From positions 53,986,505 to 54,050,504 of the forward strand of contig OX328104.1 in NCBI GenBank assembly GCA_946811185.2: a stretch of DNA of 64,000 nt, in the 5' to 3' direction. Source of the DNA: Hippopus hippopus (taxonomy: Eukaryota > Mollusca > Bivalvia > Cardiida > Cardiidae). Positions 1-64,000 of the stretch are shown in pieces. The notes below the pieces were generated by a model, which worked only from the letters and a program-made list of their open reading frames with translations, was not told where the DNA came from and did not search any database. The position numbers and the translations under genes were made by a program. Within the stretch, counting starts at the first letter, position 1. Each line of letters begins with the position of its first letter.

Positions 1-155
1 AAATGCTGGTAACCAGCATTTTCTCCTTTTCCTACAATGTTTTCTACCCTTCCAAAAACAAATTTTGATTTTTTAGTCACATTTATTTTGTTGTCTGTTT
101 TCAATGGAGACAAGTCTAAAATTTTTTGTTTGGTAAAGAGTTCACTTAACCTTAC
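1..155 (-). repeat. Family A TTAA element, truncated by window start
   Basis: Second half of a family A copy: palindrome arm (GGTAACCAGCATTTTCTCC), then the body, then the TTTGGTAAAGAGTT end at about 130-147. Confidence 0.8.
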
Positions 156-254
156 ATAACTTAAGTCTCTGTTAAGCAATGGACTTAGATTTTATTTCAA
201 AATTCTGATTAACTGATACAGATTTTGAAATCCCTTGTGTCTGCTGAGAGTTGA

Positions 255-483
255 TTAACCCTTTACCATGCAACCCTGTGTTTGACCCAGAGGAAGAAGG
301 CTTTTGAAAACATTGTGGGAAAAGAAGAAAATGCTGGTAACCATTATTTTCTTCTTTTCCCACAATGTTTTTTTAACCCTTTGAAAGACATTTAATTATA
401 ACATTTGAGCCAAGTTCAAATTATTGTCTGTAAATGCTTTAAAATTGGACAAATCTTACTTATTGTCGTCTGGTAATGAGTGT
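255..483 (-). repeat. Family A TTAA element
   Basis: Starts TTAACCCTTTACCATGC, has the central palindrome at about 303-371, and ends in a degraded GGTAATGAG. Its length matches the 229-bp standard. Confidence 0.85.
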
Positions 484-549
484 TATAAGTTTCTCGAGAC
501 AACAAAATTTTAGACTTTTACATCAGGAAAAGCACTTGCAGACCATAAA

Positions 550-778
550 TTAACTCTATACCACATAATCCCGAGTTTTAACGACCCTGGGGAAGAAGCC
601 TTTTGAAAACATTGTGGGAAAAGGAGAAAATGCTGGTAACCAGCATTTTCTCCTTTTCCCACAATGTTTTCTACCCTATCACATACAGAAATCATCATTT
701 TAGCTCCATTGAATATGTTGTCTGCTAATGCTATGAATTTGGTCTAGTCCAGAATTTTGTCATTTGGTAAAGAGTTAA
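550..778 (-). repeat. Family A TTAA element, full length
   Basis: Exactly 229 bp from TTAA to TTAA. The near-perfect central palindrome (about 602-670) includes GAGAAAATGCTGGTAACCAG. Terminal inverted repeats are TTAACTCTATACCACA and TTTGGTAAAGAGTTAA. Confidence 0.92.
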
Positions 779-1009
779 TTGGAACAGAAATGATAGGACT
801 TGTCTATGAAAAGGTACAAAAAATTGTGAAAATAAAGGAAAATTCTGGTACCATGGTGCACTAGGATGATTTCAAAAGCCTTCTTCCTGGCTCGAAAAAC
901 ACTTGGTCTTTCGGAAAATGTTAAGGTCTCAGTGAAGTAAATGTAACTCTTCCACAATATATTATTTATCCCTGACTACATTATATAACAGCTGTTGTGG
1001 ACAGATTGA

Positions 1010-1318
1010 CTGATTGGTTGCATGGTGTACAACATCGTTTTCAACATTATTTCAGTTATATCGCAGCGGCAAGTGCACCTATCCATGCTTTCCTGGATTT
1101 TCTTTTACCAGTACTCTGCACAATATTCTTTTCAAGCTACTGGCTGCTTTCCCACATAATCATCGTCGAAACAATGATCAGAGGTGAGAGAGAAATGAAT
1201 CCTGTTGCAATGACTATCATCAATCCTCAGAAAGAAATTGGATCGAACCAGCAATCGCCTGTTCTTGAGTCCTGTATGCTACTGCGCTACCAGGGCTCAG
1301 CTGTTGTGGAGAGAATAT
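1010..1318 (-). mobile_element. tRNA-headed SINE (family S2)
   Basis: Read on the minus strand, it starts with a tRNA-like head (TAGCGCAGTAG box A-like; GGTTCGATCC box B-like at about 1240-1250). It then runs through a conserved body to GAAATAATGTTGAAAACGATG. Related copies lie at 29080, 31095, 32350, 36620 and 56132. Confidence 0.75.
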
Positions 1319-1439
1319 ATAGTTGACAAAATGAGGTGAGTTTAGAGCCCAAAACAGCGTTATTAACCAATAGCCAAATACACGTAAGCCTAACATACAT
1401 TTCAAGTTTAAGACTGAAAATAAGACCCAAATAATTGTG

Positions 1440-1775
1440 ATTTTTAACTCTTTACCACTAGGCTGGTCAAAATTGAAAGCATTTGCAGACAACACATCAA
1501 ATGTTACACAGATTGGAATTCTTTATCCTGTGCCGAAGGCGGAGGGATATAGTTTTAGCGTTATCCGTCCTTCCGTCCGGGACAATATCTCCAATACCAT
1601 TGGACAGAATTTCGTGAAACTTTATATGTGTGTATAATAACCTGATATACTTTTTTTTTGGATTTGATGCAAAATGGCAGACTGGCAGCGATTTTGAGTT
1701 ACGCGGTCATGTAAATTTTTGAAAAAGTTTTTTTCAGCCAGGGATATCATTTCAACGAAATTGCTTGTTTTTTTT
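1440..1775. repeat. Fragment of family A plus a PuC-rich dispersed repeat
   Basis: 1440-1510 is the left part of a family A copy. 1540-1775 contains CCGTCCTTCCGTCCGGG, then a body ending in GGGATATCATTTCAACGAAAT. The same ending recurs at 27420-27445. Confidence 0.55.
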
Positions 1776-2760
1776 TTTAAAGGTTAGCAAACATTGTTGA
1801 AAAAGAGAAAATGTAACCAGCATTTTCTTCCTTTAACACAATGTTTTCAAAGTGGTTAAAAATCAAGATTGTGTGATATAGGGTTAGGGATGCTACTGAC
1901 TTGTCCGGAATGTCTCGGCAAAGCAGTGTAGATCAATGATCAGTCTGCAAATATTGTGCTATTGCGCAGTCTGATCTTTGGCCTAAATTGAACAAAAGGC
2001 AACCAGAGTGGTTGCCAGCATTTTCTCTTTATTCCACAATGTTTTAAAAAAAAGCTTTATCCCTCAGGGTCATTGAAACACAGGATTGTATGACAAAGAG
2101 CGATTGACTAGATAAGTCATCCTTCCACTTACAGAAAGATTTTCAGATTTTTTCTGTCAAATTAAACATTTCAAAATTTTAGACTCATCCATATGTATGG
2201 TATTTGTATGCAGCAAAATGAATGTGGTTCTTACAATGGAATTTGTGGTTGAAAGGGAAAAATACACTTTGGCAGATGGAGACAAATGCTTCATTGAAAA
2301 CTACATTTTCTCCTTTTCCCACATGTTTTTTTTTAAAGCTTTCATCCTCAATGTCATAAAAAACATGGATTGTTTGATAACGATCACAAAAACTTAAGAA
2401 CTGTCACTGCAGTGGTTTCGGTAAGACTATCTACCACATGCTTGTCTGTACATCTGTGATAATACTGCAGTCTGATCTTGAGATACAGTCTGCAAGTACC
2501 AGCAAAGTGTAACTATTACAGGTTTATTAAAAATTCTTCAATCATACTGAATAATCGTTGTGAAATTATAATTGTACTGTCTGAACTATCTGATGCATTC
2601 TTTAATAACTAGATAGATCTATGTGAAAACAGCCAATTCAGGCAGATTTAACTCGGTATACACTCTTTATCAGCATTTTCTCCTTTTCCCACATTCAGTT
2701 TTTAAAGGGCTTTTTTCACAGGGTTGTTAAAACTCAGGATTGTGTGGTAAAGGGTTAAAC
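1776..2760. repeat. Cluster of degraded family A copies with a family B fragment
   Basis: Family A palindrome remnants are at about 1776-1860, 1990-2100, 2255-2395 and 2660-2757. A half family B palindrome (GATCAATGATCAGTCTGCA) is at about 1930-1975. No coding signal. Confidence 0.65.
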
Positions 2761-3084
2761 TCAGTATTAAAGTAAGAAATTGATCAGAAAATGCCATTTA
2801 TTATGATGCTGGTTTGGGAGGCCAAAGGCAGCAAAGCGACAATTCTACAAACAGTTGTTTCATTAAAACTGTGATTACGTAATCAGTGTTGTAAAAATCA
2901 GACCATATCATTGGTCTATTGTCTTTTCTTGAATACTGAATACCCAAATTGGACAAAACACCTTGATACGCATCACTGAACAATAGTTTTGAAATTCTTC
3001 AAACACATGTGCACGAAAAATGTATTTGTTATGAATGCCATAATCTAACAAGAAATTATATTGTTAAACTTAGCCTAACCCTTT
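2761..3084. other. No recognisable feature
   Basis: AT-rich unique-looking sequence; no supported gene, repeat or RNA. Confidence 0.5.
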
Positions 3085-3910
3085 ACCACACAATCTCAAG
3101 TTTTTACGACCTTGAGGAGAGAGGCTTTTGAAAATATTGTGGGAAAAGGCTTGGAGAAAGCTAGTAACAAGTAAAGAGTTAAATCTTTACCGGACAACAA
3201 TATTTTAAATTTTTCTGAATCAAAAGCATTTTGCAGACGACAAATTTAGTGTGACTTTACCCTTTACCACACAATCCCAGTTTTAACGACCCTGGAGAAG
3301 AAAGCTTTTGAAAACATTGTGGGAAAAGGAGAAAATGCTGGTAACCAGCATTTTCTCCCTTTCCCACAATGTTTTCTACTCTATCAAAGATGGAAGTCAT
3401 CACTTGAGCAACATTTAATTTGTTGTCTGCAATTGCATTCAATTTGGTCGAGTCCAAAATTTAGTTGTTTGGTCAAGAGTTAATTGAAAGACATTTCTCT
3501 ATAAAAGGGTAGAAAACGATGTTGTGAAAGAGAAAAATGCTGGTTACCGAAGTATATTCTTTTTTCCTCAATGTTTTTAGAAGTCTTCCTTCTAGGGGTT
3601 ATTAAAACTTGCGATTGTTTGATGAAAACTAAATTGATTTTTACAAAACAAGGAGCAGGCATTTAAAAAAACAATTTTGGAAATAGCAAGTTGCTCCTTT
3701 CTGAAATATTTCCTAAAATGAAACTTTTTACCAAACAACAAAAATGTATACTTGTCCAAATTGTAGCCTTTTGCAGACAAAAAACTGAATGTTGCTTAAA
3801 TGATGGAACTTTTCTTTGTAGGAGAAAAAGACTGTGGGAAAAGGTAAAAAATGCTCCACTATGTTTTCAAAAGCATTTTTCCGCAGGGTCATTAACACAC
3901 TGAAATATGT
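3085..3910. repeat. Family A cluster, including a near-complete copy at 3256-3483
   Basis: A short copy at 3085-3182 lacks most of the second half. 3256-3483 is nearly full length with an intact palindrome (3310-3375). 3484-3640 and 3660-3900 are strongly degraded copies. TTAA survives at 3480-3483. Confidence 0.75.
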
Positions 3911-4015
3911 TTAGAGATACATTTTTTGCACCTTCAGGTACCCTACCTTGCTGCACCTTCTGGTGCTCTACCTGTGGGTAAAGTTTGGCAATGTCCATGC
4001 CAATAGATTAAATTT

Positions 4016-4205
4016 AACCTTAACAAACAATCCATGATAATAACAACCCTGGGAAAGAAGCCTGGTAACTAGCATTTTCTCTTTACCCTCAATGCTTTCT
4101 AAATCTATTACAGACTCCCCATATAAAAAAAATTATATTTTTCGTCTGGAAATCCTTTCAATTTCGGCCCGGCTAAAATTTCGTTATTTGGCAAAGAGTT
4201 GATCA
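4016..4205 (-). repeat. Family A element, palindrome half lost
   Basis: Keeps AACCTTAACAAACAATCC, one palindrome arm and the TTTGGCAAAGAGTT end. About 40 bp of the left arm is missing. Confidence 0.7.
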
Positions 4206-4459
4206 AGTTAAAGACAACAATATATAAAACTTTATACCTGAATTCAAGACAAGAATTAATTTCCTAATATCCTTTTTAATGATCACCAAAAAAGGCAAAA
4301 AGAAATAATCCGAGATATTAAACCGTATTTCTGTCCTCAAGCCAATAGAACTTACTGTGCCACCATAGAGCACATGTCTCTAATAAAATCAGACTAACGA
4401 TTACCAAAGCTTTTCCAATAGTCCTTTACTCCAATACAGATTTATAGGTCCTTACCCTT

Positions 4460-4725
4460 TAACTCTTCACCAGAGGGCAAAATTTTAGACTTGTCCAAAT
4501 TCAAAGTTGCTGCAGACATAAAATTTAAAAGGGGGCTTAATTCTTCTGATATGGTCGAAAGCATTATGGGAAAAAGAGAAAATGCTGGTTACCAGCATTT
4601 TCTCCTTTTTCCATTATGCTTTCAAAGACCTTCTTCCTGAGAGTCATTAAAACACAGAATTGTTTGATGGTCGACTTGTTCAAATTCAAAGCATTTGCAG
4701 ACGATGAAATGAAAAAGGCTTAAAG
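4460..4725 (+). repeat. Family A element, diverged
   Basis: Central palindrome at about 4560-4622. Flanking parts are diverged, and a second fragment of the body follows at 4675-4720. Confidence 0.7.
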
Positions 4726-5075
4726 GCCCAGTAATAGCCAAAAGTAAAAAAAGTGGGTGTTAAAATGCATTTGAATTAATTCATAAAAAAATGGAAATTA
4801 TTGTGAAAATGAGAATATGTTATTGTGTGATGGATCCAAGAGTTAGTCACTGGCAGAAAAATGAATTTCAAAATCAGGTAAAAAGTAAACAGTAGACTTA
4901 GCTACCTTGCAACTTTTGACCTACTCTAAAATTTCATTTTTCTACCAGCAACTACCACTTGTACTGATCCTACAACAACCAACTGTCAACTTCACAATAA
5001 TTTCCCTTCTTTTAAATGGTGTGATTTAAATCATGTTTACTTTGTCGTGGGCAAAACTTTTAATCTGGACAAGTC
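4725..5075. mobile_element. Foldback element (family D)
   Basis: The left arm GGCCCAGTAATAGCCAAAAG...AAAATGCATTTGAATTAATTC is mirrored by the right arm GGTGTGATTTAAATCATGTTTACTTTG. Inner arms CTGGCAGAAAAATGAATTT and AATTTCATTTTTCTACCAG also pair. Related copies at 23105 and 27745. Confidence 0.65.
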
Positions 5076-5214
5076 CACGGCTTTGTAGGCTGGTGAAGAA
5101 TTGACTTCTTCACTTATCAAAGAAATATATTGCTTTTTCAAAGGCTACAAAGTATATGACAGTTCCACTGCAAGATGAATAGACAGTTTGGCAATGGATA
5201 ATCTGGATGGCTTG

Positions 5215-5455
5215 TATCTGAGTTAAACGCCATTTTAACAGCTTAGCTCATATCACAGCGGTCACTGAAAGCACTTACGCATATGTTTCCTGGCTTACTC
5301 ACACCAGTACTGACACAACTTTCTTTCCAAGTCACTGTCTGCTTTTCTCACATGTTTCAGAGGTGAAAGGCGAAAAATCGCTGAAAAGAAAGTTTGTCTC
5401 TATTGGGTATCGAACCAGGTCATGAGTCAGATATGCAAACCACTGTGCTAGAATA
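5215..5455 (-). mobile_element. tRNA-headed SINE (family S1)
   Basis: Minus-strand SINE with its degenerate tRNA head at the right end (GGTTCGATACCC at about 5406-5417). The body includes GCATATGTTTCCTGGC (plus strand) and the tail lies near CGCCATTTTAACAGC. Full relatives at 9648, 14715 and 59500. Confidence 0.75.
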
Positions 5456-5521
5456 AAGTCATTGTTAAAACGCTGGATTGTTTGGTTAAGGTTAACCCTT
5501 TACCACATGAAAACAATTTAG

Positions 5522-5944
5522 ACTTGTTCAATTAACTCTTTACCAAATGACAAAATCTTAGACTGGTCCAATTTGAAAGCATTTGCAGATGACAAAATAA
5601 ACATGACTAAAAAATTGAAACTTGATTTTAGAAGAGTAGAAAACATTGTGGGAAAAGGAGAAAATGCTGGTTACCAGCATTTTCTCCATTTCACACAATG
5701 TTTTCAAAAGGCTTCTATCTCAGGGCCGTAAAAATCAGGGATTGTTTGGTAAAGGGTTAAAACTACTTGGAGAAAACAAATTTACTGCACATCAAATGAT
5801 AGATTTTGTCTTTGAAAGGAAGAAAACACTGTGGGAAAAAGAGAAAATGCTGGTATACAGCATTTTCTCCTTTTGTCCACAATATTATAAAGGGCCATTT
5901 TTCCCGTAGTCATTAAAACTCAGAAATGTTTGGCAAAGAGTTAA
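5522..5944 (+). repeat. Two adjacent family A copies sharing a TTAA
   Basis: 5522-5760 is near full length (239 bp) with an intact palindrome. 5757-5944 begins at the same TTAA (5757-5760) and is a shortened copy ending in a TTAA. Shared-TTAA junctions fit insertion of one element at the end of another. Confidence 0.85.
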
Positions 5945-6116
5945 CCCAGAAAAATGTTTAAAATGAGACAATAATTACATACAAAACCTTTTTCAAAGAA
6001 ATTGACATCATGAAAAAGTTCATAAAATGCTAATATTATTTATTCAGCAGTTTGTAAGGTCCACATGAGGTCAGAATAAGTTCATGCAAACTTTAACTTC
6101 TGAGAGCGGGGTATAT

Positions 6117-6604
6117 TTACCTTTTACCACACAGTCCCAAATTCTAACAACTCTGTGGAAGAAGCCTTTTGAAAACATTGTGGCAAATGGAGAAAATGCT
6201 GGTAACCAGCATTTTCTCCATTTCCCACAATGTTTTCTACCCTTTCAAAATCAAGTTTCAATTTTTGAGTCACAATTGATTTCTTGTCTGCAAATGCTTT
6301 CAATTTGGACAAATCTAAAATTTTGTCGTTTGGTAAAGAGTTTTACTCCAACCTCTCTCAACTGCTTAACCCCTTTAACACACAATCCAGAGTTTTAACA
6401 AACCTAACAGAAAAGGTTTTTGAAAACATTATGGAATAAGGAGAAAATGCTGGTAGGCAGCATTTTCTCCTTTTTTCCCCACAATGTTTTCTGTCCTGTT
6501 TCTTAAATCCTGCATCATTTGTCAGCCACATTCCATAAATTTTGTCGTTTTCAAATGCTTTGAAATTGAACCAGTTTGAAATTTTCTTGTTTTGTAAAGA
6601 ATCT
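6117..6604 (-). repeat. Two family A copies in the same orientation
   Basis: 6117-6344 and 6366-6604 each have the CCTTT start, a central palindrome (about 6170-6240; 6420-6492) and a GTAAAGA end. They are separated by 21 bp. Confidence 0.85.
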
Positions 6605-6849
6605 TTCACTACAGTTGCCTTTGCAGACAGTGAGGATCAAGATGTGATTGCACAAAACCTGCCATCTGATCTTTGATGTACACTGTCAGCTTTGGTGTAG
6701 CTCTGCAGACAAAAGCTACCATGATATTGGGACTACTCTGAGCTCTTAATTCTATAATAGAATTGGCTTTTTGGTTTATTCCGCGCTCTAAAGGCTAAAA
6801 TATAATCCACTGAAACTCGGGAAGATTTTTATCTGATAGGCTTGACTAA

Positions 6850-6960
6850 AACAGTGGATTGTATAAATCCAAGATCAGACTGCATGGTCTGTGCAATCTG
6901 ATCTTGATCTATACTGTCAGCCCCCATTTTCGCCCATGGTGCTGACAGAACTAATTTATG
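6850..6960. repeat. Family B palindrome fragment
   Basis: AAGATCAGACTGCATGGTC is followed by its inverted partner CAATCTGATCTTGATCTA. This is the family B core, without clear outer ends. Confidence 0.7.
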
Positions 6961-7140
6961 ACCATCATTCCAAGACAAATCTACACAAGACAAACTTTGA
7001 AAGTATTGTTGTAGAACCAGGGTATTCAAAATCAATTTATGTTCAATGAAAACAAAATACATCATAAAATATTGTGGAAAAAGAGAAATTGCTTTTTACA
7101 ATTAATTTCTTCTATTACCACAAATTGTTTTCAAAATTGA

Positions 7141-8500
7141 CCTGCTTTAGGTACGTCAAAGTTACTGGAGGAAGGTAGAAAATTAAAAGACCTAAATCCC
7201 ACCGGAAATATGAGAACTGGCTATTCAGAGCAGGTACTCTTTAAACTCAAGACTTTAGTTTCAGTCTGTGACCAAGCCAAGACCTCAATTAATTATGGTA
7301 AATTCAAAGCGGCCTGTCTGTCTGATCTTTGTTTCTTACTGTTTTATGAGGATCATGTTTCCCATGGGAACCCTTATTTATAAGTATGCCTGTAGTATGT
7401 CCAGAAAAATTAATGAAAGTGAGAGATTCACACCATATTCTTTACATGAAACTTTTACTATTGCTTCACCAGACAAAACTTTACACTTGTCCAAATCTCC
7501 AAATCCAAATGACCATTAACTAAAATTGGCTTGGATGATTGGATTTTGTCTTTGAAAGGATAAAATACCAGAGCTGAGAAAAAAGTTTGTAGAAATTGTT
7601 AATTAAAACTACTAGTGCTATTACACATTAATTTTTATATGTTTAGGTTCCATTCATAACAGACAAAATTGGAAAGTTTCCGCCAAATTTATTTAAAAAA
7701 AAGGTTGCTATGACTCCTTTTACAATGATCGTAACAGCTACTCAGAGCACGCCATGACATTGACAGCATATCATTAGGACGTTGTTTAATGTTATGTCGG
7801 CGCTCTCTCAATGAATCCTTGGATCATCTTCAATACTCTTTGTCCTTTTTCAAACCCTGCATACCACTTTAACACTGCAGATTTTTTTTTCAGTTGTGGC
7901 TTTAATTCTGCTTCTTTTAAAGATTAAACCTTTCAGACAGACTATGCCCTAAGTTCATACAGAATGTTATCGCTGAGCAAGTTTCTACCACTTCCAAAAC
8001 CACTATTTTTTACCTTATTTTTCCCTTGGTAGGTCTCACAAAAACCATCGTCCTAACATTGTTTTTTGTAAGTGATGTCAGAAATTTTGCATAGAACACC
8101 ACATGGCGCCATCAATTACCTTTATATAATTTCAGCAGATTTGAATCGAACGATTTTGAAGTTTGATAGTTTTAAAAAGTCATAAAGCTGTCGAAAGAAA
8201 TGCTCAGCAATGTAAGGGTCAAACCATACAATTTCCCATTGTAATAACGAAAGTTGCATGGATTTATTTAATATGAAATAATCCTTTCGTATTATTTTCT
8301 TTAACATTATCACCTATTAATCAAACCTATTTCGAAAAAGCAATACACAATTTTTGATATACACTGTAAAAAGGTTTACTGTATACATATTTTAATAGTT
8401 TAATTCAATGACTTAAATTTGTGTGAAAAATAAATAAATGCAATGCCCTAGTCAAATAAGTCCCTTCACCGATCAATCCCTGGCAGGCGTCATTGTGATC
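7141..8500. other. No recognisable gene; fragmentary repeat remnants only
   Basis: I see a short family A-like relic near 7470-7560 and otherwise AT-rich sequence. Open frames here are short and lack conserved motifs. Confidence 0.45.
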
Positions 8501-8660
8501 TATAAAAACGAAGGTTCTTGAAAAAGTCTTGGGAATTGAAAAAAAAAAGTTAGCCAGCTTTTTCTCCGTTTCTCATAGAGCTTTCTACCCTTTTAATGAC
8601 ATAGATCCTATCCATGAGTAACATTTAGTGTCTCATTTTTGAATGTTTAAATATTAAAAG
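8500..8660. repeat. Degraded family A copy
   Basis: TTTCTCCGTTTCTCATAGAGC and the surrounding body resemble the second half of family A. The palindrome is mostly lost. Confidence 0.5.
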
Positions 8661-8880
8661 TTATGTTTTATAGTGTGGTATAGAGATAAGGAAAGCTTTT
8701 ATATCATTGTAAAAATCAGTCATGCATTGACGTCATCATATTTTTTGGTTTGAACTTAATTGTCCTTTAATTCTTTATGAGACCAACAAAAGGTTGCAGG
8801 CCTTACAAATTTACAAATCCAAAATTCTTACAGAGGACAATCAAACCAGGCTCAAATAGTGGAAGTTGTTGATAAAAGGG

Positions 8881-8961
8881 TTAAAAACATGGTGGGAAAA
8901 GAAGAAAATGCTGGTTAACAGCATTTTCTTCTTTTCCCAACATGTTTTCAAAAGCCCTTAA
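8881..8961. repeat. Core-only family A copy between two TTAA sites
   Basis: An 81-bp unit from TTAA to TTAA containing essentially only the central palindrome (GTGGGAAAAGAAGAAAATGC and its inverse). Its right TTAA (8958-8961) is also the left end of the next full copy. Confidence 0.8.
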
Positions 8962-9183
8962 CCCTTTACCATGCAATGCCAACTTTTAACAACCCTGGGA
9001 AAGAAGCCTTTTGAAAACATTGGAAAAGGAGAAAATGCTGGTAACTAGCATTTTCTCCTTTTCCCTCAAAGTTTTCTACCCTATCAAAGAAAAATTGCAC
9101 CATTTGAACTACACTAAAATTGTTGTCTGCAAATGCTTTCAATTTGGATAAAGCTAAAATTCTGTCGCCTGGTAAAGGATTAA
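8958..9183 (-). repeat. Family A TTAA element
   Basis: 226 bp from TTAA to TTAA with a slightly imperfect palindrome (about 9010-9075). Confidence 0.88.
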
Positions 9184-9188
9184 AGTTG

Positions 9189-9423
9189 TTAACTCTTTAC
9201 CACACAATCCTGAGTTCTAACGACCTTAACAAAAAAGGCTTTTGAAAACATAGTGGGAAAAGGAGAAAATGCTGGTAACCTGCATTTTCTCCTTTTCCCA
9301 CTATGTTTTCTACCCCATCAAAAACAAATTTTATAATTTGAAACACATTTAAATTTACATTTTTGTCTGCAAATGCTTTCAATTTGGACAGGGCTTAAAT
9401 TTTGTCGTCTGGTAAAGTGTTAA
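9189..9423 (-). repeat. Family A TTAA element
   Basis: 235 bp from TTAA to TTAA, palindrome at about 9243-9310. It is six bases away from the previous copy, same orientation. Confidence 0.88.
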
Positions 9424-9647
9424 AGTTGTTAAAGCTGTTTGAAATAAAGGTGACAATCTACTCCTATCAACCTTTGGGAATTCTTTTAATAAAAGACTGC
9501 TAGATAATGATATATATTTTCAGTAAGAAGACAATGCTCTATATTGACAAGAATTCTTATGTCAGAATATGTGTGGTTGATTTGATTGCACTCATCAAGG
9601 GGTAAGGAAGACCTTTTTCTTCTAGCTTTGTATTGGAAATTTTAACA

Positions 9648-9880
9648 GATTAGGTCATGTCATGGCTGTAAGTGCACCTACACATGTGTTTCCTGGCTTT
9701 CTAGCACGAGTACTAACACAACTTTCTTTCCAAGTCACTGACTACTTTTCTCACACTGCATCAGAGGTGAGAGGCGAAAAAGTTCCGGAAAGAATGTTGG
9801 CCTCAACTGGGTATCATACTCGTCACCACAAGGTCATGAGACATAATTATGCTAACCACTGAGCTAACCGGTCAGGCCTT
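9648..9880 (-). mobile_element. tRNA-headed SINE (family S1)
   Basis: The right end, read on the minus strand, is a tRNA-like head (GGTTAGCTCAGTGGTTAGCA). The body matches 5215-5455 (TGTTTCCTGGCTTTCTAGC; GTCACTGACTACTTTTCTCA). Confidence 0.78.
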
Positions 9881-10734
9881 TTTCTGAAAAGGTACCAGTA
9901 TTTCTTGATGGTGTTCAGGACAGTATTCAAGACGTATCTACAGTTAATTTCAGTGCATTTTGAGACTGTCTTGAGCTTGTAGAGTTCAATTAATATAATT
10001 TTTGACAATTTGCTGTATAACAAAAAGTTTTGTGCCCAATATCATAATTTGCCTGAATGTGGTTTGGATTTTATTTGAAAAGTTATACCCCTGCCAACAG
10101 ACTTGGGGTTATTCAGACAAAAAAATCGTTGATGTTGCCTCAAAAATAACCATTTCAGCACAGGTAAAAACAGGGGCTTGTAATGTACTTTTGAAAAATT
10201 AGGAATATTGCCTCTTAATTAATCAGGGTTAGAAAGATTCATAGTTTTATTCTCCAAGATTTTCGAAGTTTTCACTTCAAATTTAGAAAATTCTGGGAAA
10301 TAAGACTAACAACATTCTTGAGAATGTTTGATGAATAAGGGCTCAGGTCTGTGACAAATACAAAGGCTATTTACTAAGAACACTTGTTTGATATCCGCTA
10401 TAGATCGGGCAGAACAGCTGTTGCTATATATAGATGCTCATGCACTAGGTACAAGTGCACCAAAACTTTCTTGGACATGAGGTGGATATTTTCTGTCAAT
10501 AGGAAATGAAGAAAAAGCAAATTTCAAAGCAAAATTGTCTTACAAAATAGCAAACAGTGAACAGCCAAAATCAAATGGCTATTTGTGCTGTCTGATCATG
10601 GTCTACCTGGTCAAAACAATCACCTAAAATAATGCCAAGCTGGTTGTTATTAAAATGGAAGCTAATACTAGAAGAGCATCACAATATTTTTTAACACAAT
10701 TAATTGCATCATTTTGGACTTAAATTTTTACTCT
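9881..10734. other. No supported gene; foldback family E half at 10200-10345
   Basis: 10225-10345 (CAAGATTTTCGAAG...TTCTTGAGAATG) resembles one half of the family E palindrome at 55865. The rest shows nothing I can name. Confidence 0.4.
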
Positions 10735-11355
10735 TTATCAACTTTATCAAACAACAAAATCTTGGGCTAGACCAAATTGAAAAGGGGAAAATGTTGTTTA
10801 CCAGTATTTTCTCCTTTTCCAAAAAAATTGTTTTCAAAAGCCTTCTCTTTCAGGGTCATTAAAAGTCATGATTGTTTGGTTACAGAAGGTTAACTGCAAT
10901 AGCAACAGCAGCAATGGCACCTGTCTGCATGGCCCTATCTAATACTGGACAACAAAATCATAGACTCATTTATATTCAATGCACTCATCATAGGCAACAA
11001 AGAGAATCTGTCGAAAATGATAGAAAATTCTATTGGGTAAAAACACTATGGGAAAAGGAGAAAATGCTGGTGACCAGTATTTTCTCTTTTTTCCCAAAAT
11101 ATTTTCAAAAGCTCTCTTTTTCAGGGTCGTTTACACTTGGGATAGTTAGGTAGAGGTTAATTCCTTACCACATAGCAATGTTTTAGACTGGTCCAAATTG
11201 AAAGTGTAATGCAGAGGGCATAATAATTGGGGCTCAAATAGTGGAATATTTTATTGAAAGAGTACAAAAAGTTGCGGGAAAAGGAGTAAATGCTGGACAT
11301 CAAAAGGCATATTTCTTCAAGATCATTAGAACTGGTGACTTTGTTGTAAAGGCTT
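10735..11355. repeat. Cluster of diverged family A copies
   Basis: Palindrome remnants at about 10780-10845 and 11040-11105, and a half copy at 11160-11355 starting TTAATTCCTTACCACA. All are diverged from the standard. Confidence 0.7.
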
Positions 11356-11580
11356 AACTCTTTACCAAACAACAAAATTTTAAAATTTGTCCAAATTGAA
11401 AGCATTTGCAGATGACAAAATAAATGTGACTGAAAAATTGAAATCTGTTTGGGAAAGAGTAGAAAACGTGGGAAAAGGAGAAAATGCTGGTCACCAGCAT
11501 TTTCTCCCTTTCCCACATTGTTTTCTAAAGGCTTCTTTCTCAGGGTCGTTAAAAGTCAGTACTGTTTGGTAAATGGTTAA
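11354..11580 (+). repeat. Family A TTAA element, full length
   Basis: 227 bp from TTAA to TTAA. The palindrome at about 11461-11523 is slightly shortened. Confidence 0.9.
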
Positions 11581-11794
11581 AGGATTCATAAAGACTGTAA
11601 TAAACATGACCAGGTTTAGGATCAATAGCACCTTGTCTGGAATTGTCCCATTGAATACTCTAACTGAATACACATAATGACCAGTAATGACCACAGCTGA
11701 TAATTGTGATCAATCATTGAATGAAACAGAACTTTACTCATACTCTGGTCAAATATTAGACCATGAGGAAAGTAGAACCGACCCTAGGCAAACT

Positions 11795-11885
11795 ATTACC
11801 CCCACCCAAACCCCAGCTGCCCCACCCCATCACACTAGCTGCCCCACCCCATCCACCAGCTGCTGCATCCCATCCCACAAGTTGC
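11795..11885. repeat. C-rich imperfect tandem repeat
   Basis: Three or so copies of a unit close to CAGCTGCCCCACCCCATC. Low complexity; the proline-rich translation it gives is not evidence of a gene. Confidence 0.6.
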
Positions 11886-12055
11886 CTTGTCACCAGGGAA
11901 TTAGTTTTTTGGTGGCAATGCCCTTTTGTAAAGCACTTCATAGCTTCAGCCTAGAACGTTTGAAACCCATTTTCTTATTTCATTGATCAGAAAAGTTTTC
12001 TTTTCCATTTAATACAATTCTGTTTTGTATTACTTGTGCTAGCCAGTTGCTTTTC

Positions 12056-12284
12056 TTAAACCGCTTCCAAAACAACGAAACTTTAGACTTGTCCAAATTG
12101 AAAGCATTTGCAAACAACAAATTAATTTGACTCAAAAATAGAAATTTAGTATTGAATTGTTAGAGAACATTGTGGGAAAAGGAGAAAATGCTGGTTACCA
12201 GCATTTTCTCCTTTTCCCACAATGTTTTCAGACGGTTTCTTTCTCAGGGTCGTTAAAAGTCAAGATTGTGTGGTAAAGGGTTAA
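12056..12284 (+). repeat. Family A TTAA element, full length
   Basis: Exactly 229 bp from TTAA to TTAA, with a near-perfect palindrome at about 12165-12232. Confidence 0.92.
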
Positions 12285-12609
12285 AGAGCTTGTGTAGGAC
12301 TTTGTAAGCTCTCCAGGTATCATAGGTATCATTATCGTGTTATTAACACCCATCTCCATCTTCGCCAGCCAAGGGTAACAACTGCCCCAGCCAAGGGTAA
12401 CAACTGTGTTGTTACTTAAGTTACCCTTGCAAGTCAAAATTTGTAATCCCTGAGATACACCCCAAATTGGATTACCCCTAGAAATTTGACACGTATCACC
12501 TCAGAATTATATCTCATCAAAAACTAATGAAAAGTCACATAGCATAACCCTATTGGCAAAATCCACACATGTATTTTGAAAGTCTATTATCTGGTGTTGA
12601 AATGTACTC

Positions 12610-12829
12610 TTAACCCTTTAGCTGCTGAGCATGACTCACTGACCTTTTGCTGACAGTGTAGATCAAGATCAGACTGCACAGAACGTGCAGTCTGATCTTT
12701 GATCTACACTGTCCTATAAGGCGATATTTCCCCCCCCCAAAAAAAAAATAACTTTGAAAAAAGCAATATTTTAGTTTTTACTATCGACTTGGAGGTATCA
12801 TTTAATCTATTCAGCCGGATAAGGGTTAA
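12610..12829 (+). repeat. Family B TTAA element, full length
   Basis: 220 bp from TTAACCCTTTAGCTGC to AAGGGTTAA. The palindrome is GTGTAGATCAAGATCAGACT...AGTCTGATCTTTGATCTACAC. Its ends look like family A ends, which suggests the same transposase. Confidence 0.88.
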
Positions 12830-12964
12830 ACTTCATTGAACTGAAACTGATTTATTACACTGAATTTTGAAATAGTTGTTGTTTGTTTTGGGTAATGATT
12901 CTCAGCTTTTTGACGATTCTCTCCTGCTTTGCCATTTTTTTTAAGTTTTGCTGTTGATGGATAG

Positions 12965-13475
12965 CAAATTTATAGAGGATATTTGTTTTTTACGGTGAAA
13001 GATCGAAATTTATTTCATCGAGTGAACATCATCAGTAATATTTTCACGAGTGGCACAGCCACAAGTGAAAATATTACCAATGATGTTTACGAGATGAAAT
13101 AAATTTCGATCTTTCACTGAAAAAAACAAATATTCTATTTATTTCATGCTTTTAACCCTCTCTGCGGAAAACTTAATCAAAATCCAGTACAATTCATTTT
13201 GGTTATTCCCAGTGGCGTACCCCCTCCACATAGCAACGCATTACAATATTACGTCAAGCGTAAGAAATGTAAGGTAAATCATGTCATATTTCCATCTGGT
13301 TGTGAGGCACGCGCATTTTACCCAGGTAACTAGTGCACGGGAACAACTGTTTCCGCCTTCAATTGAAGAGTTAGAATATAAAAATTGGTAATTTCACTGG
13401 TCGTAACCATGAAATATCGAAAAATATTTCACCGATATTTCTCGATAACCTACCACAAAGCATGAAATAAAACAT
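12965..13475. mobile_element. Composite palindromic repeat (family F), copy 1
   Basis: 12985-13130 is a palindrome (GATCGAAATTTATTTCATCG and inverse). It is followed by a 335-bp unit (13137-13471) with inverted ends TTTATTTCATGCTTT and AAAGCATGAAATAAA. A close copy lies at 59855-60277. Confidence 0.75.
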
Positions 13476-13538
13476 GCTATTTGATTTGTGATTTTAAACA
13501 GACTGCGGGGTTTAAAAAATGCAACTTGGATCAGCCAT

Positions 13539-13767
13539 TTAACCCTTTACCACACAATGACGACTTTTGACGCCCCTGAAAGAGAAGGCTTTTGAAAACA
13601 TTGTGGGAAAAGGAGAAAATGCTGGTTACCAGCATTTTCTCCTTTTCCCACAATGTTTTCTACCCTATCAAAGAAAAATCATTTCATATGAGCCATGTTA
13701 AAACTGTCATCTACAAATGCTTTCAATTTGGACAGGTCTAAAATTTTGTCGTGTGGTAAAGGGTTAA
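13539..13767 (-). repeat. Family A TTAA element, full length
   Basis: Exactly 229 bp. Its palindrome at 13592-13662 is among the best preserved in the window. Confidence 0.93.
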
Positions 13768-13974
13768 GGGTGATTAGCAACCTTGTAATTGTCATCCATG
13801 GCTAGCATAGATATTTACCACCTTGGGAGGAAACCCTTTAAATTGTTAGAAACCCTGTTAACCACTCTCCCACACTGTTTCCTTGAACCCTTTTACAGAT
13901 GATTTCCATCCTTTGAGCTACGGTACATTTGTTTTTAATAAATATTTTCTACTTGGACGAGAGTAAGATTTTTG

Positions 13975-14418
13975 TTGACTGATTTAAAAATTCTAGACTT
14001 GCCCAAATTAAAAGCATTTTACAAACGACAAAGACAAACATAGCCTAAAGGATGTTTTCTGTCTTTGATAGGTGGAAATTACTGATGGCAAAGATCAACA
14101 GTACTTTTCACCTTTTCTCTCAAAGTTTTCAAAAGGTTTCTTTGTCAGGGTCATTAAAAAACAAGGATCACTTAATGGCAAAGGATTAACTCTTTACCAT
14201 ACAATTCCGAGTTTTGATGACCCCGATAGTAAAGACCTTTGAAAACATTGTGGGAAAAGGAGAAAATGCTGGTAAACAGCATTTTCTCCTATTCCCACAA
14301 TGTTTTCTAACTTATAAAAGACAGAAATCATCATACGAGCTACATTATTTTAATTTGACGTCTGCAAATGCTTTCAATTTGTTCAAGTCCAAAATTTTAT
14401 TGTTTGGTAAAGAGTTAA
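13975..14418. repeat. Two family A copies in opposite orientation at one TTAA
   Basis: 13975-14189 is degraded and ends at TTAA 14186-14189. 14186-14418 starts at the same TTAA in the opposite orientation with an intact palindrome. Confidence 0.82.
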
Positions 14419-14502
14419 TCATGTTAGCTCTCTGACTGGACACAGTCCAGTTTTGGCACCAATATAGGACAACTTGGGGTCAACTTCCTACTTGAATATG
14501 AG

Positions 14503-14694
14503 CTGCGCTCTTGCAAAAGGGGGCTTAATAAATCTCAGTAACGCATTTTACTAAGCAGGTCAATTAACATACAACTATGGATCCATAAAAGAAAATTGAC
14601 CAATAGTAAAAGGTTTCGGCCCAGGCTGACCTGGGTCAATATTCTTTGCAGATGCACTAAGCCCCCTTATCACGAAGCATGGCTCATAATATAG
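14503..14694. repeat. Family C MITE
   Basis: Inverted ends GAGCTGCGCTCTTGCAAAAG and TTATCACGAAGCATGGCTC. The internal palindrome around CCAGGCTGACCTGGG is shared with copies at 36752, 57500, 60300 and 63210. Confidence 0.68.
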
Positions 14695-14714
14695 TTAGCT
14701 CTTTACCAAACAAA

Positions 14715-14945
14715 GTTCCCAGCTGGGAAGCTCAGTGGCTAGCATATCTGACTAATGACCTGGTGATTGCAAGTTTGATACCTGGTTCAGGCAAACTTTT
14801 GCCTCGCACCTCTGATACATGCAAGAAAAGTAGTCAGAGGCTTAGAAAAAAGTTGGTCAATACTTGTGTGAGAAAGCCAGGAAACACATGCGTAGGGGCA
14901 CTGACCGCTGTGATATGACCTAAGCTGTTAAAACAGCATTAAACC
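14715..14945 (+). mobile_element. tRNA-headed SINE (family S1)
   Basis: Plus-strand copy: the head GAAGCTCAGTGGCTAGCA has box A, with a degenerate box B GTTTGATACC. The body matches the other S1 copies in inverse and the tail ends AACAGCATTAAACC. Confidence 0.78.
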
Positions 14946-15024
14946 TGTTACAAACAATCCAATCAAAGTATTGAAGGGGCCTTAATCTTTACATCTTTTT
15001 GCGACAAAAAAATTTTTTTTGCGA

Positions 15025-15620
15025 ACTCTTTACAACATAGAAAATTCTAGACTTGATTGTTAAAATTCAAAGCATTTGGAAACAACAAATTAAAGGTGGT
15101 TCAAATAATGAAACTTGCCTTTGATTGGGTAGAAAACATTCTGGGAAAAAGAGAAAAGTCGCCTGTGGTAATGCTTGAAAATACCATTTTATCATTTTAT
15201 TACGATAACATTCTGAAAAAAAAATGATTTAAAAAAATATGCTGTAAAATACGGATAATTGAAAGTAGGTTTAGTTTTGTGTACGAATACTTGTAAAAAT
15301 ATTGTTGCAAAAGGAGAAACTGCTTGCTGCAGTCCCAACGATTAATAAAATGGTTTGCCGCAAGTTTGAAAATTTGTCTAAAGGTGGCTAAAGTAATAAT
15401 CCTCTAACCAAACAACCCCAGTTTTAATGACTCCAAAGAAAACAAAAATTGAAAACATTATGGGGATAAGGAGAAAATGCTGGTCACGAGCATTTTCACC
15501 TTTTCCCAAAATGTTTTCTACCTCTTCACAAATAACTACATGTATTATTACTTGAGCCACATTTCATTGGTCATCTGCTTATACTTTCACTTTGGAAAAG
15601 TCTGAAAATGTTGAGACCTG
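15025..15620. repeat. Two strongly degraded family A copies
   Basis: 15025-15160 keeps one arm and half the palindrome. 15395-15620 keeps a diverged palindrome (about 15450-15520). The stretch between them (15161-15394) is AT-rich with no named feature. Confidence 0.6.
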
Positions 15621-15799
15621 CTGCTAGAGAAATAAGAGACACTGTATGTAAATGTCAGAATTAATAGAATTTCCTTGACATTTACCTCTTAGCCTGTAGA
15701 GCGCTGAATTGATGAAACAGACCTTTCCAGTGAAGAAAAACTTCCGAAAAACGATCATTTCATGGTTGTTTTAGCCAGAAGATGTAATGAAGTAGTGGA

Positions 15800-15855
15800 A
15801 AGTGTAGATCAAAGATCAGACTGCACATTCTGTGCAGTCTGATCTTGATTTACGC
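15800..15855. repeat. Family B palindrome core
   Basis: GTAGATCAAAGATCAGACTG and its inverse GCAGTCTGATCTTGATT; the outer ends are not clear. Confidence 0.72.
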
Positions 15856-15876
15856 CATTCGCAAAAACAACTACCC

Positions 15877-16098
15877 TTAACCACATAATCCTGAGTTTTA
15901 ACGATCCTGGCAAACAAGGCTTTTGAAAACATAGTGGGAAAAAGAGAAAATGCTGGTAACCAGCATTTTCTCCTTTTCCCACTATGTTTTCTACCCCATC
16001 AGAAACAAATTCCATAATTTGAGCCACATTTAAATTGTCATCTGCAAATGCTTTCAATTTGGACTGATCCCAAATTTTGTTGTTTGGTAAAGAGTTAA
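15877..16098 (-). repeat. Family A TTAA element
   Basis: 222 bp between TTAA sites with a good palindrome at about 15927-15992. Confidence 0.88.
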
Positions 16099-16289
16099 GG
16101 GTTATCTCCTTTACAGACATCAAAATAATGTAGTTGATTGATTGTATTGCATTTAATGCTGACTCAGGTCGGAACTTTTTGCAGATGAATTAAACCCACT
16201 TTTCAAAGAGCTGCATAGTGACTCATATCTTTGTTCAACAAAGATTAACAGGCAAATTACATCTAATTGCATCAAGAATATACACTGAA

Positions 16290-16790
16290 AACTTTCAGGG
16301 CTATTTTGGCTTTAACTCAGTTAAAAGATAAAAAAAGAGCACTGCATGCTAGTGCCAATGCTCAGCAGCAGTTGCTTAATTTTCAGTCAAAATTCTAAGT
16401 GGAACAAGGGACAAAACTGTGTCAAAAATATGTTGATGGTTATCTGCTCTTGTTTTATGGGTTACCCTTTCGATACTTAACCATTCAGTTTGAAGTAAAT
16501 ATCTTCAGTAATAATAGAGATGTTAGAAAATGTCAAAAATTTTTGAAATTTTAAGATAAAAAAGGGGCATGACCATGTCAAAAATACTTTGCTAGTTGTC
16601 TACCCCTATTGTATGGGTTCCTCTTTTAAAAATTAACAGCTTGTCCAAGTTTGAAGTAAATTATCTTCAGTAATAACAGAAATATTGTAAGATGTCAAAG
16701 TTTTTGCACAACGACAGTGACACAGATGATGACGCCTGGGCTGCGGCAATAACTTGATGTTTTCTTTGAAAACAGCAGAGCTAAAAATAT
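16290..16790. repeat. Dispersed repeat family G, copy 1
   Basis: Contains AACTGTGTCAAAAATATGTT and, twice, TTTGAAGTAAAT(T)ATCTTCAGTAATAA; it ends near CAGAGCTAAAAAT. Copies at 17850-18080, 18330-18510 and 20520-20800. Confidence 0.6.
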
Positions 16791-16794
16791 TTAA

Positions 16795-17670
16795 CCCTCA
16801 ATCGAACAGTCCAGATTTTTAACAACTTTGAGAAAGAAGGCTTTTGAAAAACATTTATTGGAAAAGGTGAAAGTGTTGGTGACCAGCATTTTCTCCATTT
16901 CCAACAATGTTTTCTTTCCTTTCAAAGACGATTCTCAATGTTGGAGCCATGTTTATACGTAGCTTTTTCATTTGCAAATGCTTTAGATACAGATAGGTTC
17001 AAATCTTGCTGTTTGATAAGGAGTTAAAAATGTTTATTTTACATTTAATGTGAAACAAGTTCTCAAAACTTATTTACCCTTTACCACATAACCCTAAGTT
17101 TTAACACCCAGTTATTTTTTGCCACTATTTGTCATTTTCAAGATTGAAAACGTATTACCTTCTACCGAACAACCCAGAGTTCTAACAACTTTGAGGAAGA
17201 AGGCTTTCAAAAACATTTGTGGGGAAAGATGAAAATGCTGGTAATCAGCATTTTCTTCTTTTCCCACAATGTTTTCTACCATTTCATAGACAAATGAAGC
17301 ATTTGAACCACATTTGAAGTGTCCTCTTCAAAATTTTAATGCTTTAAAATGCTTTGAATTTGGACTTAGTCTGAACTTTTGTCATAATTGGTAAAGTGTT
17401 AAACCAAAAAAGCAGATTCAAAAAAACCTTGACAATTAACACTTTACCACACGGCAAAATTTTAGACTCATCTATATTGAAGGAATTTATAGATAACAAC
17501 TCAAGGCTTTTCAAATGATAGTATTTGTCCTTGAATACATGTAGGTAAAAAGTTTTGTGGGAAAAGCAGAAAATACTGGTTACCAGCATTTTTTCCTTTT
17601 CCTACAATGTTTTCAAAAGGCTTTCTTAGGGTTGGTAAAACTCGGGATTGTATGGTAAAGAGGATAAAAT
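16795..17670. repeat. Cluster of three diverged family A copies
   Basis: About 16795-17035, 17150-17402 and 17440-17670, with recognisable palindromes at 16855-16915, 17215-17275 and 17555-17620. A fourth small start fragment lies at 17078-17115. Confidence 0.75.
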
Positions 17671-17849
17671 ACAATAGAGACAGGGCAAATTCCAGGACAT
17701 AGAAATTAGTTTTTAGATGAGTTTTTTGGTGCATTCATATTATCAAAAAATGAAATCTAAATTATACCTTTACCAAACAATCTGCAAATGCTTTGGATAT
17801 GAACAGGTCCAAAATTTTATCGTGTGGTAAAGAGTTGACAGGAGCACCA

Positions 17850-18510
17850 CACGTGGGTGCAAACTCTTGGCTGCAAGTGCTTGATTTTCAGTGAAAATTC
17901 AGTCAAAATAGGCAATTGTGTCAAAAATATTTTGATGGTTACCTACCCCTGTTGTACGAGTTCCCCTTTTGATTGTGAACAACTTGTCCAAGTTTGAAGA
18001 AAATATCTTCAGTAATGACAGAGATAATTTTAAATGTCAATTTTCAAAAAGCATGACCCAGTGCCCTTTTGCGGACAGTGTAACTCAAGATCAAACTGCA
18101 CAGAACATGCAGTCTGATCTTGATATACTCTGAAACTGTTGCAGATACTTTAAAACTCCTTTTCCCAGAGTATGAATCACATGCATTTGTGTGGAAACAG
18201 AACAGTAAAATTTCACAGCATAGAAGAGACAAGTCTAAACACACTAATCTTACTGTCACTTTTAAATCCTAGAAATCACCAAATACCAAAGTACTGTACT
18301 TGTTCAAAACTTTCTATTCACTTCCATTCTATATTGAACAACTTGTCCAAGTTTGAAGTAAATATCTTCAGTAATGACAGAGATAATTTTAAATGTCAAA
18401 GTTTTTGAAAATGTCGAAGTTTTCATACAACGACGATGCAGACGACAACGACGATGCCGGCGCTACAACAATACCTTTTCTTTGAAAACAGCTGAGCTAA
18501 AAATCCTTAC
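17850..18510. repeat. Family G repeat split by other repeats
   Basis: Family G pieces at 17850-18045 and 18330-18510 surround a family B half (18045-18130) and a 200-bp segment (18145-18345) that recurs at 24503-24702. Confidence 0.6.
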
Positions 18511-18539
18511 TTTACAACTATTGTGAAACACATTTTTAC

Positions 18540-18810
18540 AACTTATATAACCACTAACCACACAGTCCCAGCTTTTAATGACCCTGAAAAAGAAGCCTTT
18601 GAAAACATTGTGGAAAAAAGAAAAAATGCTGGTAACCAGCATTTTCTCCCTTTCCCTAAATGTTTTCTACCCTTTCATGCACAAATGAAGCATTTGAGTC
18701 ATGTTTAATTTGTCGTCTGCAAAATAAATGCTTTTAGTACTTTTAAATCTTCAAAAAAGAAATCTGGATTATACCTGCATTTGATATGAACAGGTTCAAA
18801 ATTCTGTTGT
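18540..18810 (-). repeat. Family A copy with an internal insertion
   Basis: The palindrome at about 18600-18665 is intact. The right third is interrupted near 18720-18780 by about 40 bp. Confidence 0.7.
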
Positions 18811-18881
18811 TTGGTGACCAGTTACAAATCTTTAATTACAACTTACGTGAAACAAATTCTTACAACTTATATAACCATTAA

Positions 18882-19878
18882 CCCCCCAGTCTCACAGACC
18901 CCGAATTGATCCCGAATTTGAAATTTTCAAATTCCCGGTGAGTTCGGCTAGCTTCGGGAGATTCATAGTGCTTCTTGAATCAAACCGGCATCAATTTGGG
19001 CTCAAAAACACTTCGGGAGAAAAATTTCAACATGTGCAAATTTTTTTCCCGAATTCAAAAGTCGAGCTGAATTGATCAGAAATCGGCGTGTTTCGGTGTA
19101 CTTCATAGTACTTGGTACTATGTCGTAGTGTTTCGGTGTACTTCATAGTAGTAAATTCGGCATTGTTCGGGTGAGAAACTGGCCCTATTCGGCGTACTTT
19201 CCTCTGCTGCAGCAGCTGATGGTACTGTCTGGTGCTCTGCCTTCTGGCTTTGGTAAGCCAAGGCCGCACCACCCACCGCCTTTGTTTCTTGTGCTTAAGC
19301 TGTGGACAGTGCTGTTCGTATTCAAGCCCCAGCTGTTGCCAAACAAGACTTTGTGCAGTCAGGGCCTTCTTCCTCTTCTCAATTTTGAAGCACAAGATGG
19401 CAATGATGACTTCTTCAGTTGTGGTTGGCACGTTGTCACTTCAAAAGTTTCAGGATGACTGATTCTCAGCTGAAAATGAAGAATTTATATACTTGTCTGT
19501 GTCTTTTGTTCAAATTCGGGTGCAAAGTCTTGGAGATTTTAAACTCGTAGTAGATCCGGAGCTATCAATGTAGTTTGTCATCGTTTGTTGTACATCGTAG
19601 TCCTTCATACATAGAAATTGGGCAGTCGGCGTAGATCGGGATGCTTCGTAGTACCTCTGCTCTAAAACTCGGCGTACTTTGGGAGAAAATCAGGGTGAAA
19701 GCGTAGTAAATCGCAGTATATTGTAGTACGTCGTAGCACGTCCGGAAAGGAATTGTTGTACTTCGGGAAATGTGCCGAGGGTCTATTGAATGGCTCTTTT
19801 TCGTAGTGATTCGGGAAAAACGCTGTCTCCCGAAGTACTACGATTTCTGGGGGATTCGGGGTCTGTGAGACGGGGGGA
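18882..19878. mobile_element. Non-autonomous PIF/Harbinger-type element
   Basis: About 1 kb with inverted ends of 25 bp or so (CCCCCCAGTCTCACAGACCCC and inverse), flanked by TAA on both sides (18879-18881; 19879-19881). This fits the TWA duplication of PIF/Harbinger elements. Inside are many short direct and inverted copies of TTCGGTGTACTTCATAGTA-like motifs and a relic of a transposase N-terminus. Confidence 0.75.
19300..19431 (-). pseudogene. Relic of a PIF/Harbinger transposase N-terminus
   Basis: The minus-strand frame from 19431 begins with a methionine and reaches a KKQRRWVVRPWLTKARR stretch. This resembles the RRWWVRPW-type segment near the N-terminus of Harbinger nucleases. It then degenerates into repeat-derived sequence, ending in all at 19027. 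No catalytic DDE residues remain. It is a captured fragment within the non-autonomous element, not a functional gene. Confidence 0.5.
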
Positions 19879-19879
19879 T

Positions 19880-20085
19880 AACTTTACCATCCCAACCCAC
19901 TATTTACAACCCTGAAAAAGTAGCCTTTTGAAAATATTCTGGGAAAAACAGAAAATGCATTTTCTCCTTTTTCTCACACTGTTTTCTACCCTTTCATAGG
20001 CAAATCCCACCATTTGAGCCATGTTAGATTTGTTGTCTGCAAATTCTTTCAACTTGGACAAGTCTATTGCCATTTGGTATAGACA
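19880..20085 (-). repeat. Family A copy, palindrome shortened
   Basis: The left side (ACTTTACCATCCCAACCCAC), a shortened palindrome GAAAATGCATTTTCTCC and the right side TTTGGTATAGACATAA are recognisable. Confidence 0.68.
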
Positions 20086-20519
20086 TAAATCACTCTAAGT
20101 AATTGCTACCTGAAACCTTTGATGTGACAGGCTAGACTAACACTCCACACCTACACCAGTCTCCCACAACACTTAAATGATGAGGTATGTCTGTTACAAG
20201 GCATAAAAAATTGTTGTAAAATGTTGGACTCATCCAAATTGAAAGCATTTGCAAGTAACATGTGGCTGAGAAGAACGGAATTGTACTTGAAAGAGTATAA
20301 ATGATTTTGGGAAAACATTAAAAGGAAAAGAGAAAATGTTGGGTACAAACTTCTTTTTCTTTGACGACTGATTTTTTTCACTTTTCGTTTTTGTTTTTTA
20401 TAAATTGCCTGGAATAATAAATCCCTAAAATATATATAATATATACCTACATGTATTATTTTCCAACAAAGCAAGAAACAATTCATTTCCATTGTTACAT
20501 TAAAGAAGAGCACCGCAAG

Positions 20520-20800
20520 ACTCAGCTACAGTTTCTTTTATAGTTTGATTTGATTTTCAGTGAAAACTCTTAGTCAGAAAAGGGGATAACTGTGTCAAAT
20601 ATATTTTGATGGTTACCTGCCCGTTTTGCATTGGTTCCCCTTTTGATAGTTACCAGCTAGTCCTAGTTTGAAGTAAATATCTTCAGTAATGACAGAGATA
20701 TTATAAAATGTCAAAGCTTTTGCATGACAATGACAACGACACAGACAATGCCAGGACTAATATAATGACATGCCCCGAAAAGAGCTGAGCTAAAAAAAGA
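20520..20800. repeat. Dispersed repeat family G, copy 3
   Basis: TTTGAAGTAAATATCTTCAG and AGAGCTGAGCTAAAAA mark it; similar in order to 16290-16790. Confidence 0.6.
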
Positions 20801-21061
20801 TATGGACTATCAGCTTAATACGAAAACCCTCAAGGTCTTCCAATTATGCTAATGGACAAGTCTTGTCCGGTCTACAAATGAGATAATATTTTCTTTTTTT
20901 GGTAAGTGCACCAAAATAAAAATGGTATCATAGGAAAGAAGAAATTATAACGCTTGCAATGATAACATTTTTTATGCAATTCAGATCTGTATTTCCGGTG
21001 CATTAACCTTGTAAAGTCGGACACCATTATTGGGAAGTCACAATTGCTAAAGCAGGTTAAG

Positions 21062-22044
21062 TCAATAATGAGTGTGATCCCCATTAACCCGAATAACTTC
21101 GGTGCACCTTCGGCACATTGAGCCAACAAGCCTGTGTAGAAATCTGACTGGAAGCTGGTTCCATTCATCAGTAATTGCCTGTCTTGATTGTTGTATGTTG
21201 TTTATGTTTTGTGCCCTGATCTTGCATTTTATGTAATCCGACACGTGCTCGATTGGGTTCATATTGGGCGATAATGCAGGCCATGGTAACATTTCAACAT
21301 TGTTTGCATCTAAGAAGTGTTGCATCAGCCTTGCAGCATGGGGACGAGCATTGTCCTGTTGTAAAATAGTACCTGGATGGGCAGCAATAAATGGGTAACA
21401 CAATCGGCTGCAAAACTTAACCAACGTAATGCTGTGCCATAAGACCACGACCACGTCCTCGCCCAAAGTAAGGAACACGATCTGAGTTTTATGATGGCAG
21501 GTAAACCCTGCCAAAAACATGGCATTTGGTCCACCCAAACGTGCAATCTCGACAACACACAGGTTCGTAAACCTACTTCAGTGCGCCAGTAGATACGCTG
21601 TCGTCGGTCGCTAGAATCAACACAGAATCTACACTCATCGGTAAACAGAACTGTTTGCCATTGGTTTAACCGCCATCTACGATGACGAAAAGCCCATTGC
21701 CTCCGCAAACGCCTGTGATTGGGGGTTAATTTTGGTCCAACGTAATCCGACTGCCTTCAGACGTCGCCGTACAGTTCTTGCACTAATGCCAGGTCTATTT
21801 CGACCAGGCGTATTTCGTGCGGTGTCATTTGGAACGGCAAAACAATTACATAAATGTGTAAGTTGAATGTGCTGATCCTAACGCAAGGTCGTAACACTGT
21901 GCCGTCCAGAATCTGCAACAGTCCCGTGCGTAAACACCGAATAGTTCTTTCATTCATCCCAAATTGACGGGCTACATGTGCGGGTGTTGCACCAGCCTCA
22001 AGCTGGCCAATTATGCGCGCACGCTGCCCATATGAAAGCTTCAT
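21062..22044 (-). pseudogene. Tc1-type (DD34E) transposase pseudogene
   Basis: Three minus-strand frames make up one broken transposase. 22044-21757 holds a helix-turn-helix (GQRARIIGQLEAG...VARQFGMNERTIRCL). 21708-21325 holds the first catalytic Asp in VLFTDECRF. 21538-21062 holds the second Asp in QQDNARPH and the Glu in SPNMNPIEH. There are 34 residues between the last two, as in Tc1 elements. At least one in-frame stop (21709-21756) and one frameshift (about 21540-21560) separate the parts. I could not identify terminal inverted repeats. Confidence 0.85.
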
Positions 22045-22699
22045 TTTTTTTTAGAAAACTCAATAATCAATGAAAAATTTTGATGTCTTTCGACTGGAAT
22101 ATCAATAGAGAACATGTTTTGATAAACAATTTTAACATGATATACTCGATACTGTATACATGAGAGTGCACGTGAAAAACGTCACCAGCACTGAATCTCA
22201 ACTGTATGGTGCATCGATGACTATGAAACTTGATAAACCGGTTTAAAAAGAAAGCAATATAAAGAAGGCAAAATTTCAAGAACATTGCTTAACTAGTTTT
22301 AAAATAATATAGGAATCCCCACCCAGACAAGACTTTTGTCCTTAAGTATGTTATTAATAGAGACATGTATGTTTGGTAATGAGATATCAATGAAAAACTG
22401 TGTTTTATACAGCAGGTATGACCTTTTCCATAGTTAGTTTTGCTTGATATCAAAGTCATTTAAGGGCATTTTATGGGATAGAAGCCTGTGTAACCCTGCA
22501 TTCATTCCTGCTAATTTATAATATATTGCTAGAATTTAATAATGCACATTTACAACAGGCATTTTTTTTTTTGACAAAGTTGACCTCTCATAACTTATCA
22601 ATTTCAGACAAACTGTCAAACTGTAATTACCTGCTGAATATGAACACAAGTATCGGGGGCGTAACCAGGGGTTCAGAATCATTATGCACTCTATATCAA

Positions 22700-22925
22700 G
22701 AGTGCAATGTAACCCTAAGGCAACTAAGCATGACCCAGTGCCCTTTTGCGGACAGTGTAACTCAAGATCAAACTGCACAGAACATGCAGTCTGATCTTGA
22801 TCTACTCTGTCCAATACAGTGACATTAATTTTTCTATCGAAAAGAAATTGGATGAAATTGCAATATTTGGCTTTTTACTATCGGTAGGAAATTTTCATTT
22901 TTCAGCAGTTTTAGGCTAAATTATG
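22700..22925. repeat. Family B element, diverged ends
   Basis: The core GCGGACAGTGTAACTCAAGA...GCAGTCTGATCTTGATCTAC is nearly identical over about 80 bp to 18045-18130. Confidence 0.72.
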
Positions 22926-23104
22926 AAGATGGAACTGTTGTTCTCTTAAGTGATAAAGGAATGCTTCAACAGTCCTGTTGCAATTTTTCTACATTATGCA
23001 CTTAAGTATTGTGCGTAATGGACACTACACCCTTGAGTATTTTTTCACATATTTCTGAAAATGGAGGCAGTTGTTACTTTTTTCGACATGTTCTGTGGTA
23101 ACTT

Positions 23105-23340
23105 AACTTAGATCTAAATGAAGGAAAAATCAGTGAAAGCATTTGCACTGAAGTACCAAGTAAAATGTAAACAAAAGGTAGAGCAACATGGCAACTTTTG
23201 GCCAGCTTTTCAAAATTAATTTTTCTGCCAATGACTTACACTTGAACCAATGTAATGATAACAGATTGTCATCCTCACAATAATTTCCATATTTTTATAT
23301 AATATGATTTAAATTTAAATGCATTTTAACTACTGCATTG
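23105..23340. repeat. Family D foldback, partial copy
   Basis: CAAGTAAAATGTAAACAAAAG...TTTTTCTGCCAATGACTTACACTTGAACC parallels the halves at 4860-4960 and 28130-28220. Confidence 0.55.
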
Positions 23341-23379
23341 TTTATTTTCAAGTACTATTTGGGCTTTATGAGCATCTAC

Positions 23380-23905
23380 AAATGACAAATTCAAAATTGG
23401 TACAAATCAGTGAAAGATCTCTGATAGGGTAGAAAACATGAGATGGAAAAAGGAGAAGATTCTAGTTAACAGCTTTTTTTTTTACTTTTTCCCACCATGT
23501 TCTCAAAACCTTTCTTCCTCAGGCTTGTTGTCTGCACATGTCATATTCTTCGAAGATTCGACCTGTCTGCTATGACGCATCACCCATCCCCGTATACCTG
23601 GGAAAAGTAGGGCTTATACCGAAGCTAATAGCCTATTACCCAAGCATGTAGGGGCTGTTTTAATAAATGGCCGATGCATAGGTTACATGCTAGCCGATCA
23701 TAGCTGAGTGAATCGCACCAGGCAGCATTTTATTGAGTAAATGTTTATTTCAGTTTGAAATTCAAAGTAACGGTTGTTGTTTTGAAAAGTAGCCCAGTTC
23801 TGTACCCAGAATGCCCATATCAGATAGATGAGTATTTGTAGAATGCCATCTAGCGGGAGATAATGCCTCAGGCTAGTTAAAACATGATTGTTTGGTTACG
23901 GGTTA
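23380..23905 (+). repeat. Family A copy interrupted by a 340-bp insertion
   Basis: Family A sequence at 23380-23525 continues at 23866-23905. Between them lies 23526-23865, flanked by the 9-bp direct repeat CCTCAGGCT (23517-23525; 23866-23874). Confidence 0.75.
23526..23865. mobile_element. Inserted element with 9-bp target duplication
   Basis: 340 bp, starting TGTTGTCTGCACATG and ending GGGAGATAATG, exactly between two CCTCAGGCT copies. No terminal inverted repeat or tRNA head is visible; family unknown. Confidence 0.65.
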
Positions 23906-24083
23906 ACAATATTCATGAAAAGAAGAGATAATATACATGAACCAAGGTTACATGAATACACATAAAAACATTGTGACAAAATGAAATTGACTGATACAGG
24001 CTTTAACACCATTTCTTTCTAAATAATTTGATGACCTATCTACAACAATACAAGGATATGAGCTGTGCTCTGAAAAAAGGAGT

Positions 24084-24311
24084 TTAACTCTACCACATGA
24101 AAAAATCATACACTTGTCCAAATGGAAAGTATTTGCAGACAACAAAGTTAGTGTGGCACAAGTGATCAGATTTGTCCTAGAAGGGGTTGAAAACATTGTG
24201 GGAAAAGGAGAAAATGCTGGTTACCAGCATTTTCTCCTTTTCCCACAATGTTTTCTAATTTAAGCCTTCTGGTTTGGGGTCACTGAAACTCGAACTTTTG
24301 TGGTAGGTTTA
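24084..24311 (+). repeat. Family A element
   Basis: Starts TTAACTCTACCACATG, strong palindrome at 24189-24255, right end degraded (TTTTGTGGTAGG). Confidence 0.85.
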
Positions 24312-24502
24312 TGCATCTCTGTAATGCCTTATATTATACCAAGCCTGTCAATGTATAAAAAAAACCCATTTCACATAAAAACGGGCTAAGTAATGACTCA
24401 GAAAGGTCCTTTGACATGCACAAAGTTTACCAATTTTGAAAGTATTTGACCTTGGTCAGCCTGCGTGGAATAAGAAGGCTGTCCTGGGTCGATACTCTTT
24501 GC

Positions 24503-24702
24503 AGATGCTTTAAAACCCCCTTTTCACAGAGAATGACCCACATGCAATTGTGTAAAAATAGAACAGTGAAATGTCACAGCATGAAAGGTACAAGTCAAAA
24601 CATAAAATCTAACTCTTACTGTCACTATTAAATCCTAAAAATCAACAAATACCAAAGTACTGTACTTGTTTAAAACTTTCTATTCACTTCAATTCTATTT
24701 TT
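24503..24702. repeat. Dispersed 200-bp segment, copy 2
   Basis: Clearly homologous by eye to 18145-18345, including ATACCAAAGTACTGTACTTG. Followed by an (AT)n run at 24703-24718. Confidence 0.62.
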
Positions 24703-24799
24703 ATATATATATATATACACATGGCAAAAAAACCTTTTCATACATGACAAAAATAACCTCTCTCATGACAACCAGAGAATACAAATATTGCTGATGCTG

Positions 24800-25008
24800 A
24801 ATAACCCTTTTTCAAAACATTCCCGTGTTTCAATAACCTGGAGACGAAATGCTTTTGGGAAAAAATTATGGAGAAATTTCTAATAACACAAGGTTTTCTT
24901 CCCAATCAGAAGAAAATCTCATCGTTTGAGCCACATTCAATGTACTATATGCAATTTTTTTCAATATGCAAAAGTCTAAAATTTTATCAAGCAGTAAAGA
25001 GTTAACTG
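24800..25008 (-). repeat. Degraded family A copy
   Basis: The outer parts are recognisable (ACCCTTTTTCAAAACATTCC; GCAGTAAAGAGTTAA). The palindrome is largely destroyed. Confidence 0.6.
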
Positions 25009-25228
25009 GTTCCCATAGTGAGTATATATTGGTTCCCCATCTGCACAGTATGTCAGCTTGTTTATAAAAATCTATATCTAAAACTACAAACAGGTTGCTG
25101 TTCGATAATCTACAAAAATCAATAACGCTGGTCATTTGGTATCCATTTCTACCTGCCGATATCAATCAGAACAGGTGAGTTCCCAGACTCGCTGCTTTTA
25201 CTGGCAGATCTCAGCACATAGGCCTTGA

Positions 25229-25457
25229 TTAACCCTTTCCCAAACGGCAAATGTTGGACCAGACCAAATTGAAAGCATTTTGAAGATGACAAATTAACAG
25301 TTGCTAAAAAGATGATTTTTCTATATGATAGGGTAGAAAACATTGTGGGAAAAGGAGAAAATGCTGGTTACCAGCATTTTCTCCTTTTCCCACAATGTTT
25401 TCAAAAGGCTTCTATTCCTGACCCGTAAAAACCAGGGATTGTTTGGGAAAGGGTTAA
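25229..25457 (+). repeat. Family A TTAA element, full length
   Basis: Exactly 229 bp; the palindrome at 25333-25402 appears perfect by eye. Confidence 0.93.
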
Positions 25458-25541
25458 GTGGGGTAAACAGATTGTCTTTACTTCATCCTATGTTGTGGAT
25501 ACTCATTTAGACAACTCTTATGAGCATTCATTACAAAAGAT

Positions 25542-25770
25542 TTAACCCTTTACTATACAATCCTATGTCTTAACGACCCTAAAGAGGAAGGCTTTTGAAA
25601 ATATTTGTGGGAAAAGGAGAAAATGCTGATAATCAGCATTTTCTCCTCTTCCCACGATGTTTTCTATCCTTTGAAAGACGATTTCAATTTTTTGAGACAT
25701 CTATAATTGTCGTCTGCATATGCTTTGAATTTGAGCAGGTCTATAAATTTGTTGTTTGGAAGTGAGTTGA
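25542..25770 (-). repeat. Family A element
   Basis: TTAACCCTTTACTATAC start, palindrome at 25595-25665, right end degraded. Confidence 0.85.
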
Positions 25771-26047
25771 ATATAACCAGGTTATAGCACCAAATAAATA
25801 TAATAACAGATTTTTTATTCTAGAAGTAAATCCCAATAATTGCACTTTCCACACTGCTATATTGCCCAGAATGTCTCACCAAAGGGGAAAGTCCTGATCA
25901 AAGATCGGGCTGAACATTTTGGTGCAGTCATCTTGATCTACACGGGCCATAACACCCAAGTTTTGAAAGGTGCTCTGAGAATAAAGAACAGCTATTACTG
26001 CTCTTTGATTACCATAATATTCTCTATCTCTATACCTTGGTCTTTAT

Positions 26048-26331
26048 TTAACTCTTCACCAAACGACATAATTTTAGACTGGTCCAAATTGGAAGCATTT
26101 GCAGACAACAAAATTATGGTAACTCAAAAATTAAAATTTGTTTTGGGAAGGGTAGAAAACATTGTGGGAAAAGGAGAAAATGCTGGTTACCAGCATTTTC
26201 TCCTTATCCCACAATGTTTTCAGAAGGCTTCTTTCTCAGGGTTACCAGCATTATCTCCTTATCCCACAATGTTTTCAGAAGGCTTCTTTCTCAGGGTTGT
26301 GAAAACCAGGGATTGTTTGGTAAAGGGTTAA
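26048..26331 (+). repeat. Family A element with internal duplication
   Basis: 284 bp between TTAA sites. A segment of about 60 bp (TTACCAGCATT...CTCAGGG) occurs twice in tandem at 26188-26300, which accounts for the extra length. Confidence 0.85.
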
Positions 26332-26565
26332 GCAGTGTTCGAGTTATCATTCAGCCACTGTCCCTAATATTAACTATCCTTTTGTACTTTTTGTCAAGTA
26401 ACTTGTAAGCCTGAAAGGGAGAAACTTTGTATAATAAGCAACTGATATCATTCTCAACAGATATCTATAGGTCTTTATGGTAAAAGATTACACCATGTTG
26501 TATATTAATTTTATAACTAATCTAGAAAATATTGTGGAAAAGAAGCAAATGCTTGTTACAAGCAA

Positions 26566-26779
26566 TTAACCCTAAGAGCCCCGAATAAACCCAACAGAAA
26601 TTTTTATCCTCGAAATATGACCCAAATAATGGCAATTTCAAGGTAGCTTTTGTCTACAGAGTTATCAGCAGAATCGACAGAGTAAATCAATGATCAGGCT
26701 GCACATTTTGTGCAGCCTGATCTTGCTCTATATTGGCTGCATAGGCAACTATGATAGTGAAAGGCACTTGAAAGGTTAA
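26566..26779 (+). repeat. Family B-type TTAA element
   Basis: 214 bp from TTAACCCTAAGAGCCCC to GAAAGGTTAA. Core: GATCAGGCTGCACATTTTGT...GCAGCCTGATCTTG. Confidence 0.8.
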
Positions 26780-26849
26780 CGCTAAGTCTGTAATATTTCT
26801 CATGTAATTGAATTGGGCTTTTCTGCCATTCAAGTATTAGTCTTTAACT

Positions 26850-27030
26850 CTGTGCAAAAACAACAAAATTCTGGACTCAATCAAATTGAAATGAGAAATT
26901 AAATGTAACTCAAATGATAATTTTTGTCTTTAATAGGGTAGAAAACATTGTGGGAAAAAGAGAAAATCCCAGTTACCAGCATCTTCCCCTTTTCTCAGTT
27001 TTCAAAACCTCCTTTTTCAGGGTCAGTTAC
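26850..27030 (+). repeat. Degraded family A copy
   Basis: Body and palindrome (GAAAACATTGTGGGAAAAAG) are present; right part truncated. Confidence 0.7.
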
Positions 27031-27450
27031 TCGTGAGGAGATACAGTTTTTGAGTTGTCCGTCCCTCCATCCAGGCAGATGAAACTATATATATGTGTTC
27101 CTTATGTTAGTCTGCCAAATCATTTTTTTTTTTTTATTTAATGCTGTTTCATGGAAAAAGGGGGCTTGATGTATATTGGCATTAATGACCAATATCTCTT
27201 TTACTACTGGACAAAATTTTATGAAAATAATATTTATATTGTTTAACAGAAGCCACAGACAATCATCATTTGTTTTTATTTAATGAAATGCCATATCATT
27301 TAAAAAAAGGGCTTAATGTATGCTTTCATTATTGACCAATAACAAAGAGATCATGTCTACATGCAAAACACAATACCTCTTATAATAACTTTTCAATCAA
27401 AAAAGGTCTTTTTCAGCGAGGGATATCATTTCAATGAAATCACTTGTTCC
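27031..27450. repeat. Dispersed repeat related to 1540-1775
   Basis: GTTGTCCGTCCCTCCATCC, a body with two similar parts (AGGGGGCTTGATGTAT; AAAGGGCTTAATGTAT) and the ending GGGATATCATTTCAATGAAAT. Confidence 0.55.
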
Positions 27451-27524
27451 AACATCATTTCATGTATTTTGTGGCAAAGAATCTCTTTCTTTTTGTATGC
27501 AAAGTCTGGACAACAGATGCCCCA

Positions 27525-27745
27525 CCTTAACTCTTTACGAAACGACAAAATCATAGACCTGTCCACAGTGAAAGCATTTGCAGATTACAAATCAAATGGG
27601 GCTTTTATCCTTGAATAGGTTATGGAAAACATAGTGGTAAAAGGAGTAATCGCTTGTTACCATCAATTTCTCCCTTTCCAATAAAGTGTCCAAAGAGCTT
27701 TTTCCTCAGGGTCATTTAATACTGGATTGTGTGGTAAACTGTTAA
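27525..27745 (+). repeat. Family A copy, diverged palindrome
   Basis: Starts TTAACTCTTTACGAAACGAC and ends GTGTGGTAAACTGTTAA. Confidence 0.78.
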
Positions 27746-28335
27746 AGGCCGAGTATGGACCAAATGTACACAATACATGTTAAATGCATTTAAATTTATA
27801 TCAAATCATTTTGAAGTATTGAAATTACAGTGAAGATGACAATCTGTAATTCATGTATGGTGTTACGGGAGACCACTCCTTCATGCATGGCTTCATCCCG
27901 ATTTAAATACAATACCTAACAACTGTGTTAGGGAGAGTTCTCTTTAACTCAGTGGTTATGGTGTTGGTCTTTTAAACCTCGAAAAACGAGGATATTTGTC
28001 CGCACGGTTCGAATCCTGCCAGATGCCGTTTGTATTTGAGCTATGCATTTGTTGCGAACTTTCATGTTCGTAAGAATGGTTTGTCCCGGAGTAAGTTGCT
28101 GGCAGAAAAGTTACTTTTAGAACTAGGTTAAAAGTTACAAGGTTGCCATATCTTTTGTTTACTTTTACCTGGTTTTAAAATTCATTTTTCTGCCTGCAGC
28201 TAACACTTGAACTACCCGTACAATAACAGATTGCTATCTTCACAGAAATTTTCATACTTTAAAATGCTATCATTTAAATTTTAAATGCATTTCAACACCT
28301 GCATTGTTTATGTTTGGCTGCTACAGGGCCTTCAA
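27745..28335. mobile_element. Family D foldback containing a tRNA-like segment
   Basis: Outer arms of roughly 110 bp (TTAAATGCATTTAAATTTAT...GAAGATGACAATCTGTAAT and its inverse at 28220-28310) enclose other sequence. Within it, 27951-28030 has a tRNA-like layout ending in a perfect box B, GGTTCGAATCC. The acceptor stem does not pair, so it is a SINE or pseudogene. Confidence 0.65.
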
Positions 28336-28542
28336 AGATATCACAAATCGTTGTTGTGATATAACTCAATGCAGCGTAAAAAAAACATTTAAACAATCAA
28401 GCAAACAAACATTACAAATTCTGCATGAACAAGGGAGTGGTGTAATGTTTGTCTAGTGTTTTCCAAAACATTTTCATTATTTATCAACCATTTGTTTACT
28501 ACACGTAAGTGCATCTCTATTCAACCGCAGTTCGTAGAACCC

Positions 28543-28985
28543 TTTGCCCTACACCAAACAATCCCGTGTTTTAACGACCCTGAAGAAGAATGCCTTTGAA
28601 AACATTGTAGGTAAAGGAGAAAATGCTGGTAACCAGCATTTTCTCCTTTACCAACAATGCTTTCTTCCATATTAAAGACAACTTTCATTGTTTGAGGCAA
28701 ATTTAAATTGTTGTCTGCAAACATTTTCAATTTAGATGTGTCTCCATTTTTGTCAAGTAATAAAGAGTTAATGACCCTGAAGATGAAGGCCTTTGAAAAT
28801 ATTACAGGAGAAGAAAATGCTGTAACCAGTATTTTGTTCTTTTTCACAATGTTTTCTGCTCTTTCTATGACATATTTAATCATTTGTGACATATTTAATC
28901 ATTTGTGACACATCTGTTTTTTCTTTCGCAAATGCTATCATTTTGGACCATTCTAAAATTTTGTCATTTGGCAAAGGGGTAACTA
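28543..28985 (-). repeat. Two family A copies sharing a TTAA
   Basis: 28543-28771 is full length (palindrome at about 28595-28660). 28768-28985 starts at the same TTAA, lacks its first 25 bases and has a shortened palindrome. Confidence 0.82.
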
Positions 28986-29079
28986 CCATTAGGAAGAACA
29001 GCTTTTAAAAAAAACTATTGAAAAAAGGAGCAATTGCTTGTAGTTGTTTTTTCCACAACGTTTTCTACCCTAAGCCGAG

Positions 29080-29395
29080 CTCCGGTTGCAAAGTTGGTAG
29101 TGGACAGGACTCAAGAACAGGGGGTCTCTGGTTGGATTCCTGGCTCGGCCAATTTCTGTCAAAAGATTGATGATAGTCACTGCAACAGGACTCATTCCTC
29201 CTCTCCCACTGCTGATCATTTTTTCGACATTGGGTATGTGGGAAAGCAGACAGTGGCTTGGAAAGAATATTGTGTGAAGTACTTCTAAAAGAAACTGTAG
29301 GAAAGCATGGGTAAGTGCAGTCAGGCTGCCATGATGTAACTGAAATAACGTTGAAAACGGCGTTAAACACCATACAATCAATAAATCAATCAATT
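29080..29395 (+). mobile_element. tRNA-headed SINE (family S2)
   Basis: Head at 29085-29150 (GCAAAGTTGGTAGTGGACAG; box B-like GGTTGGATTCC). The body matches 1010-1318 in inverse and the tail is AATCAATAAATCAATCAA. Confidence 0.8.
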
Positions 29396-29537
29396 TAAAA
29401 AGCCATTGTCTGAGGCACATTTTATTTGTGTCTGAAAATCCCATCAATTAAAACAGGTCTAAAATTTTGTCATCTGGTAAAGGGTTTAGTACTCCTTGTT
29501 CGTTTACGTTAGATGCATCACCAGCCATCTTCGCTCT

Positions 29538-30216
29538 TTAACCCTTTACCACACAATCCCGACTTTTAACGACCCCGAGAAAGAAGCCTTTTGAAAACAT
29601 TTTGGGAAAAGGAGAAAATGCTGGTAACCAGCATTTTCTCCTTTTCCCAAAATGTTTTCTACACTTCCATAAAAAAAAATCAATTTTTGAGTCACATTTA
29701 TTTTGTCGTCTGCAAATGCTTCCAAATTGGACAAGTCTAAAATTTTGTTGTTTGGTAAAGAGTTAACTCTTTACCAAACGACAAAATTTTAGACTTGTCC
29801 AAATCAAAAGCATTTGCAGACAACAAAATGAATATGACTCAAAAAATGAAACTTGCTGTAGGAAGGATAGCAAACATAGTTGGAAAAGGAGAAAATGCTG
29901 GTTACCAGAATTTTCTCCCTTTTCAACAATATTTTTAAAAGCTATATTTCTCAGGGTCGTAAAAAGCTGGGGTTATGTGGTATAGGGTTAACTCTTTACC
30001 AAATGACAAAATGTTACACTGGTCCAAATTGAAAGCACTTGCAGACGACAAAATAAATGTAACTCAAATATTGAAATTTGTTTCCACCAGGGTAGAAAAT
30101 ATTGTGGGAAATGGAGAAAATGCTGGTTACCAGCATTTTCTCCTTTTCCCACCATGTGTTCAAAAGGCTTCTGTCTCAGGGTCGTAAAAACCAGGGATTG
30201 TTTGGTATAGGGTTAA
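29538..30216. repeat. Tandem array of three family A elements joined at TTAA
   Basis: 29538-29766, 29763-29991 and 29988-30216 are each exactly 229 bp and share single TTAA junctions. The first is inverted relative to the second and third. Confidence 0.93.
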
Positions 30217-30440
30217 CAGAGGACAAAATTCTAGAATTGTCAATACTTGGAAACGTTTGCGTACAACACACGAGTTGCAACTCAAATGATGGGATTTGTC
30301 CTTTTAAAGATAAAAAAAACACACAGTGAGAAAAGGAGAATATGTTGGTCATCAGAATTTTTTTCCTCTTTCACTTGTGTTTTCAAAATGCTTCCTGAAA
30401 CTGTTGACATTTCAAAAAACCGGATTGTTTATCAAAGCAA
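30213..30440 (+). repeat. Degraded family A copy following the array
   Basis: Starts at the last TTAA of the array (30213-30216). Body and a decayed palindrome (GAGAAAAGGAGAATATGTTG) are recognisable. Confidence 0.62.
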
Positions 30441-31094
30441 CCGTAATTACTCGTTATTTATTTAAGATCACTCAGGCATATTCAGCCATTTTAAAGCATT
30501 AAAATGGTTCATATTTTTTTCCAGATGCATTAACCCCCCCCCTTTCACAGAGCGTGGCTCACATGGAATAAATCTACTACATATACAATGGCTAGCTAGG
30601 ACTCTGGTTTGGTTCCATGCTATCTCACACCAAGGACTTACCTTTAATAGGGAGAAAAAAATAGTCAAAGAAAGAAAAAAAAGAGAGGAAAAGGAGAAAA
30701 TAGCTGACAGAAAAAAAGAATACACAGTCATGACCTGTTGGAAGAATGCAAGATCATTAGATGTGTTTTTTCTTCCTTTAGAAAAAAAAAATTCCCCCCC
30801 CCCATCCCCAGTTGGGCATGTAAGGGACTGTGTCCTTATTTTCCCCCGAGGCAGAATCCCATGGCCCAATTAGCAATGCCTCTAACAGTTTTCAAAAAAA
30901 CTTTCAGATTATGCGTAAATTATGGGTGGACATGAAGATCTAGACATTAATGACTGTTTTTTAAGGCTTGTCTTGCCTCCATGAACTGAAAAATGAAAGC
31001 CTAGCTTGTTTACTCAAGTACTTACACTTCTGCAAAAGATCGTTCCCTAGTTCAGTTTTCTTATATAATAATTTCCATTCATGATGCTTCTTTC
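30441..31094. other. No supported gene; purine-rich stretch and family C fragment
   Basis: 30530-30565 resembles a family C end. 30648-30720 is an A/G-rich low-complexity run. Nothing else named. Confidence 0.45.
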
Positions 31095-31215
31095 AGACCT
31101 ATAAAATTGAAAGATCATACAAGGTCACCACAAAGTTATTTTAAAATAGCCACTGTTATATAACTGAAATAGTGTTGAAAACAGTGTTAAACACCGCACA
31201 ATCAATCAACCAATC
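31095..31215 (+). mobile_element. SINE S2 tail fragment
   Basis: TAACTGAAATAGTGTTGAAAACAGTGTTAAACACC and AATCAATCAACCAATC match the tail of 29080-29395. Confidence 0.7.
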
Positions 31216-31216
31216 T

Positions 31217-31332
31217 TTTAACCCTTTCGGCGCCATAGGCGAAAACAGTGACTTATGCGGACGGCATAGATCAAGATCAGACTGCACAGAACATGCAGTC
31301 TGATCTTTGATCTATACCGCACGCTTGCGGTT
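31217..31332. repeat. Family B palindromic element, short form
   Basis: TTTAACCCTTTCGGCGCC start; core GATCAAGATCAGACTGCACA and inverse. The right half ends near GCTTGCGGTTTAG. Confidence 0.78.
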
Positions 31333-31364
31333 TAGTCAAGTTGATACAATAAAAATGTTTGTAA

Positions 31365-31835
31365 GTTTTTATGTCTCCCCCCATCAGGGTCGGGAGACAT
31401 ATTGTTTTTCCCCATGCGTCCGTCTGTCTGTCTGTCTGTCCGTCCGTCTGGCTGTCCGTCACAAATCGTGTCCGCTCTATAACTCAAAAACCTTTTAAGA
31501 TATTTTGATAAAACTTCACACATTTGTAAAGCACCATGAGACGAAGTGTCATGCACAAGAACCATAAATCTGGCTTGTATATTTTTCGAGTTATTTCCCT
31601 TTAATTATTTTCCTTACTCATTTTAAGTACAATTTCGTGTGCGCTTTATAACTTGAAAACCGTTAGAGATATCTTGATAAAACTTCATACATATGTAAAG
31701 CTCAATGAGATGATGTGTCATGCTCAAGAACCACAACTCTGGCTTGTATATTTTTTTAGTTATTTCCCTTTGATCATTTTCCATACAATTAAGCGGCCGC
31801 TCTATAACTTGAAAACCGTTTGAGATATGGGTCTA
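31365..31835. repeat. CCGTCTGTCTGT-type dispersed repeat with internal tandem copies
   Basis: Begins ATGTCTCCCCCCATCAGGGTCGGGAGACAT (palindrome), then a CTGT/CCGT microsatellite at 31418-31460. Then come about 2.2 copies of a 170-bp unit containing TATAACTCAAAAACC and GATAAAACTTCA. No coding potential. Confidence 0.72.
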
Positions 31836-32349
31836 CATATCACACACAACCCAACTCATTGTCCATACTATACTTACAACGCTGAAATACAGAGCTACTT
31901 CTTCATTTGACATATTGCTGTCAAAAAGCATTGCTTTCTTTCTACTGTTGTGTAACCAAATCAAACCAATCAAAACAGTTGCACTCAAAGAAAATCTACC
32001 AGTTTTTTCTACAGAAGTTGTCTGATATATTATTCAATGTGAAATTTCAATGACTCACTAAAAATAACATGGAAAATACCTTATCAGTTCATAAAGTGCC
32101 TTTTACAACTGAACTTGCTTTTGCAGCCAATGTACATCAACACCAGACTGTACAAAACATGCAGTCTGATCTCTGATCTACTCTGACTACTGGTTACACA
32201 TTCTGGCCAAAAATAATCTCAAACAGGCTATTACCTTAGTGGTTCTTTTTTTCATAATAAAATTATCGCTTTTGTTTATTTGTCACTCTGATTGACATAT
32301 CATTCTAAGATATGCTCTTTCATTCAGACTTTTATATGAAATGGAAGGG
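31836..32349. other. Mostly unique sequence with a family B core at 32110-32190
   Basis: The family B core (CAGACTGTACAAAACATGCAGTCTGATC) is the only recognisable feature here. Confidence 0.5.
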
Positions 32350-32645
32350 GTCATCTAGCCTCAATGGTAGCCCACAGGACAGATGAAACCTGGTCGCTGA
32401 TTCAAATCCCAAACTCAGCGAATTTCTTTCTGAGGAGTGATGATAGTCATTGCTCTCTCACTGCTAACAATCATTTTTGATGATTATGTGGGAAAGCAGC
32501 CAGTGGCTTGGGAAGAATATTGCTCTAAGTACTGGTAAAAGAAACTCCCGGCATGAAAGCATTAATAGATGCCCTGGCTGCCTCGTTATAACTGAAATAA
32601 TGTTGAAAGTGGTGTCAAACACTATACAAACAGGCAAATCTAGCT
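32350..32645 (+). mobile_element. tRNA-headed SINE (family S2)
   Basis: Degenerate head at 32353-32415. The body GATGATAGTCATTG...GGAAAGCAGCCAGTGGCTTG and tail GAAATAATGTTGAAAGTGG match the family. Confidence 0.75.
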
Positions 32646-32662
32646 TCAGTATATATGATTGA

Positions 32663-32905
32663 GCCATGCTCTGTGAAAGTGGGGCAAAATGCATCTGAAG
32701 AAAGTATCAACCTGGTTCAGCCTGCGCAAACCTGGGCAGAAACTTTTCGCTATTGGTCAATTTTCTGTATGTCTAAAGACCACCCTTCTTTCAGATTCAG
32801 TCATTCATTGGACTAAGTGGATTTTATGGATCCCTAATTATATGTTGACTTGCTTAGTATATTTGGATCACACAGATGCATAAATAAGTCCCTTTTGCCA
32901 GAGCA
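32663..32905. repeat. Family C MITE
   Basis: Ends TGAGCCATGCTCTGTGAAAG and CCCTTTTGCCAGAGCACAGCC. The interior GGATTTTATGGATCCCTAATTATATG is shared with 36752-37004. Confidence 0.75.
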
Positions 32906-33784
32906 CAGCCAAATTATAATTACATAACCTGTTACAAAACAGTGGATGCTTGGACGGCAGCAAATAAAACTAAAACCTGTAAAGAGTTGAAATAAGAACA
33001 ATCGGTGTAAACTAAGTCCTATAAATATATACATTTTGGCAGAAAGAGGACCTTTTCATTTGAACACCTTTCTGTTGCTGTGAAATTTTCTAGAGTGGTC
33101 TGCAACAAGAAAGGAGAATGACAGTGAGGGGCAATGTGTTTTGAGAAATTGTACTCTTGTATTTACCTTGGAAAAGGTAAAAATCAATAAGAACAGTGCT
33201 TTTCTTTAAACAGCAGCAATAATAAACTGTCTGGTCTAATAAAACATTCATGAAAGGATGGCGGATATTAAACGGACAGTTTTAAGATCTGAGGAAGAAG
33301 TATTTTTTGTAATTCTAGCTGAAAGATGTGTTTTTTTTCCTTAGTTTTTTTTCTTTCCCTAAAGAGAAGTTGATTTTAACAAATGAAATCGAAAAAAAAC
33401 CAGGGCAAGTTTGAAACATTGATTTGTTTCTGTTTTATATTTCTGGCGAAAATTTTTTGTCAATAAACAGAATAGTGATTAAATAAAAGTCTAAAATTAC
33501 ATCATATTGTTGTATTTATTGCTACGCAGTAAATAAAATATCAGTTTGTTTTTCCATTTGCTTTGTACAGAAAAAAAGAAAACACTATCTCAACACATGT
33601 TTAAAGTGGAATGTGCAAGATCCTTGATGAGTGAAATTTATTTTTTTCTTTCCTGTGCAGTTCATTTTTTTAACACAATATCAAATTTTTTAGAATGGAC
33701 ATGCTTTCACTTAAAAGTAGATCAACTGAAAAAAATAAAATAATGAGCCTCCTTGTTTATAAAACCTATACGTTTTTGTTTTAA
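32906..33784. other. No recognisable feature
   Basis: AT-rich sequence without a supported gene or repeat. Confidence 0.45.
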
Positions 33785-34224
33785 TTAACCTTTACCATAC
33801 AATCCCGAGTTGTAAGGACCCTAAGGCAGACAGCTTTTGAAACATTATGGGAAAAGTAGAAAATTAAACTTTTTAAAACAACTGACCTCTTTGAAGGATA
33901 TTGATCGGAATCATTTCTAATCGTCTATTCCTCATGTAAGCGCAGTCTACCAGTTTCATGTTTCAGTCCGCCAAACATTTTTTTTAAAAGGAACTTTTCG
34001 AAAAACCTCCTATTTGAAGAGTTCAAATTATTGATGTTCATTCCACGAATTTCGGCCCTTTTGGCTGATATCAACGACGTACCGAAAAGTTTTACACCCA
34101 AGATCTTGGCTTTCTTATTGTTTTAATTTTACTTTTTTTTTTAATCTGCTTTGTTCAGTTAGTTTGGTTTAATAACGTTCATTTGATATCGATTGTACAA
34201 CAAGTTCTTATATTTTCATTAAAC
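33785..34224. other. Family A fragment (33785-33880), then unassigned sequence
   Basis: TTAACCTTTACCATACAATCC and GGGAAAAGTAGAAAAT mark a truncated family A left part. The rest is unassigned. Confidence 0.5.
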
Positions 34225-34431
34225 ATTACAGCGCCAAATAAACCCAACGGACATTTTCATTCTGAAATAAAACTAAGATAATTGCAATTTCGTGGCCGCC
34301 TTTTGTCTTTACTTTTTCATCATCGCGGACAGTGTAGATTGAAGATCAGACTGTGCGTTTTATGCAGTCTGATCTTGATCTACACTGCTCTCAAGTACAA
34401 CTATAGTTGTGAAAGGCTCTTTAAGGGTTAA
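34225..34431 (+). repeat. Family B-type TTAA element
   Basis: ACAGCGCCAAATAAACCC start, core GAAGATCAGACTGTGCG and inverse, and the end AAGGGTTAA at 34423-34431. Confidence 0.78.
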
Positions 34432-34579
34432 TAAATCTTGATGTGTTGGGAGGATATCCACAGACGTGGGGTACAAACAAAATATTTGTATCATGAAGAG
34501 TTCCAGTTCCTTTATCAGAATTCTTTTTTATTCATTTCTAACCGAGAGACGTTTATTGTGCGGAGATGTCATGCAACAC

Positions 34580-34810
34580 CTCATTTAACACTTTATCAGT
34601 CGACAAGTTTTTAGATTTGTCCAAACTCAAAACAATCGCGAATTACAAATCAAATTTGGCTCAAGTGATAGGATGTGTCTCTAAAATGGTACAAAACATT
34701 ATGCGAAAAAGAGAAAATGCTGCTGACCTGCATATTCTCCTCTTCCCACATTTTTTTAAAATTCGTCTTCCTCAGGGACGTTAAATAATAATTGTATGGT
34801 AAAGGTTGGT
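34580..34810 (+). repeat. Diverged family A copy
   Basis: TTTAACACTTTATCAGTCGAC start. Palindrome AAAAGAGAAAATGCTGCTGACC is decayed; end TGTATGGTAAAGG. Confidence 0.7.
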
Positions 34811-34814
34811 ATTA

Positions 34815-34965
34815 AATTCTCTAATATTTTCTAAACTTGAAAGTAACATAATCTCTAACTGGCTTAACCATTAGAACTGGCCAATCAGATGTTCAAACTA
34901 TAACAAGACAAATAATGAAACTAAAAATGTTTGGCGAATACTGGCCCTTATCCATGGTTTGACCG
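34815..34965. repeat. Family E half element
   Basis: CTAATATTTTCTAAACTTGAAAGTAACATAATCTC, then AACTGGCCAATCAGATG, resembles one arm of 55865-56131. Confidence 0.5.
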
Positions 34966-35430
34966 TAAGCATGCCTCCGGCCTTGTACTGTTTCCGGTCC
35001 CGTTTCCGGTTGCGAGACGTCACCTTGAATTTTTGCCTTTGCTGTTGTATTCGCCGGAAAGACTTTGGGCAAGATACTACGTAATACTAGCCAGGCGGTG
35101 GTGGAAACGTAAACAACAAACGAATAAGTGAATGGCGACCGTTTTACCAATGAAATACCACTGAAAGCAACGGAAAACAATATATTCAAATAAACAGTTG
35201 GGGAAAAAAAACAACTTCTGCAGAATCTGCAGAAAAATATTCATGTACCAAGCACGTGCTAATGGCACCACATGCGACAAATAGCTTCATTAGATCTGAC
35301 ATTTTCTAGTAATTAAATCTGTTCCCATATTAACAATGTCGGACTTGTATTGTGTTTCTTTCCATTTTCAGAGCTCTTGTTTTCCTGCCCAGACTTTAGC
35401 TTTTGCAACTCATGACTTTCTGAACAAAAC

Positions 35431-36106
35431 TATGGTGGCATGTTCCTGCCACGAGATACGAGATAGCTATCATGATAATTTTAGAAAACTATCGCGATAA
35501 CTTAAAGTTTCCTGGAAATTTTATCGAGATTGTGAAAAGTTTCCTGAAAAAAATATCACGATAAACCTAACATTTTAACTCAAAATTTCTCAATGGTGCA
35601 CGAAGCTGACATTCGAGATAAAATTATCGTGATAGTTCTAACCGTTTCTCGATATCTATAAATAGAAAATTCACCATTTGGATGAGCTCGGTAGTTTTTT
35701 ACTTCACATGATTGCAGTAAGTAGAAATTCGAATTATTATCAGTTGTAGATTAATTGGTAAATTTTGACAAGACCCGAAATAATCAGACGTCTGTAAAAT
35801 CACAAAGACGACCCGAAATGCATCCTACGAACAACTTTAAAACCATTCTGGGAAAAGGCAAATTCATAACGTTGTAGACGAAGATGTTCCGAAACCGTAT
35901 CTAATTATAGATACCGTGAATGTCAGTTGTGGACACGAAAGCAGAAAAAAAAAATCATGATAACAGTTAGAATTATCGCAATATTTTTATAGATAAAATT
36001 TTTATTATTTAGATAATATTTCCAGGAAACTTTGTTTTATCACGATAGTTCTCCTAAATTATCGCAATAGCTATCTCGTATCTCGCGGCAGAAATATGCC
36101 ACCATA
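35431..36106. mobile_element. Foldback DNA element with long inverted repeats
   Basis: 676 bp with inverted ends of about 100 bp (TATGGTGGCAT...GAGATACGAGATAGCTAT and inverse), flanked by direct repeats CAAAAC (35425-35430; 36107-36112). The interior is full of short palindromes around ATCGCGAT-like motifs. No transposase; superfamily unknown. Confidence 0.78.
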
Positions 36107-36112
36107 CAAAAC

Positions 36113-36619
36113 AAACAAAAATTGAGAATTTTAGCCGTGGTCGCAAAAACAATAATTAGCGACGGGGAAAAATAAAATGGGGATTAAAAGTACAAAAAAT
36201 ACATCTTTGAAATCTTAGCTTTAATCAGAAAAAAAGAAGTCTAGGCTATTTACAAATATCGCGAACAAATTTTACATATATTTTCGAGGCCGGTGTTTAA
36301 AGTGAGATTTCCTTCATAGTAAAACTTGCCCAGGAAGTTAATCTTTAATGTGATTCAAAATGAGACCCTGCAGAAGTCATGCTCTAGAGTGGTTTTTACC
36401 CGGTAAATCATACTCTAGAATGAGACTCAGTAATAGTTAAACTTTCAGCTGGAAGTCTTGCTACAGGGTGAGTTTTTCCTCAAGAAATGCTTACTCTAAT
36501 GTAAGCAACAACAACAACAACATTCAAAATCCCTAGTTCTAAGCGGTAAAAGGAGAAAATGCTGGTTCAACCATAACCCGAAAACGTAGAGCGCAAGGTG
36601 CGTTATGTACAGGTATTGT
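36113..36619. other. No supported gene
   Basis: Contains a short CAA repeat (36507-36522) and a small family A relic near 36548-36565. Otherwise unassigned. Confidence 0.45.
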
Positions 36620-37176
36620 AATGGCTCACTGTCTGCCCGACGGGAACGTACGGGTTAGCCCAGACAGGGAAGCACAGGGCTTGTAGTCTAGGGATCGTGA
36701 GTTTAAAGTCCTATTTCTTTTCGCGGCTTAAAATAGTAAATTGAAAAGAATTTGAGCCATGCTCTGTGAAAAGGGGGCTTAGTGCATCTGCAAAAAGTAT
36801 CGACTGCAGTCTGCGCAGGCTGAGCCGGGTCGAAAGTTTTTGCCGTTGGTCACTTTTCTGTATGTTCAAGGACCATTCCACCTTAGGATTCAGAAGGTTG
36901 TTGGACAAAGTGGATTTTATGAATCCAGAGTTATGTGATGACTTGCTTGGTAAAATGCCACGAAGATACATTAGTCCCCCCTTTTGCCAGAGCGTGGCTC
37001 ATTTATTGCTCTCTCGCCGCTATTCCTGTTTATTGTACCAAGTTTATGAAAGGCACTTAATAGCTTTGAAAGAGAGTTGCGGAAAATACTGGTGAAAACA
37101 ATACGTAGATAGGAGCATTTTACTCCGTAAAATGACTGAAAGTATGTTGAAAACAGCGTTACAGACAAAACAAACA
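36620..37176 (+). mobile_element. SINE S2 copy split by a family C MITE
   Basis: A tRNA-like head region (36660-36745) and the SINE body and tail (37005-37176, ending ATGTTGAAAACAGCGTTACA) are separated by the family C element at 36752-37004. The SINE is therefore older than that insertion. It ends 76 bp before the Polinton. Confidence 0.62.
36752..37004. repeat. Family C MITE, well preserved
   Basis: Inverted ends TGAGCCATGCTCTGTGAAAA and CCTTTTGCCAGAGCGTGGCTCA; interior GCATCTGCAAAAAGTATCGA and GGATTTTATGAATCC. Confidence 0.82.
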
Positions 37177-37246
37177 AAGCTTTCTTTCATCGGTCAGACT
37201 GACCATTGGTATTCCATCCGTTCGTCCGATTTCAAGGTATGTTGGT

Positions 37247-37252
37247 TAGATT
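37247..37252. other. Target site duplication, left copy (TAGATT)
   Basis: TAGATT lies immediately outside the left terminal repeat and is repeated exactly at 54744-54749. This fixes the element boundaries to the base. Confidence 0.93.
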
Positions 37253-37560
37253 AGTAGGTTGTAAAGTGGTATGTCTGGAAAATTTGGTGACGTGGATGAA
37301 TTTGCTAATTTGCCCATTACGAAAAAATCTATTTCCTCATAATTCTAAAGAAAATAAATTTCTTTACCCCACTAACCAACACCTCCCCCTAACCCCCACC
37401 CCACCTAATAGCCCCCATGTGTCGACGCAAGATAAGCCTATGCATGAGGGACTAACATAATTACTATATCCATTTCTACATAAAATTCAAAAAAATAAAT
37501 TAATGGATAAAAAATTTTTTTGAATTTCTTATTTTTTAACCCATAAAATAATTCAGGATG
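37253..37560 (+). repeat. Polinton left terminal inverted repeat
   Basis: Begins AGTAGGTTGTAAAG and matches the reverse complement of 54437-54743. The outer 220 or so bases are identical by eye; four small differences (two or three one-base indels in homopolymers and one C/T change) lie in the inner part. It contains a C-rich tract at 37376-37417 and an AT-rich inner part. It runs exactly into the ATG of the first gene, so it must carry that gene's promoter and leader. Confidence 0.95.
37376..37417. other. C-rich tract in left TIR (G-quadruplex potential on minus strand)
   Basis: Several runs of three to five C separated by short spacers, mirrored by G runs in the right repeat (54580-54629). 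The spacing fits the G3+N1-7 pattern. Formation in cells is inference. Confidence 0.5.
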
Positions 37561-38073
37561 GAGTCGTTAAAAGAGTTTTTAAAAGAGTTAAACTTAGATA
37601 AGGAGGTTAAACTTATGAGAGCAGTAGATGGAATGGAAGAAAATTTAATAAATATGAGTATAGCTAAAGATAAATTTAAAAACTTAATTTCAGATAAAGA
37701 ACTATTAGCGAGATTTGCTATACTTTTAGCTAATTATGCCAATAGTATTTTAGATTTCATAGACCCTAAAATCAATCAATGTGTAACTTTAAAGACTATG
37801 TTTTTTTCTAAAATTCATAGTGGAAGAAATCGCTCTAAGAAATTTTTAAGAAATGTATTTTGGGCAGATACTGGAATTAAATTAGATAAAAAATTAACTA
37901 GAAACCAATTGTTATGTAACTATGTAACACATCTTTTTGATGTGTTTGAAAAAGAATATTTACCAAGAGTTCCTACACACATTAGAGAAGTAAAAGAAAA
38001 AAAGATGGTAGTTATAGAATCTGGGGGTGTTATGCGAAATAAGGGGATTAAAGATGTTAACTTTTTATGTTAA
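37558..38073 (+). CDS. Unknown Polinton protein at left TIR edge (171 aa)
   Basis: I do not recognise this protein. It is lysine- and leucine-rich, probably alpha-helical, with no signal peptide or membrane segment. Residues 1-40 alternate charged and hydrophobic residues (amphipathic helix or coiled coil). A basic stretch GRNRSKK lies near residue 90, and two cysteines are scattered (about 76 and 121). The ATG is the last triplet of the left terminal repeat, preceded by AATTCAGG exactly as for the RING gene at the opposite end, so both genes share one duplicated promoter and leader. It runs convergently into polB, with a 15-bp hairpin between the two stops. Its position suggests an early or accessory function, but that is inference. 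Confidence 0.8.
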   Translation: MESLKEFLKELNLDKEVKLMRAVDGMEENLINMSIAKDKFKNLISDKELLARFAILLANYANSILDFIDPKINQCVTLKTMFFSKIHSGRNRSKKFLRNVFWADTGIKLDKKLTRNQLLCNYVTHLFDVFEKEYLPRVPTHIREVKEKKMVVIESGGVMRNKGIKDVNFLC

Positions 38074-38086
38074 GAAAGTTTTTTAC

Positions 38087-38121
38087 AAATATAATTTAAT
38101 TCATAAAATTAAATTATATTT
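38087..38121. terminator. Hairpin between convergent genes (15-bp stem)
   Basis: Perfect AT-rich inverted repeat: arms 38087-38101 and 38107-38121, loop CATAA. It lies between the stop of the left-end gene and polB, and covers the polB stop codon (38114-38116). A role in 3-prime end formation is plausible but unproven. Confidence 0.5.
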
Positions 38122-41100
38122 CACGATGTCCCCAAGCTAAAGTATCAATCTTGTCTTTCAAAACAAATCTTTTATCATCACTTGACCCTAACGCTTTTTT
38201 GTTTAACTCTTCAGTATACATATTATGCTCCCTACTTCTTAAAACAGTCATCTTTCTATACTGATCCTTTTCTGTAAGCAAACACTCTTTGTAATTATTT
38301 AAGTTTATCTCTTTCTTAACAACTGATTGTTTAACACCTTTACATCTTTTATCTTCCTCACCATCTAAAGTTTTATAAGCATACATTTTTGCCCCAAGAC
38401 CAACAAACTCAGTCATAATTTCACCACCTAACTCATCTTTAAACATTCCAACTACTCTAGCATTACAATCATTTTTTAAGAAATGATCTTTAGGATAATT
38501 GCTTGTATCAAACATTTTAACCACATCTTTCTCCATATCCTTATATAAATCGTCAGTTTCTACTTCGAGAATAAAACTATCCGTATCAGTATAACACATT
38601 CTAACCTTTTCACCATACTTAGGTTTAAAGTAATTATAATAAGTTTTTTGCATATGCGTTTTACTAATATCTAAGATGCTTAATCCTGAGTAAATAGGTT
38701 TATCATATACCAACTTAGTGTTTTTCATGTGTACCGCTGTTAGGTTTTCATCGAATATTTTTGCGTGACTATAGTTTGGTTTTGCTACTAATTTTCTACA
38801 ACGCTCTTCACTAGAAACCAGTTCTATTGATACTCTGTTTCTTAGATTTTCCATAGTTTTACCAAAAACTGAGTTATTCATTAATTTAAAAAAATCTTTT
38901 TCGAAATTATTTTTAGCCGCTTTTCTCAGTTCAATGTTTGCATCAATATATGATTTAAGCCACGGACTTTCCACAAACTTAATTCCTCGATGTATTTTAG
39001 TAATCTTTAAACCTAAATCAACACATGTTTTTAAAGCTTCATGATGAATAATATAATTTTCTTTATTATTTAAGTTTGGAATAAGTTTTTCTACCTTTTC
39101 AATCTTTAAACGTTCAGGAGCTAAAGGAAAGTCGTTATGTAAATCGTGTAATTCTCTCGGATATTCTAAATCTACTTCTAATATACATGAGGTTTTTTGC
39201 CAAATTTCTAATTCTTTATTTGTCATCCATTTAAAACCATGTGTAGGAAGAGGCCGACTCATTGCCCAAGGATAAAGACTGTTTGCATCTATATATAATA
39301 AATATTTTGATGGCTTACTAGAATCATATAATTTACCCATATACTTATTATTTGCTTCTGCGTATCTTTTACTACACATACTAACGCCTCCTTTGATACC
39401 CTTTTCAACCATTAAAAGCATATCAGAATCGCTTAAAAGCTCTAGGTTCACTTTCGTTATTTTTAATGTCGCATCCCAAGCTAAACCAGGGGCTGTATAA
39501 TACCAACTAGGGTCTAAATTATAGTTTTCGCGACAAACATCTCTAAAGTTCTCAAAAACATCCGCTAAAAGCAATACATCTATTTTATTGTAAAGTTCTA
39601 AGTAATCCTTCAACGTTTTCATGTTAAAAGTTCTCCAAACCTTTTGCGCATGAGCATAATCTTCATCACTAACTCCTTCTTTGTTTAAACTAGAGTAAAA
39701 TGCTTTTTTAGGTGGTAATTCTTTATCTTTAAGTTTATTAAATGAATCTAAGTACTCATAAGGGAAAACTCCTTTTCTCCTAACCAAAGATAACTCATTA
39801 GCATTAAAATATTTCGATAAAATTTTTAATTGGCTTTCTTTTAAGTTACTCGAAAGCTTATCTAAACTAGAACTCATAAACTTAAAACTATCAAGAAATT
39901 TAATTTTATGCTTTATATTTTTCCCGACCCAAAATTGTTTACTAAAACTAATATATTTCTCTTCATTATTTGGAATACAATCAATCCTCCCTGTAGATTT
40001 GCCAAGACATTTAATAAAAAGATGAGCGTCATACCCACTAAGATTATGAAGGTATACAGGTGTGAAGTTAGGGTTTTTAGCGTTTAGGGTACATTCAACG
40101 TGTGCGGCACCTCTATATTTACCCGTAAAATGACAATGGTCTCTTACTCTATAATTAACATGATTAAACTCCCCACCACAAATCCAACAATGTGTTTGTT
40201 TTTTATGTTCCATTTCTTCCTTTTCTGTAATTATAATAGGTTTTGGATTTTGGTAATATTCTTGATGAATTTCTCGTATATCATCTCTCAACCAGCTTAT
40301 AAAAACTTCATCAGCATTTTCCCCAACATAACTTCTTAATATAGGGGCTTTAACACTATCATCAAAGCATTTTATAATATAAACAAAACTACAAGGTATA
40401 TGCTTTTGATATTTCATAGTATAACTTTTTTCTGGGTTTGGTTGGCACGTGTGTATTGGCTCTAAAACACTTTCAAAATCAGCGTATACAACAAAGGGAA
40501 CCTCAAGTTTTCTAGAATGGTTTTTAAAAGCTGCCCAGGTATTTGGTTTTGGCATCTCTAAAGTAATAGGTTCGTGTTCATTACAATATTGTTTGTGTTT
40601 TTCCAAAAGTTTTTTACTACCAAAATGATTCAAACAACGTCCACAAATTTCCATATTTTTAGAGTTATGACTATTAGTTACTTGTCTTATTACTAATCTT
40701 TTAAGGTTTTTTATGAGAGCGTAGTGCATGTTTTCCTCATTTTTAATTAAAAGAAGGTTAACATGCTTACTTTTTTCACATTTTGTAAGCCTAAGCGGAT
40801 AAATGAATTTTTTATTCTCCTCATAACTATATACGTTTACACTAATTTCAGGATTTTGTGTTTCAAACTTCTTAATATCCTTAAGCGAAACAGGGTAGTC
40901 GATTCCCCCCATATTTAAACTACCTTCTTTTTCTTCCAAAGCTTTATCTAATAATTGGGGATTTTTTTCTTTTGGATTTAACTCTCTTAAAACACACCAT
41001 AAAAAACATTTATTATCTTTATTTTTCATATTAATAACTGCTTTTTTGTTAGCAATCCATGGGGGTAAAGGTATCCAACTATTAGCTCTTAAAGGAACAT

Positions 41101-41686
41101 AAGTAGCTGTATGTATTTCTAGTTTTACGATACTCCCAAAAGTCCAACCACTACCTTCTCTTTGGAAATTAGCTAAATTTTCTAAAACTTCATCTATCAT
41201 TGTGTTCAATAAATTCTCTATTTCTTCACTGTTTAAATTTAAATGTTGGCTACTATGAAAAGCACGTTCCACGGGACCCTGATCAATATCTGTCATTAAC
41301 CACATTTTACACCTAAGTACAAGTTTTACCTTTGTTCGTAAATTATTTCGAAGAGTATTTGTAATAGGCGTCCACGTTTCTGCGAAAAATCTTTGCGGGT
41401 TATAATTTCCTCTACCATCTATAACATATTGATTAACAAACTCTCTAAATGCTGAGCGCTCTCTTCTAACCTCAAACGGTTGTCTTGGTGGGTAATTCTC
41501 TCTAACATTCTGAACAATTTCATCAAGAACTCGTGGTAATTGGTTTTCTCTAACATTACCAGTTAACCAATCAGTAAAATTATTGATTCTACGTTGAACT
41601 GATTGAGGTATAGTGTTAGCTATAACTCTTCCAACATTTGATGCAGCTCTTCTAGCTATATCAGAAATTCCGTTAAGCCAAGACAT
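38114..41686 (-). CDS. polB: Protein-primed family B DNA polymerase (PolB)
   Basis: Replicates the element, using a terminal protein as primer by family analogy. The 1190-aa protein starts at the ATG directly preceded by TATAAA; the frame is open a further 44 codons upstream, but that part overlaps the neighbouring gene. Residues 1-340 are an N-terminal extension. A Cys2-His-Cys-type motif lies at 348-368 (CGRC...H...C) and a CWICG...HCH...C endonuclease VII-like zinc module at 500-532. Exonuclease motifs: ExoI YADFE 401-405, ExoII NLSGYD 548-553, ExoIII YNKID 699-703. Polymerase motifs: A DANSLYP 800-806, B KLMNNSVFG 934-942, C YTDTD 1032-1036. All catalytic acidic residues are present and no internal stop is seen, so the enzyme looks intact. 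Its length is usual for animal Polinton polymerases. Confidence 0.97.
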   Translation of the reverse strand: MSWLNGISDIARRAASNVGRVIANTIPQSVQRRINNFTDWLTGNVRENQLPRVLDEIVQNVRENYPPRQPFEVRRERSAFREFVNQYVIDGRGNYNPQRFFAETWTPITNTLRNNLRTKVKLVLRCKMWLMTDIDQGPVERAFHSSQHLNLNSEEIENLLNTMIDEVLENLANFQREGSGWTFGSIVKLEIHTATYVPLRANSWIPLPPWIANKKAVINMKNKDNKCFLWCVLRELNPKEKNPQLLDKALEEKEGSLNMGGIDYPVSLKDIKKFETQNPEISVNVYSYEENKKFIYPLRLTKCEKSKHVNLLLIKNEENMHYALIKNLKRLVIRQVTNSHNSKNMEICGRCLNHFGSKKLLEKHKQYCNEHEPITLEMPKPNTWAAFKNHSRKLEVPFVVYADFESVLEPIHTCQPNPEKSYTMKYQKHIPCSFVYIIKCFDDSVKAPILRSYVGENADEVFISWLRDDIREIHQEYYQNPKPIIITEKEEMEHKKQTHCWICGGEFNHVNYRVRDHCHFTGKYRGAAHVECTLNAKNPNFTPVYLHNLSGYDAHLFIKCLGKSTGRIDCIPNNEEKYISFSKQFWVGKNIKHKIKFLDSFKFMSSSLDKLSSNLKESQLKILSKYFNANELSLVRRKGVFPYEYLDSFNKLKDKELPPKKAFYSSLNKEGVSDEDYAHAQKVWRTFNMKTLKDYLELYNKIDVLLLADVFENFRDVCRENYNLDPSWYYTAPGLAWDATLKITKVNLELLSDSDMLLMVEKGIKGGVSMCSKRYAEANNKYMGKLYDSSKPSKYLLYIDANSLYPWAMSRPLPTHGFKWMTNKELEIWQKTSCILEVDLEYPRELHDLHNDFPLAPERLKIEKVEKLIPNLNNKENYIIHHEALKTCVDLGLKITKIHRGIKFVESPWLKSYIDANIELRKAAKNNFEKDFFKLMNNSVFGKTMENLRNRVSIELVSSEERCRKLVAKPNYSHAKIFDENLTAVHMKNTKLVYDKPIYSGLSILDISKTHMQKTYYNYFKPKYGEKVRMCYTDTDSFILEVETDDLYKDMEKDVVKMFDTSNYPKDHFLKNDCNARVVGMFKDELGGEIMTEFVGLGAKMYAYKTLDGEEDKRCKGVKQSVVKKEINLNNYKECLLTEKDQYRKMTVLRSREHNMYTEELNKKALGSSDDKRFVLKDKIDTLAWGHREI

Positions 41687-41762
41687 TTTATAGAGTAAAT
41701 ATAATTTCCTTAACCTATTTATCAAAAAAATTCTATTATATCTGTGTGTAAATATAATAGAA

Positions 41763-42101
41763 TTAATGAACGTTAATCCTATATTTATCTTTCCAAACCC
41801 TTCCATTCCAATTCTCAATCGTTTGTGGGCTGCGGTCTATAAATTGGCCCGCTTTATAAATGGATGGAAAGGTTTTTATTTCTCCGGTTTCAACATCCTC
41901 TAAACTAACTTTCTTAGGATTTTTCATAATAGTTTGTAATCTACCAAATTTAGAGTCTTTACTTTTTTCTTCTTTAGGTGGTTCACTCGGAAACAATCCA
42001 TGTTCTTTCACCAACTCAACTAAACGCTTTTTATTCCAGTATGAGTAGAAATTTATATTATTTTCTTTAAGAATTTGTTTTAAATCTGCAACCTTTATCA
42101 T
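41763..42101 (-). CDS. Small DNA-binding protein, SAP-like plus nuclease-repeat-like module (112 aa)
   Basis: Residues 1-36 resemble a SAP-type helix-extended-helix (DLKQIL...KRLVELVKEHGL). Residues 65-105 (DVETGEIKTFPSIYKAGQFI) resemble the NUMOD1/IENR1 DNA-binding module found with homing endonucleases: a short beta hairpin then a helix-turn-helix. There is no nuclease catalytic motif, so a DNA-binding accessory of replication or packaging is more likely than an enzyme. The start is preceded by TATATAAAA. It sits immediately upstream of polB in the same direction, and its end overlaps the non-coding upstream extension of the polB frame, which supports the shorter polB start. Both domain calls are by eye and moderate. 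Confidence 0.75.
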   Translation of the reverse strand: MIKVADLKQILKENNINFYSYWNKKRLVELVKEHGLFPSEPPKEEKSKDSKFGRLQTIMKNPKKVSLEDVETGEIKTFPSIYKAGQFIDRSPQTIENWNGRVWKDKYRINVH

Positions 42102-42123
42102 TTTTATATAAAAAGAAAAAATC

Positions 42124-43407
42124 TTAATACACTACACTCATTTTACTTCCATCAGACTGAAAGTTAATTAACCTATCACTAATAATAACAGCATATGCCT
42201 CTGTATTCACAAGCACATTTTCAGTAAAACTCGCTTTGATTTGGATATCAGTGATAGAGTATTTTAATTTCGCACTCTGTTTGGAAACATCAAACAAAAA
42301 CAAAGGATAAAGGCTTTTATAATCTGGTGGAGTAATGTTAGGGTTTGACACCATTTCATTCATGTTATAAAACTTAGACCTAAATAGAGAAGCGTCCCCA
42401 TACACTCTACTAAATTGGTTTGCGGTAAAACTAAGATTATAATCAATAGCGGGATATCTAGTAGAATTTAACGTAACATAAATGTTATTAACGTTTCTAT
42501 GGTCAAATATAGCTGGATTTTGTTGCTGGTTCCCGCTTTTACCAGTTTGAAAACCAACAATGATAAAACGTGGCACTTCAGGTGATGATTTGACAGCGAG
42601 CCTCCAGGTAAATGATGTTGACTCGGGAACCGAAATAGAGTCACACTGCCTCATTCTATATCCAACCGGTATTTTTTCTTTTTTCTCAATAATTTTATAA
42701 AGTTGCATTTTCTCTTCATCTGAGGGTAACACATGAGGCATAAACCAAGATACTCTAAGTAAATTAATTCTACCATCAGCAGGAGCAGCACCATCTCGAA
42801 AGATTGCATCATTATCATTATTTCTCGTTAATGTGAGAGTTTGCTTCATTCCATACAATATTTTATCATAATCATCACAAAAACCAAATATATGTTTTAA
42901 TGGAACTCTGAAGCTAAAGGTGCCTCTTGGAAGAGGGTTATTAATAATATAATTTCTTCTTACAATAAAACCAGTGTTTCCGGCACCCGCGTTAGCTGCT
43001 GTATCTTTATACCACAATTGATTTAACCCTTGTGATTTAGAAAAATCATCCGGGTATTTTAACAACCCAAGCATTGTAGTAGCCTGACCAGGATTCAATA
43101 CAGATTCAATCTCCATACCCGAAAGTTGGTACTTAATATTTTTAAAAAGATACATGAGGCCATTGTTTGTTAAAGAAATATCAGCGTTAGCATCGTAAAC
43201 TGCTCCAGTATCACTTCTTACTAATTCACCTACAAAAACTAAATAACTCTCACTAGGATGAGTAAAAATATCTTGAGTCTCAATGTTAATTCTAATTTCT
43301 CCTAGGTTGTTAAGGTTTGTACCGGTGATTGGCTCATACTCATGGTGTTCATACTCAGCAATACTATCATCTTTTAAGATTGGTTCAGTTATTCTTAAAA
43401 TGTCCAT
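42124..43407 (-). CDS. Putative major capsid protein (427 aa)
   Basis: Probably the double jelly-roll major capsid protein, called from context and composition rather than a catalytic motif. It is the longest structural candidate in the element. It is rich in beta-prone residues and asparagine, with no membrane segment, and has well-formed tracts such as PGQATTMLGLLKYPDDF (about 105-121) and LKHIFGFCDDYDK (about 170-182). 427 aa is short for Polinton capsid proteins but within the range of double jelly-roll proteins such as phage PRD1 P3. The ATG is preceded by TTATAAA. It lies in the leftward structural block whose other end holds the penton-like and packaging ATPase genes. A structure prediction would settle it. 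Confidence 0.65.
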   Translation of the reverse strand: MDILRITEPILKDDSIAEYEHHEYEPITGTNLNNLGEIRINIETQDIFTHPSESYLVFVGELVRSDTGAVYDANADISLTNNGLMYLFKNIKYQLSGMEIESVLNPGQATTMLGLLKYPDDFSKSQGLNQLWYKDTAANAGAGNTGFIVRRNYIINNPLPRGTFSFRVPLKHIFGFCDDYDKILYGMKQTLTLTRNNDNDAIFRDGAAPADGRINLLRVSWFMPHVLPSDEEKMQLYKIIEKKEKIPVGYRMRQCDSISVPESTSFTWRLAVKSSPEVPRFIIVGFQTGKSGNQQQNPAIFDHRNVNNIYVTLNSTRYPAIDYNLSFTANQFSRVYGDASLFRSKFYNMNEMVSNPNITPPDYKSLYPLFLFDVSKQSAKLKYSITDIQIKASFTENVLVNTEAYAVIISDRLINFQSDGSKMSVVY

Positions 43408-43418
43408 TTTATAAAGTG

Positions 43419-43453
43419 ATTATAATTTTTAAAACAAAATTAAAAATTATAAT
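43419..43453. terminator. Intergenic hairpin (14-bp stem)
   Basis: Perfect inverted repeat with arms 43419-43432 and 43440-43453 and a 7-base loop, between the capsid start and the end of the preceding leftward gene. It may mark a transcript end. Confidence 0.4.
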
Positions 43454-43461
43454 TGTGGTAC

Positions 43462-43821
43462 TTAAATTACAAACCAAAGCTGGGGATAAGACTTATTATT
43501 ACCATTAACAAACACACCTTGGAGTTTAATGTTTTTTGTGGCACCCAGTTCAGCTTTTGGATAAACTTTATTACCGTATACAAGTGTTATTTCGGGTATA
43601 CCGTTATCTTTTAAATATTCATTCACATTTTTCTCAATCTCTTTTATCTTGGTTACCTTTTCAGAAGACAACTTCACAACAGCTTTTTTTTTACCATATT
43701 TCGTTTTATCAATTCCGAGGATATCACAATCTTCTATGTTTAAAGAAGAAGCGCCTGTTATTTCAATACTAGTACTATTGTATTTTTCATTATCTGTACG
43801 ATTAAAATTTAATATACCCAT
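43462..43821 (-). CDS. Unknown small virion-block protein (119 aa)
   Basis: Not recognised. Charged and beta-rich: residues 45-70 form a lysine/glutamate amphipathic helix (KLSSEKVTKIKEIEKNVNEY), followed by a predicted beta-rich end closing in PQLWFVI. No signal peptide, membrane segment or cysteine cluster. An OB-fold-like single-strand binding role is conceivable for a protein near polB, but nothing in the sequence proves it. The start is preceded by TTATAAAAAA. It lies between the capsid gene and a small pX-like gene, in the same direction. Confidence 0.75.
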   Translation of the reverse strand: MGILNFNRTDNEKYNSTSIEITGASSLNIEDCDILGIDKTKYGKKKAVVKLSSEKVTKIKEIEKNVNEYLKDNGIPEITLVYGNKVYPKAELGATKNIKLQGVFVNGNNKSYPQLWFVI

Positions 43822-43870
43822 TTTTTTATAATAAATATAATTTTCTTAACTTATCTTCATTTTTTTTTCT

Positions 43871-44269
43871 TCATACTGTTTTAATACCCGCTCCACTGTT
43901 TAATCTTTTAACTAAGTCTTGAATAGCAATAGCACTTCCATCTATTAATGCGCTAATGTTTTGCGTTTTAGGAGTATCATTAGGTTTTGGTGTTGCATTA
44001 TATTTTTGTAAAATTTGTTTCGATTTTGGTGTTAAGGCTTTCGTAACTAATTTTTTCCCCGCTTCTACCACCGCACTTTTTCCAACCTCTAGAGCTTTCT
44101 TTGCTCCTTCCTTAGCTACACTCTTTCCTACATCAAGAGCAGAAGACGTAATTTGTTTAGCTGCACTACTAGTAAAAAGTCTCGTTAAAAAGTTAGCAAT
44201 ACTATCAAAGATTCCGGAACCACCGTGTAAATACTTTGTTTTAAATCCGTGTTTCTTATTGATTATCAT
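43871..44269 (-). CDS. Small basic virion protein with adenain-type cleavage site (132 aa)
   Basis: Probably a minor or core virion protein analogous to adenovirus pVI/pX. Residues 14-18 read LHGG-S, fitting the adenovirus protease consensus (M/I/L)XGG-X. Cleavage there would release a 17-residue basic leader and expose GIFDSIANFLTRLF, an amphipathic helix of the membrane-lytic or capsid-binding kind. Residues 35-80 are alanine/lysine-rich helical repeats (DVGKSVAKEGAKKALEVGKS). The start is preceded by TTATAAAAAAG, which overlaps the stop of the upstream gene. The protease it would need is encoded at 50592-51008. Function is inference from motif and context. Confidence 0.75.
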   Translation of the reverse strand: MIINKKHGFKTKYLHGGSGIFDSIANFLTRLFTSSAAKQITSSALDVGKSVAKEGAKKALEVGKSAVVEAGKKLVTKALTPKSKQILQKYNATPKPNDTPKTQNISALIDGSAIAIQDLVKRLNSGAGIKTV

Positions 44270-44274
44270 CTTTT

Positions 44275-45198
44275 TTATAATGAAGACATTAAATTTTTAT
44301 AGGAGTGCGAATTTATAACACCTTGTCTTTTTAATTCATCACAAATACTTACTAACTCATTTCTTACACCTGTATTACCTGCTTCTTTACTTGCCATCAA
44401 CAGACCTAGTCTTTCTACTAATGCGTTAGGGTCAGATGGGATAACAATTCCTTTTCCAGATGTTCCCATATCATACCAAAAGTTGGAAAGCATGTTTTTC
44501 CATTTATATGATTTACCACTTTTTGGAGATTTAGATTTTGGGTTATTATTACGATAGAGGGTATTGCTGTTTACCATTATCTCATTGTAATTTTTAAAAT
44601 CCTCATCATTATAAATATTTTCGTCTGGTTTTCTAGATACGATTAATTCCCATAAACCAGGGGTACCCTCATAATAATCATCACCAACTAAAATATCATC
44701 GTCTAAAATACCAACTGGTGTGTTGCCAATATAAAATCTACCATTTTTGTCATATAACCCATACGTTGTATCAGCTTCAGACTTAGTAGCAAACTTTCTT
44801 AGGTACTTCTCCGCGAGTGGTCCAACAAAAACTGGATATTCTTCTACTCCTGCTTCTGTTTCTGCTGTTCTCAAATCTTTTATAGCCTGCTTAAGCTGTT
44901 CAACTTCATCTTCTTCTGGTTTTCCATAAGCTGTGATAGATGGAAATGCTGGAAAAGTAATAGCTTCTGGTAATTTTTCTACACCTTCTTTAATAGGTTT
45001 AAGCCCCTCTGTAATCTCCTTTGTTGTAGCTTTTTGCGTTTCTGTAATAGGTCTAAAAAACTTTGACAAATCGGTTTGAAGTTGTTGTTCACCTGTTCTC
45101 TCTGCTAGTAGATTATCTCGAATCTTTTTTTTCGTTTCGAGATACTCTTTTACAATTAAGTCTCTTTTTGCAGGGTCAGTTATTTTTAGAAATGACAT
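44275..45198 (-). CDS. Conserved-looking Polinton structural protein, function unknown (307 aa)
   Basis: Function unknown. Residues 8-50 are strongly helical and charged (coiled-coil candidate), 52-80 continue as a lysine/glutamate helix, and 85-95 are proline- and aromatic-rich. The middle contains an ordered-looking stretch (TTYGLYDKNGRFYIGNTPVG, about 145-164) and a YEGTPGLWELIVS motif near 179-191. A basic, serine-rich linker (about 222-232) precedes a helical C-terminus. No cysteine clusters, catalytic signature or membrane segment. The gene starts after a 12-bp tandem-repeat and hairpin region, unlike its neighbours with a plain TATAAA box, so it may head its own transcription unit. A coiled-coil scaffold or minor capsid role is a guess. 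Confidence 0.8.
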   Translation of the reverse strand: MSFLKITDPAKRDLIVKEYLETKKKIRDNLLAERTGEQQLQTDLSKFFRPITETQKATTKEITEGLKPIKEGVEKLPEAITFPAFPSITAYGKPEEDEVEQLKQAIKDLRTAETEAGVEEYPVFVGPLAEKYLRKFATKSEADTTYGLYDKNGRFYIGNTPVGILDDDILVGDDYYEGTPGLWELIVSRKPDENIYNDEDFKNYNEIMVNSNTLYRNNNPKSKSPKSGKSYKWKNMLSNFWYDMGTSGKGIVIPSDPNALVERLGLLMASKEAGNTGVRNELVSICDELKRQGVINSHSYKNLMSSL

Positions 45199-45228
45199 TT
45201 TTAATTAGCAACATATTTTTTTTAACGC

Positions 45229-45288
45229 AGATTTTATCATAGATTTTATCGTAGATTTTATCATAGTTTTTAACGTAGATTTTAATAT
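45229..45288. repeat. Five 12-bp tandem repeats upstream of the 307-aa gene
   Basis: Five consecutive 12-mers of the form AGATTTTATCAT, with small changes. They lie just upstream of a leftward start codon and abut a hairpin (45284-45322). Regular spacing of about one helical turn suggests a protein-binding array, but this is not proven. Confidence 0.7.
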
Positions 45289-45322
45289 ATAAGAACATAT
45301 ATATAAAATGTTCTTATATATT
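45284..45322. terminator. Intergenic hairpin (15-bp stem)
   Basis: Arms 45284-45298 and 45308-45322 are perfectly complementary around a 9-base AT loop. It lies between the membrane-protein gene end and the tandem repeats. Confidence 0.45.
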
Positions 45323-45402
45323 TATTCATCATCATTATCCCCTATTTCGCATTGACATTTACATCTAAAACTAGGTAGCTTAAAAGGGAAGCTTTCCATC
45401 AT
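45322..45402 (-). CDS. Possible micro-ORF with Cys cluster (26 aa)
   Basis: An ATG-started frame whose front overlaps the end of the neighbouring 225-aa gene. It encodes a short peptide with a CKCQC cluster (residues 14-18) and an acidic tail GDNDDE. It ends inside the intergenic hairpin. It could be a real small peptide, a frame-shifted tail of the upstream protein, or chance. Confidence 0.22.
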   Translation of the reverse strand: MMESFPFKLPSFRCKCQCEIGDNDDE

Positions 45403-46057
45403 GATTTTTTTCAACGAGCCTCCGAAAGGAATTTCTCGCTTCTTCCCTCCCCCTCTCAATCAAACTTTCCTTTTCTTCGAGCGTTACTTTCTTCTTAAAG
45501 TTAGTTCTTATTTCATTCTTCATTTCTTCGTATTTATTCATTTCATCCATTATCAACCTAAACTCATAATCAGATATAAGATTATCCAACAAAGCTCTTG
45601 ATACATGATTGTCTATAGTATTAAGCTTAGCAGCGGCAAGAGTTTGTATTTTTAGGTGTTTCTCAGCTTTACTAGTAGTTTTCCTAACAAATACTTTACT
45701 AACCAATGAAGAAAGACCAATTACACCAGCAGCAGATTCCAAACCAACAGCAATAGGTGCCGCTACAACAGTTGAAAGCAAAATAACACCTGCACCACCT
45801 AACGCTAATGAAACAACAACCAATGCACCTTCAACATTATCAACTGTTTTAGCTATCCTACTATATTTCTTATTTAATCTTTCCCTCTCAGTTATTTCCT
45901 TTTTAAGAAAATCTAAAGCCTCAGATATTCTTTTAAGTCTATAAGATTGACCATTATCCATTGTTCCCATTTCAATAGGTGGAGCGCTTGCGGTACCTGG
46001 TTCTTTGGGGAATATAGGATATATTTTATTAGGGTGTTTCTGATCTGTATCTTCCAT
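45380..46057 (-). CDS. Two-segment membrane protein of the virion block (225 aa)
   Basis: Likely membrane-inserted. After a proline-rich N-terminus (1-35) and a charged coiled-coil-like stretch (40-72), residues 76-97 (GALVVVSLALGGAGVILLST) and 98-120 form a long hydrophobic hairpin rich in Gly, Ala and Val. The C-terminal 95 residues are hydrophilic and helical. Such glycine-rich hairpins occur in viral membrane-active or internal-membrane proteins; I cannot assign a family. The start is preceded by TTATAAA. No signal peptide. Its neighbours are the two dUTPase-fold genes upstream and the 307-aa gene downstream. Confidence 0.8.
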   Translation of the reverse strand: MEDTDQKHPNKIYPIFPKEPGTASAPPIEMGTMDNGQSYRLKRISEALDFLKKEITERERLNKKYSRIAKTVDNVEGALVVVSLALGGAGVILLSTVVAAPIAVGLESAAGVIGLSSLVSKVFVRKTTSKAEKHLKIQTLAAAKLNTIDNHVSRALLDNLISDYEFRLIMDEMNKYEEMKNEIRTNFKKKVTLEEKESLIERGREEARNSFRRLVEKNHDGKLPF

Positions 46058-46080
46058 TTTATAAAATATAATATTTTTTT

Positions 46081-46458
46081 TTATGGCAAATATTTTAGAT
46101 AGCAGAATAACTCTCCCCCAGGTATTTCGATTGGTTTTTGTGAGAAATTATAAATGTAGACTAAGATATCATTAACATCATTATCAAGATGTATACCATT
46201 AAAAATGGTTAAACTATCTTTCCATTTATTACTAATAGATATCACTACAACTCCTCGTGTAGCTACATAACCAAATCCTAACGAAACTCTTATACCATTA
46301 TTAGGAGGAATCTGGATAGTTAGTTGCGAGTATATTTTCCATTTTAGAGAATCTTGCTTTAAGGGAGGATATTTTACTTCATTTAAATGAGGTTTCCAAA
46401 ATATAGTTTTATGTTGGGTAGTAATATTAGGTTTCATACCAAATTTATGAATATCCAT
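46081..46458 (-). CDS. dUTPase-fold protein 1, probably non-catalytic (125 aa)
   Basis: Residues 45-123 follow the order of a trimeric dUTPase beta-barrel: a strand at LTIQIPP, then RVSLGFGYVATRGVVV in the place of motif 1, and GIHLDNDVND at 88-97 in the place of motif 3 (family form G-V/I-I-D-x-D-Y-x-G). A hydrophobic strand and a turn with PGGELF follow. The motif 2 PRSS-type loop and the glycine-rich P-loop of motif 5 are not evident, so activity is unlikely. Non-catalytic dUTPase derivatives occur as host-interaction proteins in adenoviruses and herpesviruses. The gene has a paralogous-looking neighbour directly upstream. The fold call is by eye. Confidence 0.6.
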   Translation of the reverse strand: MDIHKFGMKPNITTQHKTIFWKPHLNEVKYPPLKQDSLKWKIYSQLTIQIPPNNGIRVSLGFGYVATRGVVVISISNKWKDSLTIFNGIHLDNDVNDILVYIYNFSQKPIEIPGGELFCYLKYLP

Positions 46459-46474
46459 TTTTTTATTTATTATA

Positions 46475-46494
46475 AATAATATTTAAATATTATT
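46475..46494. other. 20-bp perfect AT palindrome between the dUTPase-fold genes
   Basis: AATAATATTTAAATATTATT reads the same on both strands. It lies in the 53-bp gap between the two leftward genes and could be part of a promoter or transcript end. Confidence 0.45.
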
Positions 46495-46511
46495 ATTTAT
46501 AATATTACGCA

Positions 46512-46922
46512 TTAAAAATGTCCCCTCCTTTGAGCATCAATATATATGTGGTCATTACATACAACGTAAAATAATAGTTCATTTTTTGCAATAGTAATCT
46601 TTTTATTAGAATTATTGTTTTTCATTAATACGAATATATCTTCAAGCATTAAAGGGTCCTCAATCTTGTGTGTTACACCTTGTAAAAATAAAGTATTATT
46701 AAGTAAAGCTTTAACTTCTTTATGAAATTTTAAAACATAACTAAGACCAAGCTGCAACCTTACAGTTTTTTTAGGTTCTAGTACTATTTCATGTTGTGAA
46801 TATACCTCCCATAAATTATCTCTAATTTGTATAGGCGGATGTTCAAAATTTTTAAAAGGAATCCATATTATTTCTTTATAATCTTCATTTCTTTTGTAAT
46901 CAAATCTACGCCCACATAACAT
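46512..46922 (-). CDS. dUTPase-fold protein 2, probably non-catalytic (136 aa)
   Basis: Second member of a tandem pair. Residues 40-121 parallel the neighbour: YSQHEIVLEP aligns with YSQLTIQIPP, RLQLGLSYVL with RVSLGFGYVA, and a final strand ITIAKNELLFY with IEIPGGELFCY. Both proteins also begin with a short segment followed by an aromatic, proline-rich stretch (IWIPFKNFEHPP; FWKPHLNEVKYPP). This suggests duplication and divergence of one ancestral gene. The dUTPase catalytic motifs are not preserved. The start lies in an A-rich context (TTTAAAAAAATG). A host-facing or minor structural role is possible. Confidence 0.58.
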   Translation of the reverse strand: MLCGRRFDYKRNEDYKEIIWIPFKNFEHPPIQIRDNLWEVYSQHEIVLEPKKTVRLQLGLSYVLKFHKEVKALLNNTLFLQGVTHKIEDPLMLEDIFVLMKNNNSNKKITIAKNELLFYVVCNDHIYIDAQRRGHF

Positions 46923-46962
46923 TTTTTTAAATTACTATTTTTTCTTATATTAAAAAATTTCT

Positions 46963-47547
46963 TTATAATATAGCCCCTAAGATAGGGATATTAGCAAATG
47001 GACTATTAGGTCCAAGTAAAAGTCCTTTTCCATCATACATTTTCCCTCCTTGCTTTAAATACAACCCATCACCAACGGAATCTAATCCTTTACCTTTGTA
47101 TGGTTTTAAGTATAATCCACTTCCATCAGTTTCAACTTGACAAACACATCCTCCTTTTTTAAGGTAAAGACCTGACCCCATAGCTTTTTGAACACCTGTT
47201 TGAGCTAATCCAGAAAGAGCACCAACACCTAAAGCTGGTAAAACGGTTTTTGCAAGCATCGGTAAAGCCCTAGCAGCCAACCCAGCTAACATTCCGAGGA
47301 AACCCCCTTCTATTTTCATGTTATGTTTAAGTTGTTTCGTAGTCATTCTAATAGTTATACCCACACCATCCTCATAGGCTTTAGCTATTTTCTTCGCTTG
47401 CGAATTGGTAATTGCTAAAACATCGTTACCTCGTAAATCTTCATGACCTAAACGAATACTTACTGGGCAACTAGCTTTAACAGCATGTTGAAGTTTTTGC
47501 TTTTGCCCTTCAGATATATTTACTTTAACATTAGTGTAACTTGTCAT
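46963..47547 (-). CDS. Core-like virion protein with cleavage site and GLYLK repeats (194 aa)
   Basis: Probably a DNA-condensing or minor capsid protein. Residues 1-75 form a charged domain ending in a lysine/histidine-rich segment. IEGG-F at 79-83 fits the adenain consensus (I)XGG-X. After it, FLGMLAGLAARALPMLAKTV is a hydrophobic amphipathic helix, then a Gly/Ala-rich stretch. The C-terminal 75 residues carry three GLYLK motifs (about 126, 144, 161) and a variant GLLLG (about 174) in glycine/lysine linkers, plus CVC at about 134. The repeats may be protein-protein docking motifs. The start is preceded by TATATAAAA; the penton-like gene lies just upstream. Confidence 0.75.
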   Translation of the reverse strand: MTSYTNVKVNISEGQKQKLQHAVKASCPVSIRLGHEDLRGNDVLAITNSQAKKIAKAYEDGVGITIRMTTKQLKHNMKIEGGFLGMLAGLAARALPMLAKTVLPALGVGALSGLAQTGVQKAMGSGLYLKKGGCVCQVETDGSGLYLKPYKGKGLDSVGDGLYLKQGGKMYDGKGLLLGPNSPFANIPILGAIL

Positions 47548-47575
47548 TTTATATACGATTATTTTTTTATTTAGC

Positions 47576-48349
47576 TCATCTCGCTTCTCTAATATGAAAC
47601 CTAATCGTTAAATTTTCGCCTCTAAGATTTAGTAAATTACCATCTTGGTCAGTAATATTTACATCTAGGCTATGTATTTCATCTAACGTTATTGGTAAGT
47701 ATACTAAATTAACTGGTGACTCAATTATCTTATATCCAGGTGCAACATCTGGGAAAAAAGAGTAAATAGTATTTCTTGTTGAACTATTAACGTAACTTCC
47801 CGAAATAATATCTATGTTAACGAGTAAACTATTTATGCTAAGAATGTTCACTACATTCTCTGACTCATGAAATCCTTGCGAATATTTAGCTCGAGTAAAT
47901 CCTAATACTTTAGCGATGGAACCTGGTTGATTAAAATCTACTTGATAACTATCATCAATAATAAGAACAGACTTTAGGGTATTAGTGTTCGCAGAAAAGT
48001 TAATAGGGTACTCTTCATTAACTCTATCGTAATGACCATTTTTTCTCATTTTCTGACGAATCGTATCATTAATGTCAACGAGGTCGTAACTTCCTTCAGG
48101 TATTTTTATTTTAACCCATGTGTTGCCATTGTCTGGAGAATAAACGAATGTGCCGTTCGTTTCATCAATGTTTGGAAAAGAGTAGTAAGTTTCAAGGTTT
48201 ACCATAGCTATTTCGTATTCTTTATCCTTTTCCAATTGAATTGGTGGATTAAACCTTGTTCTAAAACTTGTTTTGTTGTCGCTTACTATGATTTGAAGCG
48301 ATGTTTTGTTGCTCGTATTTTTAACAATTTGTTCTAAAAGTTTTTCCAT
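47576..48349 (-). CDS. Penton-like minor capsid protein (257 aa)
   Basis: Likely the single jelly-roll protein closing capsid vertices. It is beta-rich, lacks Cys clusters and membrane segments, and has an N-terminal strand series (SLQIIVSDNKTSFRTRFNPP, 17-36). The C-terminal half has features I associate with Polinton penton proteins: NSLLVNIDIISGSYVN, YSFFPDVAPGYKI and LRGENLTIRFHIRE. The length is usual for this family. The ATG is preceded by TTATAAA. It lies between the packaging ATPase and the core-like protein, in the same direction. Identification rests on recognition and context; a jelly-roll structure prediction would confirm it. Confidence 0.75.
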   Translation of the reverse strand: MEKLLEQIVKNTSNKTSLQIIVSDNKTSFRTRFNPPIQLEKDKEYEIAMVNLETYYSFPNIDETNGTFVYSPDNGNTWVKIKIPEGSYDLVDINDTIRQKMRKNGHYDRVNEEYPINFSANTNTLKSVLIIDDSYQVDFNQPGSIAKVLGFTRAKYSQGFHESENVVNILSINSLLVNIDIISGSYVNSSTRNTIYSFFPDVAPGYKIIESPVNLVYLPITLDEIHSLDVNITDQDGNLLNLRGENLTIRFHIREAR

Positions 48350-48370
48350 TTTATAATATTTAAATATTTT

Positions 48371-49153
48371 TTATACTGGTTTAGGTATGTAGAAGTTATC
48401 AAAACCACTTCTATACTTTCCATCATTTTTTTTACTGGATAAGTCGATGATAGCAAAACCATGTGGTCTTTCCCATGCCTCTCGACAAAACTTTCTAAAC
48501 TCATCCTTAGGCATATCATCACCTACATGATCGCTATAAATATGATTAACGCTTTTTGTATTTTGTGGAAAAAGGCAAATAAAATTAGCGTTTTCTCTAA
48601 TAGTTTGTCTCGGTAGCTTAAAATAATTCTGGGCGAGGTAAAAGCAGTCAACATTACTATGCCTTCCTCGAGTGTAGTAACACTCACATTTATTTTGCTT
48701 TTCTAAAAGTATATCATCGAAAATCATTAAATTTTTATTTCCTGAGTTTAACTCTCTTGGGTCAGGTACATCACTACCATTTTCAAAGAAGTTGCAATTT
48801 ATATCCGATTTGTCTTTAATCGTTTTAGCCCATTCTTCAACTAAAACCGATGGTGAAGCGTCTGTTTTTTGTATTTCATCACGCATGTTAAACAATCTTA
48901 AGATATGTTCTTTTGGTAGTTTTTCTTCAAAAGCCTTTTTTAGTATTTTGTATTCCGGTTGAAAAAGACTTTTTCCAAAAACACTTAAATCGTTGTAGTC
49001 AAGCCATCCCGGTCTGAGTAAAAGGTTTAACAATAAAGTAGTTTTACCACATCCTGATTTACCTACAATTAAACCCCTAATACTTCCCGGTAAAAGGGGG
49101 TGATTAAATTTCTTTGGTACTACTTCATTCCATGATAAGTTCATAATATCCAT
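48371..49153 (-). CDS. Genome-packaging ATPase (FtsK/HerA type)
   Basis: Pumps the genome into the capsid by family analogy. Walker A is GKSGCGKT at 31-38 and Walker B is NLMIFDD at 141-147 with a double aspartate. An RGRH stretch at 162-165 may supply the arginine finger. FYLAQNYFKLPR at 171-182 matches the post-Walker-B sensor region of A32-type ATPases. 260 aa is the usual size. The gene is the first of the long leftward block and is separated by 40 bp from the divergent rightward block. All key residues are present. No frame damage. Confidence 0.95.
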   Translation of the reverse strand: MDIMNLSWNEVVPKKFNHPLLPGSIRGLIVGKSGCGKTTLLLNLLLRPGWLDYNDLSVFGKSLFQPEYKILKKAFEEKLPKEHILRLFNMRDEIQKTDASPSVLVEEWAKTIKDKSDINCNFFENGSDVPDPRELNSGNKNLMIFDDILLEKQNKCECYYTRGRHSNVDCFYLAQNYFKLPRQTIRENANFICLFPQNTKSVNHIYSDHVGDDMPKDEFRKFCREAWERPHGFAIIDLSSKKNDGKYRSGFDNFYIPKPV

Positions 49154-49193
49154 TTTTTATTTAAATACTTTTATTTTTTATATATAAAACAAG
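49154..49193. promoter_or_regulatory. Divergent promoter between the leftward and rightward gene blocks
   Basis: Only 40 bp separate the ATPase ATG (leftward) from the zinc-ribbon ATG (rightward). On the plus strand TATATAAAA stands 6 bases before the rightward ATG; on the minus strand ATTTAAATAAAAA precedes the leftward ATG. It is the only place where the two large blocks diverge. Confidence 0.65.
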
Positions 49194-49349
49194 ATGTATT
49201 GCGTTAAATGTAAAAAACATACAGATACGAATAATATAAAATATTCTGTTTCTAAAAATGGTAGAAATATGATGCAGGGGAAATGTGTTATTTGTGGAAT
49301 AACTAAATCACAATTTATAAAAAAAAAACCTCCGGGAGTAGTATATTAA
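49194..49349 (+). CDS. Zinc-ribbon miniprotein (51 aa)
   Basis: A very short but convincing frame with two CxxC knuckles, CVKC at 3-6 and CVIC at 31-34, separated by a basic linker containing SKNGRNMMQGK. This is a four-cysteine zinc ribbon. The C-terminus is basic (KSQFIKKK). It has its own TATATAAAA box 6 bases upstream. It is the first gene of the rightward block, directly before the phospholipase frame, so co-transcription is likely. A nucleic-acid-binding or transcription role is the likeliest function, unproven. Confidence 0.75.
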   Translation: MYCVKCKKHTDTNNIKYSVSKNGRNMMQGKCVICGITKSQFIKKKPPGVVY

Positions 49350-49378
49350 ACAAATTTATAAATAATTTACCCGTTGAA

Positions 49379-49687
49379 ATGCATCTACCAGGGCACAACT
49401 TTACGGGACCAGGTACCAAACTAAATAAAAGACTTAATCCAGATTTAACACCGAAGGAATGGAGTAAACCTATAAACCGTGTTGATAAAGCCGCTTATAA
49501 TCATGATGTTTGCTATCTTCAACACAATGATACTGCTACAAGAAACGCAGTGTGTGATAAGAATATGTTAACGGAGTTAGAAGGTATTTACAATCCTAGT
49601 ATTAGAGAAAAAATGGAAAGAGGTTTGGTAAGTAGACTCATTGGAACGAAAATGAAATTTGGAATGGGAGTAAAAAAAAAAATTTAG
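49379..49687 (+). CDS. Phospholipase A2-like domain protein, frame ends at A-run (102 aa)
   Basis: Resembles the parvovirus-type secreted phospholipase A2 domain used to breach endosomal membranes. The calcium-loop motif HNFTGPGT is at 6-13, and the catalytic helix DKAAYNHDVCY at 37-47 carries the His-Asp pair. No signal peptide. The frame terminates five residues after entering an 11-A run (49672-49682). The integrase frame, which has no ATG of its own upstream of its first catalytic residue, continues in the -1 frame across the same run. So this is probably the N-terminal part of a larger phospholipase-integrase polyprotein, made by -1 frameshifting or split by loss of one A. No ATG precedes this start in frame after the last stop. 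Confidence 0.85.
   Translation: MHLPGHNFTGPGTKLNKRLNPDLTPKEWSKPINRVDKAAYNHDVCYLQHNDTATRNAVCDKNMLTELEGIYNPSIREKMERGLVSRLIGTKMKFGMGVKKKI
49672..49682 (+). other. 11-A slippery run joining phospholipase and integrase frames
   Basis: The A-run begins after GGAGT. In the phospholipase frame it leads to ATT TAG at 49682-49687; in the -1 frame it leads into the integrase N-terminus. It is either a programmed frameshift site, a one-base deletion, or a homopolymer sequencing error. Confidence 0.75.
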
Positions 49688-50580
49688 CTGAAGAATTACA
49701 TAAACCCGTAAAAAGAAATTTTAAGAAAAGGAGAGTTAGAGTAAACGGTATAGATAGGATATGGGCTGCGGATTTAGTAGACATGCAAGCATTTTCTAAG
49801 CTTAATCGTGGTGTTAAATACCTTCTCGCTGTCATTGATATCTTTTCTAAATATGGGTATCTGGTGCCATTAAAAGATAAAACAGGAAAATCTGTTGCTA
49901 TAGCATTAAAAAATATTTTTAAGGAGAGAAAACCTGAAAAAATGTGGGTAGATAAGGGTAAAGAGTTTTATAACAAAGATGTAAAAGACTTGGTTGAATT
50001 ATATTCTACCGAAAATGAGGAAAAATCTAGTGTGGTTGAGAGATGGATTAGAACAATGAAAGAAAAAATGTGGAAGTATTTCTCCGCTAACTCTACAAAC
50101 GTTTACATTAATGTGCTACCGGATTTAGTTAAAGAATATAATAGCACGAGACATTCATCTATTAAGATGGCCCCGGTAAACGCTAGTAAAAAAGAAAATG
50201 AAACGAGAGTTTGGAGAAATCTTTACCCCGATAATCTTGAAATAAGAGACTCTAATCCTAATTTCTCTGTTGGAGACAAAGTAAGGATAACTAAAAAGAA
50301 AAAGACTTTTGAGAAAGGTTATACAACAAGATGGACTGAGGAGGTTTTTACAGTTTCTGAGGTTAAACATACATCACCTATAACATATAAAATTAAAGAT
50401 TTTAATGGAGAAGAAATACAAGGTACCTTTTATGAACCTGAACTGCAGAAAACTAGTCAAGAGGTGTATAGGATAGAAAAGGTTATTAAAAAAGGAAAAA
50501 AGAAATCTCTCGTAAAGTGGAAAGGTTATCCCGATGAATTTAATTCGTGGGTTGACAATAAAGATATTAGAAATATTTAA
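49684..50580 (+). CDS. int: Retroviral-type DDE integrase with C-terminal chromodomain
   Basis: Catalyses insertion of the element. The first ATG in frame is at 49783, but the conserved segment begins upstream: WAADLVD, holding the first catalytic Asp (codon 49771-49773), lies before that ATG. The frame is open from 49636 without any ATG. The protein must therefore come from a fusion with the preceding phospholipase frame or from a disrupted gene. Counting from 49783, the second catalytic Asp is D57 (WVDKGKEF) and the Glu is E86 (VVERW). That is 28 residues between, shorter than the usual 35. Residues 228-265 form a chromodomain (YRIEKVIKKG...LVKWKGYP...SWV), which may target chromatin. 49684 is the first codon past the A-run and is not a start. 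Confidence 0.93.
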   Translation, partial: LAEELHKPVKRNFKKRRVRVNGIDRIWAADLVDMQAFSKLNRGVKYLLAVIDIFSKYGYLVPLKDKTGKSVAIALKNIFKERKPEKMWVDKGKEFYNKDVKDLVELYSTENEEKSSVVERWIRTMKEKMWKYFSANSTNVYINVLPDLVKEYNSTRHSSIKMAPVNASKKENETRVWRNLYPDNLEIRDSNPNFSVGDKVRITKKKKTFEKGYTTRWTEEVFTVSEVKHTSPITYKIKDFNGEEIQGTFYEPELQKTSQEVYRIEKVIKKGKKKSLVKWKGYPDEFNSWVDNKDIRNI

Positions 50581-50591
50581 CTATAAAAAAA

Positions 50592-51008
50592 ATGACAAAT
50601 ATTTCGATTGAAAACGTAATTTTACCGAATAAACCGTTAACCAATTTCGAATTAGAGGATGCCGTTAAAAAATTAAAGATTCCTTATTTTAGAGGAGTTT
50701 TTTTACTAGACTCACTACCGAGAAAACCGAGTAAAAAAGAATGTGGTATAGTAAACTTTGATAAAAGTGATGGACCTGGTACACATTGGGTCGCTTGGTA
50801 TAAAAATGGTAAAATTAAAATTTATTTCGATAGTTATGGTATACAACCGCCTCTTGAAATTCGAGATTATTTAAAAAGTCCAATACAGTACAATACTGAC
50901 CAATTACAACAAGCTGGGCAAGTATTTTGCGGTCATTTATGTTTATACATTCTAAAAGAGTTATCTAGAGGTAATCGGTTCCAAAATGTTTTAAATAAAC
51001 TTTTTTAA
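50592..51008 (+). CDS. Adenain-like maturation cysteine protease (138 aa)
   Basis: Cleaves virion precursors in adenovirus-related systems. The triad is visible: His65 in GTHWVAWY, Asp80 in IYFDSYG and Cys113 in VFCGHLC. Gln106 lies seven residues before the cysteine, as in adenain (Gln115/Cys122). The protein is shorter than adenain (about 200 aa) but usual for Polinton proteases. The ATG follows CTATAAAAAAA, 11 bases after the integrase stop. Likely substrates with XGG-X sites are encoded at 43871-44269 and 46963-47547. Frame intact. Confidence 0.93.
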   Translation: MTNISIENVILPNKPLTNFELEDAVKKLKIPYFRGVFLLDSLPRKPSKKECGIVNFDKSDGPGTHWVAWYKNGKIKIYFDSYGIQPPLEIRDYLKSPIQYNTDQLQQAGQVFCGHLCLYILKELSRGNRFQNVLNKLF

Positions 51009-51022
51009 CGCTATATAAAAAA

Positions 51023-52237
51023 ATGCCTGTTGACAAATTCGGAAGAATGAAAGATGATGGCGAAACAAGCGGCGATGGCGTGTCACTCGCTTACATAAAT
51101 AATAATTTCTTACGTAAAGATGGAACAACTGTTGTTACCGGTTCCATAGACATGAATGGCAATACATTAACGAGGGTTAGTAATCCAGTAAATTCTCATG
51201 ATGTTGCAACTAAGGCTTATGTTGACGCTAACTCAGGGTTGTTGGGCGAAAACGGAGGATACCATGTTAGTGGGTATTTAAATATGGGTTTTAACCCGAT
51301 AAGAAATGTTAAGGATCCAAAAGAACCGGGTGAAGCTGCTACTAAAAATTATGTGGATAATGTTGATAGAGCCTTCGTTTATAAAGACGGAAGGTGGTAT
51401 GAGGCAGATGATGCAATCTCAATGGGAGGACGAGTAATTAACAATCTCGGAACCCCCACGAGACACGACCAAGCCTCTAATAAGTTTTATGTGGATACTA
51501 GTATTGAGAGAGTTACCGCGGGTGAAAAAGCTTTAACGAAGAAACAAGATGGGTCCTATTCAATAGATGGCGGAATAGATATGAATGGTAACCAGATTAC
51601 TGGATTATCGAGCCCCATATCCCAAGATGCGGTTACCACTAAAGGTTATGTTGATGACCTCGTTAAAAATATTAGAGGTGGCCAAGGTGCTATGTATAGA
51701 TCTTTCTCAATGAAAGCGAATGGGGAACTATCAGTAAACCAACCTATTGATATGAATAATTTAAGAATATATAATATTGCGGACCCAAGAAATGAAAAAG
51801 ATGTTGTCACTAGAGAATATATGGAGCGTTTCTTCGGGGCATATAAACCAAAACCTGTTATAACCGTGTGGGCTGAAGAACAGGGCCCAATTTCAAACGG
51901 TAATTACGAGTTTTCATTCGGTAATGGTAATTCTGGTAAAAGACACGGTTTAGGAGGTTACTGTATGAGTGCATCAGGTAGAATTATAAGAGGAAGTTTA
52001 ACGGTCGTTAAAAGGGATCGTAATGCACCAGAAGAGGTAAAAATTAATATAACGGTAAACGGAAATGAAAAGGTTGATTACACTATTATTAAAAAAGCGG
52101 ACGAAACTTGTAGCTGTACGGTTTTTCCAAGAGCGTTGGAGGTAGACCAATGCAGCATAATAAACTTTATTTCGAGAACAAATAACCGAGATGTAACACA
52201 CGCTTACATATCTATTTTAATAGAATTAGACTTGTAA
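51023..52237 (+). CDS. Fibre-like attachment protein with five shaft repeats (404 aa)
   Basis: Probably a trimeric receptor-binding fibre. After a 39-residue base, five repeats follow the pattern (hydrophobic)xMxGxxIxxLxxPxxxxDAxTKxYVD. They lie at about 40-70, 84-114, 130-160, 183-213 and 240-270; the period grows from 44 to 57 residues. The pattern is like phage tail-fibre shaft repeats. Residues 271-404 form a distinct beta-rich head with the segment NGNYEFSFGNGNSGKRHG and a Cys pair CSCTVF. The head is the natural place for host specificity. The ATG follows CTATATAAAAAA, 14 bases after the protease stop. By eye the gene is richer in G, C and CpG than the leftward block, which could mean a separate origin. 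Confidence 0.82.
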   Translation: MPVDKFGRMKDDGETSGDGVSLAYINNNFLRKDGTTVVTGSIDMNGNTLTRVSNPVNSHDVATKAYVDANSGLLGENGGYHVSGYLNMGFNPIRNVKDPKEPGEAATKNYVDNVDRAFVYKDGRWYEADDAISMGGRVINNLGTPTRHDQASNKFYVDTSIERVTAGEKALTKKQDGSYSIDGGIDMNGNQITGLSSPISQDAVTTKGYVDDLVKNIRGGQGAMYRSFSMKANGELSVNQPIDMNNLRIYNIADPRNEKDVVTREYMERFFGAYKPKPVITVWAEEQGPISNGNYEFSFGNGNSGKRHGLGGYCMSASGRIIRGSLTVVKRDRNAPEEVKINITVNGNEKVDYTIIKKADETCSCTVFPRALEVDQCSIINFISRTNNRDVTHAYISILIELDL

Positions 52238-52239
52238 AT

Positions 52240-52273
52240 ATATATAATATATTATAAAAAATATATTATATAT
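52240..52273. terminator. Hairpin between convergent fibre and RING genes (14-bp stem)
   Basis: Arms 52240-52253 and 52260-52273 pair perfectly with a 6-base loop, 3 bases after the fibre stop. It is the second convergent junction of the element, and both have such a hairpin. Confidence 0.5.
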
Positions 52274-52287
52274 TTATTTTACAAAAA

Positions 52288-53223
52288 TTATTGGCGACAC
52301 ATGGGGCATTTATCTAAAGGATGCATTCTATCACATTCTTCGCATACGCATACGTGTTTGCATCCATTAAAAGATATATTCGGTTTATTAAGCATACATA
52401 TACAACAATTATCCTCGATAAACATTTTTTGTTTTTTAATGTTAGTTGCTGGTTTGGGTTTTAAAAACTCTATATCATAATAATTTCCGTCTTCTATAAC
52501 GTGAAATGAATTATTGAAATCTCTCTTATTAATGAACATCGTTTCTGGGTGGGGTTTGGTTCCTCTAAAACATATTTCTCTTAGCGTAATTTTAACGAGT
52601 GTAGCGGCGCTTTTAGTACATTTAACGTACTTAAATAGTTTTACATTCCTCGTTAATTCATCTATTTCTCGTAACGCTTCATTTACATCGGGGTCTCCGT
52701 ATAAATTTCCTAGTCTGTCACTAAATTCTATTATAGGAGAAAGGAAATTACAATCTCCATTTTCCCCGGGGTCTCTGCGGAATAGGAACATTTCAGGTGC
52801 GAAATCGTACATATGTCTACTGAAATTTATTCTATTTTGGTAAGGAACCAGGTGCCTATAAGTTCCTGGTCTAGTATCAAACCAGTATGCTCCAATTCTT
52901 TTCCTCGTTATCGATTCATTATCATAAAGGCCAACCCATACAGATAAATTATTCGTATGTTGTCGTTTTATTTCTCTACTAAAACAATAGTACATAACGG
53001 GGCTCGCTTTTCTCATAGTAACGAAATAATCCTTGTGATGGATACCCGGGAAATATATTTTTCTTTCTTCGGGCTCAAACATAGGTAGTTCGTTAAATTT
53101 ATTATTTATGTGATTTTCTAACTTTTCTAAGTCATCGGGGGTAAATCGATCTAGTACCGCACGGTTTAAAGGCATCCTATCTAGAACATCTAGATAATTT
53201 TCGTTATCATATAGAGAACCCAT
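52288..53223 (-). CDS. RING-finger protein 1, putative E3 ubiquitin ligase (311 aa)
   Basis: The C-terminal 42 residues form a RING of the IAP/MDM2-like kind: CCICMLNKP, then GCKHVCVCEEC, then CPMC (C-x2-C...C-x-H-x3-C-x2-C...C-x2-C). RING proteins transfer ubiquitin from E2 to substrates. Residues 1-265 are an unfamiliar, aromatic- and arginine-rich domain, without BIR repeats, so not a plain IAP. The ATG lies in AATGTAATGG, where an upstream ATG-TAA overlaps the start; the small gene behind it has the same arrangement. It is convergent with the fibre gene. It is likely an accessory gene aimed at host defence, by analogy with RING proteins of large DNA viruses. Confidence 0.82.
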   Translation of the reverse strand: MGSLYDNENYLDVLDRMPLNRAVLDRFTPDDLEKLENHINNKFNELPMFEPEERKIYFPGIHHKDYFVTMRKASPVMYYCFSREIKRQHTNNLSVWVGLYDNESITRKRIGAYWFDTRPGTYRHLVPYQNRINFSRHMYDFAPEMFLFRRDPGENGDCNFLSPIIEFSDRLGNLYGDPDVNEALREIDELTRNVKLFKYVKCTKSAATLVKITLREICFRGTKPHPETMFINKRDFNNSFHVIEDGNYYDIEFLKPKPATNIKKQKMFIEDNCCICMLNKPNISFNGCKHVCVCEECDRMHPLDKCPMCRQ

Positions 53224-53256
53224 TACATTTATTTACGTGACGAAATGCCCTCGTTT

Positions 53257-53580
53257 TCAATTTTTTATTTTCCCTTTATTCCATCTTCTGATGTAGTTCT
53301 TTAGGCCTTTTTGGAGATTGCTTTTGACGTAGTTTACGAGTTCGTTCTTATTACGGAGCTGTTCATCCTCTAACCTCCAATATTTCCGCGGTATTACTTT
53401 TTTATCTAGATCGGGTTTAACTCGATAGTAAATAAGCAAATCGATTAATTCGCTTTTGGTCCAATATTTAATTGGTTTTTCGTTTCCTCTTCTTTTATGG
53501 TCTAAAGGTTCACATAATTCGAATAATCCCCTTTTGAAATATCGTTTATGAAATTCTTCCCTATCGTGCTCATATTCCAT
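53257..53580 (-). CDS. Unknown basic protein between the RING genes (107 aa)
   Basis: Not recognised. It is very rich in Lys, Arg and aromatic residues. Two helical repeats of similar layout (WTKSELIDLLIYYRV and LRNKNELVNYVKS) resemble SAP-like or LEM-like DNA-binding helices, but weakly. I chose the ATG at 53580 because it lies in AATGTAATGG, identical to the start context of the neighbouring RING gene. The frame is open up to 53634 but has no earlier ATG. It lies 5 bases from the end of the upstream RING gene if that open stretch is counted. Probably co-transcribed with both RING genes. Confidence 0.65.
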   Translation of the reverse strand: MEYEHDREEFHKRYFKRGLFELCEPLDHKRRGNEKPIKYWTKSELIDLLIYYRVKPDLDKKVIPRKYWRLEDEQLRNKNELVNYVKSNLQKGLKNYIRRWNKGKIKN

Positions 53581-53638
53581 TACATTAATGTGCTGGAGGA
53601 GATGATAATATTTTTCAAATTCTTTTTTTAACAAAAGA

Positions 53639-54439
53639 TTATGTTCTACACAATGGACATTTAAATAACCTACATGTTAATTCACCTATTTCATTACACT
53701 CATCACATATACATGCATGACCACAATCAAATACTTTATTAGGTTTTTTAACTTTACATATACAACATTTATCCTCCAAAAAGAAATTTTTTGCTTTTTT
53801 TAGTTTTTTAAGTTCTGGCGTGTACTTATAACCAAGTGTTATATTATTCGCTTCTCTAGTAAGATCTTCTAATCCAACCCAACAATAACCATAACATAAT
53901 ATATAACCTTGACTTTTACCTTGTTTATTATATGACTCTATTTCCTTTCTAACATATTCACTACTATAATAATCAGGATGAATATCATTTCTAAATGTTG
54001 TTATAGGATATATCGTATAAGTAGTTGGAACCGGTTCTCTATCTTTATCTTCCACTAGTTCCAACAAAGCATCTTTATAATCACCAATGAAATTATTACT
54101 CCTACAAAATGGTATTTCAATGACAGCATACATATTATTACCTCTGTAGCGATTAGGGTCTCTATTATAACGACACTGGTCTGGCCAAACCATAAAAATA
54201 GTTGTGGTGAAATCAGATTCATCCAACCTTTGTTTACTATGTAAGTAATAATTGTATGGTATTAATTTCTTTAACATAACAATTGGGTCAAACATTTGTG
54301 GTTGTAGTAAACTACTATTTATAATCATATACAATTTCTTTTTTGGTGAATAGAACTTAATTAAACGGTGTTTATTTTCAATAACTCTTTCTAGGTTGTG
54401 TATAATTTTATAATTTCTAAATCTATCTAACACACTCAT
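53639..54439 (-). CDS. RING-finger protein 2, putative E3 ubiquitin ligase (266 aa)
   Basis: C-terminal RING (about 222-266): CCICKVKKP, DCGHACICDEC and CPLC, clearly paralogous to the RING of 52288-53223. The shared lead-in is FLEDKCCIC against FIEDNCCIC. Both follow a lysine-rich linker. The N-terminal 200 residues are different and unrecognised, with many Tyr and Asn. The ATG sits exactly at the inner edge of the right terminal repeat, after the same AATTCAGG leader as the left-end gene, so its promoter is inside the repeat. Two diverged copies suggest duplication and different targets. Transferred host-defence modulator is the likeliest role; substrate unknown. Confidence 0.82.
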   Translation of the reverse strand: MSVLDRFRNYKIIHNLERVIENKHRLIKFYSPKKKLYMIINSSLLQPQMFDPIVMLKKLIPYNYYLHSKQRLDESDFTTTIFMVWPDQCRYNRDPNRYRGNNMYAVIEIPFCRSNNFIGDYKDALLELVEDKDREPVPTTYTIYPITTFRNDIHPDYYSSEYVRKEIESYNKQGKSQGYILCYGYCWVGLEDLTREANNITLGYKYTPELKKLKKAKNFFLEDKCCICKVKKPNKVFDCGHACICDECNEIGELTCRLFKCPLCRT

Positions 54440-54743
54440 CCTGAATTATTTTATGGGTTAAAAAAATAAAAAATTCAAAAAAATTTTTTATCCATTAATT
54501 TATTTTTTGAATTTTATGTAAAATGGATATAGTAATTATGTTAGTCCCTCATGCATAGGCTTATCTTGCGTCGACACATGGGGGCTATTAGGTGGGGTGG
54601 GGGTTAGGGGGAGGTGTTGGTTAGTGGGGTAAAGAAATTTATTTTCTTTAGAATTATGAGGAAATAGATTTTTTCGTAATGGGCAAATTAGCAAATTCAT
54701 CCACGTCACCAAATTTTCCAGACATACCACTTTACAACCTACT
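54437..54743 (-). repeat. Polinton right terminal inverted repeat
   Basis: Inverted copy of 37253-37560, ending ...ACAACCTACT. Its inner edge coincides with the start codon of the leftward RING gene at 54439. The G-rich strand is on top at 54580-54629. Confidence 0.95.
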
Positions 54744-54749
54744 TAGATT
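54744..54749. other. Target site duplication, right copy (TAGATT)
   Basis: Exact partner of 37247-37252, directly after the terminal CT of the element. Confidence 0.93.
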
Positions 54750-54767
54750 GTCTGTAGGTGTTGGTAG

Positions 54768-55030
54768 GGTCTTGCGTGGCTCAGTGGATTCATATTACGG
54801 TTACGGATAACGGAACCTGGAGGCCCCGGGTTCGATCATCCACACTCAAAGCATTGTACTTTTTTGGGGGATTATCCTTCGGCAAGACACTTCAGATCCC
54901 TGACCTTTTAATGGTGAAACCAAAGACATACATGAACAGGTGAGCTCTTGCCGTGACATAACTAAAAATATTGATAATGTTCAAAGGCAATCAATCAATC
55001 AATCAATCAATTCGATCAATCAATCAATTC
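54768..55030 (+). mobile_element. tRNA-headed SINE (family S3) next to the Polinton
   Basis: A perfect box A (TGGCTCAGTGG at about 54777-54787), a near box B GGTTCGATC at about 54830 and an AATC-repeat tail (54990-55030). It starts about 18 bp after the right target duplication. It was not moved by the Polinton, since it lies outside the duplication. Confidence 0.82.
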
Positions 55031-55159
55031 AGGGTGTAAAAGCGTGTACTTGTATTTTTCCGTCAATTTTCTAGTAAGGAGATGGCGAACTTTGGTCATC
55101 ATAATTTAAAGAGCCACTCTTTGACACTTTCATTTGGCGAAGAAAAGAGAAAAGGAAAC

Positions 55160-55392
55160 GTTTGTCTTTGATTGAATCCTTTACCTCACAAATTCAGGTG
55201 TTACCTAGATCTACTTTGAGAAAAAAGACGTTTGAAAACTTTGTAGGAAAAAGAGAAAATGCTGGGAGCCAGCGTTTTCTACCGTTTCAAAAATAAAACC
55301 CATCACTCTCGCCACGAGTCATTTATCGTTTACGAATAATTTCAATTTTGGAAAAGTCTGAAAATTTTGTCGTCTGGTAAAGAGAAAACCCT
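55160..55392 (-). repeat. Family A copy, diverged
   Basis: TCCTTTACCTCACAAATTC start, decayed palindrome GAGAAAATGCTGGGAGCCAGCG, and end TCTGGTAAAGAG. Confidence 0.72.
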
Positions 55393-55596
55393 TAAGCTGC
55401 TAAATAGATAAAACAAAAGTTTCCAGTCAATAGTAAAAACCCAAATATTGCAATTTCAAAGTTGATTTCATCGGGAAAAGAATGATATATAGGACAGTGT
55501 AGATCTAAGATTAGACTGCACGTTCTGTGCAGCCTGATCTTGATCTACACTGACCGCAAAATCATCCAAAATCGCACTTAACAGCCTAAGGGTTAT
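55388..55596 (+). repeat. Family B element
   Basis: ACCCTTAAGCTGCTAAATAG to CAGCCTAAGGGTTA; core TAAGATTAGACTGCACG and inverse. Confidence 0.78.
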
Positions 55597-55864
55597 ATAA
55601 TCTTTGTTTTATGAGATGCAAGGTGTCATGGAGTTCGATGTCCGGTTGTTTTTATGTGGTTTAAACCGTACTGTTTGTTTCCTTTATGCTTGATGCATTA
55701 TTGATAGACATGTAGAACCATCAGACAAAACGATTCTTACACAACAAACACGTTGGCAACGTGGTTACACGTGTCTTGATTACATGAATTTTGAGGTACC
55801 ATGACACCTGTAAAGAAACAGACAGGCAAATGCGATCTGAGTTCGTATTACCAACCATCATTGA

Positions 55865-56131
55865 AGAATGTTCAATGCTGCCGTAAATAGCAGGGTCCGT
55901 ATTCACCAACCATTCACCAACCATTCCTAAGAATGTTCTCAGTCTTATTCTTCAAGATTTTCTAAATTTGAAAGTACCACAACTTCTAATTGGCTAAACC
56001 AAATGGTTTAGCCAATTAGAAACTGTGTTACTTTCAAATTAGGAAATTCTAGAGATTAAGACAATGAACATTCCTAGGAATGGTTGGTGAATACGGGCCA
56101 AGCTGATATGTACGGCAGCACTGAACATCCG
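55865..56131. mobile_element. Foldback element (family E)
   Basis: The two halves are inverted copies over about 130 bp, meeting at TAAACCAAATGGTTTA near 55993-56008. Arms include GTATTCACCAACCATTC and GAATGGTTGGTGAATAC. Half copies at 10225, 34815 and 60665. Confidence 0.8.
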
Positions 56132-56345
56132 CTTTTTTTTTTTTTTCTTTGAATCCATTTACTGCTACCTTCATAACAATCGCCGAAATAACAATCAGCG
56201 TAGAGAGAGGAATAAATCCGGTCGCAAAGACTATCATCGATTTTCGGACAGATAATGGGTGATGTTGGGATTCGAACGTACTAGTTTGGAGTCCTGTACA
56301 TCAGGAACTGAGCTATCGGGATCGACTTGCTTAAGAACGAGGCTG
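56132..56345 (-). mobile_element. tRNA-headed SINE (family S2)
   Basis: The minus-strand head at the right end has box A TAGCTCAGTTC and box B GTTCGAATCCC (56263-56335). The body AAGACTATCATCGATTTT parallels other S2 copies. Confidence 0.78.
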
Positions 56346-56364
56346 GGCTAGGAAGTAAAATTAT

Positions 56365-56570
56365 CAAACCGCTATCCGTGACACTACTCTCGTTTTCGCG
56401 AAGACTCGACCTAAAAGGTATATACCACAGGCGTCCGTTTTGTGAAGAACTTCGCCATGCATATGATGTAATATATAAAACATTATATGCATGGCGAAGT
56501 TTGTCACTGAACGAACTTCTGTGTTATATACTCTAACTTTATGAAAGATTCGGAGGTGACGCATAGCTAC
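56365..56570. repeat. Long imperfect palindrome
   Basis: Arms of about 95 bp fold around ATATATAAAA near 56472. The best-matched part is AACTTCGCCATGCATAT with its inverse ATATGCATGGCGAAGTT. Confidence 0.75.
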
Positions 56571-56999
56571 TCTGGCATTTGTAATAATCCAACCCCTGCC
56601 ACCAAATGTTACATGTACCATCAGCTTGGTCATATGTCCTTGCATTAAGGAAAAAGAACAATGTATAATGAGACGGAGAGACAGGCTCTAAATCTCCTCG
56701 CTGTAAACAAGAAATATCTTATGAAAGATAGACGGCGTAAACTTGCCCACAAATAGGTTAGCCCTTAGAATTAACATGTATACATTTTTGACCAATCACA
56801 AGTTTCTGTTTATTCATTTTTTATCTGTGCCAAAAAGTAGGTCAAAAGCCAGGACATTCAGCTACGCCGAAAAATAGCTTAAAACAGATTAGGTGATTCC
56901 AAACACAATACGTGACATTTGGATAAACATTGCCTGATATATTCTAACGGGGAAAAAGTTCCGGAACAATGAATAACATGCATATACTGTAATTGAGTC
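56571..56999. other. No recognisable feature
   Basis: No supported gene or repeat. Confidence 0.45.
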
Positions 57000-57145
57000 A
57001 TGCTGTGGTAAAAAGGGGTTAAATGCATCTCCTTGATGTGTTACACCGAGCAAGTCGTCGTCTTTCGACATGCAGGAAATCGATCAATGGCAAAAAGTTT
57101 CGATACTTTTCGCAGACTCCCTTCTCACAGAGCATGGTTCATTTT
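57000..57145. repeat. Family C MITE, shortened
   Basis: GTCATGCTGTGGTAAAAAGG start, TTCTCACAGAGCATGGTTCA end; interior partly deleted. Confidence 0.65.
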
Positions 57146-57499
57146 TATAACGTTAGAAGGTTGGAGACAAAATTATTGAATATGAGTAAGCATCAATGAT
57201 AGTTTCTTCCTATTTCAAGCATGTTAAAGGCGACTAGGCGTTTATTTTCTGATAAACGTGGCATTCTCAATATGCAGTAAAAGTTTTTAAAAAAAAAAAC
57301 TTGTTTTTTTTTTGCTCACTTTCACAAGTACGCAAAGACGAAAACAATGGGAGTGTTAGGGACAGGAAGTGAAATGTACATTTCCTGTACTTACGTCTGC
57401 GAGACCGGCAGGTGGTTACTCCCCGGAAACGACACCTGTTTGGCATGTCTATATTTAGGGTCATGTTTATTTCATGGTTTGGATGCACTTAATAGAAAT
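57146..57499. other. No supported gene
   Basis: Poly-A/poly-T rich at 57280-57315; no feature named. Confidence 0.45.
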
Positions 57500-57780
57500 A
57501 ATTGAACCATGTTCTGGTAAAAAGGGGGGGGGTTGAAATGCATCTCAATGACGCATGATACCAAGCAAGTTGTCACATAATTATGGATCCATAATTTACC
57601 CATTTTGTATAACAACCGACTGTAGCACGAGGTACGCTGGTCCTTTAACATTCAGAAATTTAACTAAATGGCAAAAACTATCGACTAAGGTCAGCCTGCG
57701 CGGACTGCGCAGGCAGACCTTAGTCGACAGTTTTTGCAGATGTATTTTACCCTCTTTTCACAGAGCATTGCTCATTCTGT
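57500..57780. repeat. Family C MITE with strong inner palindrome
   Basis: Ends TTGAACCATGTTCTGGTAAA and TTCACAGAGCATTGCTCA. The inner palindrome CTAAGGTCAGCCTGCGCGG / CAGGCAGACCTTAG lies at 57685-57722. Confidence 0.75.
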
Positions 57781-57929
57781 TCGGGTTTAGAAATGGTTTC
57801 TTTATCAAAGCAATAAATTCCTCAAGCATAACTGATATATACAGTTAAATCTTTCACTTCTGCAAAAATAAATTGCATTTTCTCAAAGGCTTAAAATGCA
57901 TTTCCTCTGCAAGATCATAATCTAGAATG

Positions 57930-58394
57930 TAGCAGAGGACAGTAAAGATCAGAGATCATACTCCACGTTCTGCATGTTCTGTGCAGTGTGATCTTGATCT
58001 ACACTGTCCACAAAAGCTTCCGGTGTGGTCTATGGTAAGGAAAGAGTTAAACGCCCAGTAGTGGCAAAAGTGAACAATGCGGATGCAAAAAATGCGTTTG
58101 ATTTCAGGTCTGTAGCAGTCCAACCCATTTTTTCAGGCTACAAGTCAAAGGTTAAAGCTTCAGAGTAGCATAATCTTCTTAACCCGCAGGCTGCTAAGCG
58201 CGACTCAAGGTCCTTTTGCGGACAGTATAGATCAAGATCAGACTGCACAGAACGTGCAGTCTGATCTTAGATCTACACTGTCCGATAAGGAGATGTCTTT
58301 CCCCCCCAAAAAAATACGTTTGAAATAGCAAAATTAGAGGTTTTACTGGCGGCTTGAAAGTTTTATTTCACTTATTTAGCAGGATAACGTTTAA
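57930..58394. repeat. Two family B elements and a family D fragment
   Basis: A core at 57945-58012 (GATCAGAGATCATACTCCACG and inverse). A family D-like start is at 58050-58110. A full TTAA element lies at 58179-58394 (216 bp, core GATCAAGATCAGACTGCACA). Confidence 0.78.
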
Positions 58395-58689
58395 TAACGG
58401 CAGTCTGAGGCCATCGAGTTGAAATATAATAGCTGTAATTACGGTATTACGTGAACTGTCATAGTTTCATCCCTGTAAAATTAGCCACGTAATTGTAAAT
58501 CGTATTACAGAGCTTTCTAGTATAATCGGTTTGAGTTTTCCTGGTTTCCACATGAAATGCTGTCATGGATTTAAGTCGCGTTGCAACATTTCATTTAGTT
58601 ATGTACAGCAATCATCAAAAAAAAAAAATTATGTCCACTCATTCACCTCTTCTGTTAAAACATAGCAACTACTGTGCCAAGCAGGCACC
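58395..58689. other. No recognisable feature
   Basis: AT-rich, no supported gene. Confidence 0.45.
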
Positions 58690-58830
58690 ATTGAACCTTT
58701 ACCACACAAACCCGAGTTTAAACGAGCCGAGGAAAAAATTCTTTTGAAAGCATTGTTGTAAAAGGAGAAAGTGCAAGATATCAGCGTTTTCCCCGTTTCC
58801 CACAGTCTTTTTCTACCATATTAAAGGTGG
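58690..58830 (-). repeat. Family A left part, right part displaced to 59360-59465
   Basis: The start and decayed palindrome lie at 58695-58830. The matching right end (TTTGTCTGCTGCGAATG...GTCTGGTAAAGAGTTAA) is at 59370-59462. About 530 bp between them looks inserted. Confidence 0.6.
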
Positions 58831-59499
58831 CCTTTCAGATTTTGGTACGAAAATTTCACAAAAATACAAAAAAATCATCCTTATACTCCCAAAGCCATTT
58901 AATTTTCATTCATAAAACCCCAGTAGTCGAAAACCATCCGACAACAAGAGAAATTAGAGATTTACTACGGCCCAGGTCGACACCGACGGGAAATACGGTC
59001 TATTTTTAGATGAGCAACTCGCTCATTTACATACCGGAAATGCACAGACCAAGCTTCAAACATAGCGTCCGAAGAAGACATTATGGAAAATAATTACATG
59101 TTTGTTATGTTATGGAATTTAAGCGTCATTAGTCACGTGCCGGTCACTTGACATTCCCACAATGCTTTTTTGATTTCTGACGCGAAATCTAAAAATACCT
59201 TAAGAGGCTACGTAGCCTTTTAAGGGAACACCATCAAAAAAAAAATTTTTTTGTAATATTATGATTCTTAATTATTGATGATTTGTATTGTTTTTTCATA
59301 TAAATTTCAGTGATATATATATTTTTTAATTTGGTGAGATGTGAAAAATCTAAATACCCACCTTTAAAGGCAAATTCCATTGGTTTAGCCACATTTAATT
59401 TGTCTGCTGCGAATGTTTTCAATTTGGAAAGGCTAGAATTCTATCGTCTGGTAAAGAGTTAAAAGTCATTATATCATTATGCAACAACTTTGATTGTTT

Positions 59500-59757
59500 G
59501 TATTGGAAATTAACGCCGTTTTAACAGCTTAGGTCTTATCACGGCGGTCAGTGCACCTACGCAGGTGTTTCCTGGTTTTCTCACACCAGTACTGACACAA
59601 CTTTCTTTCCAAGTCACTGACTACCTTTCTAATATGCATCAGAGGTGAGAGGCAAAAAATCGCTGGAAAGAAAGTTTGCCTCAACCGGTTATCGAGCTCA
59701 CAACCACCGGGTCACGAGTCGGATACGCTAACCACTGAGCTACCCGGCCTGGCTGCA
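59500..59757 (-). mobile_element. tRNA-headed SINE (family S1), best preserved
   Basis: The minus-strand head GGCCGGGTAGCTCAGTGGTT has a perfect box A (TAGCTCAGTGG). Box B is degenerate. The body matches the copies at 5215, 9648 and 14715. Confidence 0.85.
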
Positions 59758-59854
59758 ACGACTTTGAACATACAAGTAATGGTTACTGGCTACTCGTTTT
59801 CTACTTTTCTACTCTTTGCATTTCAAGGTATTTGAACAAGTAAGTGTATAGAGG

Positions 59855-60277
59855 ATATTTGGCTGCGCCACTCTTGAAAATATTACCGATGATGTTCACT
59901 CGATGAAATAAATTTCGATCTTTCACCGAAAAAAACAAATATTCTATTTATTTCATGCTTTTAACCCTTTCTGTGGGGGAACTTAATCAAAATCCAGTAC
60001 TTTTTCTCGGTTATTCCCCGTGGCGTACCCCCTCCGCATAGCAACACATTACAATATTACTTCAATCGCGAGAAATGTAAGGTAAAGTACGTCATATTTC
60101 CATCTGGTTGTGAGGCACGCGCATTTTACCTAGATAACTAGTGCGCGGAAACAACTGTTTCCGCCTTCAATTGAAGAGTTAGAATATAAAAATCGGTATT
60201 TTCACTGGTCGTAACCATGAAATATCGAAAAATATTTCACCGATATTTCTCAATAACCTACCGGAAAGCATGAAATA
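59855..60277. mobile_element. Composite palindromic repeat (family F), copy 2
   Basis: The order is the same as at 12965-13475. Only one arm of the GATCGAAATTTATTTCATCG palindrome is kept. The TTTATTTCATGCTTT...AAAGCATGAAATAAA unit (about 59946-60277) is highly similar. Confidence 0.75.
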
Positions 60278-60299
60278 AATTGGCATCCTTAACGATTTC

Positions 60300-60575
60300 C
60301 TAATAAAATGAACTAAGTAGCATTCTGGGGAAACACTCCATACATCTCCATGGTGTATTCTACCAAGCAAGTCATCAAATAATAATTGATTCCATGAAAT
60401 AAGTTTTATCCAACAACCGATTGAATATGGAGGTAGACCGGCCCTTTGACATGCAGAAAAATTAATAGTAGCAAAAGGTTTCGACTCAGGTCAGCCTGCG
60501 TGGACTGCTCAGGCTGACCAGTGTCGAAACGTTTTGCAGGTGCATGAGGCCCTCTTTTCACAGAGTACGGCTCAT
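60300..60575. repeat. Family C MITE
   Basis: Inner palindrome GGTCAGCCTGCGTGGACTG...CAGGCTGACC at 60490-60520; right end TTTTCACAGAGTACGGCTCA. Confidence 0.7.
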
Positions 60576-60664
60576 ATCAATCGCTTCCTCTTTACGTAAA
60601 GCCTCGAAAGAAACTTGACGAGATACAATACAAATAAATGAATAATCAATGTGATGTCCCAGGA

Positions 60665-60840
60665 CACGTATTCACCAAAAATGTTTAGTGTTATTGTGAG
60701 TCGAACTCCTCAAGAATTTTCTAGCTTTTAAAGTAACGCACTTTCTGATTGGCTTAACCAAATGATTTCGCAACTTTTTAACTCTAGAATAAGACTAGGA
60801 TACAATCTAGTATAGTTGGTAAATACCGACTCTGGGCCAG
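60665..60840. repeat. Family E half element
   Basis: GTATTCACCAAAAATG...GGTAAATACC with an internal GATTGGCTTAACCAAATG, resembling 55865-56131. Confidence 0.6.
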
Positions 60841-61617
60841 GTTTCACGTAAAAACCCAAGTCTCTTATTTTGCTCAAATCGACTAACGGAATCAGTTTCC
60901 TTTTTAATTTGAGTTCGTAGCTTGAGACCCATTTCACAAGCATAAACAGACTACGACCCCTAGCTCATCGGTAAATATCGTGTAACATCGACGTTTTCGT
61001 AAAGGCTATTCGGCCAGCCTCGGCAGCTTCCGTTTTTTAATATGAGAGTTAGGGGCCGTAGACCTTAAGTAATGTGTTCATGTTCTGAGTTGACACTGCG
61101 CTCAAGATCCAACACAGCACAATAAACAGTCTTAACTCATTTTAAAGATTTAAGTCCATTATTTTGCTGAGTTGCGTCTGGAATATTGTGTCAACTCAGG
61201 ATTTGAAAACGTTATAATTGGCTTGCAACACGCGAAAAGGGGCATTCGGACATTTGCGTAAAGTGTCGTCTCGGATCAGCCTGCGCAGTTCGCGCAGGCT
61301 AATCCGAGACGGCACTTTACGACTACATTAGATTTTGTGCTACAGCATACTTGCGCAAAACAGAAAATTACATAAAAACGAAAAGTGTTGTTTCGGATTA
61401 GCCTGCGCGGACTGCGCAGGCTGATCCGAGACGACACTTTACGCAAATGTCCGAATACACCTTTTCGCGTGTTGCAAGCCAATTATTATGTAAAAGTCTG
61501 TCGATGTTCGTGAAACGCTTCTCAAGTAACAAACTCAGCTTGAGTCGGCAATTGAGTCATCTAGTGGATATGAGCAAAATAAGAGACTTGAGTTTTAATT
61601 TGAAACCGGGCCCTGGT
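60838..61617. mobile_element. Nested foldback element
   Basis: The outer arms (AAGTCTCTTATTTTGCTCA near 60860 and TGAGCAAAATAAGAGACTT near 61570) enclose an inner inverted pair. The inner pair (61215-61300 and 61395-61490) holds GCAACACGCGAAAAGG and GTGTCGTCTCGGATCAGCCT and is flanked by short GC-rich palindromes CTGCGCAG. Confidence 0.8.
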
Positions 61618-62119
61618 TCTGTTATTCATATGGGAGATACTTGAAATTTCAACTATCATACGTACCCCCACATATTGGCGTCATCAATAAACTGTTTATT
61701 GGAAACAGGTTACTAGGGTTTGATATTGTATTGAAAAACATTAGAGGATCAATACAAAAATTCATTAGGTCAGTTTCACCAACAAAATAGTTTTAATATC
61801 GGTTTACTTCATATTGTGTCGTCAATATGTTCATTACAGGTTTGTACCCCTGAGGAATGCCAACTAGCGGTCACTAGCACGAGAAATCTATTCCCAATTG
61901 ACGTAATTTAGTGCTAATTCTGAATTAAACCATGAGTTTCGATAAAAAAAAGTTCATTCTGGAATGTCGCTCACATACATCAAAGGATTGATGGTAAGAG
62001 AGCAGACAGTTTGGTCTGAATTATGACGATATTCATTGATATCAACTGTTTTGTTTGTCTGTTAGTTTAGTGAGTTACATCTCGTCTAGTATTGCTTTTT
62101 ACAAAATCTTTGTGAAGTA
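61618..62119. other. No recognisable feature
   Basis: No supported gene or repeat. Confidence 0.45.
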
Positions 62120-62330
62120 CAAATTGAAAACATTTGCATAAGAGGAACTGACCCTATCTAAAAATGGTGGGATTTGACTTCATGAGACTGAAAGCATCGT
62201 GGGAAAAGGGAAAAATGCTGGTTACAAGTATTTTCTCCTTTTCCCATTTTTTTTTAAAAAAGCCTTATAAGCCTTCTCCACAGGGGTCATTAAAAGCTGT
62301 CGTTGTTTGGTAGACCGTTAATGTTGAAGT
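62120..62330 (+). repeat. Family A copy, diverged
   Basis: ATTGAAAACATTTGCATAAG body, palindrome GTGGGAAAAGGGAAAAATGC with a decayed right arm, end TGTTTGGTAGACCGTTAA. Confidence 0.72.
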
Positions 62331-62789
62331 GAAGATGTTTGCATGCTTCTTTGTAATTTTTTGCTCTTGGAAAAATTCAACACAAATATCTAGCAAAATT
62401 CAGATAAAGCATAGGAGAAATGGTGCGAGTCGGCAGTAAGATATTCAACATTTTTTGGTTTTATTCAATTCAAAATAATTCACATATAACTGTATGAATT
62501 CTACAAGACAAAATGAAATCCATATTCCGTGATTGTTCTAAACAGTCCTCAAACTACCCATTCTGGAATGGGGTTTAGCATGCCATCGGGGTATGCCAGT
62601 TGTATGATCACGAACTCGCAGTTTATGTACTCAATATGAATATAGGTCAGTCAAACTCTTCGTTTGAAGTACATGTAAGTCTCACAAATAATTGCAAAAG
62701 ACTTGATAAATACTGTGAAAGAAATGAGATATTTTATTTCAGGTACTTATATCGTCAGATATTCTGAATTTCGACCACGGTAATCTTCC
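62331..62789. other. No recognisable feature
   Basis: AT-rich, no supported gene. Confidence 0.45.
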
Positions 62790-62999
62790 TTAACCCTTAG
62801 GCTGCTAAGCGCGACTCATTGACCTTTTGCGGACAGTGTAGATCAAGATCAGACTGCACAGAACGTGCAGTCTGATCTTGATCTACACAGTCCGATAAGG
62901 AAATATTTTTTCACAAAAAATAAATTTGAAATGTCATCAATCGAGTTTTACTATCGACTTGAAAGTTTTATTTAATTTGTGTAGCAGGTAAAGGGTTAA
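62790..62999 (+). repeat. Family B TTAA element, full length
   Basis: 210 bp from TTAACCCTTAGGCTGC to AAAGGGTTAA. The core palindrome GTGTAGATCAAGATCAGACT...GATCTTGATCTACAC is near perfect. Confidence 0.9.
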
Positions 63000-63209
63000 T
63001 ATTCCCGTTTATTCCCAAGAGATACAACAGTGAGATAGCCAAAGGTTTTGTCAAGGAATACAATATGATGAAAAGTCTATTCAAAGCCGAGTTAGGTTCA
63101 TTTTCATAGATTTAAAATGACCTTGTATATTAATCATAAAGTGATGACAACAACGTTTTAAACCTTCTCTTTTCGATCATTTTTTTTTTTGTACCAGTAA
63201 AAGGAGTTA

Positions 63210-63472
63210 TAAAACCGAGCCACGGTTTGTGATAAGGAGGTTTTAATGCATTGGCAAAACGTATTGACCTATGTCAACCTGAGCAGTCCACGTAGGTTGA
63301 AGTTGTTAGAAATAGTTTGCTAAATGTCAAGGACCATTCTACTTCATGATTCAATCTGTTGTAACACAAAATGGATTTTATGGATCCATCATTATGTGAG
63401 GACTAGCTTGGTATAAAATATCACCGAGATACAGCTAATCTCCTTTTGCCAGAGTACGACTCGAATATAATT
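63210..63472. repeat. Family C MITE
   Basis: Ends CGAGCCACGGTTTGTGATAA and CCTTTTGCCAGAGTACGACTCG; interior GGATTTTATGGATCCATCATTATG. Confidence 0.75.
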
Positions 63473-63629
63473 ATATACTTACTAAATTCTATTTTCATGA
63501 AGTTCATTTGTTGGGGGTCTCTTGGCTGAGTTTCAAAGTAGTAAATACTGTGAAATATGGAGAAACTGATGAAAGTGGAGTTGGCGACGAACAAACCTAA
63601 AAAGCCATTCGTAATAAGAGTCATATTGG

Positions 63630-63750
63630 CAAAAATGTTTTTCAGAAGTTGCTTCTAAGATATATCTAGCGAGAATGTTCTTCAGAAGTTGCTTCCGAGA
63701 TATATCAATAACGAGAATGTTCTTCAGAAGTTGTTTCCGAGATATTTCTT
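63630..63750. repeat. Three tandem copies of a 40-42 bp unit
   Basis: The unit is about AATGTTCTTCAGAAGTTGCTTCCGAGATATATC; starts are spaced 40 and 42 bp apart. Confidence 0.8.
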
Positions 63751-64000
63751 TATGCAAATACATTAAGTAAGGCTCATTTTTGTGGTATTTGTGGAAGACA
63801 ATACCGCTATGAGTTCAATATTGAATTTTGAAGACCATGTATCGTATTTTGTCCAAAGCCGAAGGAAATAAACCCAATTAAACTCAATTTTTCTCAGACA
63901 AATGAGTATTTCGGTAGCACTTAGATATGTAATTGGAAATGGCATGTTAAAATACACTGGGTGAGGCCATCGATCGTGGAAATACTAATTTTTGATTGAA

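What the first reader, a model, noticed from the sequence alone, without database searches (positions are those of the whole stretch)
37253..54743. Complete, apparently recent Polinton/adintovirus-like element with full virion gene set
Both terminal repeats, exact TAGATT duplications and nearly all open frames are preserved, and the two repeats differ at only about four positions. It combines replication, integration, maturation, packaging and capsid genes with a phospholipase domain, fibre, two RING proteins and two dUTPase-fold proteins. This is a strong candidate for a still-active mobile element or an endogenised virus lineage in a mollusc.
Basis: partly seen in the sequence, partly recalled or inferred. 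Interest (0 to 1): 0.88.

Follow-up and report, generated by a model that had tools for sequence, protein, structure and literature searches.

The report
Young Polinton/adintovirus-like element, split integrase gene
A 17.5-kb virus-like mobile element of a known and very common animal kind sits almost intact in this genome, but as the sequence is written its integrase, the enzyme it needs to insert itself, is cut off from its start by runs of A.

Summary
A 17,491-bp element (37253-54743) has about 308-bp inverted repeats with 4 differences and an exact TAGATT duplication; 21 open frames cover 92% of it. Family matches support hexon, ATPase, integrase with chromodomain, PLA2 and RINGs; PolB and protease rest on motifs. 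It is a Polinton/Maverick of adintovirus-like type: 5,261 of 7,994 scored hexon candidates are relatives, the best 74% identical. A new member of a known kind.

Zinc ribbon, PLA2 and integrase, one protein in 13 of 120 listed relatives, lie here in three frames meeting at A10 and A11 runs; the integrase frame's first ATG follows its first catalytic Asp. In 76 of 120 relatives the integrase ORF also starts just before that junction without PLA2, scattered over a weakly resolved tree; which frame PLA2 has in them is often unclear. 'Still active' is unproven, the dUTPase fold only a weak match, the host unverified.

The parts
37247..37252 (.). target-site duplication TAGATT, left
   Evidence: exact match to 54744-54749 and no longer match
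37253..37560 (+). left terminal inverted repeat; its inner edge reaches the ATG of the first gene
   Evidence: 223 bp perfect, 309 columns at 98.7%; both inner ends read TTCAGGATG
37558..38073 (+). ORF 171 aa, unknown
   Evidence: open frame; no Pfam match better than E 0.039
38114..41686 (-). PolB from the ATG of MSWLNG; three exonuclease and A, B, C polymerase motifs (recalled definitions); Endonuclease VII-like segment
   Evidence: motifs; PF02945 E=5.4e-4, below cut-off, and phrog_423 E=3.9e-6; no Pfam DNA polymerase match
41763..42101 (-). HeH/LEM-domain protein
   Evidence: PF12949 E=2e-5, below curated cut-off
42124..43407 (-). major capsid protein (hexon), double jelly roll
   Evidence: PF21738 E=7.8e-53; 5,261 relatives of 7,994 scored, best 74% identity over the full length
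43462..43821 (-). ORF 119 aa, unknown
   Evidence: open frame, no match
43871..44269 (-). ORF 132 aa, unknown (possibly minor virion protein, inferred from position)
   Evidence: open frame; no significant match
44275..45198 (-). ORF 307 aa, unknown
   Evidence: open frame; no significant match
45380..46057 (-). ORF 225 aa, unknown
   Evidence: open frame; no significant match
46081..46458 (-). ORF 125 aa, weakly dUTPase-like, paralogue of the next
   Evidence: PF00692 E=0.035, below cut-off; 31% identity to 46512-46922; no homologue at E<=1e-3 among 2 candidates
46512..46922 (-). ORF 136 aa, paralogue of the previous
   Evidence: no dUTPase match of its own
46963..47547 (-). ORF 194 aa, unknown (possibly minor virion protein, inferred)
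   Evidence: open frame; no significant match
47576..48349 (-). ORF 257 aa, candidate penton (position and size only)
   Evidence: open frame; no library match
48371..49153 (-). packaging ATPase, A32-like
   Evidence: PF04665 E=1.7e-7; P-loop and LMIFDD motifs
49194..49349 (+).
   Evidence: PF18930 E=4.6e-14
49319..49328 (+). A10 run where zinc-ribbon and PLA2 frames meet
49379..49687 (+). PLA2 domain, parvovirus type
   Evidence: PF08398 E=1.5e-9
49636..50580 (+). integrase frame (rve core + chromodomain); first ATG at 49783, after the first catalytic Asp codon at 49771 (catalytic role recalled)
   Evidence: PF00665 E=1.5e-7 (just below cut-off), PF00385 E=5.6e-6; positions
49672..49682 (+). 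A11 run where PLA2 and integrase frames meet
50592..51008 (+). adenain-like cysteine protease
   Evidence: motifs; best PDB sequence match the adenoviral proteinase, weak, E=0.029
51023..52237 (+). fibre-like protein with phage-tail-fibre-type repeats
   Evidence: 18 PHROG families, best E=6.3e-19; tail fiber gp9 in PDB E=3.7e-6; five copies of the repeat's end motif
52288..53223 (-). RING protein 1
   Evidence: PF13920 E=7.1e-8
53257..53634 (-). ORF 125 aa, unknown
   Evidence: open frame from TTG; no significant match
53639..54439 (-). RING protein 2
   Evidence: PF13920 E=8.9e-5, below cut-off; 38% identity to RING 1 over 85 columns at the C-terminus
54437..54743 (-). right terminal inverted repeat; its inner edge reaches the ATG of RING protein 2
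54744..54749 (.). target-site duplication TAGATT, right

Best explanation
It is a recently inserted, integrated copy of a Polinton/Maverick of the adintovirus-like animal type. Shown: bounded repeats and 6-bp duplication, PolB motifs, hexon, ATPase, protease motifs, PLA2, integrase with chromodomain. Inferred from the known families: it replicates by protein-primed PolB from the inverted repeats, packages DNA with the A32-type ATPase into a double-jelly-roll capsid matured by the protease, enters with fibre and PLA2, and inserts with the integrase, which makes the 6-bp duplication. The repeats run up to the start codons of both outermost genes, so they probably also hold those genes' promoters. 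In this copy, as written, zinc ribbon, PLA2 and integrase are out of frame with each other at two A-runs, so a full integrase is probably not made; the copy is probably stuck or movable only in trans. The A-rich PLA2-integrase junction is probably a recurrent weak point of the family that tends to break early.
For: Boundaries. Genes. Family: 5,261 hexon relatives at E<=1e-3 of 7,994 candidates scored; the 120 listed are 68-74% identical. Integrase: 4,491 relatives of 5,113 candidates, 120 listed. In 23 of these 120 PLA2 and integrase share an ORF, in 13 of the 23 with the zinc ribbon. In 76 of 120 the ORF starts less than 28 residues before the anchor that follows the junction, without PLA2. 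By members: 727 in the 33 joined clusters, 282 in those 76, 59 in 11 without anchor. Joined or not is scattered on the integrase tree: 27 changes against 28.7 in shuffles, 124 of 500 shuffles as low, 11 changes forced by starred branches. Two of the four differences between the inverted repeats are homopolymer lengths.
Against: Frame inference in relatives is weak: of the 76, 28 fit one other frame, 34 the other, 14 are unclear, but the same test mis-called 16 of 66 peptides of known same frame as the second kind and 2 of 66 as the first, with 29 unclear; at least three (MGVKKK starts: P0130, P0215, P0226) look in frame by eye. The integrase tree is poorly resolved (13 of 107 inner branches starred, quick method), which by itself scatters labels. 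A cluster of 149 members (P0227) has the integrase without PLA2 in its ORF, so that form may also spread. The only two breaks lie at the two longest homopolymers, which is also what sequencing error would give. No DNA of a relative was found, so A-runs in relatives are inferred from lysine-rich protein stretches. No Pfam DNA-polymerase match for PolB. Penton is a guess from position.
Confidence: 0.69

Rival explanations
1. The breaks are assembly errors: the true A-runs have other lengths, and the copy encodes one zinc ribbon-PLA2-integrase protein and may be active.
For: Both breaks fall on the two longest homopolymers of the element (A10, A11), while the three ORFs holding T8-T9 runs are open; two of four repeat differences are homopolymer lengths.
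Against: A real homopolymer change after insertion predicts the same. In the 13 relatives with all three domains in one ORF the zinc ribbon-PLA2 link is not a plain lysine run, so the A10 run looks like a feature of this copy.
Confidence: 0.27
2. The element expresses the integrase by slippage of ribosome or RNA polymerase on the A-run, so that the frame does not matter.
For: Lysine-rich junction in most relatives whose ORF reaches it; in 76 of 120 the ORF starts just before the junction while the integrase is otherwise long; slippery sites have been suggested for other adintovirus genes (section 16 of PMC11071296).
Against: Joined clusters hold 727 of 1,068 members of the 120 clusters; the largest, P0178, has an interrupted lysine stretch, so slippage is not needed there; both offsets seem to occur (and two relatives that show the other readings in a joined ORF, P0136 and P0239), whereas a programmed site would keep one. 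The offset numbers are unreliable (control).
Confidence: 0.16
3. It is not an integrated element but a circulating virus contig or contamination.
For: Full virion gene set.
Against: Exact 6-bp duplication, and flanks of other composition that share interspersed repeats with each other on both sides.
Confidence: 0.02

Closest known systems
Polinton/Maverick elements (vertebrate Mavericks, PMC8097293; passages and section 7 read)
   Same: 6-bp duplication, inverted repeats, size within 12.7-24.6 kb, PolB, ATPase, integrase, hexon, protease; ends begin AGT
   Different: End motif here AGTAGG..CCTACT, there most often AGTAGT..ACTACT. Gene order: here PolB to ATPase run one way, then zinc ribbon-PLA2-integrase, protease and fibre the other way, then RING genes back; not the two facing modules of that paper
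Adintoviruses (definition in PMC11071296, passages and section 16 read; founding paper PMC8502044 not held)
   Same: hexon and rve integrase with C-terminal chromodomain; PolB with a possible OTU-like N-terminal region (by eye)
   Different: alpha or beta class not assigned; a zinc ribbon-PLA2-integrase protein is not mentioned in that section
Sf Mavericks of a moth cell line (PMC5803895; passages read)
   Same: integrase with chromodomain, parvovirus-type PLA2, Endonuclease VII-like segment in PolB, A32-like ATPase
   Different: there PLA2 is in a separate capsid-like ORF (258 aa), the integrase is its own ORF (310 aa), and the usual Maverick capsid protein is said to be absent; here a hexon is present

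Membership tests
Polinton/Maverick | terminal inverted repeats | tested here: met
Polinton/Maverick | 6-bp target-site duplication | tested here: met
Polinton/Maverick | family B DNA polymerase | tested here: met
   six motifs in order, definitions recalled; but no Pfam polymerase match
Polinton/Maverick | retroviral-type integrase | tested here: met
   PF00665 E=1.5e-7, 0.6 bit under cut-off; 4,491 relatives; frame not joined to a start before the first Asp
Polinton/Maverick | packaging ATPase | tested here: met
   PF04665 E=1.7e-7
Polinton/Maverick | adenoviral-type protease | tested here: inconclusive
   motifs present; best PDB sequence match adenoviral proteinase E=0.029; no family match
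Polinton/Maverick | double-jelly-roll major capsid protein | tested here: met
   PF21738 E=7.8e-53
Polinton/Maverick | single-jelly-roll minor capsid protein | tested here: inconclusive
   candidate 47576-48349 matches no library
Intact Maverick (PMC8097293 sense) | all conserved ORFs intact | tested here: not met
   integrase frame lacks an ATG before the first catalytic Asp
Adintovirus | chromodomain at integrase C-terminus | tested here: met
   PF00385 E=4.3e-6, above cut-off
Adintovirus | OTU-like domain at PolB N-terminus | tested here: inconclusive
   no Pfam match listed at E<=10; similarity by eye only
Adintovirus | hexon recognisable by BLASTp against reference adintovirus hexons | not tested
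   references not held
dUTPase | dUTPase fold and catalytic motifs | tested here: inconclusive
   E=0.035, below cut-off, for one of two; model pLDDT 32; catalytic motifs not recognised by eye

The most novel reading that the evidence does not exclude
The lysine/A-run between PLA2 and integrase is a switch: its length changes often, turning the joined zinc ribbon-PLA2-integrase protein on and off (or letting a minority of product through by slippage), so that most copies keep the virion genes but not insertion, much like phase-variable genes of bacteria.
Probability: 0.07. Interest if true: 0.7.

Novelty: new member of a known kind. Interest (0 to 1): 0.4.

Why it matters
It adds a well bounded, young animal Polinton/adintovirus-like element and shows that counting open frames is not enough to call such a copy active: the integrase is split, at a junction where many relatives also lack a joined ORF. 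It also points to a joined zinc ribbon-PLA2-integrase protein in a part of the relatives (13 of 120 listed), with second D and E only 28 residues apart in all 96 of 120 relatives that the pattern could read, against the 35 usual for this class (recalled).

Tried and rejected
A fixed programmed frameshift at the A-run: not taken as the main reading, because joined and not-joined relatives are mixed on the tree and both offsets seem to occur. A first count of offsets (39 and 37 of 76) scored the same-frame case unfairly; redone with a control it gave 28, 34 and 14 unclear, and the control was poor (66 peptides of known same frame: 19 right, 29 unclear, 16 and 2 wrong). So the offset counts are not used as evidence, and the confidence of the best explanation was lowered from 0.72 to 0.69, that of the slippage rival raised from 0.15 to 0.16. 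Two of the 33 'joined' rows (P0136, P0239) show an altered PLA2 tail.

DNA relatives: five scans of viral contigs, one of genome contigs and one protein search of phages found none. Structure prediction failed: dUTPase-like protein pLDDT 32 with 2 rows, integrase pLDDT 41.6 with 46 rows; the Foldseek run on the latter is meaningless and not used. A PDB profile search gave weak matches of the core to solved integrases (six rows, E 0.033-0.55, two of them named PFV integrase); the single-sequence search gave none. Rfam at gathering thresholds: no match. An empty site inside the window: in the part of the output shown (it was cut) no repeat match of either flank reaches the insertion point; the long ones in the left flank stop about 240 bp before it. 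Hexon tree: the window lies in a supported set of 31 rows that holds the four scallop rows; most rows give no organism, so no host was read from it.

Papers: PMC11071296 (passages, section 16), PMC8097293 (passages, section 7); passages only of PMC10120064, PMC3671162, PMC5803895, PMC4061559, PMC2836005, PMC4642659, PMC10294476; other papers as search listings. I do not claim that the zinc ribbon-PLA2-integrase protein is undescribed: searches of this library listed no paper whose title, abstract or seen passages describe it, and the founding adintovirus paper is not held.

Full report
What is there. The element runs from 37253 to 54743 (17,491 bp). The outer 223 bp of both ends are perfectly complementary and the repeat continues to 37560 and 54437: 309 aligned columns, 98.7% identity, i.e. 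4 differences, one a substitution and three single-base indels, two of these in homopolymers. TAGATT flanks both ends exactly and the match goes no further. Both repeats end inside with TTCAGGATG, whose ATG starts the outermost gene on each side (37558 on +, 54439 on -); so each repeat probably also carries a promoter (inference). In 2-kb windows GC is 0.30-0.35 inside and 0.33-0.40 outside, with a strong skew inside.

Genes. Twenty-one frames cover 16,109 of 17,491 bp, counting PolB from its ATG at 41686 and the integrase frame from 49636. Family matches: hexon PF21738 E=7.8e-53, A32-type ATPase 1.7e-7, PLA2 PF08398 1.5e-9, chromodomain and the first RING pass Pfam's cut-offs; HeH/LEM (2e-5), integrase core and the second RING are below theirs. 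PolB has Exo I-III and motifs A, B, C in order (definitions recalled) but no Pfam polymerase match; an Endonuclease VII-like segment lies inside it, as is also tabulated, weakly, for Sf Mavericks (PMC5803895, passages). The protease has the expected motifs and its weak best PDB sequence match is the adenoviral proteinase. The fibre has repeats like those of phage tail fibres. Penton and other small virion proteins are inferred from position only.

Kinship. Of 7,994 hexon candidates scored, 5,261 passed E<=1e-3; the 120 listed are 68-74% identical, and the four with an organism name are Ylistrum balloti, a scallop. The element is a new member of this abundant family. No relative's DNA could be fetched.

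The integrase. A 51-aa DUF5679 zinc-ribbon ORF (E=4.6e-14) starts 40 bp from the divergent ATPase start. Zinc ribbon, PLA2 and integrase lie in three different frames that meet at an A10 run (49319-49328) and an A11 run (49672-49682). The integrase frame has no ATG before its first catalytic Asp codon (49771); the first is 49783. In relatives the three are often one protein: of the 120 listed integrase relatives, 23 have PLA2 and integrase in one ORF and 13 of those the zinc ribbon too. At the PLA2-integrase junction, 33 of 120 have at least 28 residues upstream in the same ORF, 76 start less than 28 residues before the anchor after the junction, and 11 start at or after the anchor. Which frame PLA2 has in the 76 is only partly known: by back-translation 28 fit one other frame, 34 the other and 14 are unclear, but in a control the method placed only 19 of 66 same-frame peptides rightly, 29 were unclear and 18 wrong, 16 of them as the second kind. 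Two relatives in which the other readings appear inside a longer ORF (P0136, P0239) suggest that both offsets exist.

On a tree of 110 integrases (109 relatives with an anchor plus the window; the 11 others dropped), made from the part after the junction, joined or not needs 27 changes against a mean of 28.7 in shuffles (124 of 500 as low), 11 of them forced by starred branches; but only 13 of 107 inner branches are starred, and the search was the quick one. So the state probably changes again and again, though the tree is weak. Joined clusters hold 727 members, the 76 hold 282, those without anchor 59 (members are near-copies at 90% identity, not independent events). The simplest reading: the joined form is what multiplies, and the A-rich junction is an early place to break or to be mis-sequenced. 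Against it: cluster P0227, 149 members, has the integrase without PLA2 in its ORF.

Catalytic spacing. From the second D to the E of VVERW (taken as catalytic from recall) there are 28 residues in all 96 relatives that the pattern read; 24 of 120 were not matched, some through changes at these residues or in the pattern. The window has the same stretch (one search counted to another E and gave 22). The usual 35 is recalled. The structure prediction that could have tested the geometry failed.

What it does. By analogy with Polintons (established knowledge): protein-primed replication, packaging, capsid, entry with PLA2 (lipases are proposed to act at entry, PMC4642659, passage), integration with a 6-bp duplication. 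Shown here are only the parts. Whether this copy moves is open: as written it probably cannot by itself.

Verdict. Real, young, well bounded, of a known kind; the interest lies in the split integrase and its junction, not in the element as such.

Noticed in passing
   Followed up: yes
49951-50040: The spacing from second D to E of the integrase is 28 in all 96 of 120 relatives that the pattern read, instead of the usual 35 (recalled).
   Followed up: partly
45220-45285: A 12-bp unit repeated about 5 times between two virion-region genes.
   Followed up: no
49154-49193: Only 40 bp separate the divergent ATPase and zinc-ribbon starts, a possible two-way promoter (coordinates).
   Followed up: no
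51023-52237: Fibre-like protein with repeats typical of phage tail fibres in an animal element.
   Followed up: partly
46081-46922: Two paralogous small proteins, weakly dUTPase-like; a search with the first found no homologue at E<=1e-3 (2 candidates shared words).
   Followed up: partly
21062-21577: Stop-to-stop frame that looks by eye like a Tc1/mariner transposase fragment.
   Followed up: no
29753-30217: 225-bp tandem unit, part of a repeat of about 220 bp scattered over both flanks.
   Followed up: no
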